DNA of 64,000 nucleotides from Trebouxia sp. TZW2008 (Eukaryota > Chlorophyta > Trebouxiophyceae > Trebouxiales > Trebouxiaceae): positions 92,479-156,478 of the forward strand of contig BDIU01000138.1 of assembly GCA_002118135.1 (NCBI GenBank), written 5' to 3'. The position numbers were made by a program, and so were the translations under genes. The notes beneath the pieces were generated by a model. The model worked only from the letters and a program-made list of their open reading frames with translations. It ran no database searches and had not been told where the DNA came from. This document shows positions 1 to 64,000 of this stretch, piece by piece (positions within the stretch are counted from its first letter, which is position 1; each line of letters starts with the position of its first letter).

Positions 1-3000
1 AGAACTGAAAACCACTGATATGCACTTGTAGCGGGTCAACATGCACATCACCAATGCCACCATGACGTCCATTGCAAGTCACCTCATATCACATCAGCAT
101 GAGCACACTTGTTATATTGCGTGCCTTGACCACCAGATTGACCAGCCCTTGTAGAGCCCTGTTGCAAGCTTTGGGCAACTGCCCCTCCATCAGGCATTGC
201 ATACCAAGACCGTATCCCATCAGCATGAGCACACTTGTGACATTACATGCCTTGAGCACCAGATCGCCCAGCCAGTGTATAGCCCTGCACCAATCTTCTG
301 GCAACTGCCCGTCAATCAGGCATTGCAAACCAAGACCGTATCACATGAGCATGAAGACACCTGTGATGTTGCATGCCCTGACCACCAGATTCACCAGCCG
401 TGGCAGAGCCCTGCCCCAAGCTTCTGGCAACTGCCCCTCAACCTGGCATTGCCCTGGGTTGAAAGCACCTAGCTGTAGTTCAATGAGGGCTGGAAAGGAA
501 GCTTCATCACTCCAGGACGCTGGCAGGGTCCCGCTGATGGGCATGTCTTGCAGCGTCAGGTTGCGGAGGTTGGGAAACGACCCTGGAGCGCCCCAAGATG
601 CTGGCAAAGGCCCTGCAACAAAAGTCGTTTCAGCAGCACTCCAGGACACTGGCAAGGTCCCGTTGATGGCCATGTCTTGCAAAGGCAGGTTTCTGAGGTT
701 GGGAAACGATCCTGGAGCGCCCCAAGATGCTGGCAAAGGACCTGCAATAGACGTCGTTTTAGCAATTTGCGTACTGTGCCAGCAGTCGTAAAAGCTGCAA
801 GCTGGCAGGTGGCCATTTGCTTAATGAATGTTTAGCGCTGCAAAGAGTGCAAAACAACTTTCTGTTGATTGGGGTCATTGCAATGCGCTGTGAACTTTGG
901 CAACTGTTGTGTTGAGGTCTTTGCACCAGCTCTGACGTGGTGATTCCAGAATCATTTCTGCACATTTCAGGGTCCAGAAGAAAGCAAGGTTGCAAGTGTC
1001 TTGCTGCTACTTGCATCATTGCTTCTGATATTATGCCATCAGAGCTTGTACAAAGACACCCACACAACACCATGCATGCAAGGCGCTTTCAGAAGGCATG
1101 GTTGCAAGCTTCACGCTGCTACCTGCATCATTGCTTCTGTTTGATGTTGTCAGAGCTTGTGCAAAGACACCAACAAAACATGATGCATGCAAGGCGCTTT
1201 CAGAAATCAAGGCTGCAAGCATCATGTTGCTATATAGAGTGCACATGTATGTGCAGCATAGCTTCTGGTTTCATGTCGTCAGAGCTTGTGCAAAGACACA
1301 ACACAGCATGATGTATACAAGGCGCTTTCAGGAAGCAGGGTTGCAAACATCATGCTGCTACGTGCATCATTGATTCTGGTTTCATGTCGTCAGAGCTTAC
1401 GCAAAGACACCGACACAACATGATGCATGCAAGGGGTTTTCACAAAGCAAGGCTGCAAGTTGAACCAGAAGCTTGCGGGGGGTTTGCGCAGCAAGGCTGT
1501 AACACCAATTAGATCAAAAAAGACTGCTTGAAGAGACGCAAACAATTGCATTTTAATCAAGCTTGATGACAAGTTCTGTGTGAGTTGCTAGGACTTTGCA
1601 TCTGACATGAAACGCCTGGAAGCAATAACAATGTCACATCTTCACAACGTTTGTCACCTGTAATGTTGCAGTTCTGTATGTACAGCACGCTTAGCTGTTG
1701 AAAGGCTGCTGGAGAACCATACTGCTCTGGCAAGGTGCCGGTCAAATTGTTATTGCCAATGAACAGCTGTTGCAGAGCTGGGAAAGAAGCATTTTCACCC
1801 CATGATGTAGGCAAGGAGCCTGTCAGGTCTGTGTCCCATAGCATTATGTGCTCAAGGGCTGGAAATGCTTCTGACTGACCCCAAGCAGCTGGCAATGATC
1901 CTGCAGGAAGAAAAGCAAGTGAGAAAACGCCTACGCCGCAAGGCGTGTTCAAGAGGGCTCAGATAGACAAGAGCGTCCTGACGCTGCTCTGATATAGCAG
2001 GAAGCCTCCTCAGAGGCCCTAGGGACAATTGGGCTGGTAATCCAAGGCACTGCTGCTCATGCCTTGTGCCTTTTTCCCTTTTCTGTTCCTGCACAGTGCC
2101 AGTTACTTTGCTTCATAGGCCCAAAGTAGCTGGCAAGAAGTTCACAATGTCATGCTTACCCCATCTAAAAGCAACAGGATGGTCATGCACACCTCAGCAC
2201 TTTGCATGCGCAACAGCAGACACACCACTTGCCTCGACGGTCTGACAAATGCATCTTGTCAGGGCTTTGCAAATTATCCACAGGTATGGAACAAGCTGGA
2301 GTTGGAAGTGTTTGAACGAAGCATGCTGACAGGTTGCACATCATGCATGCTACCTGCTGACATCCTGTAGCAAGCCCAGGCATGGGCCAAATTGTGTGCC
2401 TTCATCCAGAATGCATGCACCTAAGCATTATGCTGCGGCCCAATCCATATGCATTGACTTCAGCTTTGGTTAATTTCTGCAAACACTCCTTCACCCAAGG
2501 AATAAAAGCATGATGCTTGCAATGTGCAAAATGCAGCTGTGCGACCTTTTGAAATGGGGAACATGACGGGGACAACTTCATGCGAGCAAACCACCTGAAA
2601 TATGGGTTGCTGACAAGTTCAGGACCCTGAGCGCTGCAAGCGCTGGACTCTGGCCCCATTCAGCCGCTAGAGTCCCAGAAAGGTTAGATGCTGCCAAGAC
2701 AACAGACTGCAAAGCTGGGAAGGCATGGGCGTCAGCCCAAGATGTTGGCAAATCTGGCAGGCTGCCTGTCAGGGTGAGATTGACCAAGGAATGTAGAGAC
2801 CCCAGAGCCTGCCATGTGCTTTGAGAGCAGTTTCTGGGAAGGATGCTATTGATGGAGTAGCCGGAGGGCTCATACAGACCCTCCCAACCAAGCAGGCTCA
2901 GCAGTTCTAGTTCGCGAGCAGTCACGGTCTGACTGCTTTCATCAGCCTGTCCCTCAGCAGTGGCTGCTGGGCTGACTTGTTTGGGGTTATTTTGAACGCT

Positions 3001-3149
3001 AGGAGCTGCAGGTGACGACTGGCCGGTCGCAGTAAGACTGCAAGCGCTGAGCAGACTGCACAGCGTCCAAATCGCCCTATCGCCCTAGACGCATGAGCTC
3101 TGCATCGTCGTCGGAACTTCAGCTGTCTTGCCCTGTTAGAAAATCCCAT
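1..3149 (-). CDS. Leucine-rich-repeat protein, partial, continues past left edge
   Basis: Several minus-strand exons encode plant/algal-type LRRs of the form LPxxWGxxxxFPxLxxLxLxxxxLxGTLP. Seen exons: about 3080-2595 (N-terminal cap with the ELELLSLLGWEG segment and the first repeats), 1900-1658 and 741-361. Junction phases agree: 1900-1658 ends ACA+G and the next exon begins GT. The segment just before the cap reads as a hydrophobic, signal-like stretch (WTLCSLLSAC), but its frame meets a TAG a few codons upstream next to a duplicated 8-bp AGGGCGAT, so the start is unresolved; 3149 is only the first upstream ATG in another frame. Extracellular or receptor-like proteins of this type usually bind ligands or act in defence, but no kinase or membrane domain is visible here. 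Introns hold tandem repeats, and the 3' edge of exon 741-361 is repeated downstream. Confidence 0.7.
92..335 (-). repeat. Repeated 3' edges of the LRR exon with donor
   Basis: On the minus strand the end of the LRR exon (motif LVNLVVRACNITG, then GTGTCT) is followed by two diverged copies of the same exon end plus intron start, unit about 134 bp. The copies retain NLVV/DLVLKACNVTS-like coding. Confidence 0.7.
600..741 (-). repeat. In-frame 126-bp tandem duplication in LRR exon
   Basis: The segment beginning PLPASWGAPGSFPNLRNL occurs twice with a 126-bp (42-codon) offset. A TTGCAG acceptor-like string precedes each copy, so the first copy could be read through in frame or skipped in favour of the second acceptor. 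Confidence 0.65.
1000..1460. repeat. Intronic minisatellite, about 118-bp unit
   Basis: Four to five diverged tandem copies containing CAGAGCTTGTGCAAAGACAC and GGCGCTTTCAG. They lie between LRR exons 1900-1658 and 741-361, so they are intronic. Confidence 0.75.
1925..2100 (+). repeat. Dispersed repeat R2, copy 1
   Basis: About 175 bp matching 58465-58640, including GCGTCCTGACGCTGCTCTGA, AGCAGGAAGCCTC, CCCTAGGGACAATTG and CTCATGCCTTGT. No coding potential is seen; family type unknown. Confidence 0.7.
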
Positions 3150-3169
3150 ATCAGGCAGATCAGATTTAC

Positions 3170-3568
3170 AGCTCGCGTTTGCGCATCAACAAACTGACAA
3201 CGCCTTCGCGCCGCAATCGACAGCACCCACCTCATGCGCTGCTGTCTTGCGAGCCAAAGTCGCCAGTGTTCTCCAAGACAAGCCTGCGTCACGGCAGCTG
3301 TTCAGGCTGACCCATCTCTGCAAGACAGACCTAGCGAAATATGACAGCATCGCAGCTGCTATCTCAACGGAATTACACGAAGTGCATAAATTGCAGGCAA
3401 AGCTTGCGAATAGACAGTCGTCGGCTCCTGCAAAATGCTGGTTCCATGTTCTCGGCATAGCAGACCCAGGCGGAGGGCAGTTGAGAAAGTCGAGGAAGCG
3501 AACGCGTGAGAGACTCTCCTTCATTGGTCATCGGCCTCGTGAAGCACTGCGGTACGTCTCTTCCTACT
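3170..3568 (+). other. Unresolved open stretch beside the LRR 5' end
   Basis: A GC-richer open frame on the plus strand without an in-frame ATG (it would need an upstream exon), encoding a basic segment with RAKVASVLQDKPASRQLF and KSRKRTRERLSF. It is divergent to the LRR gene and may mark the 5' exon of an otherwise unseen gene, or be chance. A minus-strand ATG frame also crosses it. No family recognised. Confidence 0.25.
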
Positions 3569-4189
3569 GAAGCGCCATCCGCGTCAGTAGCGCGTGCACT
3601 GTGCAACAAAATTGCAAGTCATTGAGCTTTGCAGCAACTTGCACAATGTCATGGGCATGATTGGTCAATTGATATAATATAGCTATAATAGTTTGTAGAA
3701 CAGCAATGCAGCATCGCCACGTTTCTTCCCAAAGATTTGTTTTCTTCTGGAGCATGACTCTCACTGTGTGCACAATGATTCGGATTGCCGTCATTCAACT
3801 CAAGCCCAAAACTGGTGATTCCATACTGCTGTCAAGGCAGCTGCAAGATCTAACATTTTCATTTCCACTAACACGTGATGCTGTGATCATGATCTTGCAT
3901 TGATGCATAAAATGAACAAAAGCATCATCAATGCCATCAGCAAGCGCAAATGCTGACCATAAATCAGCCATACAGACAGCAATACTTTCAGGCAATCAGA
4001 CAGCAGTACAAGTAATCATGTCACTGCTACATGACTGCCTTACACGGCCCCATAAAGGATATCAAGCTTTGAAGCGGATTGGCATTTACTATACAACATG
4101 AAACTACTGTCAAATAAAGAATCAGTTGCTTCGCGACACATACACAGCCTCAGTCCAGCGTGTCACTTACCCCAGCACAAATGTTGTTG

Positions 4190-4560
4190 TATGAGCAACA
4201 CCAGCACTCCATAACATTTCTGATTAAGTTCAGATTGGGAAGAAATAGCTGGCAAAAGCGACAGCAGCAGAGCTCTGCGCCCAGGTTGCAGCCAGGCATA
4301 GGTTTGCCGCAGCTGCCAACCCAAGTTGCACCCAAGTTGCACATACTTTGATGACCCACTGCATTCTCCTTCGTCACCAGTAAGTGCTGGCTGTTTAGCT
4401 CCATCCACTTTTGCCTGCTATTGCTTAACAAGTTCAGGTTGGGAAAAAATAGCTGGCAAAAGCAACAGCAGAAGAGCTCTTGGCCCAAATTGCAGCCAGG
4501 CATACATATGCTACAGCTGCGCACCCAATTTGCACATACTTTGATGACCCACTGCTTAGT
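4190..4560 (-). repeat. Two-copy exon-end/donor duplication, about 193 bp
   Basis: GTGGGTCATCAAA followed by the donor GTATGTGCAA occurs at about 4540-4560 and again near 4347-4362. The following intron sequence (AGCTATTT, CCCAA, CTGAACTT) is also duplicated. Confidence 0.7.
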
Positions 4561-7500
4561 CCTTCAGCACTATCGACTGCTGCCTGTGAAGCCTCACTGC
4601 TTTGGCCTTTACGACTGTCACCTGCTGCCTTTGATGCTCCACTGCTGTGTCCTTTATCACTATCAACTGCTGTCTGTCCACCTCCCCTCACTTGTGCCTC
4701 TGCTGACGGCAGATCAGGCAAAGGCGGCAACTCAGCATGGCTTGCGTGATCTTGGAATAATCGACTGGACGCAGTGCTATCTTGCGCACTGTCTCGTGAT
4801 TCAAGAAAAGCAGCTGCTTTCTGTGCCATGGTGGATGCATTCTCTGGCTGTGTTTTGCTTGATGCTGTACTAACTTGGACGTTGCCAGATGATCCTGCAG
4901 TTGACTCCTGATCAGCCAGCGCAGGCTTACTAAGGCCTGAAGCTGACTCATGATCGCCCAATGCAGCAGAGTTACTCAGGCCTGAAGCTGACGCATGATC
5001 AGTGAACTCGGCAGAGGTACTGTGGCCTTTTGAATCCTCATTGCTGCCATGCACTGAAACTTTGTCACCTTGGCTAACAGTTGACAATGAAGCTGTCAAA
5101 GCAGTGTCATGCTGCTGGGCAGCTTCAGCATGGTTTGAAAGTGACAGAGATCGCTTGCATGTCTTCTCAGATGGTCTGCGAGCTCCAGCCTTTGGGCTAG
5201 TGCAGCAGTTTCTGTCCTGGTTCATTTGAGCAGACCTTGCTTGCAAAGGCCGATCTAGGGCCAGTACAAGTGCACTGAGACTTCCGTCAGGCATCAATGC
5301 TCCAACAGTGTGACTGAAGTCAGACATAGCAGAGGGAGTGGCTTCGGTGGAGTCATCCTGCGCAGTGGCGGCTTCCTGGGAACTTCCTGTGCTGCCAGAG
5401 TGTGAATTGGCGCTGTCATGTGGCGTGTCTGGCACCTGCTGACCTGCAGGTGGTCAATTTGACAATCAATCAATCTATCAGTCACTCAATCAGCCAGTCG
5501 ATCAGGCAGTGTAAGGCTCAGACACCCAAAAGATGTTGCTGTGTTTGGACCCAACAGTTGAACAGGCTTGAACTTGGATGCCAGATGCTACACAGATTGG
5601 TGCTTGCGTACTTTCTGTCAACAAGTGCATGCAAAGCATGTGAACACTGCATCCAAAATGCATTGCTGTTACAACAAAATTGTTACAAGTGGAGGGGACT
5701 ACATGCAGCTGAGGATTGAGATTGTCTTCAGGCTGACTGACGATACAGCGCTTCACTAGGGTAGTGCCATGCACAGCACATAAGATGACTACGATACCCA
5801 TACAGCAGGAGATTTTGTCTCTACCCACAACCTTGCTGCTGGGCTGACATGACATGCTGTGCTTGCCTTACATGTCACGTCAAACATGCATGCGTCAACA
5901 GAAAATGCTCACAAAGTTGCTGCTAGCATGACATGCTGCACTCAAAAGGTGTCGTCTTTGTGTGCATGCACTCAAAAACAGGCTCACAAACTTGCTGCTG
6001 AGCTAGCATGACATGCTGTGCTCAAGAGGTGTCACCTTAGATGTACATGCGCTCCAACAAAATGCTCACAAACTTGCTGCTAAGCTAGTATGACATGTTG
6101 TGCTCGAGAGGTGTCACCATTGATATGCATACCTGAAGATTGGGCAAAACTTTGCTGCCCAGCTGGCATGACATCACCTCGCAAGCACATGACGTCATGC
6201 TGGCTTGGCATCAAAGTTTTGCCCATTCTTTGGGCAATGATGGATACGCACAAAAAAACAATTGCTCACAAACTTGCTGCTAAGCTGTCATGACATTTTG
6301 TGCTCACAGAATGTCACGTCAAATGTGCACAAACTGAAATTAAATGCTCACAAGCTTGCTGCTAAGCTAGCATGACATGTTGTGTACATGAGGTGTCACG
6401 TTGAATGTGCATACGTTCAAGAAAAGATGCTCTCGCTTCTGCCAACCCTGCAACCAGTTCTGCCAAACTAGCCTGCTCACTTGCCTCAAGCATGTGAGTC
6501 TGAGCTCTGCTGAGTGTTGCAGTAAGAATTTGAGAGTCTTGTAGTCCACGCCTGCAAACGTAGCATCGATTCTGAGCTTTGTTGAGTGTCATTGCAACAG
6601 CTTAAGAGTTTGTGCCTGAAACTGCAGCATGAAAATCTGAGCTCTGATGAGTGTCACTGTAAGAGGTTGAGAGTCTTGTCAACGATGCCTGCAAGTGCAG
6701 CATATGAGTCTTAGCTCTGTTGAGAGCTGTGGTGAAAGGTTGGCAGTCTTGCAGACCATGCGTGGAAATGCAGCATCTGAGTCTGAGCTCAGTCAAGTAT
6801 CACAATAAGAGCTTGAGAGTCTCGTGGTCTATGCCTGCAAGTGCAGCATGTGACACTCAGCTCTGTTCAATGTCGGAGTGATCATTTTGGATGCCTGTGA
6901 TCCAAAAAAGCAGCGCATGAGTCTGAGCTATGTTGAGTGTCATACACAGAATGCGGGAGTCTTGCAAATGATGCCATTGCAGACAGATCAACTTGTGTGT
7001 AGCACTAAAAATGCTGTGAGACTGCAATGCACTGGTGCATTGTCAAGCTGTCACCTTGAGCAAACTTCTGACAACACACAAACTTGCATGTAGCACTGGC
7101 AATAACATGAACCTGCAATGCACTAACTCATTGTCAGGCTGTCACCTTGTGGAGACTTCTGACAACACATGAACTTTTATGTAGCACTGGCAACAAAGTG
7201 AGACTGCAATGCAGTGACGCATTGTCAGGCTGTCACCTTGTAGCTGAGTCAGCCTGCTCAGAGTTGACTAATGGGCCCATCTGACTGTTGAGCAGCTGAT
7301 CAGCTGCCTGCCTGGCTACCACTCTAGCTTCTGCAAGTCATCAAGTTCCTGTTAGCCCTTAGCAGGGTTTTACTCGATTCAAGACTTGGGCAAAGCAGAG
7401 TGAGCTTGTTGAGTATTATTTCAGTGACAGCATTAGTAACTGTTGAGTTGTAAACCCAGCTCATTGTATGACAGACATTGACTGCGCATCAAGCGTAAGG

Positions 7501-8826
7501 GGTTGTGGATGCTGATTGCACATCAAGATGCTCATAGAGCAATGCTGTACCAGTATGGCGTTGCAAATATGCAACACAACATGGAACGCTGTGGAGCATC
7601 ACTCACTCGCAAGCCGCCTATTCACGCATGCAAGATTGCATTAGGGCTAGCATCAACCAATGCTTTGAATAGGTCAAAGCATTGGTTGATGTAATGCAAG
7701 ATAGGACTGATGGCAAGACTTGGCTTTGCTATGCTGGAATGAGCATCACCATGAAGTTGTTGTGTGTGCCGGTAAGCCTACTGCTGCAAGTCATGAACCT
7801 GAGCTCAGGCTCGCTCACTGCTGTGAGCACACCAATATAGAACACAAGACAGGACTGATGGCAGGTCAAGACCTTGCTTGGATGGAATGAGCGTCACCAT
7901 GAAGATGTTGTGTGCGCTGATAAGCCTGCTGTTGCAAATGGTCAACTTGAGCCTGCGCTTCCTGAAGTGTGTGCACCTCAGGCAATTGCAATACCAAACC
8001 ACCCAGGTCTGTCTGCTCAACAGCATACTGAATCCAGCGCTGTGCAGCATTGTGCTTGTGCTGTCTGTGAGCAGCTGGGTGTGGCTCTTGCTGTATTGGT
8101 GTGGCTGGAATGGATGCCTTCACAGTCTGCGGACACAAAAGTTGCTGGTGAAAGTGACGTGCCACAGGAAAGGGCATGATCTGCGTGGGTTGCATTTGTA
8201 ACAAACAATATGCAATCGTCTTTATTTTGTCTGCGCCAGCTGCGACATATGCTGGACCATTTCATGTGCAGAGTGCGTGCAGATCTGCACCTCGTTGGAG
8301 GTCCTCTCGTCCCGCTGCCATGCCGATTTGCCGCTGTCTAGTACAAGCGGTTTCCAGGAACCTGACAGGCTGTGTACTAGAGCTTGCGGGAGGGGAGTCG
8401 GATCAGGCTCAGGATCCTGCCGTTTATCTTCGATCTCGAGAATGCGGTGCAACACCGAGCCCGTAGGGTCAGAAGGCGCACTCGAACTGCTAACGGCGGC
8501 CAGAATTGCATTGCTGGCAGCTGACAGGCCCAACTTCTCGCGCAACCGCTTCCTGGCCCTGTCAAACTCAGCTGACATCTGCAAGTGTGAAACACCCCCA
8601 GCTCGAGCGGCAGAATGTTTCCGAAAGCGCTCAATGATGGCAGTCAGTACTCAAACACAAGATTATTGTCTTGCCACGCTTCAGCTAGTTGATGCGGCGT
8701 CCAAAGAATCCAGTCAAACTCGAAGTAAATAGACAAAACCAGCTGCGCATGCACACAGGTGTGGAAGGGGTGGTGGCACGGAGCAAAAGACGCCCGCAAG
8801 TAGAGGCGCAAGAACAGATACCTCAT
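4347..8826 (-). CDS. Hypothetical multi-exon protein with coiled-coil and Ser-rich exons
   Basis: Not recognised. Minus-strand exons that look real by splice sites and composition: about 8826-8662 (segment WILWTPHQLAEAWQDN); 8578 to about 8229 (starts MSAEFDRARKRLREKLG, charged helix); 8180-7898 (Gln-rich, LQEAQAQVDHLQQQAYQRTQ, coiled-coil-like); 6551-6415 (Ala/Leu-rich helix ILTATLSRAQTHML); 5435-4540 (about 300 residues, Ser/Asp/Ala-rich, disordered-looking, with repeated DHxSASGLS-type units). Start, end and the joins between some exons are not proven. Exon edges are tandemly repeated: acceptor side of 6551-6415 (copies at 6560-6960), donor side of 8180-7898 (copy near 7740-7790) and donor side of 5435-4540 (copy ending near 4347). 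It could be two genes. Confidence 0.45.
5860..6400. repeat. Tandem repeat, roughly 100-bp unit
   Basis: Repeated CACAAACTTGCTGCTAAGCT and ATGACATGTTGTGCTC blocks, five or so diverged copies, lying in the intron after exon 6551-6415 of the minus-strand gene. Confidence 0.7.
6560..6960 (-). repeat. Repeated 5' exon edges (acceptor plus exon start)
   Basis: On the minus strand, copies of TTGCAGGCxTxGAxxACxAGACTCTCAA followed by an AGAGCTCAGACTCA-like block recur with a spacing of about 100 bp upstream of the intact exon beginning at 6551. Confidence 0.7.
6990..7245. repeat. Tandem repeat with TTGTCAGGCTGTCACCTTG core
   Basis: Three diverged copies of a unit of about 90 bp containing TGCAATGCA and TTGTCAGGCTGTCACCTTG. 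The flanking 7245-7640 shows nothing else I can support. Confidence 0.6.
7635..7699. repeat. Perfect 18-bp inverted repeat, long hairpin
   Basis: Arms 7651-7668 and 7674-7691 are exact reverse complements around a 5-nt loop. Outer arms (TTGCATTA at about 7636-7643 and TAATGCAA at 7692-7699) extend the stem past a one-sided bulge. It sits in intronic or intergenic DNA of the minus-strand hypothetical gene. Confidence 0.75.
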
Positions 8827-9220
8827 GCATCCTGGGCCTTACAACGCGCACGCTCCCCACAGCATTGCGGATGAGCTGTTGTGGCATTGCAACAGCAAAA
8901 CGATGACATCAAGGGCCCAGGGCGGCCTGAAACGGCCTGACCCCTTGCTGCCTGCTGTTGACCTTGAACATGAGCAACTGATGCGGCTATTGGTGCTCAG
9001 GTGCGACTGTGGATGTTCTATCACAGAATGTCTTTTGTCTGCAGGTGAAGGGTGCGTCCTACTATTAAATGTGGCAGGCAAAATTGATCGTTGTGCTAAG
9101 ATTTTGAGCCTGCAACCCACAACTGCAAGGAGCAGTCCACTTTGTTTTGCAGCACATTCGCTGAGCACATAGCATGTTTCTGTGCTGGTGCAAAAGGTCT
9201 GATGTAGGAACAGCTTCCTT

Positions 9221-12200
9221 CAATCACTCTTGCTTTGTAAAATATAGCTTCTTTGTGCGTTGGCGCAGCAGAGTCTGATACAAAAACAGCCATAGAAATG
9301 GGTACACAAACACCAACCCCTGTAAGGAAAGATAGCACAGTCAGCAGCGGTACAAGCCCAGCATGCGTTTGATGTTTGGGTGGACAATTGCCACAGACTA
9401 GCATTTTTATGCAAAGTACACTTGCATTGTGCTTTGGCCAAATAGAAGCAAGCTGGTTGCTGCATGCAACAGCACATTCAAGTCAGCATCTGTTTCATTG
9501 CTGAATCTCCATGCATCATCCTGCACATATCCAGCTGAGGCCCCTAGGCCTGTCCATCATGCGCTGTGAACTAATGCATGCATGAAGGCACGCATGTACG
9601 CGTGAGTGAGTGAGTGAGTGAGTGAGTGAGTGAGTGAGTGAGTGAGGGAGTGAAGCAATGAGTGAGTGAGATTGAGGGGGTAAAAGAACATATGAATGTG
9701 TGAATGAAATGAAGATAAGCAAAGAAAGGAAGGAAGCAGATATGTAAAACTGACACCTAAACAAAGCCACACAGCTAAGCTTAGCAATACACGAGCAACT
9801 CCTGCATGCATGACACAGCACAAAGGACTGAGAAAGCTCAGCAGCACATTGATGTGCTGATATCAGCCTTGTGTGGTTGCAAGCGTCTTGATGATGTGAT
9901 GCAAAAGCCAGAGGCCTGACTCAAATTCTGCTGCAGTGCAGTGAACAAGTGTATTGATGATGTGACTCAAAAGGCAGGAGTTGGATTTGCATTGCAGTGC
10001 AGCGCAGTCAGTGAGGTTATTGATGATGTGACTTAAAAGGCAGGAATTGGAATTGCATTGCACTGCAGCATAACTAGTGAGGGTATTGATAATGCAACTC
10101 AAAATGCAGGAATTGGAATTGCACTGCAGCGCAGATAGTTCAGCAGACTGCATACCTGAATGAACAGGTGGTAGTCAAAGGCAAAGTTGTAAGCATTGGG
10201 CAGGGCAATGCTGTTCAGCTTGCTGTCTCTAAGGAAGGGCAAGGCTTTGAGCATCAGAGCCATTTCAGCCACCATGCCAACAGGATACAAAGGGATGAAC
10301 AAAGTGTACCTGAACACCGTAACAACAGTAACAGTCATAGCCATCTCTGAAAAGTTGGATAAGTAATTCAACGAATGAACAAACAGACAAGTACAATATT
10401 GTCGAAGATGATGATCATGATAGATCTTTCAAAGCAAATTATCAGAAGCGAACGTTTCATCAAAGTCAGCGTGGGTCAAATCTGCCGACAAAAATGCAAT
10501 CGCATCTGAAGCGACGAATGTAATGACTATATGCTGTACAAATTCTGCAGTACATTTGATGAATGTATGCATGTGATGAATACACACTATACACCATGTG
10601 CAGCATTTATATCAACTCAGATCTGAGTTGTGTCACAAATACTGTTGTGCCCAAGCAACCTTTAAGGCTCAAAAGCAATTACACGTAGCTGCCTGCCCTG
10701 GACTGTGAACTCAACTGATTGAGATAGATATCAGTCAAACAATCAACAAATCACTCAATCAATTTCACTGTCGTTGGGACCCAACCAGAGGGTCAACAGA
10801 CAATGTCAACAATGAATCAATGCAAAACAGACACCTCAACTGAAAGTAGCATGCAATCTGATGTATTGACATTCGTCAATAGAGCACCTGGATAGCTAGG
10901 GAGATGAAGGAGGGGTATCAAGTGGTGCGTACCTGAGCCATGTGAGCCATGATGGGCAGTGATTCGTGAGGGTGGCAGCATAACATGGATACCTCACAAC
11001 CTGCAACACAAACAGGGACATGAGCGCCCCACAGCAACATCACTGTCAATGTACAGATCACACCAAATCATGTGTCCCTTGCCTATTCATGGAAGATGTT
11101 AGGCTCATCATGACAAACAATGAGTACACATGGACAGATATGGCAAGCTTGATGTGTCCAAGCTCTATTGATGGATGCTTGTGGTCACACCAGTTCTGAA
11201 TGAGACAATGATATAACAGTGCGTTTCATGCAGAGAAGGCAACACAGGCAGGCTGACAGTCAAATGAGATAGCATCAAAAGATGACAGCATTCATTCATT
11301 CATTCATTGTAAACGTGGGCTAGGCAGGCTCAGCCGGCCCATCTAGGTACGTACAGAAGCAAGCAACTGTCTCAAACCAGTGCAATCATGTGCTAACCTA
11401 GACCATTTATATTGGACATGGAGGGCGGAGAGGTCCACGATAGACTGGGAATCGGACAAGCAACGTGCTGCGTATGAGTCTGCCTTGATGGCAGCAATGC
11501 CCAACATGCAAATGCGTTTGAATTTATCTTGCATATGAACTGTGCAAATTTGTTCAAATGTTATTGGACTAATGTTGCTCCATTTGACGCTGCTCTGGCT
11601 GCAGCAATGCAAAACATGCATGTTGTCATCATATGCCCATGTCAAACATGTGCCAATGGGTTGACCACATCTTACTTATTGTTACTTACTAACTCTGCAA
11701 ATGTGAAACGTGCGTAAATTCAGAGGCAGGCTAGCTGGGCTCAAAAGCCTTGCTAGGTGCTAGGTGCTAGGTAGTCACCAAATAACTGTCTCCCATCAGC
11801 AATCTAGTCTGTATACATGCTGAATGCACAAACACGATTGCAGCTGCATAGTCTTTACCTCTGATAGAGCCCACACCAACAACAGGACAGCTGCTGCGGG
11901 ATCAGGCCACAACTGCCAAACACACATTCAACGTCAAATACATGAAAAGAAAAGTACCTCAAGAGCAAAGTTTGTGCAATTGGGCGTCAACATGGAAGCT
12001 TCTGTCAGCAGAAGCAGCTTGGGATTGCTGCCTTTCAAGCAACAACTGATCCAATACATGACAGGGTGCTAATGTAGCATTGCTGTGCTTGTCAGGCGTT
12101 GACAGGAGCAAGTAAATCAGCATGAGGACACAGGCCTGAAGCTTGGATGCAGCAGTGCTCCGCTTAACACGGTTCAAGGCACAAGCAAGTCAGCAAGAAG

Positions 12201-12804
12201 GCATAAGCCTTGTGCCAAGATGTAGCATTGCTCAACTGAACATGTTTTGACAGGCACAAGTGAATCAGCAAGAAGGCACAGGCCTCGAGAACCTATCCAT
12301 GCAGGCACTGCAAAGCAGGCCAGCTATGTTTGTCAGTAGGCCTTTGATGTGTGGCATGCTGCTAGTACACCTGAGGAATGCGGTGTATTATAGCAAACAG
12401 GACATTCGATCTTCCTGACCATTGCATAAGGGCTGTGAGCGGGGAGCCTCTGACCAGACCTTCAACACACCACATTCAAGGCTAGTCAAGTGCACAAGAA
12501 GGCAAAAGAACTCTGGCTCATAATGAGAAGATCATACCTGCTGCAGCATGCACAATCTCCAGTGCAGACAGAAGCTGAAACAGTCCTGCAAGCGCACAGA
12601 CGGTGTTGATCTGATCACACATAGGACAGGACCAGAGTGCGCACTCACACGCCTACTCACGACGGTGTTGCTTTGCTCGTAAACTTGCCGGTAGCCACCC
12701 ACATCACCGAGAGCTAGTAAGCCTTGGTATAACGCGGTAGCCCAGCCAGCGGCTTGGACGGTGTTGTAGAGTACCAGGTACGACCGCGCGATCGCAAAAC
12801 CCAT
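9221..12804 (-). CDS. PAS2: Very-long-chain (3R)-3-hydroxyacyl-CoA dehydratase (HACD/PASTICCINO2/Phs1 family)
   Basis: Third step of very-long-chain fatty acid elongation in the ER: dehydrates 3-hydroxyacyl-CoA to trans-2-enoyl-CoA. Seven minus-strand exons join in phase: 12804-12657, 12585-12538, 12459-12371, 11912-11859, 11000-10933, 10309-10156, 9319-9221. They give 219 residues, matching the family size of about 220. Family landmarks in order: YLVLYNTVQAAGWATALY at the N terminus, LEIVHAAAGLVRGSP, ALSEVVRYPCY, WLRYTLFIPLYPVGMVAE, YNFAFDYH, and a Lys/Arg-rich C terminus (RQRTKK). The catalytic Tyr and Glu of Phs1-type enzymes, spaced Tyr-x6-Glu, are present as Y144 and E151. Several hydrophobic segments fit a multipass ER protein. 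The exon 1 donor (TGA then GTAGGC) is the least certain junction. Introns 3 to 6 are long and repeat-rich. Confidence 0.9.
9601..9672 (+). repeat. (GTGA)n microsatellite
   Basis: About 12 copies of GAGT/GTGA, inside the last intron of the dehydratase gene. Open frames across it (HSLTHSLT) are artefacts of the repeat. Confidence 0.95.
9875..10150. repeat. Intronic minisatellite, about 72-bp unit, four copies
   Basis: Repeated TATTGATGATGTGACTxAAAAGGCAGGA and TTGCATTGCAGTGCAGC blocks, immediately downstream of dehydratase exon 10309-10156. Confidence 0.85.
11294..11445 (-). mobile_element. SINE-like dispersed repeat R1, copy 1
   Basis: Shares a core of about 110-140 bp (AACGTGGGCTAGGCAG, ACTAGGTACGTAC, CAACTGTCTC, GATCATGTGCTAAC, GGGCGGAGAGGTCC) with 42845-42985 and 58133-58255. 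The side with (ATTC)n in all three copies suggests a 3' simple-repeat tail if the element is read on the minus strand. SINE identity is inference; no clear tRNA or 5S head was established. Confidence 0.55.
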
Positions 12805-13444
12805 GCCGCTACAATCAGTCTTTTGCTCCTGGTAACTTATGAACAGTGTAGCAAGCTGACTGCGCGCTGCTGCTGGCCGCGTTCGAGGCTGTAAGCCTGG
12901 AGTTGAATGCACAAACCAGACATGCTCCGAAACCAAGTTTTTGGGCTTTTCTTCTTCAATGCAATCTTGATGCAATTGTCATGAAGAAGAAGGTGAGTGC
13001 TTTTCTTCTTGTGCACTTCAGCTCAGATTTCAGCACGATTAGTCATACAGACATAGCTCCGTCGCGCAAACGCAGGGCGTCAAGGTCGATCCGTGCTAGG
13101 AGCACAACTTAGCTAAGGCCGTTGCTTGTCGAGTTCTCCCCTGCATTCACCATGCAGTGGGACAGGTTGAACTGTATGTCATGCATGCCATCAGTGCACT
13201 GCAAGTCCGATGTGGATTTCTGATTTTATTTTGTCGCAGCTTGCTCGTTTATCATAGGCACCAATGGCTGTAACTGTGTCGTAGAAGTATATCAGAACTG
13301 CAGAGCAGCGACCTATGGCAGTTGCGACACCGCCTGCTGAGTTGCAGCATGTATCGCGAGAAGTCTTGTTGGTATGCAATTGCCTGCCGCAAGCTTGACA
13401 GTGTTGGTCCGTCCAAGCCTAAAAAGTGACCGGATCTTGTGCAG
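12805..13444. promoter_or_regulatory. Divergent 5' region between dehydratase and gene A
   Basis: Holds the 5' ends of the minus-strand dehydratase and the plus-strand paralogue A, so it probably contains a shared, bidirectional promoter region. The first exon of gene A should lie here (paralogues B, C and D start with a 19-21-codon exon ending in Val/Ala-Leu-Gln) but I could not identify it. A GTGAGT after a short Lys-rich ATG frame at about 12981-12992 is one weak candidate. Confidence 0.4.
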
Positions 13445-16400
13445 GACTACCTCAGAAGCGCTCTTGGCAGAATTGCTGCAGCTCCTGCGTTAGCCAGACG
13501 TCTAGGCCTTGCGTCAGCTGATGTGCAGCATGCCATCAATGCTACTTTCGACGAGCTCTGCGCTGCTGACTCCCAAAACGGATCAGGCTCTCAGCTAAAA
13601 CTTGTCTTCCGACATGACTGCCAGTGAGTATGCTTGGCACATCCATTCCGTTCACCTTAGCCTGAGCGCACTACGAACGCTGTGGCGTGCTCACAGCCTG
13701 TAATTGCTGAGTGCAGGAACCTGACTTGCCTGAATCCCCGCTGCGTGCTATGTTGTCAGAATCCTAACAAGCGCTGTCCAGACTCCGTCAACTTTGCTGC
13801 AAAGTACCTTGAGAGGAACCCTCTGAAATCCAAGTGTGGGGCCAGTATCAGAATAGAAGTTGTGAATGCTGCCACTGGGGAGCTTGCAAATCCTCAGCTA
13901 CTGCAGGATGTGCAACTTGAGGTCAGTTGACATTACAGTCCTCTGCAGTTATCCTATGCAGCATGTATCCCTCCAACCACAATTTTCAGTACAGCACACA
14001 AGCCCAAGCCCATAATGCAAGCTGAGTTTGTTGTTTCACACTTGCACTGTGTACAAGCATGCAAAGGTGAACGCCGGTTGCAAGCCTTGATGGCCAACTT
14101 GGCAAGATATAGCATGCATGACAACATGCTGATGCCTTTCTGTCTGTGCAGCTGTCCATGCTGGATGGCAAGAAATATGCTGCCATGCATGAGACTGGCG
14201 AAGATGTTGCCTCTTGCGAGCTTTTTCTGACACCCAAGGTGAGTCATCTCCGCTCACAGCATTCTGGAATCACTTCTAGCATGGCTTGCAACTGTGACGG
14301 AAGTATGCATTCTTGTCTGCGCAAGGATTTGATGCATGGCAATTGCCTCAATGGTTCAGCGTCAGTAGATCACAGTCAGCAGCACGCTAATGCTGCTTTC
14401 ACATGCAAAAACAGGCAGCAAAGCTTCAGGGGGAGCGTATCAGGATCTACAGAGTTGTACATGCTGTTGCATGGCAAGAGTGTGTGTCAAACAGCTGTTG
14501 TGCTCAAAGAATCACAAACAGCACAAGTAGCCAGCAGCACCAGCGTCTGGAAACACTCTGTGCTCACTTGCACAGCTCAACATGAGATGTCCAAGTCATC
14601 ACGCAGCCCAAGTGCAATGTATGCCACTTGCATCCTGCACATGTACAACCAACACTTGCAGTGGAACTGCTTAGCCATGGTGTCAAAAACGCTGCCGGCT
14701 GTTTTCACAAGATGTTCATGCCACTTGCATCCTGCATTTATTGGGCACAAAAGTGCAATGAAAACGCTCACTTGTGATGTCAAAAATCGTAAACTAGCTT
14801 ACCTGAGACTTCAGCCATTGCCTGCGTGTTTAGGGCAAGGAGCTGTTGAACCCTGGAAGACTTGGTACGCATACACATCAGTACAGAGTGAGAGTGCCCC
14901 TCACGCCTCGCGGTCAGGCTGTGTTGAGCACTGATCTCAATGTCCAAGGTAATTTGGTCAGGTGTCTGTCCATAAAAGCTGGAAGGCCTTCATGTTACGC
15001 TTGTGCAGCATTGAGTTTGTCTGGGTTGTCATGTTCACCTGCAAAATGCTAGTGCCTGTTCATGGCAACAACAGTCTTGCAGCAGCAGCATCACGCAAGC
15101 TACATACAGCAAGCACCAATGCGCATGTTGGCCCATACAATTCACTTGCATTCAGAAAGTGTGGCCAACCTGTGTTGAGCACTGCATTCAATGTCCAAGG
15201 TGACTTCGTGAGCAGCAGCAGCATTGCACAATGTATACAGCAAGCATGAGGAGTCCAGCTGTATTGAGCACTGATCTTACATGTTGCCCTGGGGGGTCTC
15301 TTGTGGCATTGTCAGATTGTCAAAACCTGTATTGGCCATATGTGGCTGGCAGATATGAAATCACAAGGCAGATGTTCGTGACGCCCTGTCAAGGAAAAGC
15401 CTGTTTCTACATGGTGCATGTTGCCTGGTATTGCTGCCTGCTAGTCTTGCCTGCAGTCAGCTTTGAGGCCAGGCTGACATCCTCGTTGTTGTCAAATGGT
15501 GCATGTCATGTAGATGGTGCACGACAGTGAAGTAGATTGTAAATTTTTCCCCGCAGTCAGCTCTGAGGCCATGTGGGGTGGGCAAAACTCATCAAATGGT
15601 GCATGTTGTTGTTCATAATAGTTCATAACAGTATAGTCAAACATGCAATTTTCTCTGCAGTCAGCTCTGAAGCCATGTTGGGTGGGCAGAAGTCACCATA
15701 CAAGCTGCTGGTGCGGGCTGTCAGCCAACACACAGGACAGGAGGTGCCTTACATCACCTTTGTAGCATCTGAAGACTTCGTGGTGAGTAATACACAAATG
15801 ACACAAGCTCTGCACTTTAAGCATCTACACATTGTTGCTAATCAGTGTTCACCACCCCTGCGATCAACCAGCTCACGGGACAGGAGGTGTCTTATATCAC
15901 CTTTGTAGCATTTGAAGACTTTGTGGTAAATGCCACATGCAAGTTCTGACACAAGCTCTGCACTCAAGCAGCATCACGGGATTTTATGGTGACTGACACA
16001 AGCTGCGACACTAGCTTTGCACTCAACGCTTCATGTAGCTTTTCTACGATGAGACACTGTTATGATTGTCTCCAAATGCTTGTTGTATTTGCATGATTGT
16101 CATTGAGTCACCCAGCATTTTGTTGGAGTCACAGATTTCAACACTTTGCATGGCTGAGGCAACTGATTATAGCACAAATGAACTTTCTTGTCTGTTGGTC
16201 TCACATCAGGCTTAGGATCCAAGACCAGTGATCGGTGTCATGCAAAGACACAGGTAGCAATGCCGCGCTTGGCTAGGCAGACGTTCCATGTGGGCATGAC
16301 CCTATCAGCTAATTTGTCATGGCACCTTTACCTCTACATCTGTTGATTTCCACCTGGGCATGCTGATGTTCCAACAGGTGGTGACATCCCAAGTGAACAT

Positions 16401-19400
16401 GGCAGTGGTCACAGTAGTGACATGTGTGCATCTTTTCCAATCAATACTCAAGTGTGTGGGTGTGCTAACAGGTGGCAACGCCTCGTGTGGCTATGACCCT
16501 GTCAGCAAGCTTGAGGACAGCACTTCCAGGGCTGTTGATCAGCACCCAAGCGTTTTGGTGTTGTGACAGTACTCTGTTGTTCCTGTAGGTGGCAACGCCT
16601 CGTGTCGCTAAGGCAGTCAAGGCAGAGATTCCCTGTGTGGACGACCCTGTCAGCAAGCTTGAGGACATTGGGGAGAAGACTCAGAAGAAGCTGGCTGACA
16701 TTCAGGCGGCCGCAGAAACGTGTGGGGTACATGATCTCGTCTTCCCTGAAAGAAGTGTCACCACAGGTTAGTGTTCTGATCATACGTGACAGACAGGTGA
16801 CACTGGAACTAGACAGATACTGAACTAGAGACTCTGGTCACTTTTCATGGCTTTGCCAGTGGCTATGTACTCTAGCCATCGACTTTGCAATGTTGGTTCG
16901 CTAGTCAGGTACAAAAGCTGTGGCAGAAAAGTTTGGGGTGCATGACCTTGTTTTCCCCTGAAAGAAGCGCCTTCACAGGTCAGTTTCAAGGGGAAAAGGG
17001 AACAGTCTGTGCCGTTTGGCGCTGTAATGGGAGCTTTAGGAGCTCGAGAGTCAGGCTTATGTCAGGGCATTGCTCCTGCAAGCGCTCACGTCCTGTGGCT
17101 GTCAAGTTCTTTACAGTTGTTTACCAATTTGTCATGAAAGCTGAGCTGGATTTCACTGTCACTGGAGCTGCAACAACGCATAGGGTGTGTGTTCTGACTT
17201 CCCCAAAGAGCGACATCACAGGTCAATCATAAAGCTTGCATCCTCAAGCCAATCAGCTGGGGCAAACACAAATTGACCTGTCCTGCTTCCAGCTTTGTAC
17301 AGGGTCAGTCCCAATTGGTACCCTTACCAAAGATCTTGATCTGCTTGTAAGTTTCAGTTGGCAAGGTGCCCCCAACAAGGCCCCTCTTCCATCTGAAGTG
17401 GATTTGTGTCTCCGCTGTCAAGATATGTCCTGCTGCAGTGGGTCAGTTTTGGCAGCTAGTGGAGTTGGCTAACAGCGACCCTCGCTTCAATGAGAAGCTG
17501 AAGCAGTTCCTCATTTCCAACAAGGCTCAAGAGCACAGGGCCATAGCAGTGATCAGCTGCTGTTGATGTTCAGTCAAAGATTCACAGCCCTTCAAAGCTC
17601 ATTTTACCCATTGCCTGTTCAGTTGGTCAATTCCGGCAACTTGTGGAGTTGTCCAACAGTGACCCCCGATTCAATGAGAAGCTGAAGCAGTTCCTGATCC
17701 CCAACAAGGCTCGAGAGCATGTGGCCATGGCAGTGGAGAATGACAAGCGGTTGCGCATGTGGTACCCGGAGCCTAACAACATTGAGGGAGGATTACTGTA
17801 CCGCAGTGTCAGAGCCAGAGTTGATCTGGATCATCCTGATGGTAAGCTTTCTCTGAGAATTTCTGTACTGCTGACTTGCTATTTAGGCATGACTGAGCCC
17901 AGCACATGCTAACTTGAGCCCTATAACAATGGGGGGAGGAGGGGGAGGGGGGGGATGCTGTGTGTTGCTGTGTGTTGCAGTTCTGGTGCAGCACAACGTA
18001 TTACCAGAGGGGCATTACTCAGCACAGCCCAACCTGGACCCCTGCTCTCAGGCCCAAGGGGAAAGAAAGAGGCAGTCGAGTGCTTGACAGCCACAGGCGA
18101 CTTCAAGTCATGTACTATCAGCAGCTGACGTTCTTCTGCTGTGTTGTGCAGTTCTGGTCCAGCACAAGGTATTGCCAGAGGGGGGTTACTCAGCACAGCC
18201 CGACCTTACCCCCTGCTCTCAGGCTCAAGGGGAAAAGAAAGAGGTAGTCAAACGGCTGACAGCCAAAGCAAAAGAAGACTGGAAGGCTGCAGATCACCCC
18301 AACTGGAGCATCAGGGATATGGACAGTGCTGATTTTCTGGACCACGTGCAGCTAGGGCAGGTCAGCACCCTGTTCTTCAGCCATTGTTTGCTGCATTTCT
18401 CATTTGTTTTGCGCATATTTCATCATTATGTGTTTTGCATCTGCCAAGGCTAAGCAGGAATTGGATGGCTACAGAGTACCGAAATTGCAGCATCGGGGAC
18501 ATGGACAGTGCTGACTTCCAGAATCAGGTGCGGCCAGGGAAGCTCAGCTTCTCTGAAAAGAGCTTTCTCTTTCTGTACAATCCATGCCAGTGCAGGTGTT
18601 GTCTGTTGCCACATCTGTCTGCTGCTCAACTTCAGAGAGGGCTATCTCTGCACTCCAACTGTCTTTGGGTGAGAGCTTCCAACATTGGCACTGACACCAG
18701 TGACCAAAGGCTGGTGGTACATATTCATGATACGAAACCTTGTGTCATATGTTGCACAAGACTGTTGCAGAGCTGCTGCATACTTATGCAAGCATGTGCT
18801 GAAGAACTCTGCGGCGTGGTTGCAGAATGGCATTGAATATGTGCTTCAACTCCAGAGTGCAAGCATTTGGAACAGAAATCTGTGAGCTGCAACTGCGGCT
18901 CAGATGGTTTGGGTTACCATCACATACATTTAGTATGTGAATGCTTGTAATGTTCACAAGCATCTATTGACAAGTGCCTATGTTGTGGATGCAGAATGGC
19001 ATTGGGTACGCTTCAATTCCAGAGAGCAGGCATTTGGAGCACACCTTGGGTCGCAACAGCGGCTCAGGCAGTTTTGGTCAACATCTCCAGGGCTCAGGGC
19101 ATTTGGGGCAGGGCTCAGGGCATTTGCCCCTGCAGCATAGCCCACACGGCTCAGGACACTTTGGTCTGGGCCTGAGTCAGTCAGGGCAGTTGGGGCAGGG
19201 TTCAGGGCAGTTGCCCTTGCAGCACAGCGCACATGGCTCAGGGCAGTTTGGCATCAGTCCCAGTCAGTCAGGGCAGTTGGGATTGAGCCCCCGCCCCAGT
19301 GGTCAGGGCTCAGGGCAGTTGGGGCTCAGCCCCAGTCAGGGATCAGGTCAGTTGCTTGAGCAGCTGCTGGGTGCAAGGAGGTCAAGCTCCTTGACGGGAA

Positions 19401-22400
19401 GTGGCAACTGGCAAAGGGGCTCAGGGCAGTTGGGAGGGCAGTTTGCAGGCAGCCCTCACCTGACGGCAGGGCAAAACCGCTCAGACAGCCCTTTCATGCT
19501 GGGATCTAGTCAAGCTTTTCAACCAAATGGTGGTGCGTGAAACCATACGATGACGCCATTGTGACACACACAGAGTTTTACTTGCTTGAAACACTATTTT
19601 GCTAAAAGCAATCAGTAAATGTGTCTCTGTGTTGTGACACATGCATCAAAGTATGAGTTTGCTGATTATGATGACCGTACTGCATCAGTCTGCAATGGCT
19701 GCCTGCAATTGCAATCTGTGGCTCAAGTTGTTCATGCCACCCTGTGGCGGGGCACTTTGGTTCCGGCCTTCAACAGCCCTCCAACACTTTTGCTGGCTTT
19801 CCGCCATCTTCTGGAAGTTCACCGTTCCTCGACTTCACTGCTCAGCTGCTCATTTGTATGCGACCCTGCAGGGGCAGGGCACTTTGGTGCTGGCCTTCAA
19901 CAACCCTCCAATGGCTTTGCTGGCTTCCCGCCATCTTCCGGAAGCTCACCGTTCCTCGACTTCACTGCTCAACAGCCATCCATGGCGGACATATTTCCTG
20001 GGCAAGCTTCTGCACAGCAACCTGCAACTTCCCAGGCAACTTCTTCCAGCTTGGGCCATTGGTCATCAGCTTCTGGTCAACATCAATTTCCTGACCATGG
20101 CAGGTCGTTGCAGGTAAGCTCTAGATGGACAAAAAAAACAACAGAGAGGAAAGCAATTTCAGCAAGAGACACAACAAAAGTCTACGCCATTAGGCAACAT
20201 GACAGGAGCCCCCGATGTCACAAGCAGCTGTCACCTTGTTCAAAAAAGAATGCATCATTGGGCTTCAGCCCTTTGAGCTGCCTTTCATTGATACAAGTCT
20301 AGGCCATGTTGCCAGGTGAAGCTGTCAGGCAGCATCATCATCGTATGGCAGTTCAAGCTCACTTACTACCACAGCTGCTAGACTGTCGCAACATCAGACC
20401 ACTGTTCATGTTCTGATCCTTGTCCACTCTCAAATCTGCTTCTGTGAATGGCTACAGGACATGCAGAACAGTCTGAGCAGCCAAGATTCTCCAAGCATTG
20501 GCAACGGGCCCTTTGGCAGTCACCTGCCCTCCACCTCAGGGGCTGCCGAGCACAGCCCTGCCCTCAGCCAGGCCCCCAACCCCCCCAGCGCCCCCACCAC
20601 CCAGTCCTTCTACCCCACCTTGGGGTCTGGCAGCCTGGCTGACCAGCTGGCAAGACCAACTGGATTGGACAGAATCAGCTCTGGCTATGCTGAACCTGGT
20701 GGGCTTGTTTTCCTTGCTTGTGCCTCACTTTTCCTGATGCAATCCTGATCTGTATAGTTTGGCTGATTAATTGGCCAGACTGACTGGGTTAGACAGAATC
20801 AGCTCTGGCTACGCTGAGGCTGGTGAGCCGGTTTTCCTTGCTTTTGCCTCACTTCTCCTGATGCAAACCTACTTTGTGCAGTTTGGCTAATTGTTTGGCC
20901 TGATAAACTGCCTTAGACAGGATCAGCTCTGGCTATGCTGAAGCTGGTGGGCATGCTCGTCTTGCTTGCATGTATGTTTGCCTCATGCTAGCTCGACCTA
21001 GCGCTATGTTGCCTCGTTTTGGCATCAGTTGATTCGTATCTACCTTACACCTTAGATGCGGCTGTGCCTTCCCTGCTGTGAGGTTCTAATGCTGCTTGGG
21101 CTACAATTGAGGGCGGAGCATGAGCGTTGGCTGCTTTGCACCAAATGTGCTTGAGTCTGAATCAGCCAAATAACTGCAGGGGCAAAACGCATGCGGCCTC
21201 CAACACCCCCCCAGCCTGATGGCGGGGCGCCCTACCAGCACCCCTCTTCAGAGATTGCCCTGCAGCAGCAGCTGCTCAAGCAGCGGCACAACAGCGGCAA
21301 CACCTCTGGCTTTGTACCACCGTCCCCATTTGATGGCCTAGATCAGCAAGGTGCCAACTCAAATCAAGCTGGCCCTAGCACATCAGGTAATGCCATACTC
21401 TAATCCACCACAACTGCCATGCCCCTCTCCAGACCCTCCCCCCGACCACCTCCCCAGTCCTGCATGTGTGTACTGTGCACCATTCCAGGGGCTTTTTCCT
21501 GCTGATCAGCTGAGACTTGATGCACAAACTTGCTGAGATTGAGAGCCGCGGTTCAGTGCTGGGTGCGTCAACATGCTGAGATTGAGTGCCTGACTGTTGA
21601 GACTGTCTGCATTGCAGCAACCTTAGGCCACACATCAAAATCTTTCCTGTCTGTTTATACTATGCAAGGCCTGACCGTCCAGGTCGGCCTGGGAAGATCT
21701 AGAATGACATCTTTTTGTCTGACTTTCAAAAGTTGAATATCAGACATCCTTACAAAGACGCTCAGAACAGGCCTGCCTGGCGAGACAGGACTTGGGCCAC
21801 AAACACCTAGCACATGTGCTGGAATGTGTGTCTGTTGGAACACAGCTTATCACCTCTCCCTCAACTGTTGCAGGAGCTCAAGATGGCCAGCCACAGCAGC
21901 CGCAGCATCAACAACCAAAAGCACTGGAAGCTACCAAGCAGCAGCAGCAGCAGGCTATCCGGCAGCACCAGCAGGAGCATGCGCAAGCAGCACAGCAGAA
22001 TCTGGGTGATCCCAACTTGCAGAAGAACATTTTAGAGCAGCTGCATGGTAGCTTCCAGTGCTTTTGGTGCTTGTGTTGCATGGTTGGCATGCTCTGTACA
22101 TGTCAGGGTTGCAAATGATCAGTAACACAGTACGGCAGCTGCAGTGTAAGACGCTTTTGCGGCCTGCACTTGTGCTGTCGTCTGCATGCTCTGCTGATTG
22201 TCAGGTCAAAATCTTATCTGTACTATTTTCTGCAACAGATGGCAGCATTGACAATGGTGCATGTGACACTGCAATGCATCACAACAGCAGCTGAAAGACA
22301 TGTAAGGGCATACAGTTTGCACATATTTGCATGCCAAGCATTGTGTTTGACAATGTTTTGCTGGACTGTCTTGCTGTCGTGCTGTGCTCCAGGCACGTAC

Positions 22401-22743
22401 TGTTTTCGTTTTGAAGGGGCTGAAGCAGAAATCAGGATGTTGTACCCTTGCAAACTGTGAATCGCGCTGCACATAGCAACGCTACTACACTTTCTTCTGA
22501 GCAGCCCTCTCAAACAGGGTTTGTTGCATGTGAACCAAAGCCTGCTGGACGTACAGGCAATTGCATGAGACGTGTAATCTGCACATTGGATTTCTGCATT
22601 CAGGGAGAAGTTCGATATGCAGACTTCAACGCCTCATGCACCTGCTACTGTCCACACACAGTACGGCAGGCATTAGTACACATGCATTGCCGTACTGACT
22701 ATTGCTGGTGTTGTAAGTGGTGTTGTATATATGTTTACACAAA

Positions 22744-22798
<55 letters not shown>

Positions 22799-24686
22799 TA
22801 TGTTTTGTGTCAGCATGCAGGACAGTCTTGACAGTGCCACAAAGATTCAACTCCTGCTGCCAGAAATGGTGAGCATTACTTTGGAAGAGCCACAAGTACT
22901 GCCTGCAGAAAGCATGCATTTCATATGGGATGAGCGTGCATGACTGTATCACAAGTTTAGCCAAAGGAACACATCATATCTCCTACTTCTGCAGGTTTGC
23001 CAGATGTGGACAGTGCAACTTTTGAAGAGCTGCACCTGCTTTTCCAGGGCATACATTTCATGCGACGACAGCATGACTGTTCCATCACTTAGGAAAAACT
23101 GAGTGAATGTCTTGCTGTGTTGCTGTAGACTTGCCAGATGTGGACAATGATATCTTTGAAGAGCCGTACTTGCTGTCTGAGGGCAGCATGCATTTCATGG
23201 GGGAGCCCTCCAGCAGGGCCTCTGGGGAGGGCAGCTCAGGGCGACCCCCCACCAACCCTGCCAACCCTCCCCCACAGCTGCACAACTACCTGAATGACCC
23301 CAGGTGAGCTTCCTGTGCTTGTAGCGGTATCATTTGCAGACAATCAGCAATGACCGCACCAGGGTGTTGGTGCACAGTAGCTGTACACTGCGCAATTGAC
23401 ATCTGTGAGTCATGCCCATCAGTAATGTCCGTAAACAGCATTCGTGACCAACACGCCTGGTCAAGCAAACATCTGTCTGGGGCGCTGTTGCTGGCCTGAC
23501 TCTGGGCACTTCAGGAATCATGTGCGCTTTTCTCCCATTCCTTCTGACCACCCATTCCTTCTGACCAGGACTGGAAGCAGCTTCAAGCTAGTGCTAGTCC
23601 CGGCACAGGGTCTCCCCTCAGGCTGGACCACCTGCAACTAGCATGTATGCAACATCTGTGATGAATCTATTGACATTTTGGCACTGCACTGCAGGCCTGA
23701 CTCTGGGCACTTCAGGAATCATGTGCGCTTCTCCCCGATACCTTCTGACCAGGACTGGAAGCAGCCTCAAGTCAGTGCAAGTCCAAGCACAGGCTCTCCC
23801 CTTAGGCTGGACCCCTTGGACACTCACGCGTCCCATGCTAGCAGTGGGGAACTCATTCCAAATGTTGATCCTGCTAGAGCCAAATGGGCACAAAAAGGTG
23901 TGTTTTCTGATGCTCAGACGTACAAGTTTACGTATTTTCAGTCAATCTGGTAAGCAAGTCCCAGGATCAGGTCCCCCTTTCCCCCTTTAGGTAAGATCAC
24001 TTGGACACCCACGCGTGCCATTCTAGCAGCGGGCAGCTCGTTCCTAATGTGGACCCTGCAAGGGCAAGTGGGCTCAAGAAGGTGGGTGCAAAGTTCAATC
24101 TGGACAGCGATTTTCCTGCTCAGTCACAATCTTTTTCGAAACACAGCCTCCCATACCTGCAGCAGGGACCTCATGTCCATTCTGGACTCTGCAAAAGCCA
24201 AGTGGACCCAGAAAAGCAGCAGAGTCCAACATCTGTCCGCCTTGAGTCAGTCCTCATGTTGGCCGGACTCTGCCCTCGCATTGGCCTTGCTTTTGCGTTC
24301 AAGGCACAGCTTATGCTGTGTATCAAACTCTTTTTTGGAGCAGAGTATTCCAAGTTCTGGCAACACAGTTGCCAATTTTGGCAGCAGCAACCGTCCGTGT
24401 ACGTCAGCAATTTCGTCTATGATTGATGTACTTTTGTTCCTGTTGACTCTCCAAGTGATTCTTGGTTCTTCTTCAACTTAAGTCAGACTTCTGACTGGTC
24501 TTCCTGGCTGATGCAGAGCGGTGGAGTTCTGGCAACATATTTGCCAGCTTTGGCAGCAGAGTGCGGCGGCAGCTGGGGGAGTCAGGCAAAAGTGATGGAC
24601 TTGAAAGCATGAAGGACATTTCCGAGTACCTGCCAGAACTGGAGGATATGGATGCTGATCAAATGGATCATCAGGAGATGAACTGA
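13445..24686 (+). CDS. CBP60-like putative transcription regulator, paralogue A
   Basis: Sixteen exons join in phase and total 1071 codons plus stop, without the unseen first exon: 13445-13623, 13717-13921, 14152-14238, 14882-14948, 15661-15782, 16589-16766, 17623-17841, 18152-18360, 18995-19532, 19872-20113, 20458-20698, 21180-21386, 21874-22047, 23129-23303, 23695-23897, 24517-24686. Domain order: LKLVF strand; Cys-rich insertion (TCxxxxCxxC, NPNKRC); IRIEVVNAATGEL then VQLELSMLDG, as in the CBP60 N-terminal domain; YKLLVRAV; DPVSKLEDIGEKTQKKL, like the CBP60 VWRLEKI segment; AREHVAMAV; AKAKEDWKAADHPNWS, like the CBP60 KKAYENWDxVVEY segment. Then a long Gly/Ser/Gln-rich region with GSGQLG repeats, a KR motif exon (GAKRMRPPTPP), a poly-Gln stretch and an acidic tail (YLPELEDMDADQ). 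No calmodulin-binding-like basic helix was found in A. CBP60 homology is my alignment from memory, so it is inference. Confidence 0.7.
15170..15960 (+). repeat. Exon-edge copies around gene A exon 15661-15782
   Basis: Upstream: copies of the acceptor and exon start (GCAGTCAGCTxTGAxGCCATG) near 15450 and 15552. Downstream: a copy of the exon end with donor (CACGGGACAGGAGGTG, then GACTTTGTGGTAAAT) at about 15855-15930. Copies of the preceding exon end (TTGAGCACTGATCT) recur near 15175 and 15255. Confidence 0.8.
16370..17225 (+). repeat. Exon-edge copies around gene A exon 16589-16766
   Basis: Acceptor-side copies (CAGGTGGCAACGCCTCGTGT type) at about 16375 and 16470. Donor-side copies (exon end, ACAG, then GTCA) ending near 16977 and 17220. 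Confidence 0.8.
17440..18530 (+). repeat. Exon-edge copies around gene A exons 17623-17841 and 18152-18360
   Basis: Near-complete 5' copies lie at about 17445-17555 (GAGAAGCTGAAGCAGTTCCT) and 17990-18060 (ACCAGAGGGGCATTACTCAG). A donor-side copy of the second exon follows at about 18450-18530 (GGGGACATGGACAGTGCTGA). Confidence 0.8.
17931..17955 (+). repeat. G-rich purine tract in gene A intron
   Basis: A run of G interrupted by single A residues. It could form a G-quadruplex in the nascent RNA. Beyond composition there is no evidence for function. Confidence 0.6.
21660..21815 (+). mobile_element. 5'-truncated LINE 3' end, copy 1 (intron of gene A)
   Basis: One frame reads the typical C terminus of a non-LTR retrotransposon ORF2: GRPGKI-stop-NDIFLSDF, then AWRDRTWATNT and a stop. 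Homologous ends lie at 44300-44440 (minus), 53165-53420 and 60740-60822. Inactive fragment. Confidence 0.65.
22745..22802. repeat. (TA)n microsatellite
   Basis: Alternating TA of more than 40 bp, interrupted by a TG, in an intron of gene A. Preceded by a short (CA)n. Confidence 0.95.
22870..24420 (+). repeat. Exon-edge copies around the last three exons of gene A
   Basis: Acceptor-side copies of exon 23129-23303 at about 22875-22935 and 22994-23080. Acceptor-side copy of exon 23695-23897 at about 23497-23640, and a donor-side copy at about 24000-24080 (ACCCACGCGTGCCATTCTAGC). Acceptor-side copy of the last exon near 24335-24405 (AGTTCTGGCAACA). Confidence 0.8.
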
Positions 24687-25538
24687 GCGTCAATCACTTT
24701 TTGAGAATGCCTTTCTGTGCTTTTCTTTTCCATTGTGCAGGATGATGCAAATTTGCTCTATGTGTGCTGCAAGAGGTAGACTTTTTTCAAAGATGTGTCG
24801 CGGGTTTGGCAGTATACATGTATGTGTTCAAGAGTTGGCAGTATGTATAGGTGTAATTGCATCACACAGCATCAATGCTATGTCATGTAAAGGGATTCAC
24901 GTGGTCAGTTGGGTTCAGTTTGTGATCTGAAGGGTTGTGTTGAGGGCGCATTTAAGTGTGCAGGATGGCGTTGACCTTGTTTTTGGCGATATTTGTTTGG
25001 TGGCAGCGTTTGATGGAGTTGCACTTCCATTTGCAGTAAATATTTTCTGCAGATTGTGAAACAGCATTTAGTGTTACGCCTGAACGCCTGTTGGTGCATC
25101 AATTGAGATTTGCCAGACGTTGTTACAGTGCGCCTGTGAATTGACAGGCTTGCAAGCTAAGAAGCAAGCTGCTCAATCCTCCATCTCTACAGCTTGCAAT
25201 TTGATGGATTGTTTAGTGCTGAGCCTTCACTACCAAGTTGAACGAGATCGGCACCAGTGTAGTACTGCTATCACTGTTTCTGCATTTTTCCACGCACGTG
25301 TACAGACTGTCAGTCATGATCCACATGGGTGTCCTTGCTTTGCTGCTCATCGTCGTCGTAGATTCAAGGATTGCCATTGCTTGGAACAGCACAGAACAAT
25401 AGAAGATGAACCGGCGCTCACAACAACATGATTCTCGCCGAGAAATTCTCGGGCCTGATTCAGTCTAGTCTGTGAGTATTGGCAGTCGAGGAAGTGAGAC
25501 AAGGGCGCGTGCCATTTTATGCCGCTGATTCGCATGGC
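24687..25538. other. Intergenic, gene A to nicotinamidase
   Basis: No supported gene. Contains the 3' region of gene A and the promoter of the nicotinamidase. The last 150 bases before its ATG are GC-richer, as at other gene starts in this window. Confidence 0.5.
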
Positions 25539-26281
25539 ATGTCGAAGCGGGCTTTGCTGGTTATTGACGTACAGCAAGACTTTCTGCCGGGCGGGGTGAT
25601 CGGGTCAAAGGACAAAGGAATCGTGCCCCTGATCTCTGAGCTTGTCGATAGTCAGCGCTTTGACTTCACAATAGCCACGCAAGACTGGCACCCCAAGGTG
25701 AATAAGTTTAAACAAAGCCTTGTGCCTAAATACACATGTGCATACATGCAGCTGGTATCGCACAGATGCAGAGCCTGCACTTACATTCGAGTCATGTGGA
25801 CAACCAGGCACATATCAGCTTTGCAGCTACGCATGGCAAGGAGCCTGGGCAGGAAATTGTAGTTGATGGCGTCACGTACCAGCTGTTTGTGGAGCACTGT
25901 TTGCAAGACAGCAAAGGAGCATGCTATCCTCCACAGCTTGAGCAACACCACTTCAGTAAAACCATAAAGAAGGGGAATGATGAGGACGATGAATGTTTCT
26001 CAGCATTTGCAAGCTTTGGCAAGCATAGGGACACTGGGTTGACACAGTACCTAACGCAGAATGATGTCAAGGAACTATACATTGCTGGCGTCACCCTGGA
26101 ACAGTGTGTTTTACACTCTGTCAAACATGCACTACAAACGGGGCTTGAGACATATCTGATAGAAGATGCATGTGCGCCTGTTGATGACAATGCAGAAAGG
26201 CAGACGCTGCAGTACCTGCAAAGCCTTGGTGCCAAATTGGTCTTGTCCAAACAACTGTTTGACAGCTCCCCAAGTCGCTGA
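25539..26281 (+). CDS. Nicotinamidase (Pnc1-type, isochorismatase-fold)
   Basis: Hydrolyses nicotinamide to nicotinate and ammonia in NAD salvage. Two exons, 25539-25697 and 25808-26281, join in phase to 210 residues, the usual size. The start at 25539 (MSKRALLVIDVQQDF) fits the family; an in-frame upstream extension lacks an ATG. Catalytic triad by position: D10 in VIDVQQDF, K107 in KKG before the CFSAF segment, C152 in GVTLEQC. Metal ligands: D49 and H51 in DWHP, and H82 in VEHC. The ligand segment reads VEHC where many homologues have PxHC, a mild deviation. In phase with neighbouring gene A but clearly separate; no exon-edge duplication was seen here. Confidence 0.92.
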
Positions 26282-27147
26282 TGATTGACTGAATCACTGG
26301 TAGATGTCAATACTGTTGTGCATTTTAAGCCTTGGCTCTCTGCCATAACCTGCGCCTTGATGTATACACTTGGCACTGAGGTTCTGCTGCAGTGAATTTG
26401 TTTCAGCGGGATTCATGTTTGTTCATACTTGACCATGCAAAGTTTGTTTGACAAACAATATGTTGATTGCTGCGTTTATGGCAGCAAACCTGTCCTGCTC
26501 TGGGTCGTGGCTCTTACTAGGACCCCTGAAGGTAGAACAGCCTGACTTGCTGCAGTCTTCAGTGCATCACAACTGTGTCACGACCTGATATGGCTCAAAA
26601 AGTCTATTTGCATCAAGCGTGAAACAAAAGGCAGCACATATGCAATTCCTTCACGGATGGGACCAAAATGAGCCTGCATGCGCAGTGCGCTGCAACTATC
26701 ATGGCCTGCTGACAAATCCAGCATCTGCAAGTATATGGTAGCGTCAGCTGAGCTTGCAAGCTGTGCTTTCGGTTGCCTGTCTTTGCAGCAAGATGCTGGA
26801 CATGCTTTTCTGACGACTGTAGCGGATGCTAACAACCGATGGCAATTTGGAGGCTGGCAGAAACGCAGCAGATGCTTCGACCCTTCTGTTCTGTGCATCA
26901 ATTCCATGTTTTGCATCAATTTTGCAGCTCCTGCAGCACAGAGCCTCACAATGTTATGTAACAATGTGTCACAGTCGTAAATGCTGTGGCGGGCAACTGC
27001 CACAGCTGCGGCTTACTCAGAGGGGCGTTCTGACCGATTTAGAGCCCAATTCGCCCCGTTTCGTACGCTTTCGGGGATTCTGAAGCGTACAGGCAAAAGC
27101 TTTGCAGCAAAGCTTGTAATTCTTGCTTGGATAAAGCAGGCCTGAAC
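26282..27147. other. Intergenic, nicotinamidase to gene B
   Basis: No supported gene; open frames are short and not protein-like. The GC-richer 27000-27147 probably holds the gene B promoter or 5' UTR. Confidence 0.5.
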
Positions 27148-30100
27148 ATGGCGGAAGGGCTCCCGAGCGTACCGCGCGAACTCGAGGGCGTGCCTCCGGA
27201 TGTTCTGCAGGTGACACAGGGCCCCAATAACACTCGCTCTTCGGCGAGGCCACGCTCGCTCGAACGAAAGCTGCTGCTGACCCGACCAGTGTGTTGCGTC
27301 GCAGCGTCACGTGTCAGAGTGTGTCCGCTATGCACTGGACCTGTTGCGCAATGACGTTGCCATACCTGAGCAAGCGGTATCCCGCGTCTTGGACCAGATG
27401 TCCGCATCCGGACTGCAAGGAGGTCGGGTGAGGCCACCCGATAAACCGGTTCAACAGAGCGAGACCGGCTTGGAGCTCGTCTTTGGACATCAATGCCTGT
27501 AGGTCACACAACCTTCGTTCAACGCAGTCTGTTGCAAGTCGCTGCTGTACTTTGTAGCACCACCTAGGCTTGCCGAGTGCTGATCACTGATTCGACTATG
27601 CTGACACCGTCCTGTACGCATGGGGCCAGGAACAAGACATGCCTGTCTGGCAACACAAAGTGCGATCTTTGCGAGCGCAACCCCAACAAGCGGTGCGAGC
27701 TGAGCCGAAACTTTGCCATCAAGCACCAGGAGGGTAAACAGCTGCTAGCAGCTTGCAATGCCCCGGTCAAGCTTTTTGTGCGTGGGCTAAAGACCCCTCA
27801 GGAGCAAGCAGACCCAAATGCACCCAGCACATCAAGCAATCAGCCTGCTGTGCATCCATCTGATATCATCATCGAGGTGAATTTTACTGCATGGACTTTC
27901 AATGTTCACCAAGCTCGGACATCTTTGAGCCAGCAGGTATGTGCTGTGCTGTAGAGTGCTGGGTAGATTTTGCTCCCTGTCAGTCTGCCTCAAGCACAAG
28001 CCGACCCGCTGCAGCTAAGCGACGCAACCCTGTACTGCTTCCAAGCTCAATGCAATCCGACATGTCATGACATGTCAGACCTGTTCCTGCACTGACTCTG
28101 CTCAACAGCGCCAAGGATGCAAGCAAGCGTCAGCTAGTGACACGACAGAATTCTGGCTGTGGTTTTTCACTTTTTGAAAGCACCAAGCATGCAAGCAAGA
28201 AGTGTGTGCTGTTGACAGGCCAGACCTCTGCTTGCAATTCTCGTTGCTCAAGAGTGCAAAGCACACAAGCAAGATTCAAGCTAAGACATGCCAGAATGCT
28301 GCGTGCAGTTTTCCTTGCTTGAAAGCCCCAAGCATGCAAGCAGCCATCAACTTGTGACATGTCCAAGGTTTCCGCAAAGCATGCAAGTAACTCTTATTTG
28401 TGAAATGCCACAACTCTGCCTGCAGTGCTTGTTGTTTTTGCAGCATCAAGCATGCGAGCAATCGTCAAGCTTTAAACATCATGTGACATCATTTGACATC
28501 GTCTAACATGAAGTGACATGCTAGAACTGTGCCTGCAGCTCTCCTTGCTTGACAGCGCCAAGCATACGAGCAAGTGTCAAGCTGTGCACATTATGTGACA
28601 TCATTTGATATCGTCTAACATGATGTGACATGCTAGAACGGTACCTGCAGTTCTCCTTGCTTGACAGCGCCAAGCATGCAAGCAAGTGTCAAGCTGTGCA
28701 CATTATGTGACATCATTTAATATCGTCTTACATGATGTGACATGCTAGAACTGTGCCTGCAGTTCTCCTTGCTTGACAGCGCCAAGCATGCGAGCAAGTG
28801 TCAAGGGCTGCATGATGATGCCTCCCTGACTGAAGAGCAGCTGAAGTCGTGTGAAGTGCTGGACTGCACCAGTGACAGGGAGAAGAAGAAGGACCCCTCT
28901 GCAAGCAAGGTATTGATGCTGCCCTCTTCCAATCAATCACATTCTCATGGCTGTCATGGCAAGTTCTCACATGTCATGTCCTGGACTGCACTAGTAACAG
29001 AGAGAGGAAGGAAGACCCTGCTGCAAGCAAGGTATTGCTGCTCCCCTCTTCCAGTCAACCACATCCTCAAGGCAGTCATGGCAAATCTCAACATGTCATG
29101 TGCTGGACTGCACTATGGTGACTAGCTAGTGACAGAGACAGCAAGGAAGGCCCTGCTGCAATCAAGGTCAATGCTGCCTGTAACATGGCAACATTGAGTT
29201 TGATGGCAGTCAAGCAAACCTCAATGTGCAGCAAAATCAGATTACATGTCAGCTGGTGCAGTGTTCCAGAAGTGTTCCTCACGTACACATGTATGCCAAG
29301 GGTTTGAAATTGCCATAGCTGCTAGGTGTATGTGATACGGAATGCAGACACATGGTGCTGAAACAAGCCAGATCAAACAAGACAGTCTCTTCTCACACTT
29401 TCCTGGACAAATCGCCACATCTTGAACCTTTCAGCTGACCAGGCATCTCAATTTGCACAATGCATTGTTGCTTGATGTCGGGAGCAAGGGATGTCACCAC
29501 ACGTACACACACACACATAGAAGACTTACTCGAAAAACACTTTAGAAAGAATATGGCTCCACTGATCAATTTCTGCTGGAAGAACTTTGATACAAAACAA
29601 ATTTCTGTCTCTGACAATTCCAAAGTTTGTCAATGTCCAGATTATTGTTACCAGAGACAGTTGCTTGTAGGTAAAGGAGCAATTGCTGAGAGGGGTGACC
29701 AGCGAGGCAGAGACTACAGCAGCACTCAGGGTCAGGAAACGCTTGAGCATCCAAATGGACACCGTTGTGGATGTGCAGGCCATGAGTGAGTGCCTCATTT
29801 ACCGCCGTTCATAACTGTGCTGTCATCTGCAGTCATGCTCGTGTAGCTGTAGGAGCACCAGTCAGAATCACATATGGGATCATCACTACATCTACATCTA
29901 AGATGTCCAAACACATAGGAGTCAGATCAAGCTCAAACTGTTTCATTGACCAGAATCATATCGTTGGGCAATATCTGAACGCTACATTTGCAGCTCATGC
30001 TGTCCTGCATCTGCATGTTTCACTTCAAGCAAAAGCCTTGCGGCAGAGCTGCATGGACTCAAGACGGCATGCTAGATGGCTTACTCAAGCGTGTGTGCCT

Positions 30101-33100
30101 GCCACTGTGGAACTTCTAAAGCTTCCTTGGACAAAACTTGTGCTCGAGTCTGTCATACATCCACGCTTGTGAGCTGTGCAATTGCCCTCAATCAAAACAC
30201 ATCGTCAAAATACTCAGCTGCGCACAATCAAGCCATGTACAGCGCAAAGCTATTGGTGCTGCTGATCCGCATGCAGTGACACATGCCTTCATACATCATC
30301 ATAAAGTTGCTTGATGTGATGTGTTACGACATGCAGGAAACTCTTTTGCCAGGCTGAGTCAGACCAACTGCTACAAGCTTCTTGCGCGTGCCATCAGCGC
30401 TCACTCTGGGAAAGTGCTGGGGCACAAGGTCTCAGAAGGCTTCAATGTATGCCAACCTCTCTTTCGCTGACTGCACTGCACTGCATTGCTTGTTTGCGGA
30501 CAGACATCACGCTTTAGCTCTTGCAGTCTCACAATAAGCCCTGCTTCATGATGCAAATCTTTCAGAAACCAGTTTGCAACAGCTGCAGCATGACACTGTG
30601 ATGTTGCATGCATCAACCCTGTCATGCGTGGTCATCTGCATCTTGTCAAAGTCAGTCAAAGCTTTTCCTGTTTGTGGTGCAAACCTGTGCCCTTGCAACT
30701 GCCTGAATGGACTGTTAGGCCAGCACTCACAAGGCGTTCCTTCACACGCTGACCAACCTGAAGCTCATGCGGGGTGTTTGCAAGCCAAGCAGCTTCTATA
30801 GCTTAGGCAAGAGAATGTCTGCAGACATCAACAATTGCCAAGGTCAATGCATACGCATAGCATCGCACAAGCTACTGCTTTCTGCTGTCGTAAACAACAG
30901 TGATGAATTTGACTCTGTTAGAGACTCGATTCTATCAGGCCAACTGGACATTTGAGGTCTTCTGCTTCAGGTGACCACATGCCGGGTGGTGGGCAGCCGC
31001 AAGGTAGCTATCCCCAAGATGGATGACTCAGTGGAGAAGCTGGAGGAATGTGGCAAGAACCATGTGCTGAAGCTGGCGGATATCACTGACTATGCCAAGA
31101 AGCAGGACCCTCCTATCTCGCTGCCGCGGGGCCTCATTAGGCATGTCACATGCGGTGAGGCCCTAATTATGCAGCCTGCAATGACAGTGAATCCTTATGA
31201 AGTGTTCATAAGCCCTCACTCCTTGAGGCACAGGTTCATACAACTTGGTGTCAGTTTGGTGTCATGCCTGCATGACAGGACTGATGCCACACGCCCCCAG
31301 CAATTCTGCCAGACTGCGCAATATATCACTGCTGCACTACTGCAACATGCACACATGCTTTGCTTTTGCAGCGGAGGACTACGTCCTGCTGAGGGACCAG
31401 GGGCAGGCTTGTCCCTGATTTTTCATGCAGGACTTCAATTAGATTGACATGTCTGGAACACCTACACATGCTTTGCACGCTGTGCAGTTGAGGATTGGAT
31501 CCTGCTGAGACAGTATTTGGAGCAGTGCCAGGCCTGTCACACACATTTCAGACAGGCATTGCTGCCAGTCATCACAATTTGAAAGTGCGCCTGCATAACA
31601 CCTGAACATGCTTTGCATGCTTTGCAGTGGAGGACTACATCCTGCTGCGGCAGCACTTGGGTCAGTGGCAGGCTTGTCCCACAGCATTTAGGCAGGCATT
31701 GCCGCCAGTCGTCACAGTTTGAAATCACGCCTGCATAACACCTGAACATGCTTTGCATGCTTTGCAGTGGAGGACTACATGCTGCTGCGGCAGCACTTGG
31801 GTCAGTGGCAGGCTTGTCCCACAGCATTTAGGCGGGCATTGTCACAGTTTGAAATCACCCTGCATAACACCTGAACATGCTTTGCATGCTTTGCAGTGGA
31901 GGACTACATCCTGCTGCGGCAGCACTTGGGTCAGCGGCAGGCTTGTCCCACAGCTTTTAGGCGGGCATTGCCGCCAGTCGTCACAGTTTGAAATCACGCC
32001 TGCATAACACCTGAACATGCTTTGCATGCTTTGCAGTGGAGGACTACATCCTGCTGCGGCAGCACTTGGGTCAGTGGCAGGCTTGTCCCACAGCATTTAG
32101 GCGGGCATTGTCACAGTTTGAAATCACGCCTGCATAACACCTGAACATGCTTTGCATGCTTTGCAGTGGAGGACTACATCCTGCTGCGGCAGCACTTGGG
32201 TCAGCGGCAGGCTTGTCCCACAGCATTTCGGCGGGCATTGCCGCCAGTCGTCACAGTTTGAAATCACGCCTGCATAACACCTGAACATGCTTTGCATGCT
32301 TTGCAGTGGAGGACTACATCCTGCTGCGGCAGCACTTAGATCAGTGGCAGGCTTGTCCCACAGCATTCAGGCGGGAGTTGCTACCAACACCCACTGAGGT
32401 GCATCTTGACAAGGCGGTCGGCTGGGACGACAGGGCTAGGATCTGGTGGGATTCAGAGTCAATGTATGGGCTGATGTATGCCTGCCGCCAAGCACAGATT
32501 CAGTGGATTCCCAACCTGCCAGAAGGTGAGGTTTATCCCCCCCCCCAAAACTCTGAACTCTTGTGCTCAGATCTTGTGAAGGTTGGTGACAATAGTCTTT
32601 ACATTGATCTCAACATGCAGCAGCACGATCTCAATCTGCCAGAAGGTGAGGGTTCTTCCTCTCACGCAAAGTCCTCACCAGCAGGTTGTGGAGCAGTTTG
32701 TGTCCTTACACTGATACATGCACGAATTCAGGGGAGTCACAAACCTTCCTGAAGGTGAGTGCTGACACCAAGTGTAGAGCAATGGCTGTGCACTTGACTT
32801 GGCTGCAGCGGTTGCTATTTTGCATCATGCAAAAGCTAGTCTGAGTGTAGCTGTCATGCGTTCACCTTTGCATGCTGCACATTGTGTTGCAACAGAACCA
32901 TCAGAAAGTGCCCTCAGAAGACAACTGGATGCTGGGTGGTTACGATGCAATGCTTTGCTTGTTTGAATATGCACTGCATGACATGAGCTTCACCGCATGC
33001 TTTTTGCTGCAACGACACCACAGCATCTTGGCAGCCCTTTGTATGATCTAGTGATGTTCCGACCTGTACCATGCAAGTGCAGTGCTGATGCAATGCCTGC

Positions 33101-36100
33101 CCCATGGAGAAGTGGCCTTGAGCCTAGTACCTGATCTGGCCTGCAGTGGCGCACATCTGGCGGCAGGCTTAGCCAGGACAGCCTTTGCTCTATTCCAAAC
33201 ATGAGGATCACCCCTCTGAAAACCTTGAGTAACTGACTTGCAGTGCTGATGCAACGCCTCCCTCATGCAGGGGTGGCCTTGAGCCTGGTGCCTGACGTTA
33301 CAAGCAGTGGCACAGATCTGGCGGCAGGCTTAGCCAGGAAAGCCTTTGTTCTGTTTCCAAATTATGGAACACTACGCCAAACACCTTGTGTAACTGACTT
33401 GCAGTGCTGATGCAACGCCTGCCTGATGGAGGAGTGGACTTGAGCCTGGTGCCTGACCTCACAAGCAGTGGCGCAGATCTGGCAGCAGGCCAGGAAAGCC
33501 TTTGCTCTTTTCCAACAATGAGGAACCCCACTCTGAAAGTCTTGTGTAACTGACTTGCAGTGCTGATGCAACGCCTGCCTCATGGAGGAGTGGCCTTGAG
33601 CCTGGTGCCTGACCTCACAAGCAGTGGGACAGACCTGGTGACAGGCTTAGCCAGGAAGGCCTTTGCAGATTGGCAGCAGCAGTCTCACACTGGCTGGAGC
33701 GCTGCTCAAGTGGACATTGCAGCTATCTGCCTGCGCCTGCACCACAAGCTGCAGGTACATTTTTGTCTTGCCATGGCAGGGATGACTGCGTAGCATTGGG
33801 CAGATGCAAAACAAAACATACCGCCACTGCTCGTTGAGCTTAGCAGTGCTGAGTTGGCAGCATTTTGCTGAGTTGGCAGCATTTTGCTGAGTTGGCAGCA
33901 TTTTGCTGAGTTGAATGAGCAGTAGTAGTGAGTCTCAGGTTGCATCTAACTGCTCTCTGTGGCTGAAAGCATTTGCCAAGTGTACCCTTGCCTTGAGCTT
34001 CTTCAAGATACTAAGCCTTGACAAATCTGCTGCCAAAACTCACCTGAAACTTTGCTGAAATATACTTGAATGCGGCATGTGGCATCTTGATGGTCTGCTT
34101 CCTGTTACTCTGCTTCCGGCACAGCCGTCTGCAACAGTTGTACTATTTGACCTGAGATTGTTTGCTCTGCAGCATGTACAAGGGTGCAGTTTGACACTGT
34201 CAAGCACAGAGTACACCAGCCTGCTTCAGTCTGATGCAACACTAGCCCAAGCCTCCACCCCTGAGCTGCAAGACCCCTCCCAATCCCCCCTAGCAGGCCC
34301 CCAACCACCCCCCTCACCCCTCGAGTTCCCACAGCTGTTAGTCCAGCCGCCACAGCTGGACAACCGGTTGCCACAGCCAGACCTGCAGCTGCCAACGCTG
34401 GAGCCAGGGCTGCCACAGCTGAATCATTGGCCGCCCTCAGGGCCCTTGTCGCCGCAATTTCCGCCATCATTCCAGCATGATACCTTGTCCAGGCGCATTC
34501 AAATTCAAAGCCAGCCGAGCTCTCTTCGAGTAGACCAAAGCGGAGCAGCAGAGGTTCCCTCCTGGGATGTAAGCACTGACTCGCATCAGACATTTAATTC
34601 AGCTGTCACTCACCACCTTGACTCCCCTCAGACAATGCCAGCTCTGGGGCTGAGTCAGCTTCCAGGCATAACTACCAACACTCACAGCTTCCTGCCGCCT
34701 CACCAGCTGCCTCACAGCTACCAGACCTTCCAGCATGACGTGACCTCTCCCCTTGCACATGTACCATACCCCAGCATGCAGTACAATCCGTTTGAACACT
34801 ACCAACACCATCCATCAGCAATGCCAGGAATTCCGACACAAGCCCTACCAGCTGGCCTTCATATGGACACCAGTCACATCTTTGGCGCCAACGAGTTTCC
34901 CACCCAGCGGGCCGCCTCAGATCCCGCCTCAATTTCCCGCCGTTTCAGTGCCCAGACCAACATGTACAGCACCTTGTCGCCGCATGCGTCAGCACCCATC
35001 AGGGCTTCACTCCCCCTGAGTGAAGCTGGTAGCAGGTTGCATTCAGCAACCCCAGCAGAGCTTCAGGCATACAGGGATCAACTGAATGCTGCTAGGAGTG
35101 GCTTGCAGTCCGCTAGGCCAGTAGACCTTGGGGTGTACAGCGGTCAGTTGGTGGACGCAAGCAGCGAGATGGATTCATCCAACCCGGTTGACATTCAGGC
35201 ATACAGAGAGCAGCTGACTGATGCCAGCAGCGGGAGAGGTTCAGCAACCCCAGCAGAGCTGCAAGCATACAGGGATCACTTGCATCATCATAGTCTTGGA
35301 CAGTGCAGTGAGGCAAACCTGGAACAGCCCTTCCAGGGCTTCTTGCAGCTGCCCCAGCATGTGGTGCAAATGCCCCATGGCGAGCAGCCGCAGCCCCTGC
35401 ATGGGCATGTAGTGCAGGATGGATCCCAGCACGGGGCCCAGGGCTACGCCTCACAGCCTCAGGGCAATTCCCAGCACGGAGCTCAGGGCTACGCCTCACA
35501 GCCCTCGGGCAGTTCCGAGCACGGAGCTCAGGGCTACGCCACACAGCCCCAGGGCAGTTCCCAGCACCAAGCCCACAGCATTACGCAGCCGCCCCAGAGT
35601 CTGAGGGAACTGGCTTCAAATGGTATATGGGCACTTGGACAGCTGGCTGGTGGGGCGCCAGCTGGCAACCAGGGCAGTGTGAGTCCTGACAGGCCCTATG
35701 TGCACAGCCAGACAATGCCCCCCGGCAGGGGCTATCAGAGAACTCCAAGCCTTAATGATAGAGGTATGCAAGCAAGCCTGCCTCATGACATCTCTCCTAC
35801 TGCGCATTGCATTTTCATTGAAGAGCAAACAATCTTTTCTACCTCTTGGCTTGCACTAGATCATTTTGCACCTGCAAAACAACCGCTGTAGACAACGTTG
35901 TTTGTTGTTTGTTTGCCATTGAAGACGGCACCCAATGCAGCTATTGTCTACCAAAGCTCATCTGATGCCTGATTATAGCTTGCTTCACTGCAAGCTATCA
36001 ACTATATGTCAAGTAGCTGCAGCCCAAGCAGCGACTCTTGACTAAGTGCATGACAAATTACTGAAGCTGAATACTCACTACAGCGCTTGTGTTCTGCAGC

Positions 36101-37638
36101 GCCCAAGCGGCAGAATACAGCGCCAGCTCGCCCTCAATCTGATGACTCACACCTCTTCGACAATCACCCACAGCCAGCCACTGCATCCCACACCGCTGCA
36201 CCTACGTTCCTTGCCAGCAAAGCTTTGCCACAGGCAGACGTCAGGCATCCCAGCCTGGATCCCCCTGTGGGGGGGGCAACCCCAGAGGCGGGTCAGCCCC
36301 ATGACCCCAATCTGGCTGATTCCGAAGAGATGGCGCTTGTTACTACATCCAGGTTCTCGGCAGACGCCTTTGGGAGCTACCCTCAACAGTACCACATGCA
36401 GACAGCTAGCCCAAGTCCGTTTGAAATCATGCCAAAGCGGGTCGACCCATACTCGACATGGGTTCTCAGCGCAGACATAGACCAAGCAGCGGCCTGGATC
36501 AATGACGGCATCAAGGAGGGGTTACGTCATCTTAGTCGCGATGACATAAGGAACTGCCTGAGATCAGCCAAGACACCTGAACCTGAAGTTCCAGCTGACG
36601 AGGATGCTGCAAATCAGAATCAGCTGGCTGTTGTGCAGCCTAGCATTCAGCATGTGGTCATTCGGTTTGTGCTCAAGATGCGTGCACTGGCTAGGAGACG
36701 GCGTGTGGAGAGGGGAGATATTGAAGGCCTGCCAGGTCACTTGGAGCGGCGCTTAAGGCTACGCAGATGTGCTCTGGTTTGGGCTAAAGGTACAGTAACT
36801 TCTCTTGCCTTGTTACCAAGAGCCTTGTCCTTACATCAAAAATGCTCTGATATCAAGGATCTCTTTGCGGAGCAAATGCTGTTCATGCTTGCGCTTCCAA
36901 ACAAATGTTTGTTATACCTATCACACTGGCATGCATGACTGATGAGCTTGATGTCAGTAGGAGGGGGAAGTGATTGTCTGTACTAATTGATTGTTGCTGC
37001 GAAGAGGGTTGCACATTCTCAACGTAGGCCCTAATATGTGCGGCGTAAGGATCTCAATTGTTCTGCAATGCAAGTTCTGGCCTAGTGCCTTCTGACAAGC
37101 ACTTCTGCATGCAAACAGCATTTGCGCCGAGTCATGCTGGAACGCGAAATAATGCATCAACTCTTTTACAGAAAGCAATGCCATACAGTCATACTGTAGC
37201 CATGCACAACCTTGTATTTGCTGCACGCAACTTATGCGCAACAGTCAAATGAGGCCATACCAACATGCTGCTTTGGCAGCCTCAACCAAGTGAGCTGGAT
37301 TTGCAGAAACTTGCTGCATTATATGCAGTACCTGAGTGTGTGTGCGAACCTGTGCAGCGGTAGAAAGAGGACCAACCAACATGCTGCTTCGGCGGTCTCA
37401 GTCAAGTGAGCTGGATATGCACATGCTTTGGGAACCCACACCATCTGACCGCAGCGAAAGCGATCTTATGAGCCTTGGCGTCAGTTTGGTTGAGGAGATG
37501 CTCAATGGTGATGAAGAGATGCCAAGCAACTCAACAGATGATGCAGACAGCAGTCTGGTGCCCAATACAAGCTTGGCACATACGACAGCTAACCACGATA
37601 CGTTGTTGGGCATGTACCTTTCACCATGGCTCACTTGA
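27148..37638 (+). CDS. CBP60-like putative transcription regulator, paralogue B
   Basis: Exons in phase: 27148-27210 (start MAEGLPSVPRELEG), 27305-27498, 27630-27876, 28763-28909, one unresolved exon, 30337-30446, 30971-31154, 32307-32525, 33561-33754, 34173-35763, 36100-36789, 37358-37638. The unresolved exon must be 1 mod 3, which also makes the total divisible by three; about 1330 residues expected. Conserved half as in A: LELVF, Cys insertion (TC, CDLC, NPNKRC), IIIEFSLLDS, YKLLARAI, EKLEECGKNHVLKLADI, LMYACRQAQIQW, LARKAFADWQQQSHTGWS. The disordered half has repeats AELQAYRDQL and QHGAQGYASQPQ. A KR exon (APKRQNTAPARPQ) leads to a basic helix VIRFVLKMRALARRRR that resembles the CBP60 calmodulin-binding segment, then an acidic tail with LVEEMLNGDEEM. 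Function inferred. Confidence 0.7.
28140..29170 (+). repeat. Exon-edge arrays around gene B exon 28763-28909
   Basis: Upstream, acceptor plus exon-start copies (TGCAG, then TTCTCCTTGCTTGACAGCGC) begin at 28539 and 28651, exactly 112 bp apart and 112 bp before the intact exon at 28763. Older diverged copies lie near 28157, 28236, 28309 and 28426. Downstream, two donor-side copies of the exon end (CTGCAAGCAAGGTATTG) lie at about 28980-29035 and 29100-29170. Confidence 0.9.
31370..32306 (+). repeat. Seven partial copies of gene B exon 32307-32525, dimeric period
   Basis: Copies of TTTGCAG followed by the first 60-80 bases of the exon (GTGGAGGACTACATCCTGCT) start near 31372, 31488, 31628, 31768, 31897, 32037 and 32167; the intact exon starts at 32307. 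Periods in the recent part run 140, 129, 140, 130, 140, because CCGCCAGTCG is present in every other unit. Copies lack a donor and reach TGA within the unit. Confidence 0.95.
32600..32765 (+). repeat. Donor-side copies of gene B exon 32307-32525
   Basis: Two short copies of the exon end and donor (CTGCCAGAAGGTGAGG type) follow at about 32636-32650 and 32740-32758. Confidence 0.7.
33083..33560 (+). repeat. Three partial copies of gene B exon 33561-33754
   Basis: Acceptor plus exon-start copies begin at 33083, 33244 and 33405, period about 156-161 bp, each with GTGCTGATGCAACGCCT and GAGCCTGGTGCCTGAC. Each is followed by copied intron. The intact exon begins at 33561. Confidence 0.9.
33845..33915 (+). 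repeat. 19-bp minisatellite, three to four copies
   Basis: TGCTGAGTTGGCAGCATTT repeated in tandem in an intron of gene B. Confidence 0.9.
35050..35570 (+). repeat. Coding minisatellites in the disordered exon of gene B
   Basis: Two in-frame arrays. AELQAYRDQL-type units of about 60-63 bp lie at 35055-35285. QHGAQGYASQPQG units of about 60 bp, three to four copies, lie at 35430-35570. Neither occurs in paralogues A, C or D. Confidence 0.85.
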
Positions 37639-38999
37639 TTCCAAGCCATTCTCGATGAGTCACCATTCAGCTCTGGGACAAGCATCATTCATTCATGAAC
37701 ACAATGGCATGGTCTGAGCCATTTGTGCTGGCAGGCATGATCAGTCCACAACATTCAATGGCTCTCATCCACTTGCACAAGGGTCCAATGATCAGGCGTG
37801 TAGTGCAAATTTGAGACAGTCAGAGCAGCTGTGGCAGCGCTGCATGCTGTATCAAACATAGCAGTCCTTTAGATGCCTGCAGCTAGTGAGCGCGGCAACG
37901 CTTCTGGTCAATTTCAGATGTGTACAGTTTTGTACAATGACATGATGGCAAGTTTTTGTGGGATTTGCATTGTTGGAGCAGTACATGGGATTTCCTTTTT
38001 GTTTTTTTGAGGTCGGATTGTTGGCATTGTACCCAGAGAGACTGTTTTCATCACCTTGCAGCAGGACGCTGACATATTTGTTGGGCTGATAATGCAGTGT
38101 GTGATCAAAATAGCCCCTAGATTGTTTGGATGATCCAGGGCGTTCATGATGGGTCCCTGAATGCGTACATAGCCTGCAGTCTAGCAATACAGCCTGAGTG
38201 CCATTATTCGTACTGCTGGGTTGCAAGGTATTGTTTGATTGTATGGTCGGAGAGCACGTTGAAATGCTGCAGTTGAAAGCTCAAGCTGACTTGAGTGTCC
38301 ATGTTCAGGTTGATGATGGTTTCACATGGTCACACAGTCCTGACCAGAGGCTTTTTATCAGAATTTGGCACCCTGTAGAACTTCTTGAAAGGCTGATTGT
38401 AGTGCTGGCTTTTGTCCACATACTGCCTCCGTGGACTGAATTTGCCAATGGCAAGTTGCGATTGCCGATCAACTGCTGACCTTGTATGGATGTCAGTGGT
38501 ATTAGCTGCAGAAGCAGCAAAGCGGCAGTGGGTACACAAGATGTTGCAACAATGATGCAGACTTGTTTGTAAGCTTTTTTTTGCAGGCCTTGCATCTATG
38601 GCTGAATGTACTACATGCATCTGAGCTTGGTCCTGAGCGTTCAGCTGCTCTGTGAATGCATTGTATTGCATTGCGTTGCATTGCATGTCTGTTTGTTTTG
38701 AACGCTGCAGTTGTGGCAAGCCATGTAGCAGCAACACTCCACCAAGACGAGCAATGTACATGACATTGCGTGAGCTGCATGTGAGAAAGTGAAAGTTGCA
38801 GCAACATCGAAGGATTGTACTGCTTGAACAAGGCATGATGACATCTGTGTGACAGGATAAGTTGCCAGGCTTCTTCTTCTTCGTAGTGCCGTTTCAGAGG
38901 GCTTCGGATTCTAACACTTAGTGAAGTCAACAGTAGTCATGCGAGAATTTGCAGCTGAACCTAGCGCCCGGCATGCAGCAAGAAAGCGCTGCAGAAATT
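37639..38999. other. Intergenic, gene B to gene C
   Basis: No supported gene on either strand. Includes an (ATTGC)n-like stretch near 38655-38690. GC rises near the gene C start. Confidence 0.5.
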
Positions 39000-41900
39000 A
39001 TGTCAGCTCCTCCCGTTCCTGTTGAGTTGCGGGAAGCTCCTCCGCAGGCGCTTCAGGTAAGCAAGCCGATGAGCCGTGTTCACTCGCCCAGGTGTCACTA
39101 TGCCGTCACTAGGTCCAGTGAGATTGCAGTTACAGGCTTTAAGTCTACAATCACGTTTGCACAGGCGTATGCTGTGGCCTTTGCACACGCTGTGCTTCCG
39201 CCATTGCTCGAGCAGTTCCGTGTGCCAGCAGCCGACGTCAGAAAACGCCTTGATCAGCTCTTGCCCGTGACGACTGACACTGATCGGACGACCTCAAGCA
39301 ACGCTGTGGCGGCCATTTGGACTCTACAGTTCGATCACGAATGCAGGTTTGAACAATGCATTCTCGCTCGTCGTACAGCTGCTTCGCCGCTTGTGTAGTT
39401 GAGACAGCCTCCTGGTTCAAGAAGTCAAGTTTTGACTTCAGCGTCTCAAGTTCTCGCCCCGACGGTGCAGGCACTCAACATGCCCTGCAGACACGGGCAG
39501 ATGCAATCTGTGCGCTCATAACCCCAAAAGGCGCTGCAGCCCAGGGTGCAATATTGCCCCCAAACAGCTTGAAAAGCAGCGCTTGGAAGCACCATGTCAG
39601 GCTCCAATCAAGGTGGTCTTATGCCAATCTGGCGTACCCATTGCATCTGCTGGGCGAAACGGTCTGCGTCTGCCAAACGCTTCAATGAGCCAATCAGATT
39701 TCCACGTCGAGGTGAGAAAGTTGTTTTGCAAAAAGTTGGTACACGTTGAAGTGGTTGCCAGAACCTCCAATTTAGCTGTAAGCTCATGTCAGCTCCATTG
39801 ATGACACATCGCATCACTGCACAGAAGAGCCCTTCACAGGCGCATGTTGAATGCTGGCTGCTATTTCTTCTGTGTCATTCATGTGTTGAAGTGTGTCAGA
39901 GAGGTGAATCTGTGCTGCTATTCTTACTCCTGAATGGTGCCTCACATGACAGCCTTTGCGAGTTGTCCAGTTTTCTGCATCAAAGCCCATAATGGGTCAA
40001 GCTTGCCAATCTTTGCTGCAAAGTCCACCCTGAACGGCGCCCTACATGACAGCCTGTTTTCAATCATGCAATTTCACGCATTGAAGTCAATGTACACAAG
40101 ACATACACATCAATGCGTATAGGATATGAGTCCTGCAAATGCGTGCTGCAGTTCTCACTTTTGAATGGTGCCTTACATGACAGCCTGTGTGAGGGCATGC
40201 TGGCAGACTCAACACTGGAATTGGACCAAGTCCGTCAATGTGAAGTCCTGACAGCAAACAAGCAGGTCAGTACAGTTCAATTTTGTGCATGTCTAGCCAA
40301 CAGTTAACGGAACATGCGCATGCTGTTTCCATAGGTGACATTTGACAAGCACCTGCAAATGCATAGTTGCCAGCACATTTGCTGTGACAAATTTTACTGG
40401 GATTGCCTTTGAGGGAAGCATGAGTCTACAGTCAAGTCTGTCTGTCACCACTTGCACCTGCCCTGACATCAGTGCACGAGCAATCACAGCTCGGTGGCTT
40501 CAATCATTGTGCATGAGCCTGTGGTGTAGGCGAGTCAGCTGCTGAAGAAGGCATCAGGCTTAGAGACCACCTCTGGGGGTCTGAAGGTGAAGGGCAGCTT
40601 TGCTCCAGGCAGAAACTCAGTGACTGCTGACGTCAAGGTTGAAGGTGAGTGAGTGAGTGAGTGAGTGAGTGCGTGAGTGAGTGAGTGAGTGAGTGAGTGA
40701 GTGAGTGAGTGAGTGAGTGAGTGAGTGGGTGGGTGGGTGGGTGGACGGGTGGGTGAGTCAGTGAGTGAGTGAGTGAGTGCTGTTGAGAACTGCAAGGATC
40801 AATCACAAATAGGCTCTGGACCCAGTTGCCTCAAACGTGTGATCATGCCATGTCAATCTGCGCACCGACAGATCTGAAAAGCTGAAAAACTGTTTTGGCT
40901 GCACAGGGCAAATTTTCCATGTCTGTGGCACCAGAACGCATCGTACGCAGGGAGCCTGTCTGTTGTAACAGTTGCATTCATGATGTTCAAGAGTCATTGT
41001 GTCTAATCCCTGCGCAGTCATAGAGCTGCCTGGCAAACAACACCTGTGATGTCAACAGCAAGAGAACATGTAGGCTGTAACGCTTGGCCTGTATCTGACC
41101 TATTTCAAAACGTGGATATCACAATGTCACCGCTCTGATCCAACTCCTGCAGATCCAATGTTGCATCTCAAATTGCTCAATCTTCAATGCTGAAAATCCA
41201 AAGCTATGTCTCAAATGCTGCTCCAGTGCTGCAAAAGCAATGCTGTGTATTCACTGTTGCAGAGAACTCCAGCACGCGCCTGGGTCCTGATGTGCGCTAC
41301 AAGTTGCTGGCCTGTGCTGTTCACACACAACTGGACAAACCCTGGCCCACACAGTCTCAGAACCCTTCACTGTAAGTCTCAGCCTCAAGCAAACAATCAC
41401 TTTTTGGGCACTTGTGCTGATGGTGTAGCTGCTGAATGTATATGCATAGGATTGCCTAGCTCTCTAAATGGCAAGCACAGGCAATGTTGTACACCAGCAA
41501 CGTCAATGATTGGTACAGTTCACGCATGCAAGCTGCATAAGCTGTACTAGACCTGATGCAATCTGCAGCAGCAAGGCAAGCATGGCCAACTGTAGGGTCA
41601 CTTTACCTTTGCAAATCTGGATTTGGTAGTCATGATTGATCTATGCAACATCGCAGCTTGATACGGTACCTGCATCAACTGAAAGACAGTGCCAGGCGCT
41701 CAGCTGGAGAGCACTGCAAAGTTCCAGGCATTGTCTTGAGGATGGTTTTGGCCACTGCCAACATCTTCTCGGATGGTGTTTGCCGTACAGATGGTAATCC
41801 ATCACTTCATGGGGTACAGGAAAGTGACTACTCCCTACTTGACTGACGCCATTCACTTACTTTTTTGCGATGTTTGCAAAGGTTGACATACTATCTGTCT

Positions 41901-44900
41901 TCTTTTGCCATGCAGGTGACAACACAACGCTCTGTGGGCAACAGGAAAGTGGCCATCCCTTGCTTGACTGACCCTGTCAGCAAGCTCAATGGTTGTGGGC
42001 AACAGATCTGCAAAAACCTGTCAGACATTGAGGAGTATGCTGGGCCTGGCATGTTCCTGCCACCAGGCTTCATCACAGAAGTCACAACAGGTCAGTCGCT
42101 TGAGTACTGTCCCAAACCACTGACATGATAATTCATCCGGCGGTAGGGTTTCAAAAACCCAAAAAAAAACCCCTACAAATCTAATTTTGTCAGGGGAAAT
42201 GGTTCAGTTGTAGGCTTCAGGGTTTTAAGGATTTCCTGCCCATTCTATGGTGGAAATCAGAACCCGAGGAGACACAATGCAGGGGGTTCCAAACAGCATC
42301 ACTCAGCACTACAGTCTCAGTCCATGTTTGCCTGACAGAGCTCGCGGTTGGCAAGTTACAACGCAAGACGCAGCACCTGCAGCTTCAGCCACAGACGCAA
42401 AATCCCAACTCCCTTATGCTCTGTACGTCGACGCTTGCATGACTTTGGTATCAGCTGGTGTTATAAGACAGTTCTCATTATTGAGTGACTCGTGTCAAAC
42501 AGCATCAGCTTTTATGCTGTGTGATGTCTGCTTTGTCCCTGTATTACAGTAATAAGAGAAGGTTAGTTACAGTTGCTCCTGCCTAGTCAGCACCAGCTGA
42601 CATGTTGCAGCAGCTCTGCTCTGCTCTGCCCTGCTGACAATGCTGATTCTTGCCAAAGTCTACCGCTCTGTTTTCAGAGCCACACAAGCAGCCACCACCA
42701 TGGCCCACCCAGCAGACTCCACCCTCTGTGCTATGACAGTTGTCAGTGGCCTATAAGCTGCAGTCAGCATGGCCAACAAGTCTGTCAAGGACAGCGCAAA
42801 CAGCATTAGGAACAAGCATATCACAGACCTCAGTGCACTCAATTTTCATTGTAAACGTGGGCTAGGCAGGCTCAGCAGGCCCCACTAGGTACGTACTGAA
42901 GCAATCAACTGTCTCCAACCAGTTTGATCATGTGCTAACTTAAAACCAATTATATTGGACATGAAGGGCGGAGAGGTCCTTATACACAGTTGACTGCTAA
43001 GTATCTCTGGATTTACCCTTGGCCTGAGTAGCTGATGACTGCCCAAACATACATTGAGAAGGCAGTCTGTCCTGTGACATATGTGCTGTGTGACCAAGCC
43101 ATCCAACCCTCCTATGGGCAACAACCTGATCAAGGCTAGGCAGCTTGCAAATGGCTGCAGCGCATGCAAATTCCCAGGGACATGCAGACAGTCACCTCTG
43201 AACTTCACAGAATACATGCTGCTATTGAACTTGTGTATGCTGTAGCTGCTTGATGCCAGGCCCAGCAAACTCCTCAGTGTCTGTCAGAGTTGTGCAAATC
43301 TGCTGCCCACAATTATTGAGCTTGCTGACAGGGTTAATCAAGCAAGGGATGGCCACTTTCCTGTTGCCCACAGAGCGCTGATTTGTCACCTGCATGCGAT
43401 CGATGCTGCATCAGCATACAACCTGGCCGCTGCCAAATAGCAAAACCTAGCAATGTTAGTGTCTTTCATGGCAAGCTCAATTTTAAAAAACATTCATGGC
43501 AGGGTTATGAGCATGTGTTGTCAAGCTTGTTTTCACAGAACCACAGCACCAAGGTTCACGCGAGACATACATCAGCCATGTACACAGGCTTACTTGAGCT
43601 TCCCACTCGCGGCTGCCAGTATCTGGCGACCTGACCAGCTTTTTGGTATTCACCCAACTTGTGTTTCCTAACAACAGGACTTGAATGCATGTCTCAAGAA
43701 GTGTGTGTGTGCAACTACAGTGGAACCTTGCAAGCGTCTAGAATAGCAAATTGAGTTGCATGTATATGCCTTACAGTGGAACACTTCAAGCAACTGGAGC
43801 ACTGCATCAAGCATTGGCTGAAGTGCCCCAAGTCCTTCAAAAACAGCCTGCTCCCTGACGAGGCTGTGGAGCACGCCTCAACTGCCCTAGGGCCAGACGA
43901 CCGCATGCGCCTGTGGAAGCCAGCAGGCAGCTGCTTGGGGCTGATCTACACCTGCAAGCAGGCACAGATCACATGGGCTGCCAACAACCCTGCGGGTGCG
44001 TGACGTCGACCAAAGCTGAAGTGTGCATTTTGTTCACAGAATGGCCAAGGAATCAGCAGAAGAACAGCTGCACTGAGTTTTGTCACGCAGTGCCCCATGC
44101 CAATGCTACTGAGCCTGCTGACTGGCTACCTGAGGTCACTGTGAGCCTGCTGACTGGCTAGCTGAGGCCAGTGTGTCATGCGTGGCAGCACACTCACTGA
44201 CAAGTCGCACGCACCTAGTGAGTTGCACGTTCCTGTTGAAACCCACAAAGGCCTGTTGTGCATGCATGGATGCAACATGAAGTACTGCACAAACAACAAT
44301 GGTGGTAATAATAACACTAAGGGCTACACTTTCCAGCAAGAGTGCTATGTGTGTGGTACAACTCATGTCTCGCCAGGCTGGCTTATTCTGAGCATCATGG
44401 GATGGATGTCTAATGTTCAACTTGTCAGACCAACCAATGTCGTTTCAGACTGCACAAAAGCCATAAAAAAGCCAACATCACATGTGCATTGCAGTCCTGA
44501 TGGAGTGCAGCCCCTCTGACGACACAGTGCAGCTGTCGCTCACTGCAGACCTGACTGACACACAGAAGAATGCAGTACGCGACTTGGACAAAACAGCCTC
44601 AGCAGCATGGCACCAACAGCAGCACCCAGGCTGGTCCGCAATAGCAGTGGACAGCCAGCCCTTCCTTGACTACATTGATGCAGCACCAAGCCATGCTCTT
44701 CAACTCTCAACACAGCAATGCTTTGACTGGTTTCAACTACCTTTGACTCAACCTTTGACACAGTGTACAACTTCTGCGGCACCTTCCTTACCTCCTTACC
44801 AGCAGCAGCAGCACAGGCTTAGTCATAGCCTTCAGGTTCCAGAGCAGTTTGGAACAGCCTTGCCAGTAGGGGACCAGCCATTGGGGATGCCCTTATGGTC

Positions 44901-47584
44901 CCCAGGGTCAGTGGAATCTCAGGTGGGGCAGGTTCCAGCAGGCCCTGCTTTAGGGCAGATCCAGGGAGCGGCCCTGAGGCCTCAGGGTTCAGCAGGGTCT
45001 CAGCAGGGGCAGTTCCCAGCAGGCCTTGCCATGGGACAGAGCCTGGGAACAGCCCTAAGGTCACAGGGGTCAGCAGGGTCTCAGCACTTCCCAGCAGCCT
45101 TTGAACCAGGGCAGCAGGCACTGCGGATGCCCTTCAAGGCCCGGCCATCCCCAGAAGTGACACAATCCCCAAGAGTCCCAATGTGGCCAATGGACTCAAG
45201 AAATTTGTCAGTACTCAACTCTGTAGTCATCGAAGAAGAGGACAGCACAGTAGAAAATGCACACTCTGCTGCTGTGGACAACTCAATGCCTCAGTCAATG
45301 CATCAGCTGAGGTCACATGAGTCACCCAACACACATCCTAACAGTCACAAGCTGGCACCATATGCTCAACCCATTCCAAGCTCAGCAATCACAGACCGTA
45401 ATGACAATTCTGACACTACCGGAGGCTTCTTGCTTGACAATGACAGCATGCATGCCTTGCTCTGGCTTCAAGGAGACCAACAGACAGCACAGCCACGACC
45501 CGACACCAATCATAGCAGCACTTTTTCAAGGGACATCAGTACCAGCAACTCTCACATGCCACATGGCAGTCTGCAGCTGAGTCAGCCTCAGATGACTCAC
45601 GATCGCCAAATGCTGAGTCAGGGCAGTGGGATGCTGTCTGAGGGCTTTCAATACATGCCTTCAGAAAGGACTAGTCAGTCTGGCAGGGACAACAATGCAG
45701 GCAGTGAGTTTCTGCTTCAGAGCTTCCAATCTGCGCCTTTAGAGAGAAACAGCCAGTCTGGAAGGGACAAAAACGCAGGCAGAGCTTTGCAAGGGCACAG
45801 CCAAAGCTGTTCCAGAATCCCTTCAAGGCGACTAGACAGAGGTCCCAGCTTCAGCGACCAGCGAGGTGTGACAGTCAAACGCACATGCACGACTGATATT
45901 CAGACATTGTACAGGCGTATGTGCACATATGGCCGTAACAGCAGATCTCGTTTGATGACAGGTTCGCGTGGCACACAGCATGATGGGGCCCAAGTCTTGC
46001 TTCACATTGTGAAGATATTGAATTGCATGCCAAAGTCTGCTTACATGTTGCTACCTTTTTATTAGCCTGTATGCAATTGCCTGCCAAGACATATGAGGCT
46101 GTCATAGCATTGTCACATTTGGGCGCCATGGCATTTCTGTCATGCTCCTTTTCAGTCAATATCAACATTTGTGCGAGCCACACTCAGCAGGTTGTAGTTT
46201 CTGTGGGATGCTCCAAGCTTCAACCTGCACATGCAGGAGCCAAAAGACGCAACACTGCACCAGAGCTGGAAAGTATAGTCCAAGCCTTCTTTAGCAATGA
46301 AGCACACCCCCATTCTAGCTTGACACAACAGCCAGATCAACCGCTGACAGTAGTGGTTCAGCCGCCCCCTCAACACGTTCAGCGCGTGATCTTTTCTTTC
46401 CTTGCAAAGATGCGCGCATTGGCGGCAAGAAGGCGGCAGATGCAGTTTGGAGGCCTGGCAGTGTTTGACACTCGCTTGGAGCAGCGTTTCAGGCTGAGAG
46501 CGTGCCTTGCAATGTGGTCTAGATGTAAGTCTTGTCGCCTTGTCTGATGCACTACAGTTGACACGCATGCAAAGAAAACACATAGCAGGCGTTGACACTC
46601 GCTTGGAGCAGCGTTTCAGGCTGAGAGCATGCCTTGCAATGTGGTCTAGATGTAAGTCTTGTCGCCTTGTCTGATGCATTACAGTTGACACGCATGCAAA
46701 GAAAACACATAGCAGGCGTTGACACTCGCTTGGAGCAGCGTTTCAGGCTGAGAGCGTGCCTTGCAATGTGGTCTAGATGTAAGTCTTGTTGCCTTGTCTG
46801 ATGCATTGCAGTTGACATGCATGCAAGGAAAACACATAGCTGGCGTTGACATGCGATCGGAGCAGAAAGTCAGGCTGAGCCCTTGCTTTGCAATGTGCTC
46901 CAGCTATAAGCCTTGATACCTTTCCTCAAGCAATAGTTTAGTAGTAGTTGTCACAGGAAGGAGCAGTACTATCACTGTTCATAGTAGGAGCAACAGCAGT
47001 AGTAAGCAGTAAAAGCTGACGTGCATGCGGCAAGGCTCAATGAATGGCACTCAGTAAGATGCATATGTGTTGTAGCTGGGGCTTGAGCGCGGACTGACAT
47101 CGTGGAATGGACTGCCAAAAAATGATCATGTATATATGCCATAGCACCTACAAACCAGCATGCGCTGCCTGTTACTTGTCACTCAACAATCTCTGCCTTC
47201 CTAGAACGGTGAGCAGCCGCCACATAATCCGCTCAGTGCACTCAAGCAGGGGCGCCATGGTTCATCCAACGCCGCACAAACATGCCTAAAAGTGTAGAGA
47301 TTTGCTGTTTTCTGTTTTCAGTGCAGTGACTGTGTCAGGAGGACATACACAGCTGTATCCATGTGATGAAGCTTGATAGTCATACCTTGCTGACTAGTGT
47401 CTCTTGCCCTGCAGCTGCTGCCGCAAATCAAGGGGCCTTGACATGGAGGGATGCAAGCATGCCCACAGGCAATGCTGACACTTTGAGCCTGTGGGAGTTT
47501 GACACAAACAGCCTAGAAGATTGTGGCCTTTCAAGAATGGATGTTGATGCTCTACTTCAAGACTTGATGCAGCCAGTGACATGA
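39000..47584 (+). CDS. CBP60-like putative transcription regulator, paralogue C
   Basis: Start chosen at 39000 (MSAPPVPVELREAPPQALQ) because it matches the first exons of B and D; an in-frame ATG lies at 38973. Exons: 39000-39056, 39165-39346, 39471-39711, 40152-40265, 40530-40644, 41263-41371, 41882-42090, 43777-43995, 44495-45865, 46237-46524, 47415-47584. Total 1024 residues, in frame only if exon 7 starts at the upstream AG (41882) rather than the homologous site at 41916. The exon holding AVRDLDKTASAAWHQQQHPGWS is fused to the disordered exon; the intron present in A, B and D is absent. C-terminal KR exon GAKRRNTAPELE, basic helix VIFSFLAKMRALAARRRQ, then RFRLRACLAMWSR and an acidic tail LEDCGLSRMDVDALLQDLM that looks like an activation segment. 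Role inferred, as for A. Confidence 0.7.
39920..40070 (+). repeat. Partial copies of gene C exon 40152-40265
   Basis: TTACTCCTGAATGGTGCCTCACATGACAG-like and ACCCTGAACGGCGCCCTACATGACAG-like strings upstream match the start of the intact exon. Confidence 0.8.
40645..40785 (+). repeat. (GTGA)n microsatellite growing from a splice donor
   Basis: The donor of gene C exon 40530-40644 (GAAG, then GTGAGT) runs directly into about 30 copies of GTGA/GTGG. Almost every unit is itself a perfect GTGAGT donor string. Confidence 0.9.
42845..42985 (-). mobile_element. SINE-like dispersed repeat R1, copy 2
   Basis: Same core as 11294-11445, including the GGACATGAAGGGCGGAGAGGTCC end. Intron of gene C. Confidence 0.55.
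44300..44440 (-). mobile_element. 5'-truncated LINE 3' end, copy 2
   Basis: Reverse-complement match to the LINE ends at 21660, 53165 and 60740 (GCCTGGCGAGACATGAG block). An ATT-rich string at 44300-44325 lies on the side expected for its tail. Intron of gene C. Confidence 0.55.
46590..46910 (+). repeat. Three donor-side copies of gene C exon 46237-46524
   Basis: Units of about 127 bp carry the exon 3' half (GACACTCGCTTGGAGCAGCG to GTGGTCTAGAT) plus donor GTAAGT and intron. They start near 46594, 46721 and 46847. The first two are almost identical to the real exon and keep the donor; the third is decayed. Confidence 0.95.
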
Positions 47585-48126
47585 GCTGACACACCTCGAA
47601 TGTTCATCAGATGACCCACTTGATGCAGAGATTGCAACTGCCTTTGTTTATGTTAAATGGATGTAACATAGGCCTGCTTGCTGTTAATGGCGCTGCTAGC
47701 GCTGCAGCTGCATATGCAAACAGTAAGCACTCTTGATGCTCTGAACTGCAGCAGCTTTTGATGACCTGCACTAACGGAAAACAATTTAACAACATGCTGC
47801 GGTCTAGTGAGTAAATTTGTCATAAGCTGACGAGCAACTGCGATGTGACGAAAACAGACTGGGACGAAAATTTTCACGATGGCAATTGATCGGTCTGGCA
47901 CAAAGCAAGACGAGTTTGTTGATTGCGTACTCGATGCGTCTCCATTCCTTCGCCTGTGCAACGGTTGTACGACAAGCCTCTGAACAACGTTCCCGCAACG
48001 CACCCCTCAGCATCAATTCAACTTTCTGAAGTTCGTATTGCTAGCTTACGCTGGACGGCACAGGGGCACTTACTGTCCAACGTGCTATGCATGAGTTTTC
48101 ATCAGATTTCTGTGACTAGCGTGTAC
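47585..48126. promoter_or_regulatory. Intergenic, gene C to glycosyltransferase
   Basis: Probably the 3' region of gene C and the promoter of the GT61 gene. An open frame continues upstream of the chosen ATG at 48127, so transcription of 47923-48126 as 5' UTR is likely. Confidence 0.4.
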
Positions 48127-50010
48127 ATGGTGTCCAGCAACAAGTCGTGGAGTTCAGTCAAAGTCAAAAGTGTTCTTGCAATCCTTATTGTCCTTGGCTT
48201 GGCAAGCTGCTGCCAATGCACAGAGGAAGCAAACGCGCGGTTGCAACTACGCATCGAAAGGCGAGCACGTGCAAAAGCTCGCAGGCCAGCGCTGAGGTTG
48301 GACTCTCCTTCTGAAACCACAGTCAAAGCGTCCCCCACCACCTCTGACAACTTCTCTCCTGCAGACTGGGCACCGTTTGTGATCAACAGCACCTGCTCTG
48401 CCGGCATGTCGACCTCCTGGGCTGCCTGCATCAAAGACACAGTAAACAGAGCAGCGCAAGAAAATGCAAAGCCAGCACGCATCACCTATGCAGAAGAGCT
48501 AATCTTCCCTGATTTCCAACTTCGCATTCCATTGTTTGCCAAGGACGCAGACAAAGCATACTGGCTGCAGAAGGTTTCTGCAGAAGTTGGCAGGGCCTCT
48601 CTTTCTGGAGACCTCCTGTCATACAAGGTGACACAGTGAGGAAGCTCCCCTTGCCTTCGCGCATGTAACGCATGTTGAGCAATGTCATGCAGACTCTCCA
48701 GTGTGATGTGCTGGGCGAGCTATCAGCATGACCTTGATGTGCAGCTTTGTGAACACGGCGCATTTGCTCCACAACCTGGCTGCTTGCATGGAAAGTGCTG
48801 GGACAGGCTGAGTCAATTTAGTTGGCAACACATTGCTCTATGAAGTTTCTCAATTAGTTGGCTCTGACAACATTGATTCTCCAGAACCATTTCAGTAATG
48901 CACAGCTATCTTTCCTAGATGTGTGAATCATCCGCTGACTGCACTGCTTGTCTTCAAGCCATGGCTGTTAACATGCAGGGGCAACATGGTCAGAACCTGG
49001 TTTTCAGTAATGCAGCTTACAATGGCCTGCCAGCCAGTGACGCATGGATGGCCAACTCTTGCCTGAACCCTGAGGTTTCACACAGGTCTTTTGGAACAGA
49101 AGTTGCAAGAGAGCCTGACCCTGCAGCTGCCACAGCAGCTGTTGACTCAGCCTCAGACGGCATGGAGCTTCCGTCCATTTCCATTGCAGCTTCCCCTGAC
49201 AGCTGGAGCTTCCAGCACTTTCATGACAGGGTGACTCATATCATCTTGCAAGGGCAACATCTCACACACAAAGACACAACTTATGTCACTGGACGTGAAC
49301 CAGATAGTCCCTTTGTGAAAGCGCTGTGGAATAAGCTAGTCCCCAAAGCTAAGCAGCACGTACTGCATACACGTGAACAGCATTGGCCAATTCGTGCTAA
49401 GGAGCTAATTTTCAGCTGCCGAGCACCGCTCGTACACCCATGGTTCACTCAGCGCTTAGCAGAGGAAGCAGGGGTTATGGGTGCGCAGAAACCCTGGGCT
49501 GACCGCAAGGTTATTTTGTACTGCTCAAGATCAAGGGGCATAGGAGGTGTCATGCACAACGGGGGTCGCAGTGTGAATAATGAGCCTGCTGTGATCAATG
49601 CACTTGAGACATTGTTGACTGTCAGAGCTGACGGCGAAAGGCTTGAGGTATTTGACCTGAGTAAGTGGGAGAGTGACTTTGATGGCATGGTTGATTACTT
49701 TGCAAGCCAAGTCAGGGCTGTAATAGGACCACATGGAGGGGCATTAGTCAATGTCAACTGGGCTTCAAGAGCTACGGGTGTTGTTGAAATCATGCCTAGC
49801 AATCTGTTCTCTGTCGCTATTTATGAGCTAGCTGGCACCCTAGGACACCGTTATGGTTTCATGCAATCACCTTCTGTGAATGACCAGAATGACATGACAA
49901 TTGACATACCAGAATTGATGGGCATTGTGAGTGCTGTGTTGAATAATGAGGCGGGCAGTGAGGTTTTGCAGTCTGCATACATGTGGAATACCAATGCGCA
50001 CAAGCTGTAG
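48127..50010 (+). CDS. Family 61 glycosyltransferase (DUF563/EOGT-like)
   Basis: Transfers a sugar, probably onto a glycan or protein in the secretory pathway; donor and acceptor cannot be told from sequence. Two exons, 48127-48627 and 48979-50010, join in phase to 510 residues. The N terminus has a hydrophobic segment (SVLAILIVLGLASCC, about residues 15-29) fitting a signal anchor of a Golgi or ER type II protein. The C-terminal half has GT61 landmarks: KVILYCSRSRG, NEPAVINALETLL, then AVIGPHGGALVNVNWA and VVEIMPSNLF. It sits between paralogues C and D but is unrelated to them, and shows no exon-edge repeats. Confidence 0.85.
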
Positions 50011-51060
50011 AATCACAAGTAATGCAAATAGTAGAATGCAACCTTTTAGATAGGTGATTCATGGTGACAGTCACAGCTTGAAGCCCTGCTTTTCACAGAA
50101 GATCTTTGTGAAGGTGTTGTTCTTTCACTACAGCCATTCAGACACGCTGCAGTACCCCGTGATACTGGTATCTTGCAGAACCCTTTTGACAGAGAGTGTG
50201 ATGCTTCTGCATTGCTTCAGGCTATGATGTCTCCACATGCTAATGCTGATTAGTGCTTATAGCTTGACAGCTTTCTTGTTGCAGTGTCAGAATTTGTGTC
50301 ATGTGCTGTACATTGGGCGCTGATAGACTACCAACTGGTGCTGCACAAATTGACTGTTTGGGCTCTTTACTGTGTCAGTTGAACTTGAGACTTACTTTCT
50401 GCTCCACAAGCTATATCGTGATGATGTATACCGCCTTTCTGCGGCAGTACAAGTGCTGCCTGTCACAAATATATGTGTATATATACATAAATATATATAT
50501 ACATATGGCACATACAATCAGCCCTGGCTGACTGGCTGGAAAGCTGACAACAACTCCCTTAAGGAAGCTTCCTAGATGATTTCCAAATGCATGCAGGTGG
50601 CAATCTCGTTCAGCATCACCAGCAGCCGTGTGCATGTAGCAGTGCGGCAGTGCAGTCGACTGCCTAGCCTGGTGATTCAAGACCTTCAAGTCATGATGCG
50701 ACAATGATTGCATGAACCCCAGCTTAAGTCTCGCATCATCCAGCGGGGACCCCTACCGAGACCTTCCGTGAGCATTTCGTGTGCTCTGGCGGGCCCAGCT
50801 ATATAACGTAAAAATCAGGCTAGGCGGTGCTGGTCGAAGCCACTTAGACAAATCCCCGAAGCCGCTCGGGCCTCGATTTAAGCTTAATGCAACGCATATG
50901 GCCGGCTTAGCTAAGTTTTTGAACGTAACGATGCCAAAATAGGCAAGCTCGCCTAAGAACCGACCTTAGTCAATGATGCATCTTGCAACACACAACGTTC
51001 TAAAGACATTGCGCCCGTGCGCAAGCGCGTCTCCACCGTCCCACCTGCCTGGCAAGCATC
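50011..51060. other. Intergenic, glycosyltransferase to gene D
   Basis: AT-rich dinucleotide run at about 50468-50507, otherwise nothing supported. GC-richer 50750-51060 precedes the gene D start and probably holds its promoter. Confidence 0.5.
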
Positions 51061-54000
51061 ATGACGAACCTTTCGTTACCGATCCAGCTCGATACCCTCC
51101 CGTACAATGTGTTGCAGGCAAGACTTGTTGCCGTAGTTGACTGGATCTCCGTAACGAGCTCTTCCGAGCGCTCATGGGCTTGGCGCTTCTATGCAGGGAC
51201 ACATCCGCAAATCGATGCGCGAGGTACTGATAGCGATGTCGCCCAGCATCGGAATACCTTCTGAGCGCTTGCTAGAAGAGTTTGAGCAGCTCGCGGATCT
51301 AGACACACATACAGCAAATCCGGCCCCGCATAGTCACGCCCGCGAGGCGCCTTCGGCCGATCCTTTTCGCTTGAAACTTTCGTTCCAACACGATTGCTTG
51401 TAAGTCTTGGTTACAAGCGGCGCGAGGGGTTCTCCTGCTTACAAAAGACATGACAATACTGCCTGGAAAGCGTTAAACTGAGTCATAGCCGCAAATACGA
51501 CAGACGTTTTGGACATGATACATTTGCATTTTCCAAGCGTCAGCCGGACGTTCATACAACTGTTGAATCGCAGGAACCTGACTTGTTCTACAGACAACAC
51601 CAGCTGCCCATTGTGTCAGCAGAACCCAAACAGGCGATGTGAAAGCGGCAACCATTTTGCCTGTAAGCAGCTTGAGAAGCAGCCCTTGACCAGTGCATGT
51701 GGGGCACCCATCAGAATCAGCATTTTGCACCTGGACTCATTCAGAAACAGCCATGTTTCTAAGCCAGAGTCAGAGCCTGATGACATCTGCCTTGAGGTGA
51801 GGATGCACCTTGGTCACGAAGCTTGCTGAACAAATTCTGTATCCTGAAGGTAGCTTGCATGCTCAAAGCTTGTGTGACCAGCACCTGGTAAGCTATAGAA
51901 GCATCTGCCAACCAGTAGCAATCTTATCATACTGATCTTTGCAGCATTTGGAAAACAGCCTCATTCGTGATCATTTCCCAGTTTGTCAGCATGCTAGGCA
52001 TGTTGAAGTAGTTCTCTACTGGACTGCAAGGCAAGGCTCAGACCGCTGCAATCCTCACCGACTGGCAAAAGGGAATGTCTGTTGCACGCAAGAATCAAGC
52101 GATCTAAGTTGATCATAACATGGAACGTCTATCACCTGCTGTGTGGGTTGCAGTTCTCATTGTTGAATGGCAGCACACATGACCAATGGATGCAACAGAG
52201 ACCGGAAGGGCAAAGCATGGATGCTCAAGCACGCTCAGCCTGTGAGGTGCTCAGGTCCAAAAAGGCTGGCAAGGTACCCTCTATGATCACTGATCAGCTG
52301 CCTTTGGTTGCCAGACACATTCACCTGTGCTGTAAAGCCAGGAAGTCCTTTGAGTCACATCTGGCTCCCTACCCCGGACTATAAATTTTATTCATTGATT
52401 GACTATTGCTATGCATAACAGCATGACGCTTGATACTCAGGTGCTAGCTGTATGTCCCCCAAGACCAGCCTGGCCAAATACGCAACTGTACAAGGCATGT
52501 AACGTTCCCACACCAAAAGCGCACGCCTATGTGCCCATAAACTCCTGCAAGCTAGACGATAAACCTTATTCATTACCTCATTCATTGCAACTGTTGCAAG
52601 CTGCTTGACTTGTGTGGACAGCTGTCATAGGTGCAATCTGCCAGCTTGCCAAGAGCGGAACCCTCATGCAATTCTCGTTTGGAGAAAGCTGTTTCTGCCT
52701 TCCTGGCAAGCACAATAGCATACTGCTACAGCTTTGACTTCCGTGCACTGATGTTCGGCGTTATGATCACTTTCGCTTTACTAATGCAGAAAGCTCTGTT
52801 AGCTCGAGGCTGGATGTCACACCGCACACCTGAACACAGGCTCAGGGTCAAAGTGACAAAGGCCAGCAATTTGATTGATCTCACCATTCAAGGTCGGCTT
52901 AAGTGACTTGCTTGCCTCAGGACCATCAGCATGCAATGCAATGCGCAAACACATGTTTTCTTCCAAATTGCATGCAGACTTACATGTCAACATGTATATA
53001 TGACATACGACATGTACTTATGACATATGATATGTTTTTTCTACAGATTGCACGCAGACTTGCATGTCAAGACTGCATGCAGTATGAGTGCAGCATTGAC
53101 AGCTCATGGCGAAAGCCACAAAATTTGCACACCAGCATCTCTTCTTGTTTGATCAAGTCAAGGGATCAAATCCTCCAGGCCGCCCAAGGAAGATCTGGAA
53201 TGACACTGTTTTGTCTGACTTTGAACATCAGGCGTCCATATCGCGGCGCTCAAGACAAGCCTGCCTGGGATGATAGGACTTGTGCCACACATACCTAGCA
53301 GTGTATGCTGGAATATGTTGTTATTGTTGTGATTATTATTGTTATTATCATCATTATTATCATCATTATCATTATTATCATCATTATTGTTATTATTGTT
53401 ATTATCTCTTCTGATCAGCACTAACTGCAACATTAGGTCAAGTTTTGCATTGACCACAAGCAGCTATCCCCAATTTGTGATTGCTGAATGAGTCCAAGGC
53501 TTCTGAGGAAAGGCTAGACCTTGCTGCAATGTCAAAAGGTTGCACTCAACAACTGCATGAATTGTTGTCCTCACATGTGCTGACTGCAACATCTGTGAAT
53601 GCATGTGTGCTGACTGCAACTCCAAAAGCATTGTGCCTTCAAAAGTATTTGTTCTAACTTGGGACTGCTGAACATGCAGAGAACTCTGAGGCGAGGCTCG
53701 GGAAGGATGTGCACTACAAGCTGTTGGTGAGGGCGCTCAATGGAACCACTGGTGAGGAGCTGGCGCAGATTGTTTCCCAAAACTTCTCAGTGAGTCACCG
53801 ATACTGACTTTGACCTTCAAAGATCATTGTGTGGACGATCTGGCCAACAAGCTGGATGTTGATGTCAGACACACTGCTGCACCACGCAACATGTTCAATA
53901 AAATTTATCAATGGAAAAGCCTTTGCCATGTCATGCTGACTGCTGCGCGTCCAGCAAAAACTGACTCAGGCAAATGCTGTTGCAACAGAGACTAATTCAA

Positions 54001-57000
54001 ATTGAAATGCAGCGGGTGACCATAATGTGGTCTAAGGACAGCTTGAAGCCAGTCATATCCTGCCTAGACCCAGTCAATAAGCTGGAAGGCTTGGCAGAGA
54101 ACACCAAGCAGACTCTGAATGGTGTTGGTAACGCTGCAGGTGACAATCATGCCATCTGAGGGCAGCCTGAAGCCAGTCATCCTTGCCTGAATGACTCTGT
54201 CACCAAGCTGAAACGCCCTGCCGCAGCTACTGCTGCGAACACAAAGCAATGAACACTCACTGACCCAAATGCCAGTGTAGCATCAAGGTTTGAAACAGTT
54301 TATGTTGTGACAGGTGACCACAATGCGGTCCAAGGGCAGCTTGAAGCCAGTCATCCCTTGCCTAGATGATCCAGTCAACAAGCTGGAAGGCCTGGGAGAG
54401 AAGACAAGACGCAACCTGCTAGAAGTGCGGGCCTGCGCTGCAAGCCTGGACTTAGGCAGCTATGTGCCTCAGGAGTGCCCTGACCGTGTCACCACAGGTC
54501 TGCTTTTTGCCTTTTACTCACAACTCTGGTTAAGGGTTTTTGGGGTATTTGAGCTCGTTTGTGTTTGTCCGTGCTACTAGCTTGGACTTAGGCAGCTATG
54601 TGCCCCAAGAATGCCCTGGCCGTGTCACCACAGGTCGTTGTGTTGCCCAAAGCACAGCTTGCTCAGCGTCTTGTGGTCTTTGTCGCCTTCTGTAGTGCCT
54701 GTTGAAGTGCTTCTTGTCAAATTTGACAAAGTTCTGGGCAGCTATGTGCCTCAGGGGTGCTCAGACTGTGTCATTACAGGTATGTATTGCATGGCATGTT
54801 TGTCATTGGCTAGCTTTACATCTAGATGTCTGACATCTTTGTGTCTCTCTGGCTGCCTGGGTTAGCATGCTAGACAAGTATGGGCAAGTATGCGCCTGAG
54901 AAATGTGCAGACCGTGTCACTACAGGTTTGTCATTTGCCCACAAACCAATACTCAAATTGTGATTGGTTCATGAGTGTCAGCATTGACAATACTATGATC
55001 TGTTTAGCGTTGCTGCTTCCAAAGCAACACTCCCGGCTGCCTCTTTAGACAGAGGCTCCCGTTATGACGCCTAACGGCGCAGACTTTTCTTTTTTTTCCT
55101 TTTCTTCTCTATGATCTCGGTGCCTGAACCTGGCCAGCTGCATGTCGCAGGAGTGCTGAGACTGCTCCACACCCTCATCATATCTGTTGATCATTCAGTA
55201 GTATCTTGCTCAAGCGAAGCATTGCTGTGTTTCAGTGAGGTGATTTCAGGAGCTGATGGACAGCCTAGTGGTGAAGAGCCATTGCTTCAAGCTGTGCACC
55301 AGAGATTTTAACTGCTGAGTTGAGTCCTGCTCCACAATCTTGTGGACTGTTGCATGAGACAATCACATGTTACACATTATACACTCTATGTGAATTTGTT
55401 CAGCTGGTCAAACGGTTGATGGTCTGATGCAGTGAGGCAGTTTCAGGAGCTGATTGATTGCCTAGTGGTGCATAACCACTGTCCTAAGCTGCTGACTAGG
55501 GCACTTGTGCCTGATGCTGCCCTAGAGCATGCACACAGAGCCGTACGGACAGACAACAGGGTACGGCGCTGGAAGCTGCCTGGAAGCTGTGAGTATGAGC
55601 TGCTGTACAAGTGCTTCAGGGGGCAGGTGGAGTGGGGCAGTCCTGATGGTCAGTAACTGCCCTCAGCAACTGCCCTCAGCAACTGCCCTCAGCAAATGCC
55701 CTCAGCGCTTTGTGATGATGACGACATTATCTTGCAGTTCTTTTGTCATGCCAGCAGTGCATTGACTACAGCTTTGTCAACTTGCACCCAAGCATCGGTT
55801 TACCTGATAACTTGACGTGACACAGCTTGTCGCAAACACTGCAAATGCTCCAGGACAAAACAGCAAGTGCATGAATTTTTTGATCTGAAACAGCAAGATT
55901 TGCTGCAGTGCTGGTGACATATGAGAGTGGACTCAAACCCTATGAGCTGACCCTAGCAGGACGAGGCACCAGCGAGCAGGCAGCCAAGATGGCAGAACTG
56001 GCAGAAGATGCTTTTAGGGCTTGGAAGACGAAGGGACACCCTGGGTGGTCTGTTGACAGCATGGACAGTCACCAGATGCAGCAGCTGGATCAGCATTTGG
56101 ATCAGCAACTGGATCAGCGCCTGGATCAGCAGCAGGTAGAGCCTTGAGCCAGATTCCCCTCTCTCATGTGCCAACAGCCTGTCCTGCCAAAGGTGTTTGC
56201 CTCCTCTTTTTGATTTCGTTTTTCGAAAGTTTAAGAGCTTGTTCCTCCTTTCGTCCTTAACCTCTGCTTGGTAGGAATTTGTGAGCCTGCGCAGTCTAGG
56301 AATCTGCTCATGCTTGGAGCTACCCCGCTCTATGTCTTTGATCCTTGATCCCAGGCTGCTTCTAAAGACAGAGGCTCCCTTTGTGATGCCTGATGGCGTA
56401 GACTTTCCTCTTGCGTTTCTTTTCTGGATCCTGGTCCCAATCATGACCAATCTTAATGCTTTTTCTGAGCTACACTGCCTTGGCCTGAGTTGCCCTGACC
56501 ATTTTGTTGCTTGATTAACACCTCTTGGTTGCCCTTGCAGTCTATTTTTTAGCCCAGCTGATGGGTTGCACTGAGGAAAGCATCATTTTGATGCTCTTGT
56601 AGACGGTATAGAACCTATCATTTGTACAGGAGTCTGCTACAGTGCGGTTGTCAGTTGCAAAAAGATGGCCTGCAACACAAATGTCACATTGAATGCACTC
56701 CCCTTCCTTGTCTGCCCTTCCCTACCCAGACCCCTGTGGAACCCTAATTTCATCACCTTAGTACATGTGCGGCGCATGGTTTAGGGCACTACCAATGTAG
56801 CGTATGTAGCAAGCATAATCACTGGGTCGAGTTATCTGGTTGGGATGCAAACATTGTTGGCTAGATTTGGCCAGGGCCTGCAAGCCATTACCTCAATAAC
56901 AATGGGAATGCCAGGCGGCTTCTACTCACAGAGATGCCTTTTATGTTGCCTCATGTTACAGAGACTGTGGACTGTGTACTGTTTTATGTTGTCGTCTGAT

Positions 57001-60000
57001 ACTGATGGGCATAATTGCAGGACGTGCTGCAGCCAGGAGCATCTGGACAGGACCAACCCCATGCTTCTGGTCACAAGGAGGCACTCCCTCTTTCACTAGG
57101 CATAAGAGCTCTGTCCGACAGCAGCTTCATCCCAGCTGCAGGTCATCAGCGCTCAGCAGCTTCTTGGGAAGCTGACAGGGCAGGGCTGCATGACGCAGCC
57201 CTGGCGCCTAGCCCTGCCCTGGCCCATAGCCTCATGAATTCTGCAGCTGCCAGCTTGCAGCAGCCGCTGCCAAACCCTGCAGACATCCTGGCAACCCTAC
57301 CTGGCTGGACAGGTGGCAGCGAGGGCGGCTTAGCACAGCCCCTGTCAAGAGCCCTGGCTGGTTCTGCCCTTCAGTCAATGCTGCTAGCCACACCTGCTGA
57401 CACGCATGATGGATTGAGCAGTTCAGGATCGTTCAAGAGTCTGCAAAACGCACAAGGCCCAGCACAGACAGATGCTGCTGCAACTGCTATTGCTCAACTA
57501 CCAGCGCATAGCAGCAGCGGCATGCAGACCAGGCAGCGTGCAAAGCGTCAGGCGTCAAAGCATGCACAGCGTGATTCCCCTGCTGAATCTGATTTGGCTC
57601 AGTCAGTGGATGAGTTAGCTCAGCAGCATCCAGAGGCTGATCACAAGTTTGAGCAGATTCTGCTTCAGACTTCCTCAGGGCAGTTGGCAATAGCCTTGAG
57701 GCAGGAAGCAGCAGCCCTAAAGCAGAAGCCCCTAGGGCAGTTTGCAACAGCCCTGAGGCAGGATGCAGCAACCCTAAAGCAGGAGCCCTCCACCCATAAC
57801 CCAGAAATGCGACATGACATCAGGCAGCTGCAAAAGGAGCTGTCTTTGAAGCATGACTTACTCATCACCAAGCACAGCAGTAGCAGAGACTCGCCAGCAG
57901 CAGTCCCCCACTCAACTGCTGCCACTCTAACCCTAGATGAGGCGCTGGAATCCATTAATCCCAGTCATGGCTTCTCTTGGGGGTTTCCAAACCCTTTTGC
58001 TGGGGCAGCAGAGCAGGGCACGTGGCAGCTGCCCACTAGGGCTGAGGGCACAAGCAGCCAGCAGCCAGGCCCAAACGCCAACAGCAGTGATGTCAGCGCT
58101 TCTTGCCATCAGGTGTGTGGCCGTCTATTCATTCATTTTCATTCATTCATTCTAAACGTGGGCTAGGCAGCAGCAGGCCCAACTAGGTACGTACAGAGGC
58201 AGTCAACTGTCTCCAGCCGGTTCGATCATGTGCTAACCTAAACCAAGTATCTGGCCATCTATGCTGCATGCAAAGCATTGCGCCTGCGTGCACCCAGCAG
58301 TGTCACAGCAGGTCACTGGCAAGCATGCAAACGGTGCTGGCGATGATGATCCACCAATTTAAACTTTTGTGGAATTCTTTTTGGGATTCTTTTCTTTTCA
58401 CCAGTCTTTATTTTCTTGCAATCTGTGGCCATCTTGATCCTATTCAACTTCACAGGTCACATACGCAAACAAAATGCCTATGCCGCAAGGGGTCTTGTGG
58501 GGACTTCAGATAGACTTCAGCGTCCTGACGCTGCTCTGAAAGAGCAGGAAGCCTCTAAGAGACCCTAGGGACAATTGAGCTGGGAACCTGAGGCACTGCT
58601 ACTCATGCCTTGTTCCCCTTTCCCTTTTTCTGTACCGTCACATAGTGTACACATACTTACAGCACTGCATTGAGTTGAAGGCTTGCATGTGTCGCATTCC
58701 TGCTGCATGATTCAACTGTAACATTCGCTATTTGCTCAACACTTGTAATGTGCAGACAGCACAGTAACTGCACCCTATGTTTTGATGCAGGACTTGCCCA
58801 CCAGTGGCTTTGATCAACTACCTGTTCTGGGTGCTCTGCCACTTTCAGCTGATGCAGGGTTTGGCCTAGCTTCTCCACATCAGAACAAGCATGACAGCAT
58901 ATGTGTGGGAGTTGCGCAGTGATTGCAATCTTTGATGCAATGCAGGATGTGCCAAGCAGTGGCTTTGCCTCCCTGCCTGTTCTCGCTGCTCTGCCATCTG
59001 CAGCTGATGCAGGATTTGGCCTGGATCTTCCACATCAGAACAAGCGTGACAGCATGTGTGTGGGAGTTGTACATTGATTGCAACCTGCGATGTGATGCAG
59101 GATGTGCCCACCAGCGGCTTTGGTCAACTACCTGTTCTTGGTGGGGGGGGCAAGTGCATTTGATCCAGGGTGTGGCCTTGATCTTCACATCAGAACAAGC
59201 CTGATAGCATGTGTGTGGGAGCAGTGCAGTGATTGCAATGTGATGCGATGCAGAATGTGCCACCAGTGGCTTTGGTTCATAACCTGTTCTTGGTGAGGCG
59301 GCAAGTGCAGTCAACCCATCATCTGCAATCTGTGCAGTGACCACAACCTTCGATTTGATGCAGGATTTGCCAACCAGTGGCTTCGGCTCCCTGCCTGTTA
59401 TGGGTGCTTTGCCACGCGCAGCTGATCCAGGGTTTGGTCTTGATGTGGGCATGAGACCAAGCCTGAGCCTTGAGCCAGGTATGCGTCACATCATGAAATC
59501 GTGTGCATTGCTATGACATGCATGTTGTCAATGTAGATGCCGCATCATGCTTTGCATCCAAGCTTGATTCATATTGGCAAGGACTCGACATGCTGTTGTA
59601 TGTTTTGGGTCAGGGTCTGCATACATGGCCCTCCACTTGCTGAGCTGTTTCAAATGCCGCAGTGAGGAAGCGGACAAAATGGTCAGATTCCGGAGAAGCT
59701 CCGAGCAGGTCACCTTCCCCAGCCTCAGTTGAGTTCTGCTCAGATGCTGCACCAGGGCAGGGCGCTTTGCAGCAGCCCTTCAGCAAGAGCTGCTGGCGTT
59801 TACCTTCTGCTGAGCACATTGGCAAATCTGAAGCTGAAAGCCTGTTCCCATGGCCTCACGGCAAATCGTTGCAGTCCCAGGGCATTTTGCCACAGCCCCA
59901 GGGCGGTTTGCAGCAGCCCCAGGGCATTTTGCCACAGCCCTTGTTGCAGCATAGCGCCATGTCTTTGCCCGCAAGTCCCTTTCTGAAGGCATGCACAAGT

Positions 60001-60150
60001 CCAACATTGCCTCACTGCCAACAGCTTTCCAGTGATATACGCCAAAGTCAAAGTCAAACTCCTCAGTGTGATGACAGCAGTTGCCATCAGACCAGTAAAA
60101 TGTCTGCAGAGGAACGGCAGCAGTCTTTTACAAGCCTGCTGGAGCAGTAG
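51061..60150 (+). CDS. CBP60-like putative transcription regulator, paralogue D
   Basis: Twelve exons in phase, 1045 residues: 51061-51117, 51197-51399, 51574-51796, 52154-52273, 52790-52892, 53680-53789, 54314-54497, 55433-55648, 55909-56135, 57021-58112, 59364-59478, 59663-60150. The first intron has a GC donor (CAG, then GCAAGA). Conserved half: LKLSFQHDC, Cys insertion (TC, CPLC, NPNRRC), ICLEFSLLNG, YKLLVRAL, DPVNKLEGLGEKTRRNLLEV, LLYKCFRGQVEW, LAEDAFRAWKTKGHPGWS, then LDQ repeats. The disordered exon has AIALRQEAAALKQ repeats. The final exon begins with the KR motif (VRKRTKWSDSGEAPS) but goes on as QGILPQP repeats and stops at FTSLLEQ, so D has neither the basic calmodulin-binding-like helix nor the separate acidic exon of B and C. 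Function inferred. Confidence 0.7.
53165..53425 (+). mobile_element. LINE 3' end, copy 3, with ATT-rich tail
   Basis: Two frames together give the LINE C terminus (GRSGMTLF in one, then GAQDKPAWDDRTCATHT and stop), indicating a frameshifted relic. It is followed directly by about 80 bases of TTATTATCA-type simple repeat, as expected for a LINE tail. Intron of gene D. Confidence 0.7.
54000..54935 (+). repeat. Exon-edge arrays around gene D exon 54314-54497
   Basis: Acceptor-side copies begin near 54014 and 54138 (GTGACCATAATGTGG, AGCCAGTCAT). Donor-side copies (GGCAGCTATGTGCCTCAGG, then ACAGGT) end near 54632, 54779 and 54925. Confidence 0.9.
55030..55140 (+). repeat. Dispersed repeat R3, copy 1
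   Basis: AGACAGAGGCTCCC, GATGCCTxAxGGCG and GACTTTxC blocks shared with 56340-56450; both lie in introns of gene D. Type unknown. Confidence 0.55.
55228..55312 (+). repeat. Acceptor-side copy of gene D exon 55433-55648
   Basis: TTTCAGTGAGGTGATTTCAG and GAGCTGATGGACAGCCTAGTGG match the start of the intact exon about 200 bp downstream. Confidence 0.75.
56340..56450 (+). repeat. Dispersed repeat R3, copy 2
   Basis: Matches 55030-55140 in the same orientation. Confidence 0.55.
58133..58255 (-). mobile_element. SINE-like dispersed repeat R1, copy 3
   Basis: (ATTC)n followed by AAACGTGGGCTAGGCAG and the R1 core. Lies in the gene D intron just after exon 57021-58112. Confidence 0.55.
58465..58640 (+). 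repeat. Dispersed repeat R2, copy 2
   Basis: Matches 1925-2100 with scattered substitutions and small indels. Confidence 0.7.
58790..59363 (+). repeat. Four upstream copies of gene D exon 59364-59478
   Basis: Copies starting near 58791, 58947, 59101 and 59251 read GATGCAG, then DLPTSGF/DVPSSGF-type coding, with a period of about 154 bp. The first two keep open frames through the exon core (LPVLGALP, ADAGFGL); the third and fourth are interrupted. Confidence 0.9.
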
Positions 60151-61736
60151 TCACTGTCATGGCACAAAGCTGAAGCATTGCTGGAGCAGTAACTGCTGTC
60201 ATAACATAAAGCTCAAGCATGCTCGGGAATTGCTCCAAGACATAGTGACAGTATTCAGTAGAGGCTTGCAGGACAGCTTGGGTTTCTCCTGCTCACGACT
60301 TGCAGTGCAGCTTTTCTGGGCCGACAATTCATCTACGTTTGGTTTTCTGTTTATTTTGGGGTTTACTTTTTCTGTTTTTTTTTGCCATTGATGGGCGTAC
60401 TGCTGGGTGCAAAGCATACATCTTCTGTGCACTCTGTGTGCTTGACATAGCGGCACAGCACATGCATGCACATATCAACAAAAACAGGTTTCTTTTGCTG
60501 AGATTGTGTGGCATTTCATGCATTCTGCGCACTGCAGCTGGTGGGGTGATGTATTACAACTCTCTCATGTATAGAGCAGATCAGCCAAGACTGTACCATT
60601 TACTTTTCTTGAAGCTTTTGCAGGTCCTCATATTCATGTCTAATTTCATGGCAACTTCACTGATAGTTTGTGTGATGAAAGACGGTCAGCAATCTCTAAT
60701 GGACATCGAGCATTCTGTCAATCTGCAAACAAGTCAGATAATATTCTGCCACAGGCTTTTGTCTTGTCCAGCATTTGCTGCATGGCGAGACAAGACTTGG
60801 GCCACACACGCCTACTAGCAAACTGATAGTGGCTGCAAACCAATCAGGTTGTACTGTCAACAGTCTATGGAAGTGGCGTCCAACAGAGTCCTGTGCTTGT
60901 AACTCATTGCAGTTCAGTCATAATATATTTGGCAAGAGATTGCTCAGAATGCATTTTACACAAAGCGCCCAACTGCTGCATACAGCTGTGAGTTGTGCAT
61001 CCTTCTTATTGGTGGCATAGTGGCTTGGCTGAAAATCGTAGTCAGACATGCATGCAGCTTCAACCTCGCCTGTTTGCATACACCTGAGTGTCTTGAGTGA
61101 CTGTCAATCAGCCATCAAGCAGGCGTGCTGTTCTGGAACTACAAGTTAGTGCCTGCTGTTGCAAGATGCTTCCTGTTGTCGATGAGTACAAGGCCTTCTG
61201 TCCAGTACTGCTGCAACTGTCATGCAAGATGTGCACAAGATGGCCTTCACAATTACTATATTGGAGTGCTGGCATCATTTGCTGGAATCTGATGCTCATG
61301 CAGAGCTACTTGGCTGGGCAACACATCATGTAGTCCCTATTGTCAAGGTGTAAGTATATGTACAGGACATTGCGATAGTGCTGCCAGCGTTACAAAATGA
61401 TGTTGACAGGACTGCACGGCAATAAGTCAGATTGCATATGACCCAAGAACTTCTGATGCATCAGCTTGCAGATGTATACACCTCAGACGAACTGAAGTCT
61501 TTTTGCAAGTAGCCTTGTTTCTGATGGCAGATGGTGGTTGATGCCTGTCTCACTTAATGCAGGCCAGACAGCACAAACTTGACTTGGAAGCCTGAAGACT
61601 TGTTTTGTCATCAAAGCAATGACAATTGGCGAAGTCACCTCTTGACATACAGCACAACTCAGGCGCTTTGAGGCAATGCATGCTAGCTCATGCATATTCC
61701 TTGACGCTAATCTGGGGCAAAACAGGCAAGCGAGGC
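60151..61736. other. Region between gene D and the helicase gene
   Basis: Contains a LINE 3' fragment (60740-60822) and possibly 3' exons of the minus-strand helicase gene, which I could not place. No other supported gene. Confidence 0.4.
60740..60822 (+). mobile_element. LINE 3' end, copy 4 (fragment)
   Basis: Reads CPAFAAWRDKTWATHAY and a stop, matching the ends at 21660 and 53165. Confidence 0.55.
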
Positions 61737-64000
61737 TTACTTGGAGGGGGACTGTTGCATTGTGATCTGGCAATCAGCAGTCACAAAAGGCGGTAGCTGC
61801 ACTCGCCCAAACACATGACTCAGCACCAGCAGCAGCTCGCGGGCTACGCTGTCTGGCAGATCAACTGCCGCATTAGGCTTCACTTTGGTGCAGATTTTGT
61901 GAAACACGCCCTTGCACAACAGATGTACAAAGGCAAAGTTAGCTGGCTCGGCCCAAAACAGATGAGTTGCCATGCCGGCAAGCTGCACTGGCTGCCCGTG
62001 GTCATTCAGCGTAGTCTGCTGTTGCAGGTATTGCAGAGAAAATTGAAACAGGTGATGCATCTTCTGCTGAAGAAATGGATCTGCATCTGCGTAGAATGGG
62101 CGTTGAAGCATCCTGAGTAAGTCGTTCTGCAGTTCTGAGTCTGAGGAGCTGCTGAGTGCAGAGTGAGCAGCCTCAGGGTGAGAGTCACTCACAAAGGGAA
62201 GTTGCCGTGCAGCTGGGGGACTGGTGACACCAGCAGAGAAGCGCGTTTGGAGGCTGGAACGCTCCAGAAGATGACATGGCCAAGAGTGTCAAAACCCCTC
62301 CTGCCTGCTCTGCCAGTCATCTGCCTAAACTGCAGCGAGTTCAGGAAGATGTGACCTACTGCAAAGGCTACAGTACAGCACAGCATGTTCATGCTGTATG
62401 CAAGGGTGCCTGCAAGCACAGCCAGCACAAGGTATCATGACAACAGCAGTAGCAGGTCAAGACAATCACAAGCGTGCCATGCAGTTGAGCTTGTGCTTGA
62501 ACAGCCGTGAGTTCAGGAACTCCTGCAAAGCCTATGGTGCAGCACGGCATGCTGATACCGTATGCAAGGGTGCCTCCAGGCAGAGTCAACACAATGTAAG
62601 TTTGCCCTAGCATTGGCATGATCATGGCAGAAACATGGTCGCCACGCAATCAAGCTTTTGCTGTGTCATGCAGAAACAAGCATCTGCGCTGCAATCATGC
62701 TGTACCAAGCAGAAGACAAACAAGCTGTTGCTTGAGCTCAACAAGCATGTGGGACAACCCAATTCCACTGTAGGTCAGGTGACCACAGATGGCATGTAAG
62801 TCAATTTTCAGGTCCTTCAAGTCAAAGCCAACATAACACTATGCTAGCCTGGCGGTATTTCAGAAGCGATACACACCTGTTGCGATGACGACTCTGAGAT
62901 GGCGGCATCTGAACAGAATCTCAACCAGCTGCCGATACTTTGTGGGCAGGCCACTGTGATGGACGCCGATGCCTTGGTGTAAAGCTCTCACAAGTGCATC
63001 ATCATCATTCATGCCAAAAGTGCATTTGGAGATTAGGTCTTGCAGCTCCTGAGGTGACATGTTCCTGAAACGTCCAGCAAAGCTAAAAGCCGGATCAATC
63101 CTACTCTCCTCAAAGTCTGGAGCGCCTGCAGCAGACAGCGGACCTGTGAAATGAAAAATTCAAAACGTTGAGACTGTGTTCAAGACCCACTCTCACAGCA
63201 ATTCAGCATTTGCAGATGCTTGCTATTCTTATCCCACAAGCACAAAAATCCTTGTTTTGGAAAGACTTAACAATTCTGAGCCCTTTTCTGAGGTGAAAAA
63301 CAGAACCAGCTGGTGTGGCTTATGAACACTTTGCCTGTGCCAAGCAGCGAGGCACAGGTGGTACACGACCTTTGGTATTCTGCTCTTTGTCAATGAGACC
63401 AACATTGATGCCTGTTTCACACAGAAACCATAGCACCTGTCATGACACCTCTCACCAGATGTGCCTTCATGCAGAGCGTCTTCAGCAGCTTTACGGCCTG
63501 CCTTGTTGTCCCTGCTGGCTTTTGCAGCCTTGCGTGCCTTCTCCGCAGCTGCCTCTTGCTTGCGAGGATCAACATCGCTAGTCTCCCTGTGCCTGGCTTC
63601 TTCTTCTTCTTCCAAAATCTCCAAAACCCCCTCACACATATGCACATACACTATGTAGCCAGTGTTCAAAATGATGATTGACCGTTGAGGCTGACCGAAC
63701 ATGCAATCAGGTTGTGACACGCTGCGGACATCATGAGATAGATCAGCAATGCGCAGCTGGACAACTTCGCATTGACAATGTCTGGAACTTGCATGAAATA
63801 CACAAAACACTTTTCAAGCTTCATGTCAATGCTGCAAGTATGCCATTGACAAGTACAATGCTGCCAAGTATGGCTTGGCAGGGGATGCAGTACTGCTACA
63901 CTATGCTGGCAACCATGATTCAAGGCACAGCATGCATTGACTGAAAGCAGTCGAGACTTACCCGCCAATCTTTCACACTTGGTCCTCTCAAACGAGAAGG
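61737..64000 (-). CDS. DDX60/Ski2-like superfamily 2 RNA helicase, partial (C-terminal half)
   Basis: Runs off the right edge. Exons seen: one ending 63456 (acidic then Lys/Ala-rich, ARHRETSDVDPRKQEAAAEK, and GTSG at the donor), 63125-62877, about 62409-62192, and a following one to 61737. Helicase C-domain motifs: DDALVRALHQGIGVHHSGL, VEILFRCRHLRVVIATG, TLAYSMNM (motif V) and QMTGRAGRRGFD (motif VI), then a DDX60-type tail with ATHLFWAEPANFAFVHLL. Animal DDX60 proteins act in RNA sensing; fungal and algal relatives are uncharacterised. After 62192 the frame needs either a very short intron (about 41 nt, donor GTGAGT) or another model; the 3' end is not determined. The motif V exon has an upstream partial duplicate at about 62590-62430. 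Confidence 0.8.
62430..62590 (-). repeat. Partial duplicate of the helicase motif V exon
   Basis: GCACCCTTGCATACGGTATC to CTGAACTCACGGC copies the start of the exon at 62409. It reads TLAYGISMPCCTIGFAG, closer to the family consensus than the downstream exon (TLAYSMNMLC), but loses frame before motif VI and has no donor. Confidence 0.8.

What the first reader, a model, noticed from the sequence alone, without database searches (positions are those of the whole stretch)
13445..60150. Pervasive exon-edge tandem duplication with a strict polarity
Across paralogues A-D I count more than 15 exons with extra partial copies. Copies holding acceptor plus exon start always lie upstream of the intact exon. 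Copies holding exon end plus donor always lie downstream. The same pattern appears in the minus-strand LRR, hypothetical and DDX60-like genes, but not in the nicotinamidase, dehydratase or GT61 exons. This leaves strings of competing splice sites around single exons. Some arrays look recent (unit identity near complete), others decayed, so the process seems continuous. Possible meanings: a replication or repair bias that breaks at exon-intron boundaries, poison or decoy splice sites that tune dosage, or a reservoir for gene conversion. I know of no described system of this kind.
Basis: partly seen in the sequence, partly recalled or inferred. Interest (0 to 1): 0.9.

Follow-up and report, generated by a model that had tools for sequence, protein, structure and literature searches.

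The report
Pervasive short tandem duplications straddling exons
This probably algal genome is full of short side-by-side duplications of roughly 75-210 letters; many cut across exon edges and leave partial exon copies that seem to do nothing, their one-way layout follows from simple geometry, and whether they favour exon edges beyond chance is only partly settled.

Summary
The partial exon copies are real: 40 of 144 homology-defined exon edges carry one, and 14 of 16 arrays in paralogues A-D (e1-e6) cross an exon edge against 6.3 expected. The polarity held in 50 of 50 pairs but is forced by geometry: a tandem duplication across one splice junction leaves the intact exon at the far end. Such duplications are genome-wide: 160 arrays in 309 kb, 15-19% of bases, units mostly 75-211 nt, median 140. 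They also lie inside introns and, in frame, inside exons. Copies decay without clear selection on coding sequence or splice sites. Is there a preference for exon edges? With gene-finder exons yes: 37 edge/15 noncoding full-length arrays versus 23/26 by shifting, not reproduced by planted random duplications. With homology-only exons it is marginal: 25 versus 17.5, P 0.03. Best reading: a very active, size-limited tandem-duplication process filtered by selection, with an edge excess of about 1.3-1.8-fold that is part detection effect and possibly part real. An earlier test of mine that showed no excess was faulty and is withdrawn.

The parts
15492..15698 (+). A e3 upstream array, offset 100
15721..15964 (+). 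A e3 downstream copy, offset 143
16485..16667 (+). A e4 upstream copy, offset 150
16712..16984 (+). A e4 downstream copy, offset 211
17436..17735 (+). A e5 upstream copy, offset 184
17966..18268 (+). A e6 upstream copy, offset 171
18280..18548 (+). A e6 downstream copy, offset 182
18816..19085 (+). Array at the 5' side of predicted exon 18995-19346, offset 169
20636..20968 (+). Array at the 3' edge of predicted exon 20458-20698, offset 124
28060..28805 (+). B e2 upstream array, 5 copies, unit about 112
28850..29177 (+). B e2 downstream array, unit 122
31353..32386 (+). B e5 upstream array, 7 copies, units 130-140
33078..33666 (+). B e6 upstream array, 3 copies, unit 161
39912..40193 (+). C e2 upstream copy, offset 231
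46465..46922 (+). C late-exon downstream array, unit 127 (shared exon segment at 46353-46523)
54006..54405 (+). D e4 upstream array, 2 copies
54437..54939 (+). D e4 downstream array, 3 copies
55233..55481 (+). D e5 upstream copy, offset 197
19094..19354 (+). In-frame duplication inside a coding stretch, unit 87
35016..35285 (+). In-frame duplication inside a long open frame, unit 66
35424..35575 (+). In-frame duplication inside a predicted exon, unit 45
44900..45103 (+). In-frame duplication inside a predicted exon, unit 81
57677..57788 (+). In-frame duplication inside a predicted exon, unit 57
505..764 (-). 129-nt (43-codon) duplication in the minus-strand LRR gene, outside the quoted region
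14919..15212 (.). Duplication not touching a homology-defined exon, offset 251

Best explanation
The genome has a high rate of short direct tandem duplication with a narrow unit size (mostly 75-210 nt). It hits introns, exon edges and exon interiors. Selection removes most events that alter coding, so inside exons nearly only in-frame ones remain, while events in introns or across one exon edge are tolerated because the intact exon with its splice site is still present. The extra edge copy then decays without clear selection. Tandem geometry alone gives the polarity. The edge excess (about 1.3-1.8-fold) is partly a detection effect, since the copy of a conserved exon stays recognisable longer; a real but modest preference for exon-containing DNA may add to it. 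Shown: genome-wide occurrence, size range, polarity, presence in introns and exons, neutral-looking decoys, edge excess on gene-finder exons. Inferred: the cause of the excess, and the DNA mechanism, most likely fill-in and end joining of breaks with long overhangs or a nucleosome/lagging-strand-length replication intermediate.
For: Density: 43 arrays in the 64 kb window, 25 in a 50 kb block of another contig, 92 around 59 conserved exons. Size: 156 of 160 units within 60-260 nt; no direct pair at offsets 2-8 kb in window or block. Spread: duplication covers 16.5% of predicted exon bases and 15.4% of noncoding bases; intron coverage does not fall with distance from exons. Purging: in homology exons the outer 60 nt are 21.9% covered, the middle 7.8%. 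Frame: 14 of 15 tandem-repeat rows inside predicted exons have periods divisible by 3, against 27 of 78 outside (some rows overlap, and the finder demands an open frame, so partly circular). Decoys. No shared element: 0 of 160 arrays match another. Decayed arrays show a stronger edge excess (65/18 versus 36.2/45.2) than full-length ones (37/15 versus 23.2/26.2), as a detection effect would give.
Against: Full-length arrays are also enriched at gene-finder exon edges (odds ratio 1.9-2.8; two-copy arrays 3.9-5.3). Planted random duplications that went through the same pipeline were called edge in 217 of 605 full-length cases (0.36) and 39 of 169 partial cases (0.23), against 0.75-0.82 and 0.93 observed in the same loci, so random placement plus my detection model does not reproduce the data. 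Simulated detection advantage is only about 1.0-1.3; homology-only data would need about 2. 15 of 40 edge alignments stop within 6 nt of the splice site, versus 18-26% overall and 9-16% where at least 30 nt of intron was copied in simulations without frequent large indels, 34% and 28% with them. Exon-part gaps 0.8% against 1.7-4.4% simulated, third-position share 0.51 against 0.41-0.45, stops 0.0060 per codon against 0.0075-0.0121: all lean towards some constraint on decoys.
Confidence: 0.65

Rival explanations
1. Exon-edge or exon-targeted duplication: exonic DNA (through nucleosome positioning, base composition or transcription) is duplicated more often than intron DNA; selection then removes the interior ones, leaving edge copies.
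For: Edge excess in full-length and recent arrays, not reproduced by planted random events; window A-D 14 of 16 versus 6.3; homology exons 25 versus 17.5, P 0.03. Exons are richer in G+C (0.542 versus 0.482) and noncoding DNA inside duplications is slightly richer (0.503).
Against: Homology-only full-length arrays not significant (12 versus 7.9, 9 versus 7.3, 5 versus 3.4). Overall coverage is about equal in exons and noncoding DNA. Breakpoints are not at a fixed distance from the splice site.
Confidence: 0.27
2. Functional decoys: extra splice sites or partial exons regulate splicing or dosage and are kept by selection.
For: Low exon-part gap rate, few stops and third-position excess relative to simulation.
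Against: Splice dinucleotides kept at near-neutral rates with lower scores; decoy-decoy divergence not lower in exon-derived parts; decoy-decoy third-position share 0.417.
Confidence: 0.05
3. Assembly artefact (false expansion of repeats).
For: None found; raw reads not available.
Against: Copies differ by 8-29% (5-95% range) and in-exon periods respect the reading frame.
Confidence: 0.01
4. Mobile introner-like elements.
For: Splice signals are part of the copies.
Against: No similarity between arrays at different places, 0 of 160.
Confidence: 0.01

Closest known systems
Short tandem duplications formed at DNA breaks (CST/Pol alpha-primase fill-in, PMC8355091, passages read; patch-mediated break repair in rice, Vaughn and Bennetzen 2014, seen only as a reference entry)
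   Same: Direct, adjacent, locus-specific copies.
   Different: PMC8355091 speaks of short (<100 bp) insertions; here units centre on 140 nt and cover 15-19% of sequence. Junction microhomology could not be measured well.
[quoted passage not shown]
   Same: Tandem copy of an intron-exon junction segment beside its parent exon; the same gene also has an 83 bp intronic tandem duplication.
   Different: There the copy is spliced as a new intron and exon; here copies look mostly unused and are many per gene.
Internal gene duplication (Gao and Lynch 2009, seen only as cited in PMC4974935)
   Same: Duplications inside genes.
   Different: Here mostly partial exons; 8 of 147 arrays span a whole predicted exon.
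Introners (PMC9860276, search listing only)
   Same: Spread splice sites through many genes.
   Different: No element shared between loci here.

Membership tests
Short tandem duplications | Direct, adjacent copies (aligned length about equal to offset) | tested here: met
   62 of 147 arrays align over at least 85% of the unit; 354 direct versus 23 inverted pairs
Short tandem duplications | Unit not dispersed elsewhere | tested here: met
   0 of 160 arrays match another array
DNA-break fill-in tandem duplications | Little junction microhomology | tested here: inconclusive
   6 well-preserved two-copy cases: 3 with overhang -2 to +2, 3 without a definable end
DNA-break fill-in tandem duplications | Dependence on Ku, CST, Pol alpha | not testable with these tools
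   needs genetics
Introners | Same element at many loci | tested here: not met
Functional alternative exons | Coding constraint on the copy | tested here: inconclusive
   not seen between decoys; weak signs between decoy and intact exon
Functional alternative exons | Inclusion in mRNA | not testable with these tools
   no RNA data
Exon-edge-specific duplication | Full-length events enriched at exon edges beyond random placement | tested here: inconclusive
   gene-finder exons: yes; homology exons: full-length arrays not significant, all arrays P 0.03
Exon-edge-specific duplication | No events elsewhere | tested here: not met
   33 of 147 arrays touch no predicted exon
Intron gain by tandem duplication | Copy spliced as a new intron | not testable with these tools
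   no RNA data

The most novel reading that the evidence does not exclude
A green-algal lineage carries a hyperactive tandem-duplicator process, capped near the length of one nucleosome or Okazaki fragment, that truly favours exon-edge DNA, so that about a quarter of exon edges carry competing splice-site copies and introns are continually built from exon-edge duplicates.
Probability: 0.27. Interest if true: 0.78.

Novelty: new variant of a known kind. Interest (0 to 1): 0.5.

Why it matters
If the density and the size cap hold genome-wide, this organism would be a natural system for studying how short tandem duplications arise and how genes tolerate them: each exon edge with copies is a dated, replicated experiment on splice-site competition and intron growth. 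It would also warn gene annotators, because partial exon copies look like coding exons. A confirmed edge preference would point to a link between chromatin or transcription at exons and duplication, which could be tested directly.

Tried and rejected
No edge preference in full-length arrays: my first version of this test (full-length rows) cut multi-copy arrays to their first two copies and so miscalled arrays whose exon lies at the other end. My notebook repeats that faulty result and a miscount of 18 of 40 truncated alignments; the count is 15 of 40. The odds for edge targeting were raised accordingly. Gene-finder circularity and simple detection bias as the whole cause: tested by planting duplications and by detection simulations; too small. 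Large indels as the cause of truncated alignments: partly. Introners: rejected. CBP60 membership of A-D: a resemblance recalled from memory; Pfam gave no supporting hit for B and D, the only two of four submitted, so not claimed. A pairwise display was uninformative in 7 of 8 cases because overlapping sequence was matched to itself. Literature: nine searches listed no report of this pattern in a green alga; most subscription papers are not held. Three papers were opened (PMC8355091, PMC6652019, PMC4974935), passages only.

Full report
Setting. The window is bases 92479-156478 of contig C134 in an unnamed 68.5 Mb, 527-contig eukaryotic assembly. A GT61 open frame at 48919-50010 has one 97% and five near-full-length 64-67% relatives without names; named relatives are fungi and Phytophthora at 32-40% identity. 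That the organism is a lichen-type green alga is my inference. Paralogues A-D share exons e1-e6, set by translated comparison within the window and by splice-site scores learned from conserved kinase and helicase exons of the same genome; A e2 was not found.

Observation. Self-comparison finds direct repeats at offsets of about 60-260 nt across the window, also outside the quoted region. With a fixed search space, and after dropping microsatellite-like arrays, 160 arrays lie in 309 kb: 43 in the window, 25 in a 50 kb block of contig C13, 92 around 59 conserved exons, covering 19, 15 and 15% of bases; Markov surrogates give no pair, 50 kb of E. coli gives none, and inverted pairs number 23 against 354 direct. 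Units have a 5-95% range of 75-211 and a median of 140; 156 of 160 lie in 60-260. In window and block no direct pair lies at offsets of 2-8 kb, although longer repeats would be easier to detect. Very short, decayed units would be missed.

Polarity. This is forced: duplicating a segment that spans an acceptor gives L-U-U-R in which only the second U continues into the exon; the mirror holds at a donor.

Edge excess. I trained a small gene finder (right frame beat wrong frame in all held-out exons; 50 of 51 anchors overlapped, 45 acceptors and 37 donors exact). Against random shifts, 102 of 147 arrays touch an edge versus 59.4 expected and 33 touch no exon versus 71.1; arrays of at least 85% identity 32 of 43 versus 16.0; recent, near-complete arrays 9 of 14 versus 4.1. 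Decayed arrays: edge 65, noncoding 18, versus 36.2 and 45.2. Full-length arrays, correctly tested: 37 and 15 versus 23.2 and 26.2; tiled 37 and 18 versus 28.2 and 30.2; two-copy arrays 17 and 4 versus 10.4 and 13.0; with stringent exons odds ratios of 1.9-3.9. On exons defined by homology alone: full-length 12 of 35 versus 7.9 (P 0.09), tiled 9 versus 7.3 (P 0.29), two-copy 5 of 19 versus 3.4 (P 0.25), decayed 13 of 44 versus 7.3 (P 0.03); all 25 of 79 versus 14.9 (P 0.004), or versus 17.5 (P 0.03) once purging and a 1.17-fold detection advantage are allowed, and as expected (25.3) if the advantage were 2. In A-D e1-e6, 14 of 16 versus 6.3 (five of the 16 arrays are full-length, all five at edges; the A e6 downstream array at 18280-18548 fell outside the counted range).

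How much is detection? 1100 random duplications planted in anchor loci, aged and passed through the same pipeline were called edge in 0.36 of full-length and 0.23 of partial cases that were called edge or noncoding; the fraction truly at edges rose from 0.36 planted to 0.42 among those detected. Observed fractions in the same loci are 0.75-0.82 and 0.93. So either the neutral model is too kind to introns, or the gene finder places exons in arrays more than the planting shows, or exon-edge DNA is truly duplicated or kept more often. Expressed as a ratio of observed to shifted fractions, both exon sets give about 1.2-1.5 for full-length arrays other than two-copy gene-finder ones (1.6-1.8) and about 1.7-1.8 for decayed arrays in anchor loci. 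I call the excess real in the data and its cause unsettled.

Not exclusive. Intron coverage by duplications is 0.13-0.21 within 400 nt of the nearest exon and 0.23-0.29 beyond (long arrays that start at an edge contribute). Coverage is 16.5% of predicted exon and 15.4% of noncoding bases; within homology exons it is 21.9% in the outer 60 nt and 7.8% in the middle, as purging of interior events would give. In 38 full-length edge cases the exon part is 0.11-0.87 of the unit, so breakpoints are not tied to the splice site. 14 of 15 tandem-repeat rows inside predicted exons have periods divisible by three, against 27 of 78 outside (rows overlap in part, and the finder requires an open frame).

Fate of copies. 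40 of 144 homology-defined edges carry a copy (24 acceptor, 16 donor side); exon-derived divergence 0.163 with 0.8% gaps, intron-derived 0.171 with 6.2% gaps in aligned columns. In 78 decoy copies (counted with overlaps) there are 12 stops in 2010 codons, 10 copies with a stop and 25 with gaps. Third-position share is 0.51 for decoy-intact and 0.417 for decoy-decoy mismatches; neutral simulation of decoy-intact gives 0.41-0.45. Decoy-decoy divergence is 0.173 in exon-derived and 0.135 in intron-derived parts, gaps 3.6 and 6.7% (pairs with fewer than 25 columns in either class were dropped). Splice dinucleotides are kept in 17/19 and 12/14 decoys (homology exons), 51/61 and 30/43 (gene finder). 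Decoys therefore look mostly neutral. Against this, 15 of 40 edge alignments stop within 6 nt of the splice site, more than simulations without frequent large indels predict, and exon-part gaps and stops are rarer than simulated.

Mechanism and kind. Short tandem duplications are known products of break repair; [quoted passage not shown] PMC4974935 (passages read) describes a duplicated intron-exon segment that became a new intron in potato, beside an intronic 83 bp tandem duplication. What is unusual here is the density, the unit cap near 200 nt and the spread over the genome sampled. The match to nucleosome or Okazaki length is a lead from general knowledge, not a result. Nine literature searches listed no report of this pattern. 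The Asterochloris glomerata genome paper (PMC6652019, one passage read) gives about 9 introns per gene and about 5% repetitive DNA, and the term 'tandem' was not found in its text.

Limits. Exons rest on homology for 72 exons and otherwise on a home-made finder trained on few genes. Only about 0.45% of the genome was read, two thirds of it chosen around conserved exons. No RNA, raw reads, strain or relative DNA was available.

Noticed in passing
window 48919-50010: GT61-type glycosyltransferase in one long open frame; its named relatives are fungi and Phytophthora (32-40% identity), closer ones (64-67%, one 97%) carry no name; possible gene transfer.
   Followed up: partly
window 13717-60150: Four tandem paralogues A-D with a Cys-rich first exon; the two of four submitted to Pfam (B, D) have no match above cut-off, and D finds only two unlabelled homologues covering 17-32% of it.
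   Followed up: partly
window 9602-9670 and 40645-40779: (GTGA)n microsatellites.
   Followed up: no
window 21733-21807, 44349-44420 (-), 53221-53295, 60780-60809: Dispersed repeat encoding a shared peptide stretch, perhaps a mobile-element remnant.
   Followed up: no
window 11324-11398, 42866-42940, 58167-58249: A second short shared open segment at three places.
   Followed up: no
L014: A second, partial kinase match next to the main one (profile positions 118-168 beside 118-204) lies on the copy side of the exon, so partial copies also inflate profile searches.
   Followed up: partly
homology exon edges in window and L002-L061: 15 of 40 edge alignments stop within 6 nt of the splice site, more than most neutral simulations predict.
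   Followed up: partly
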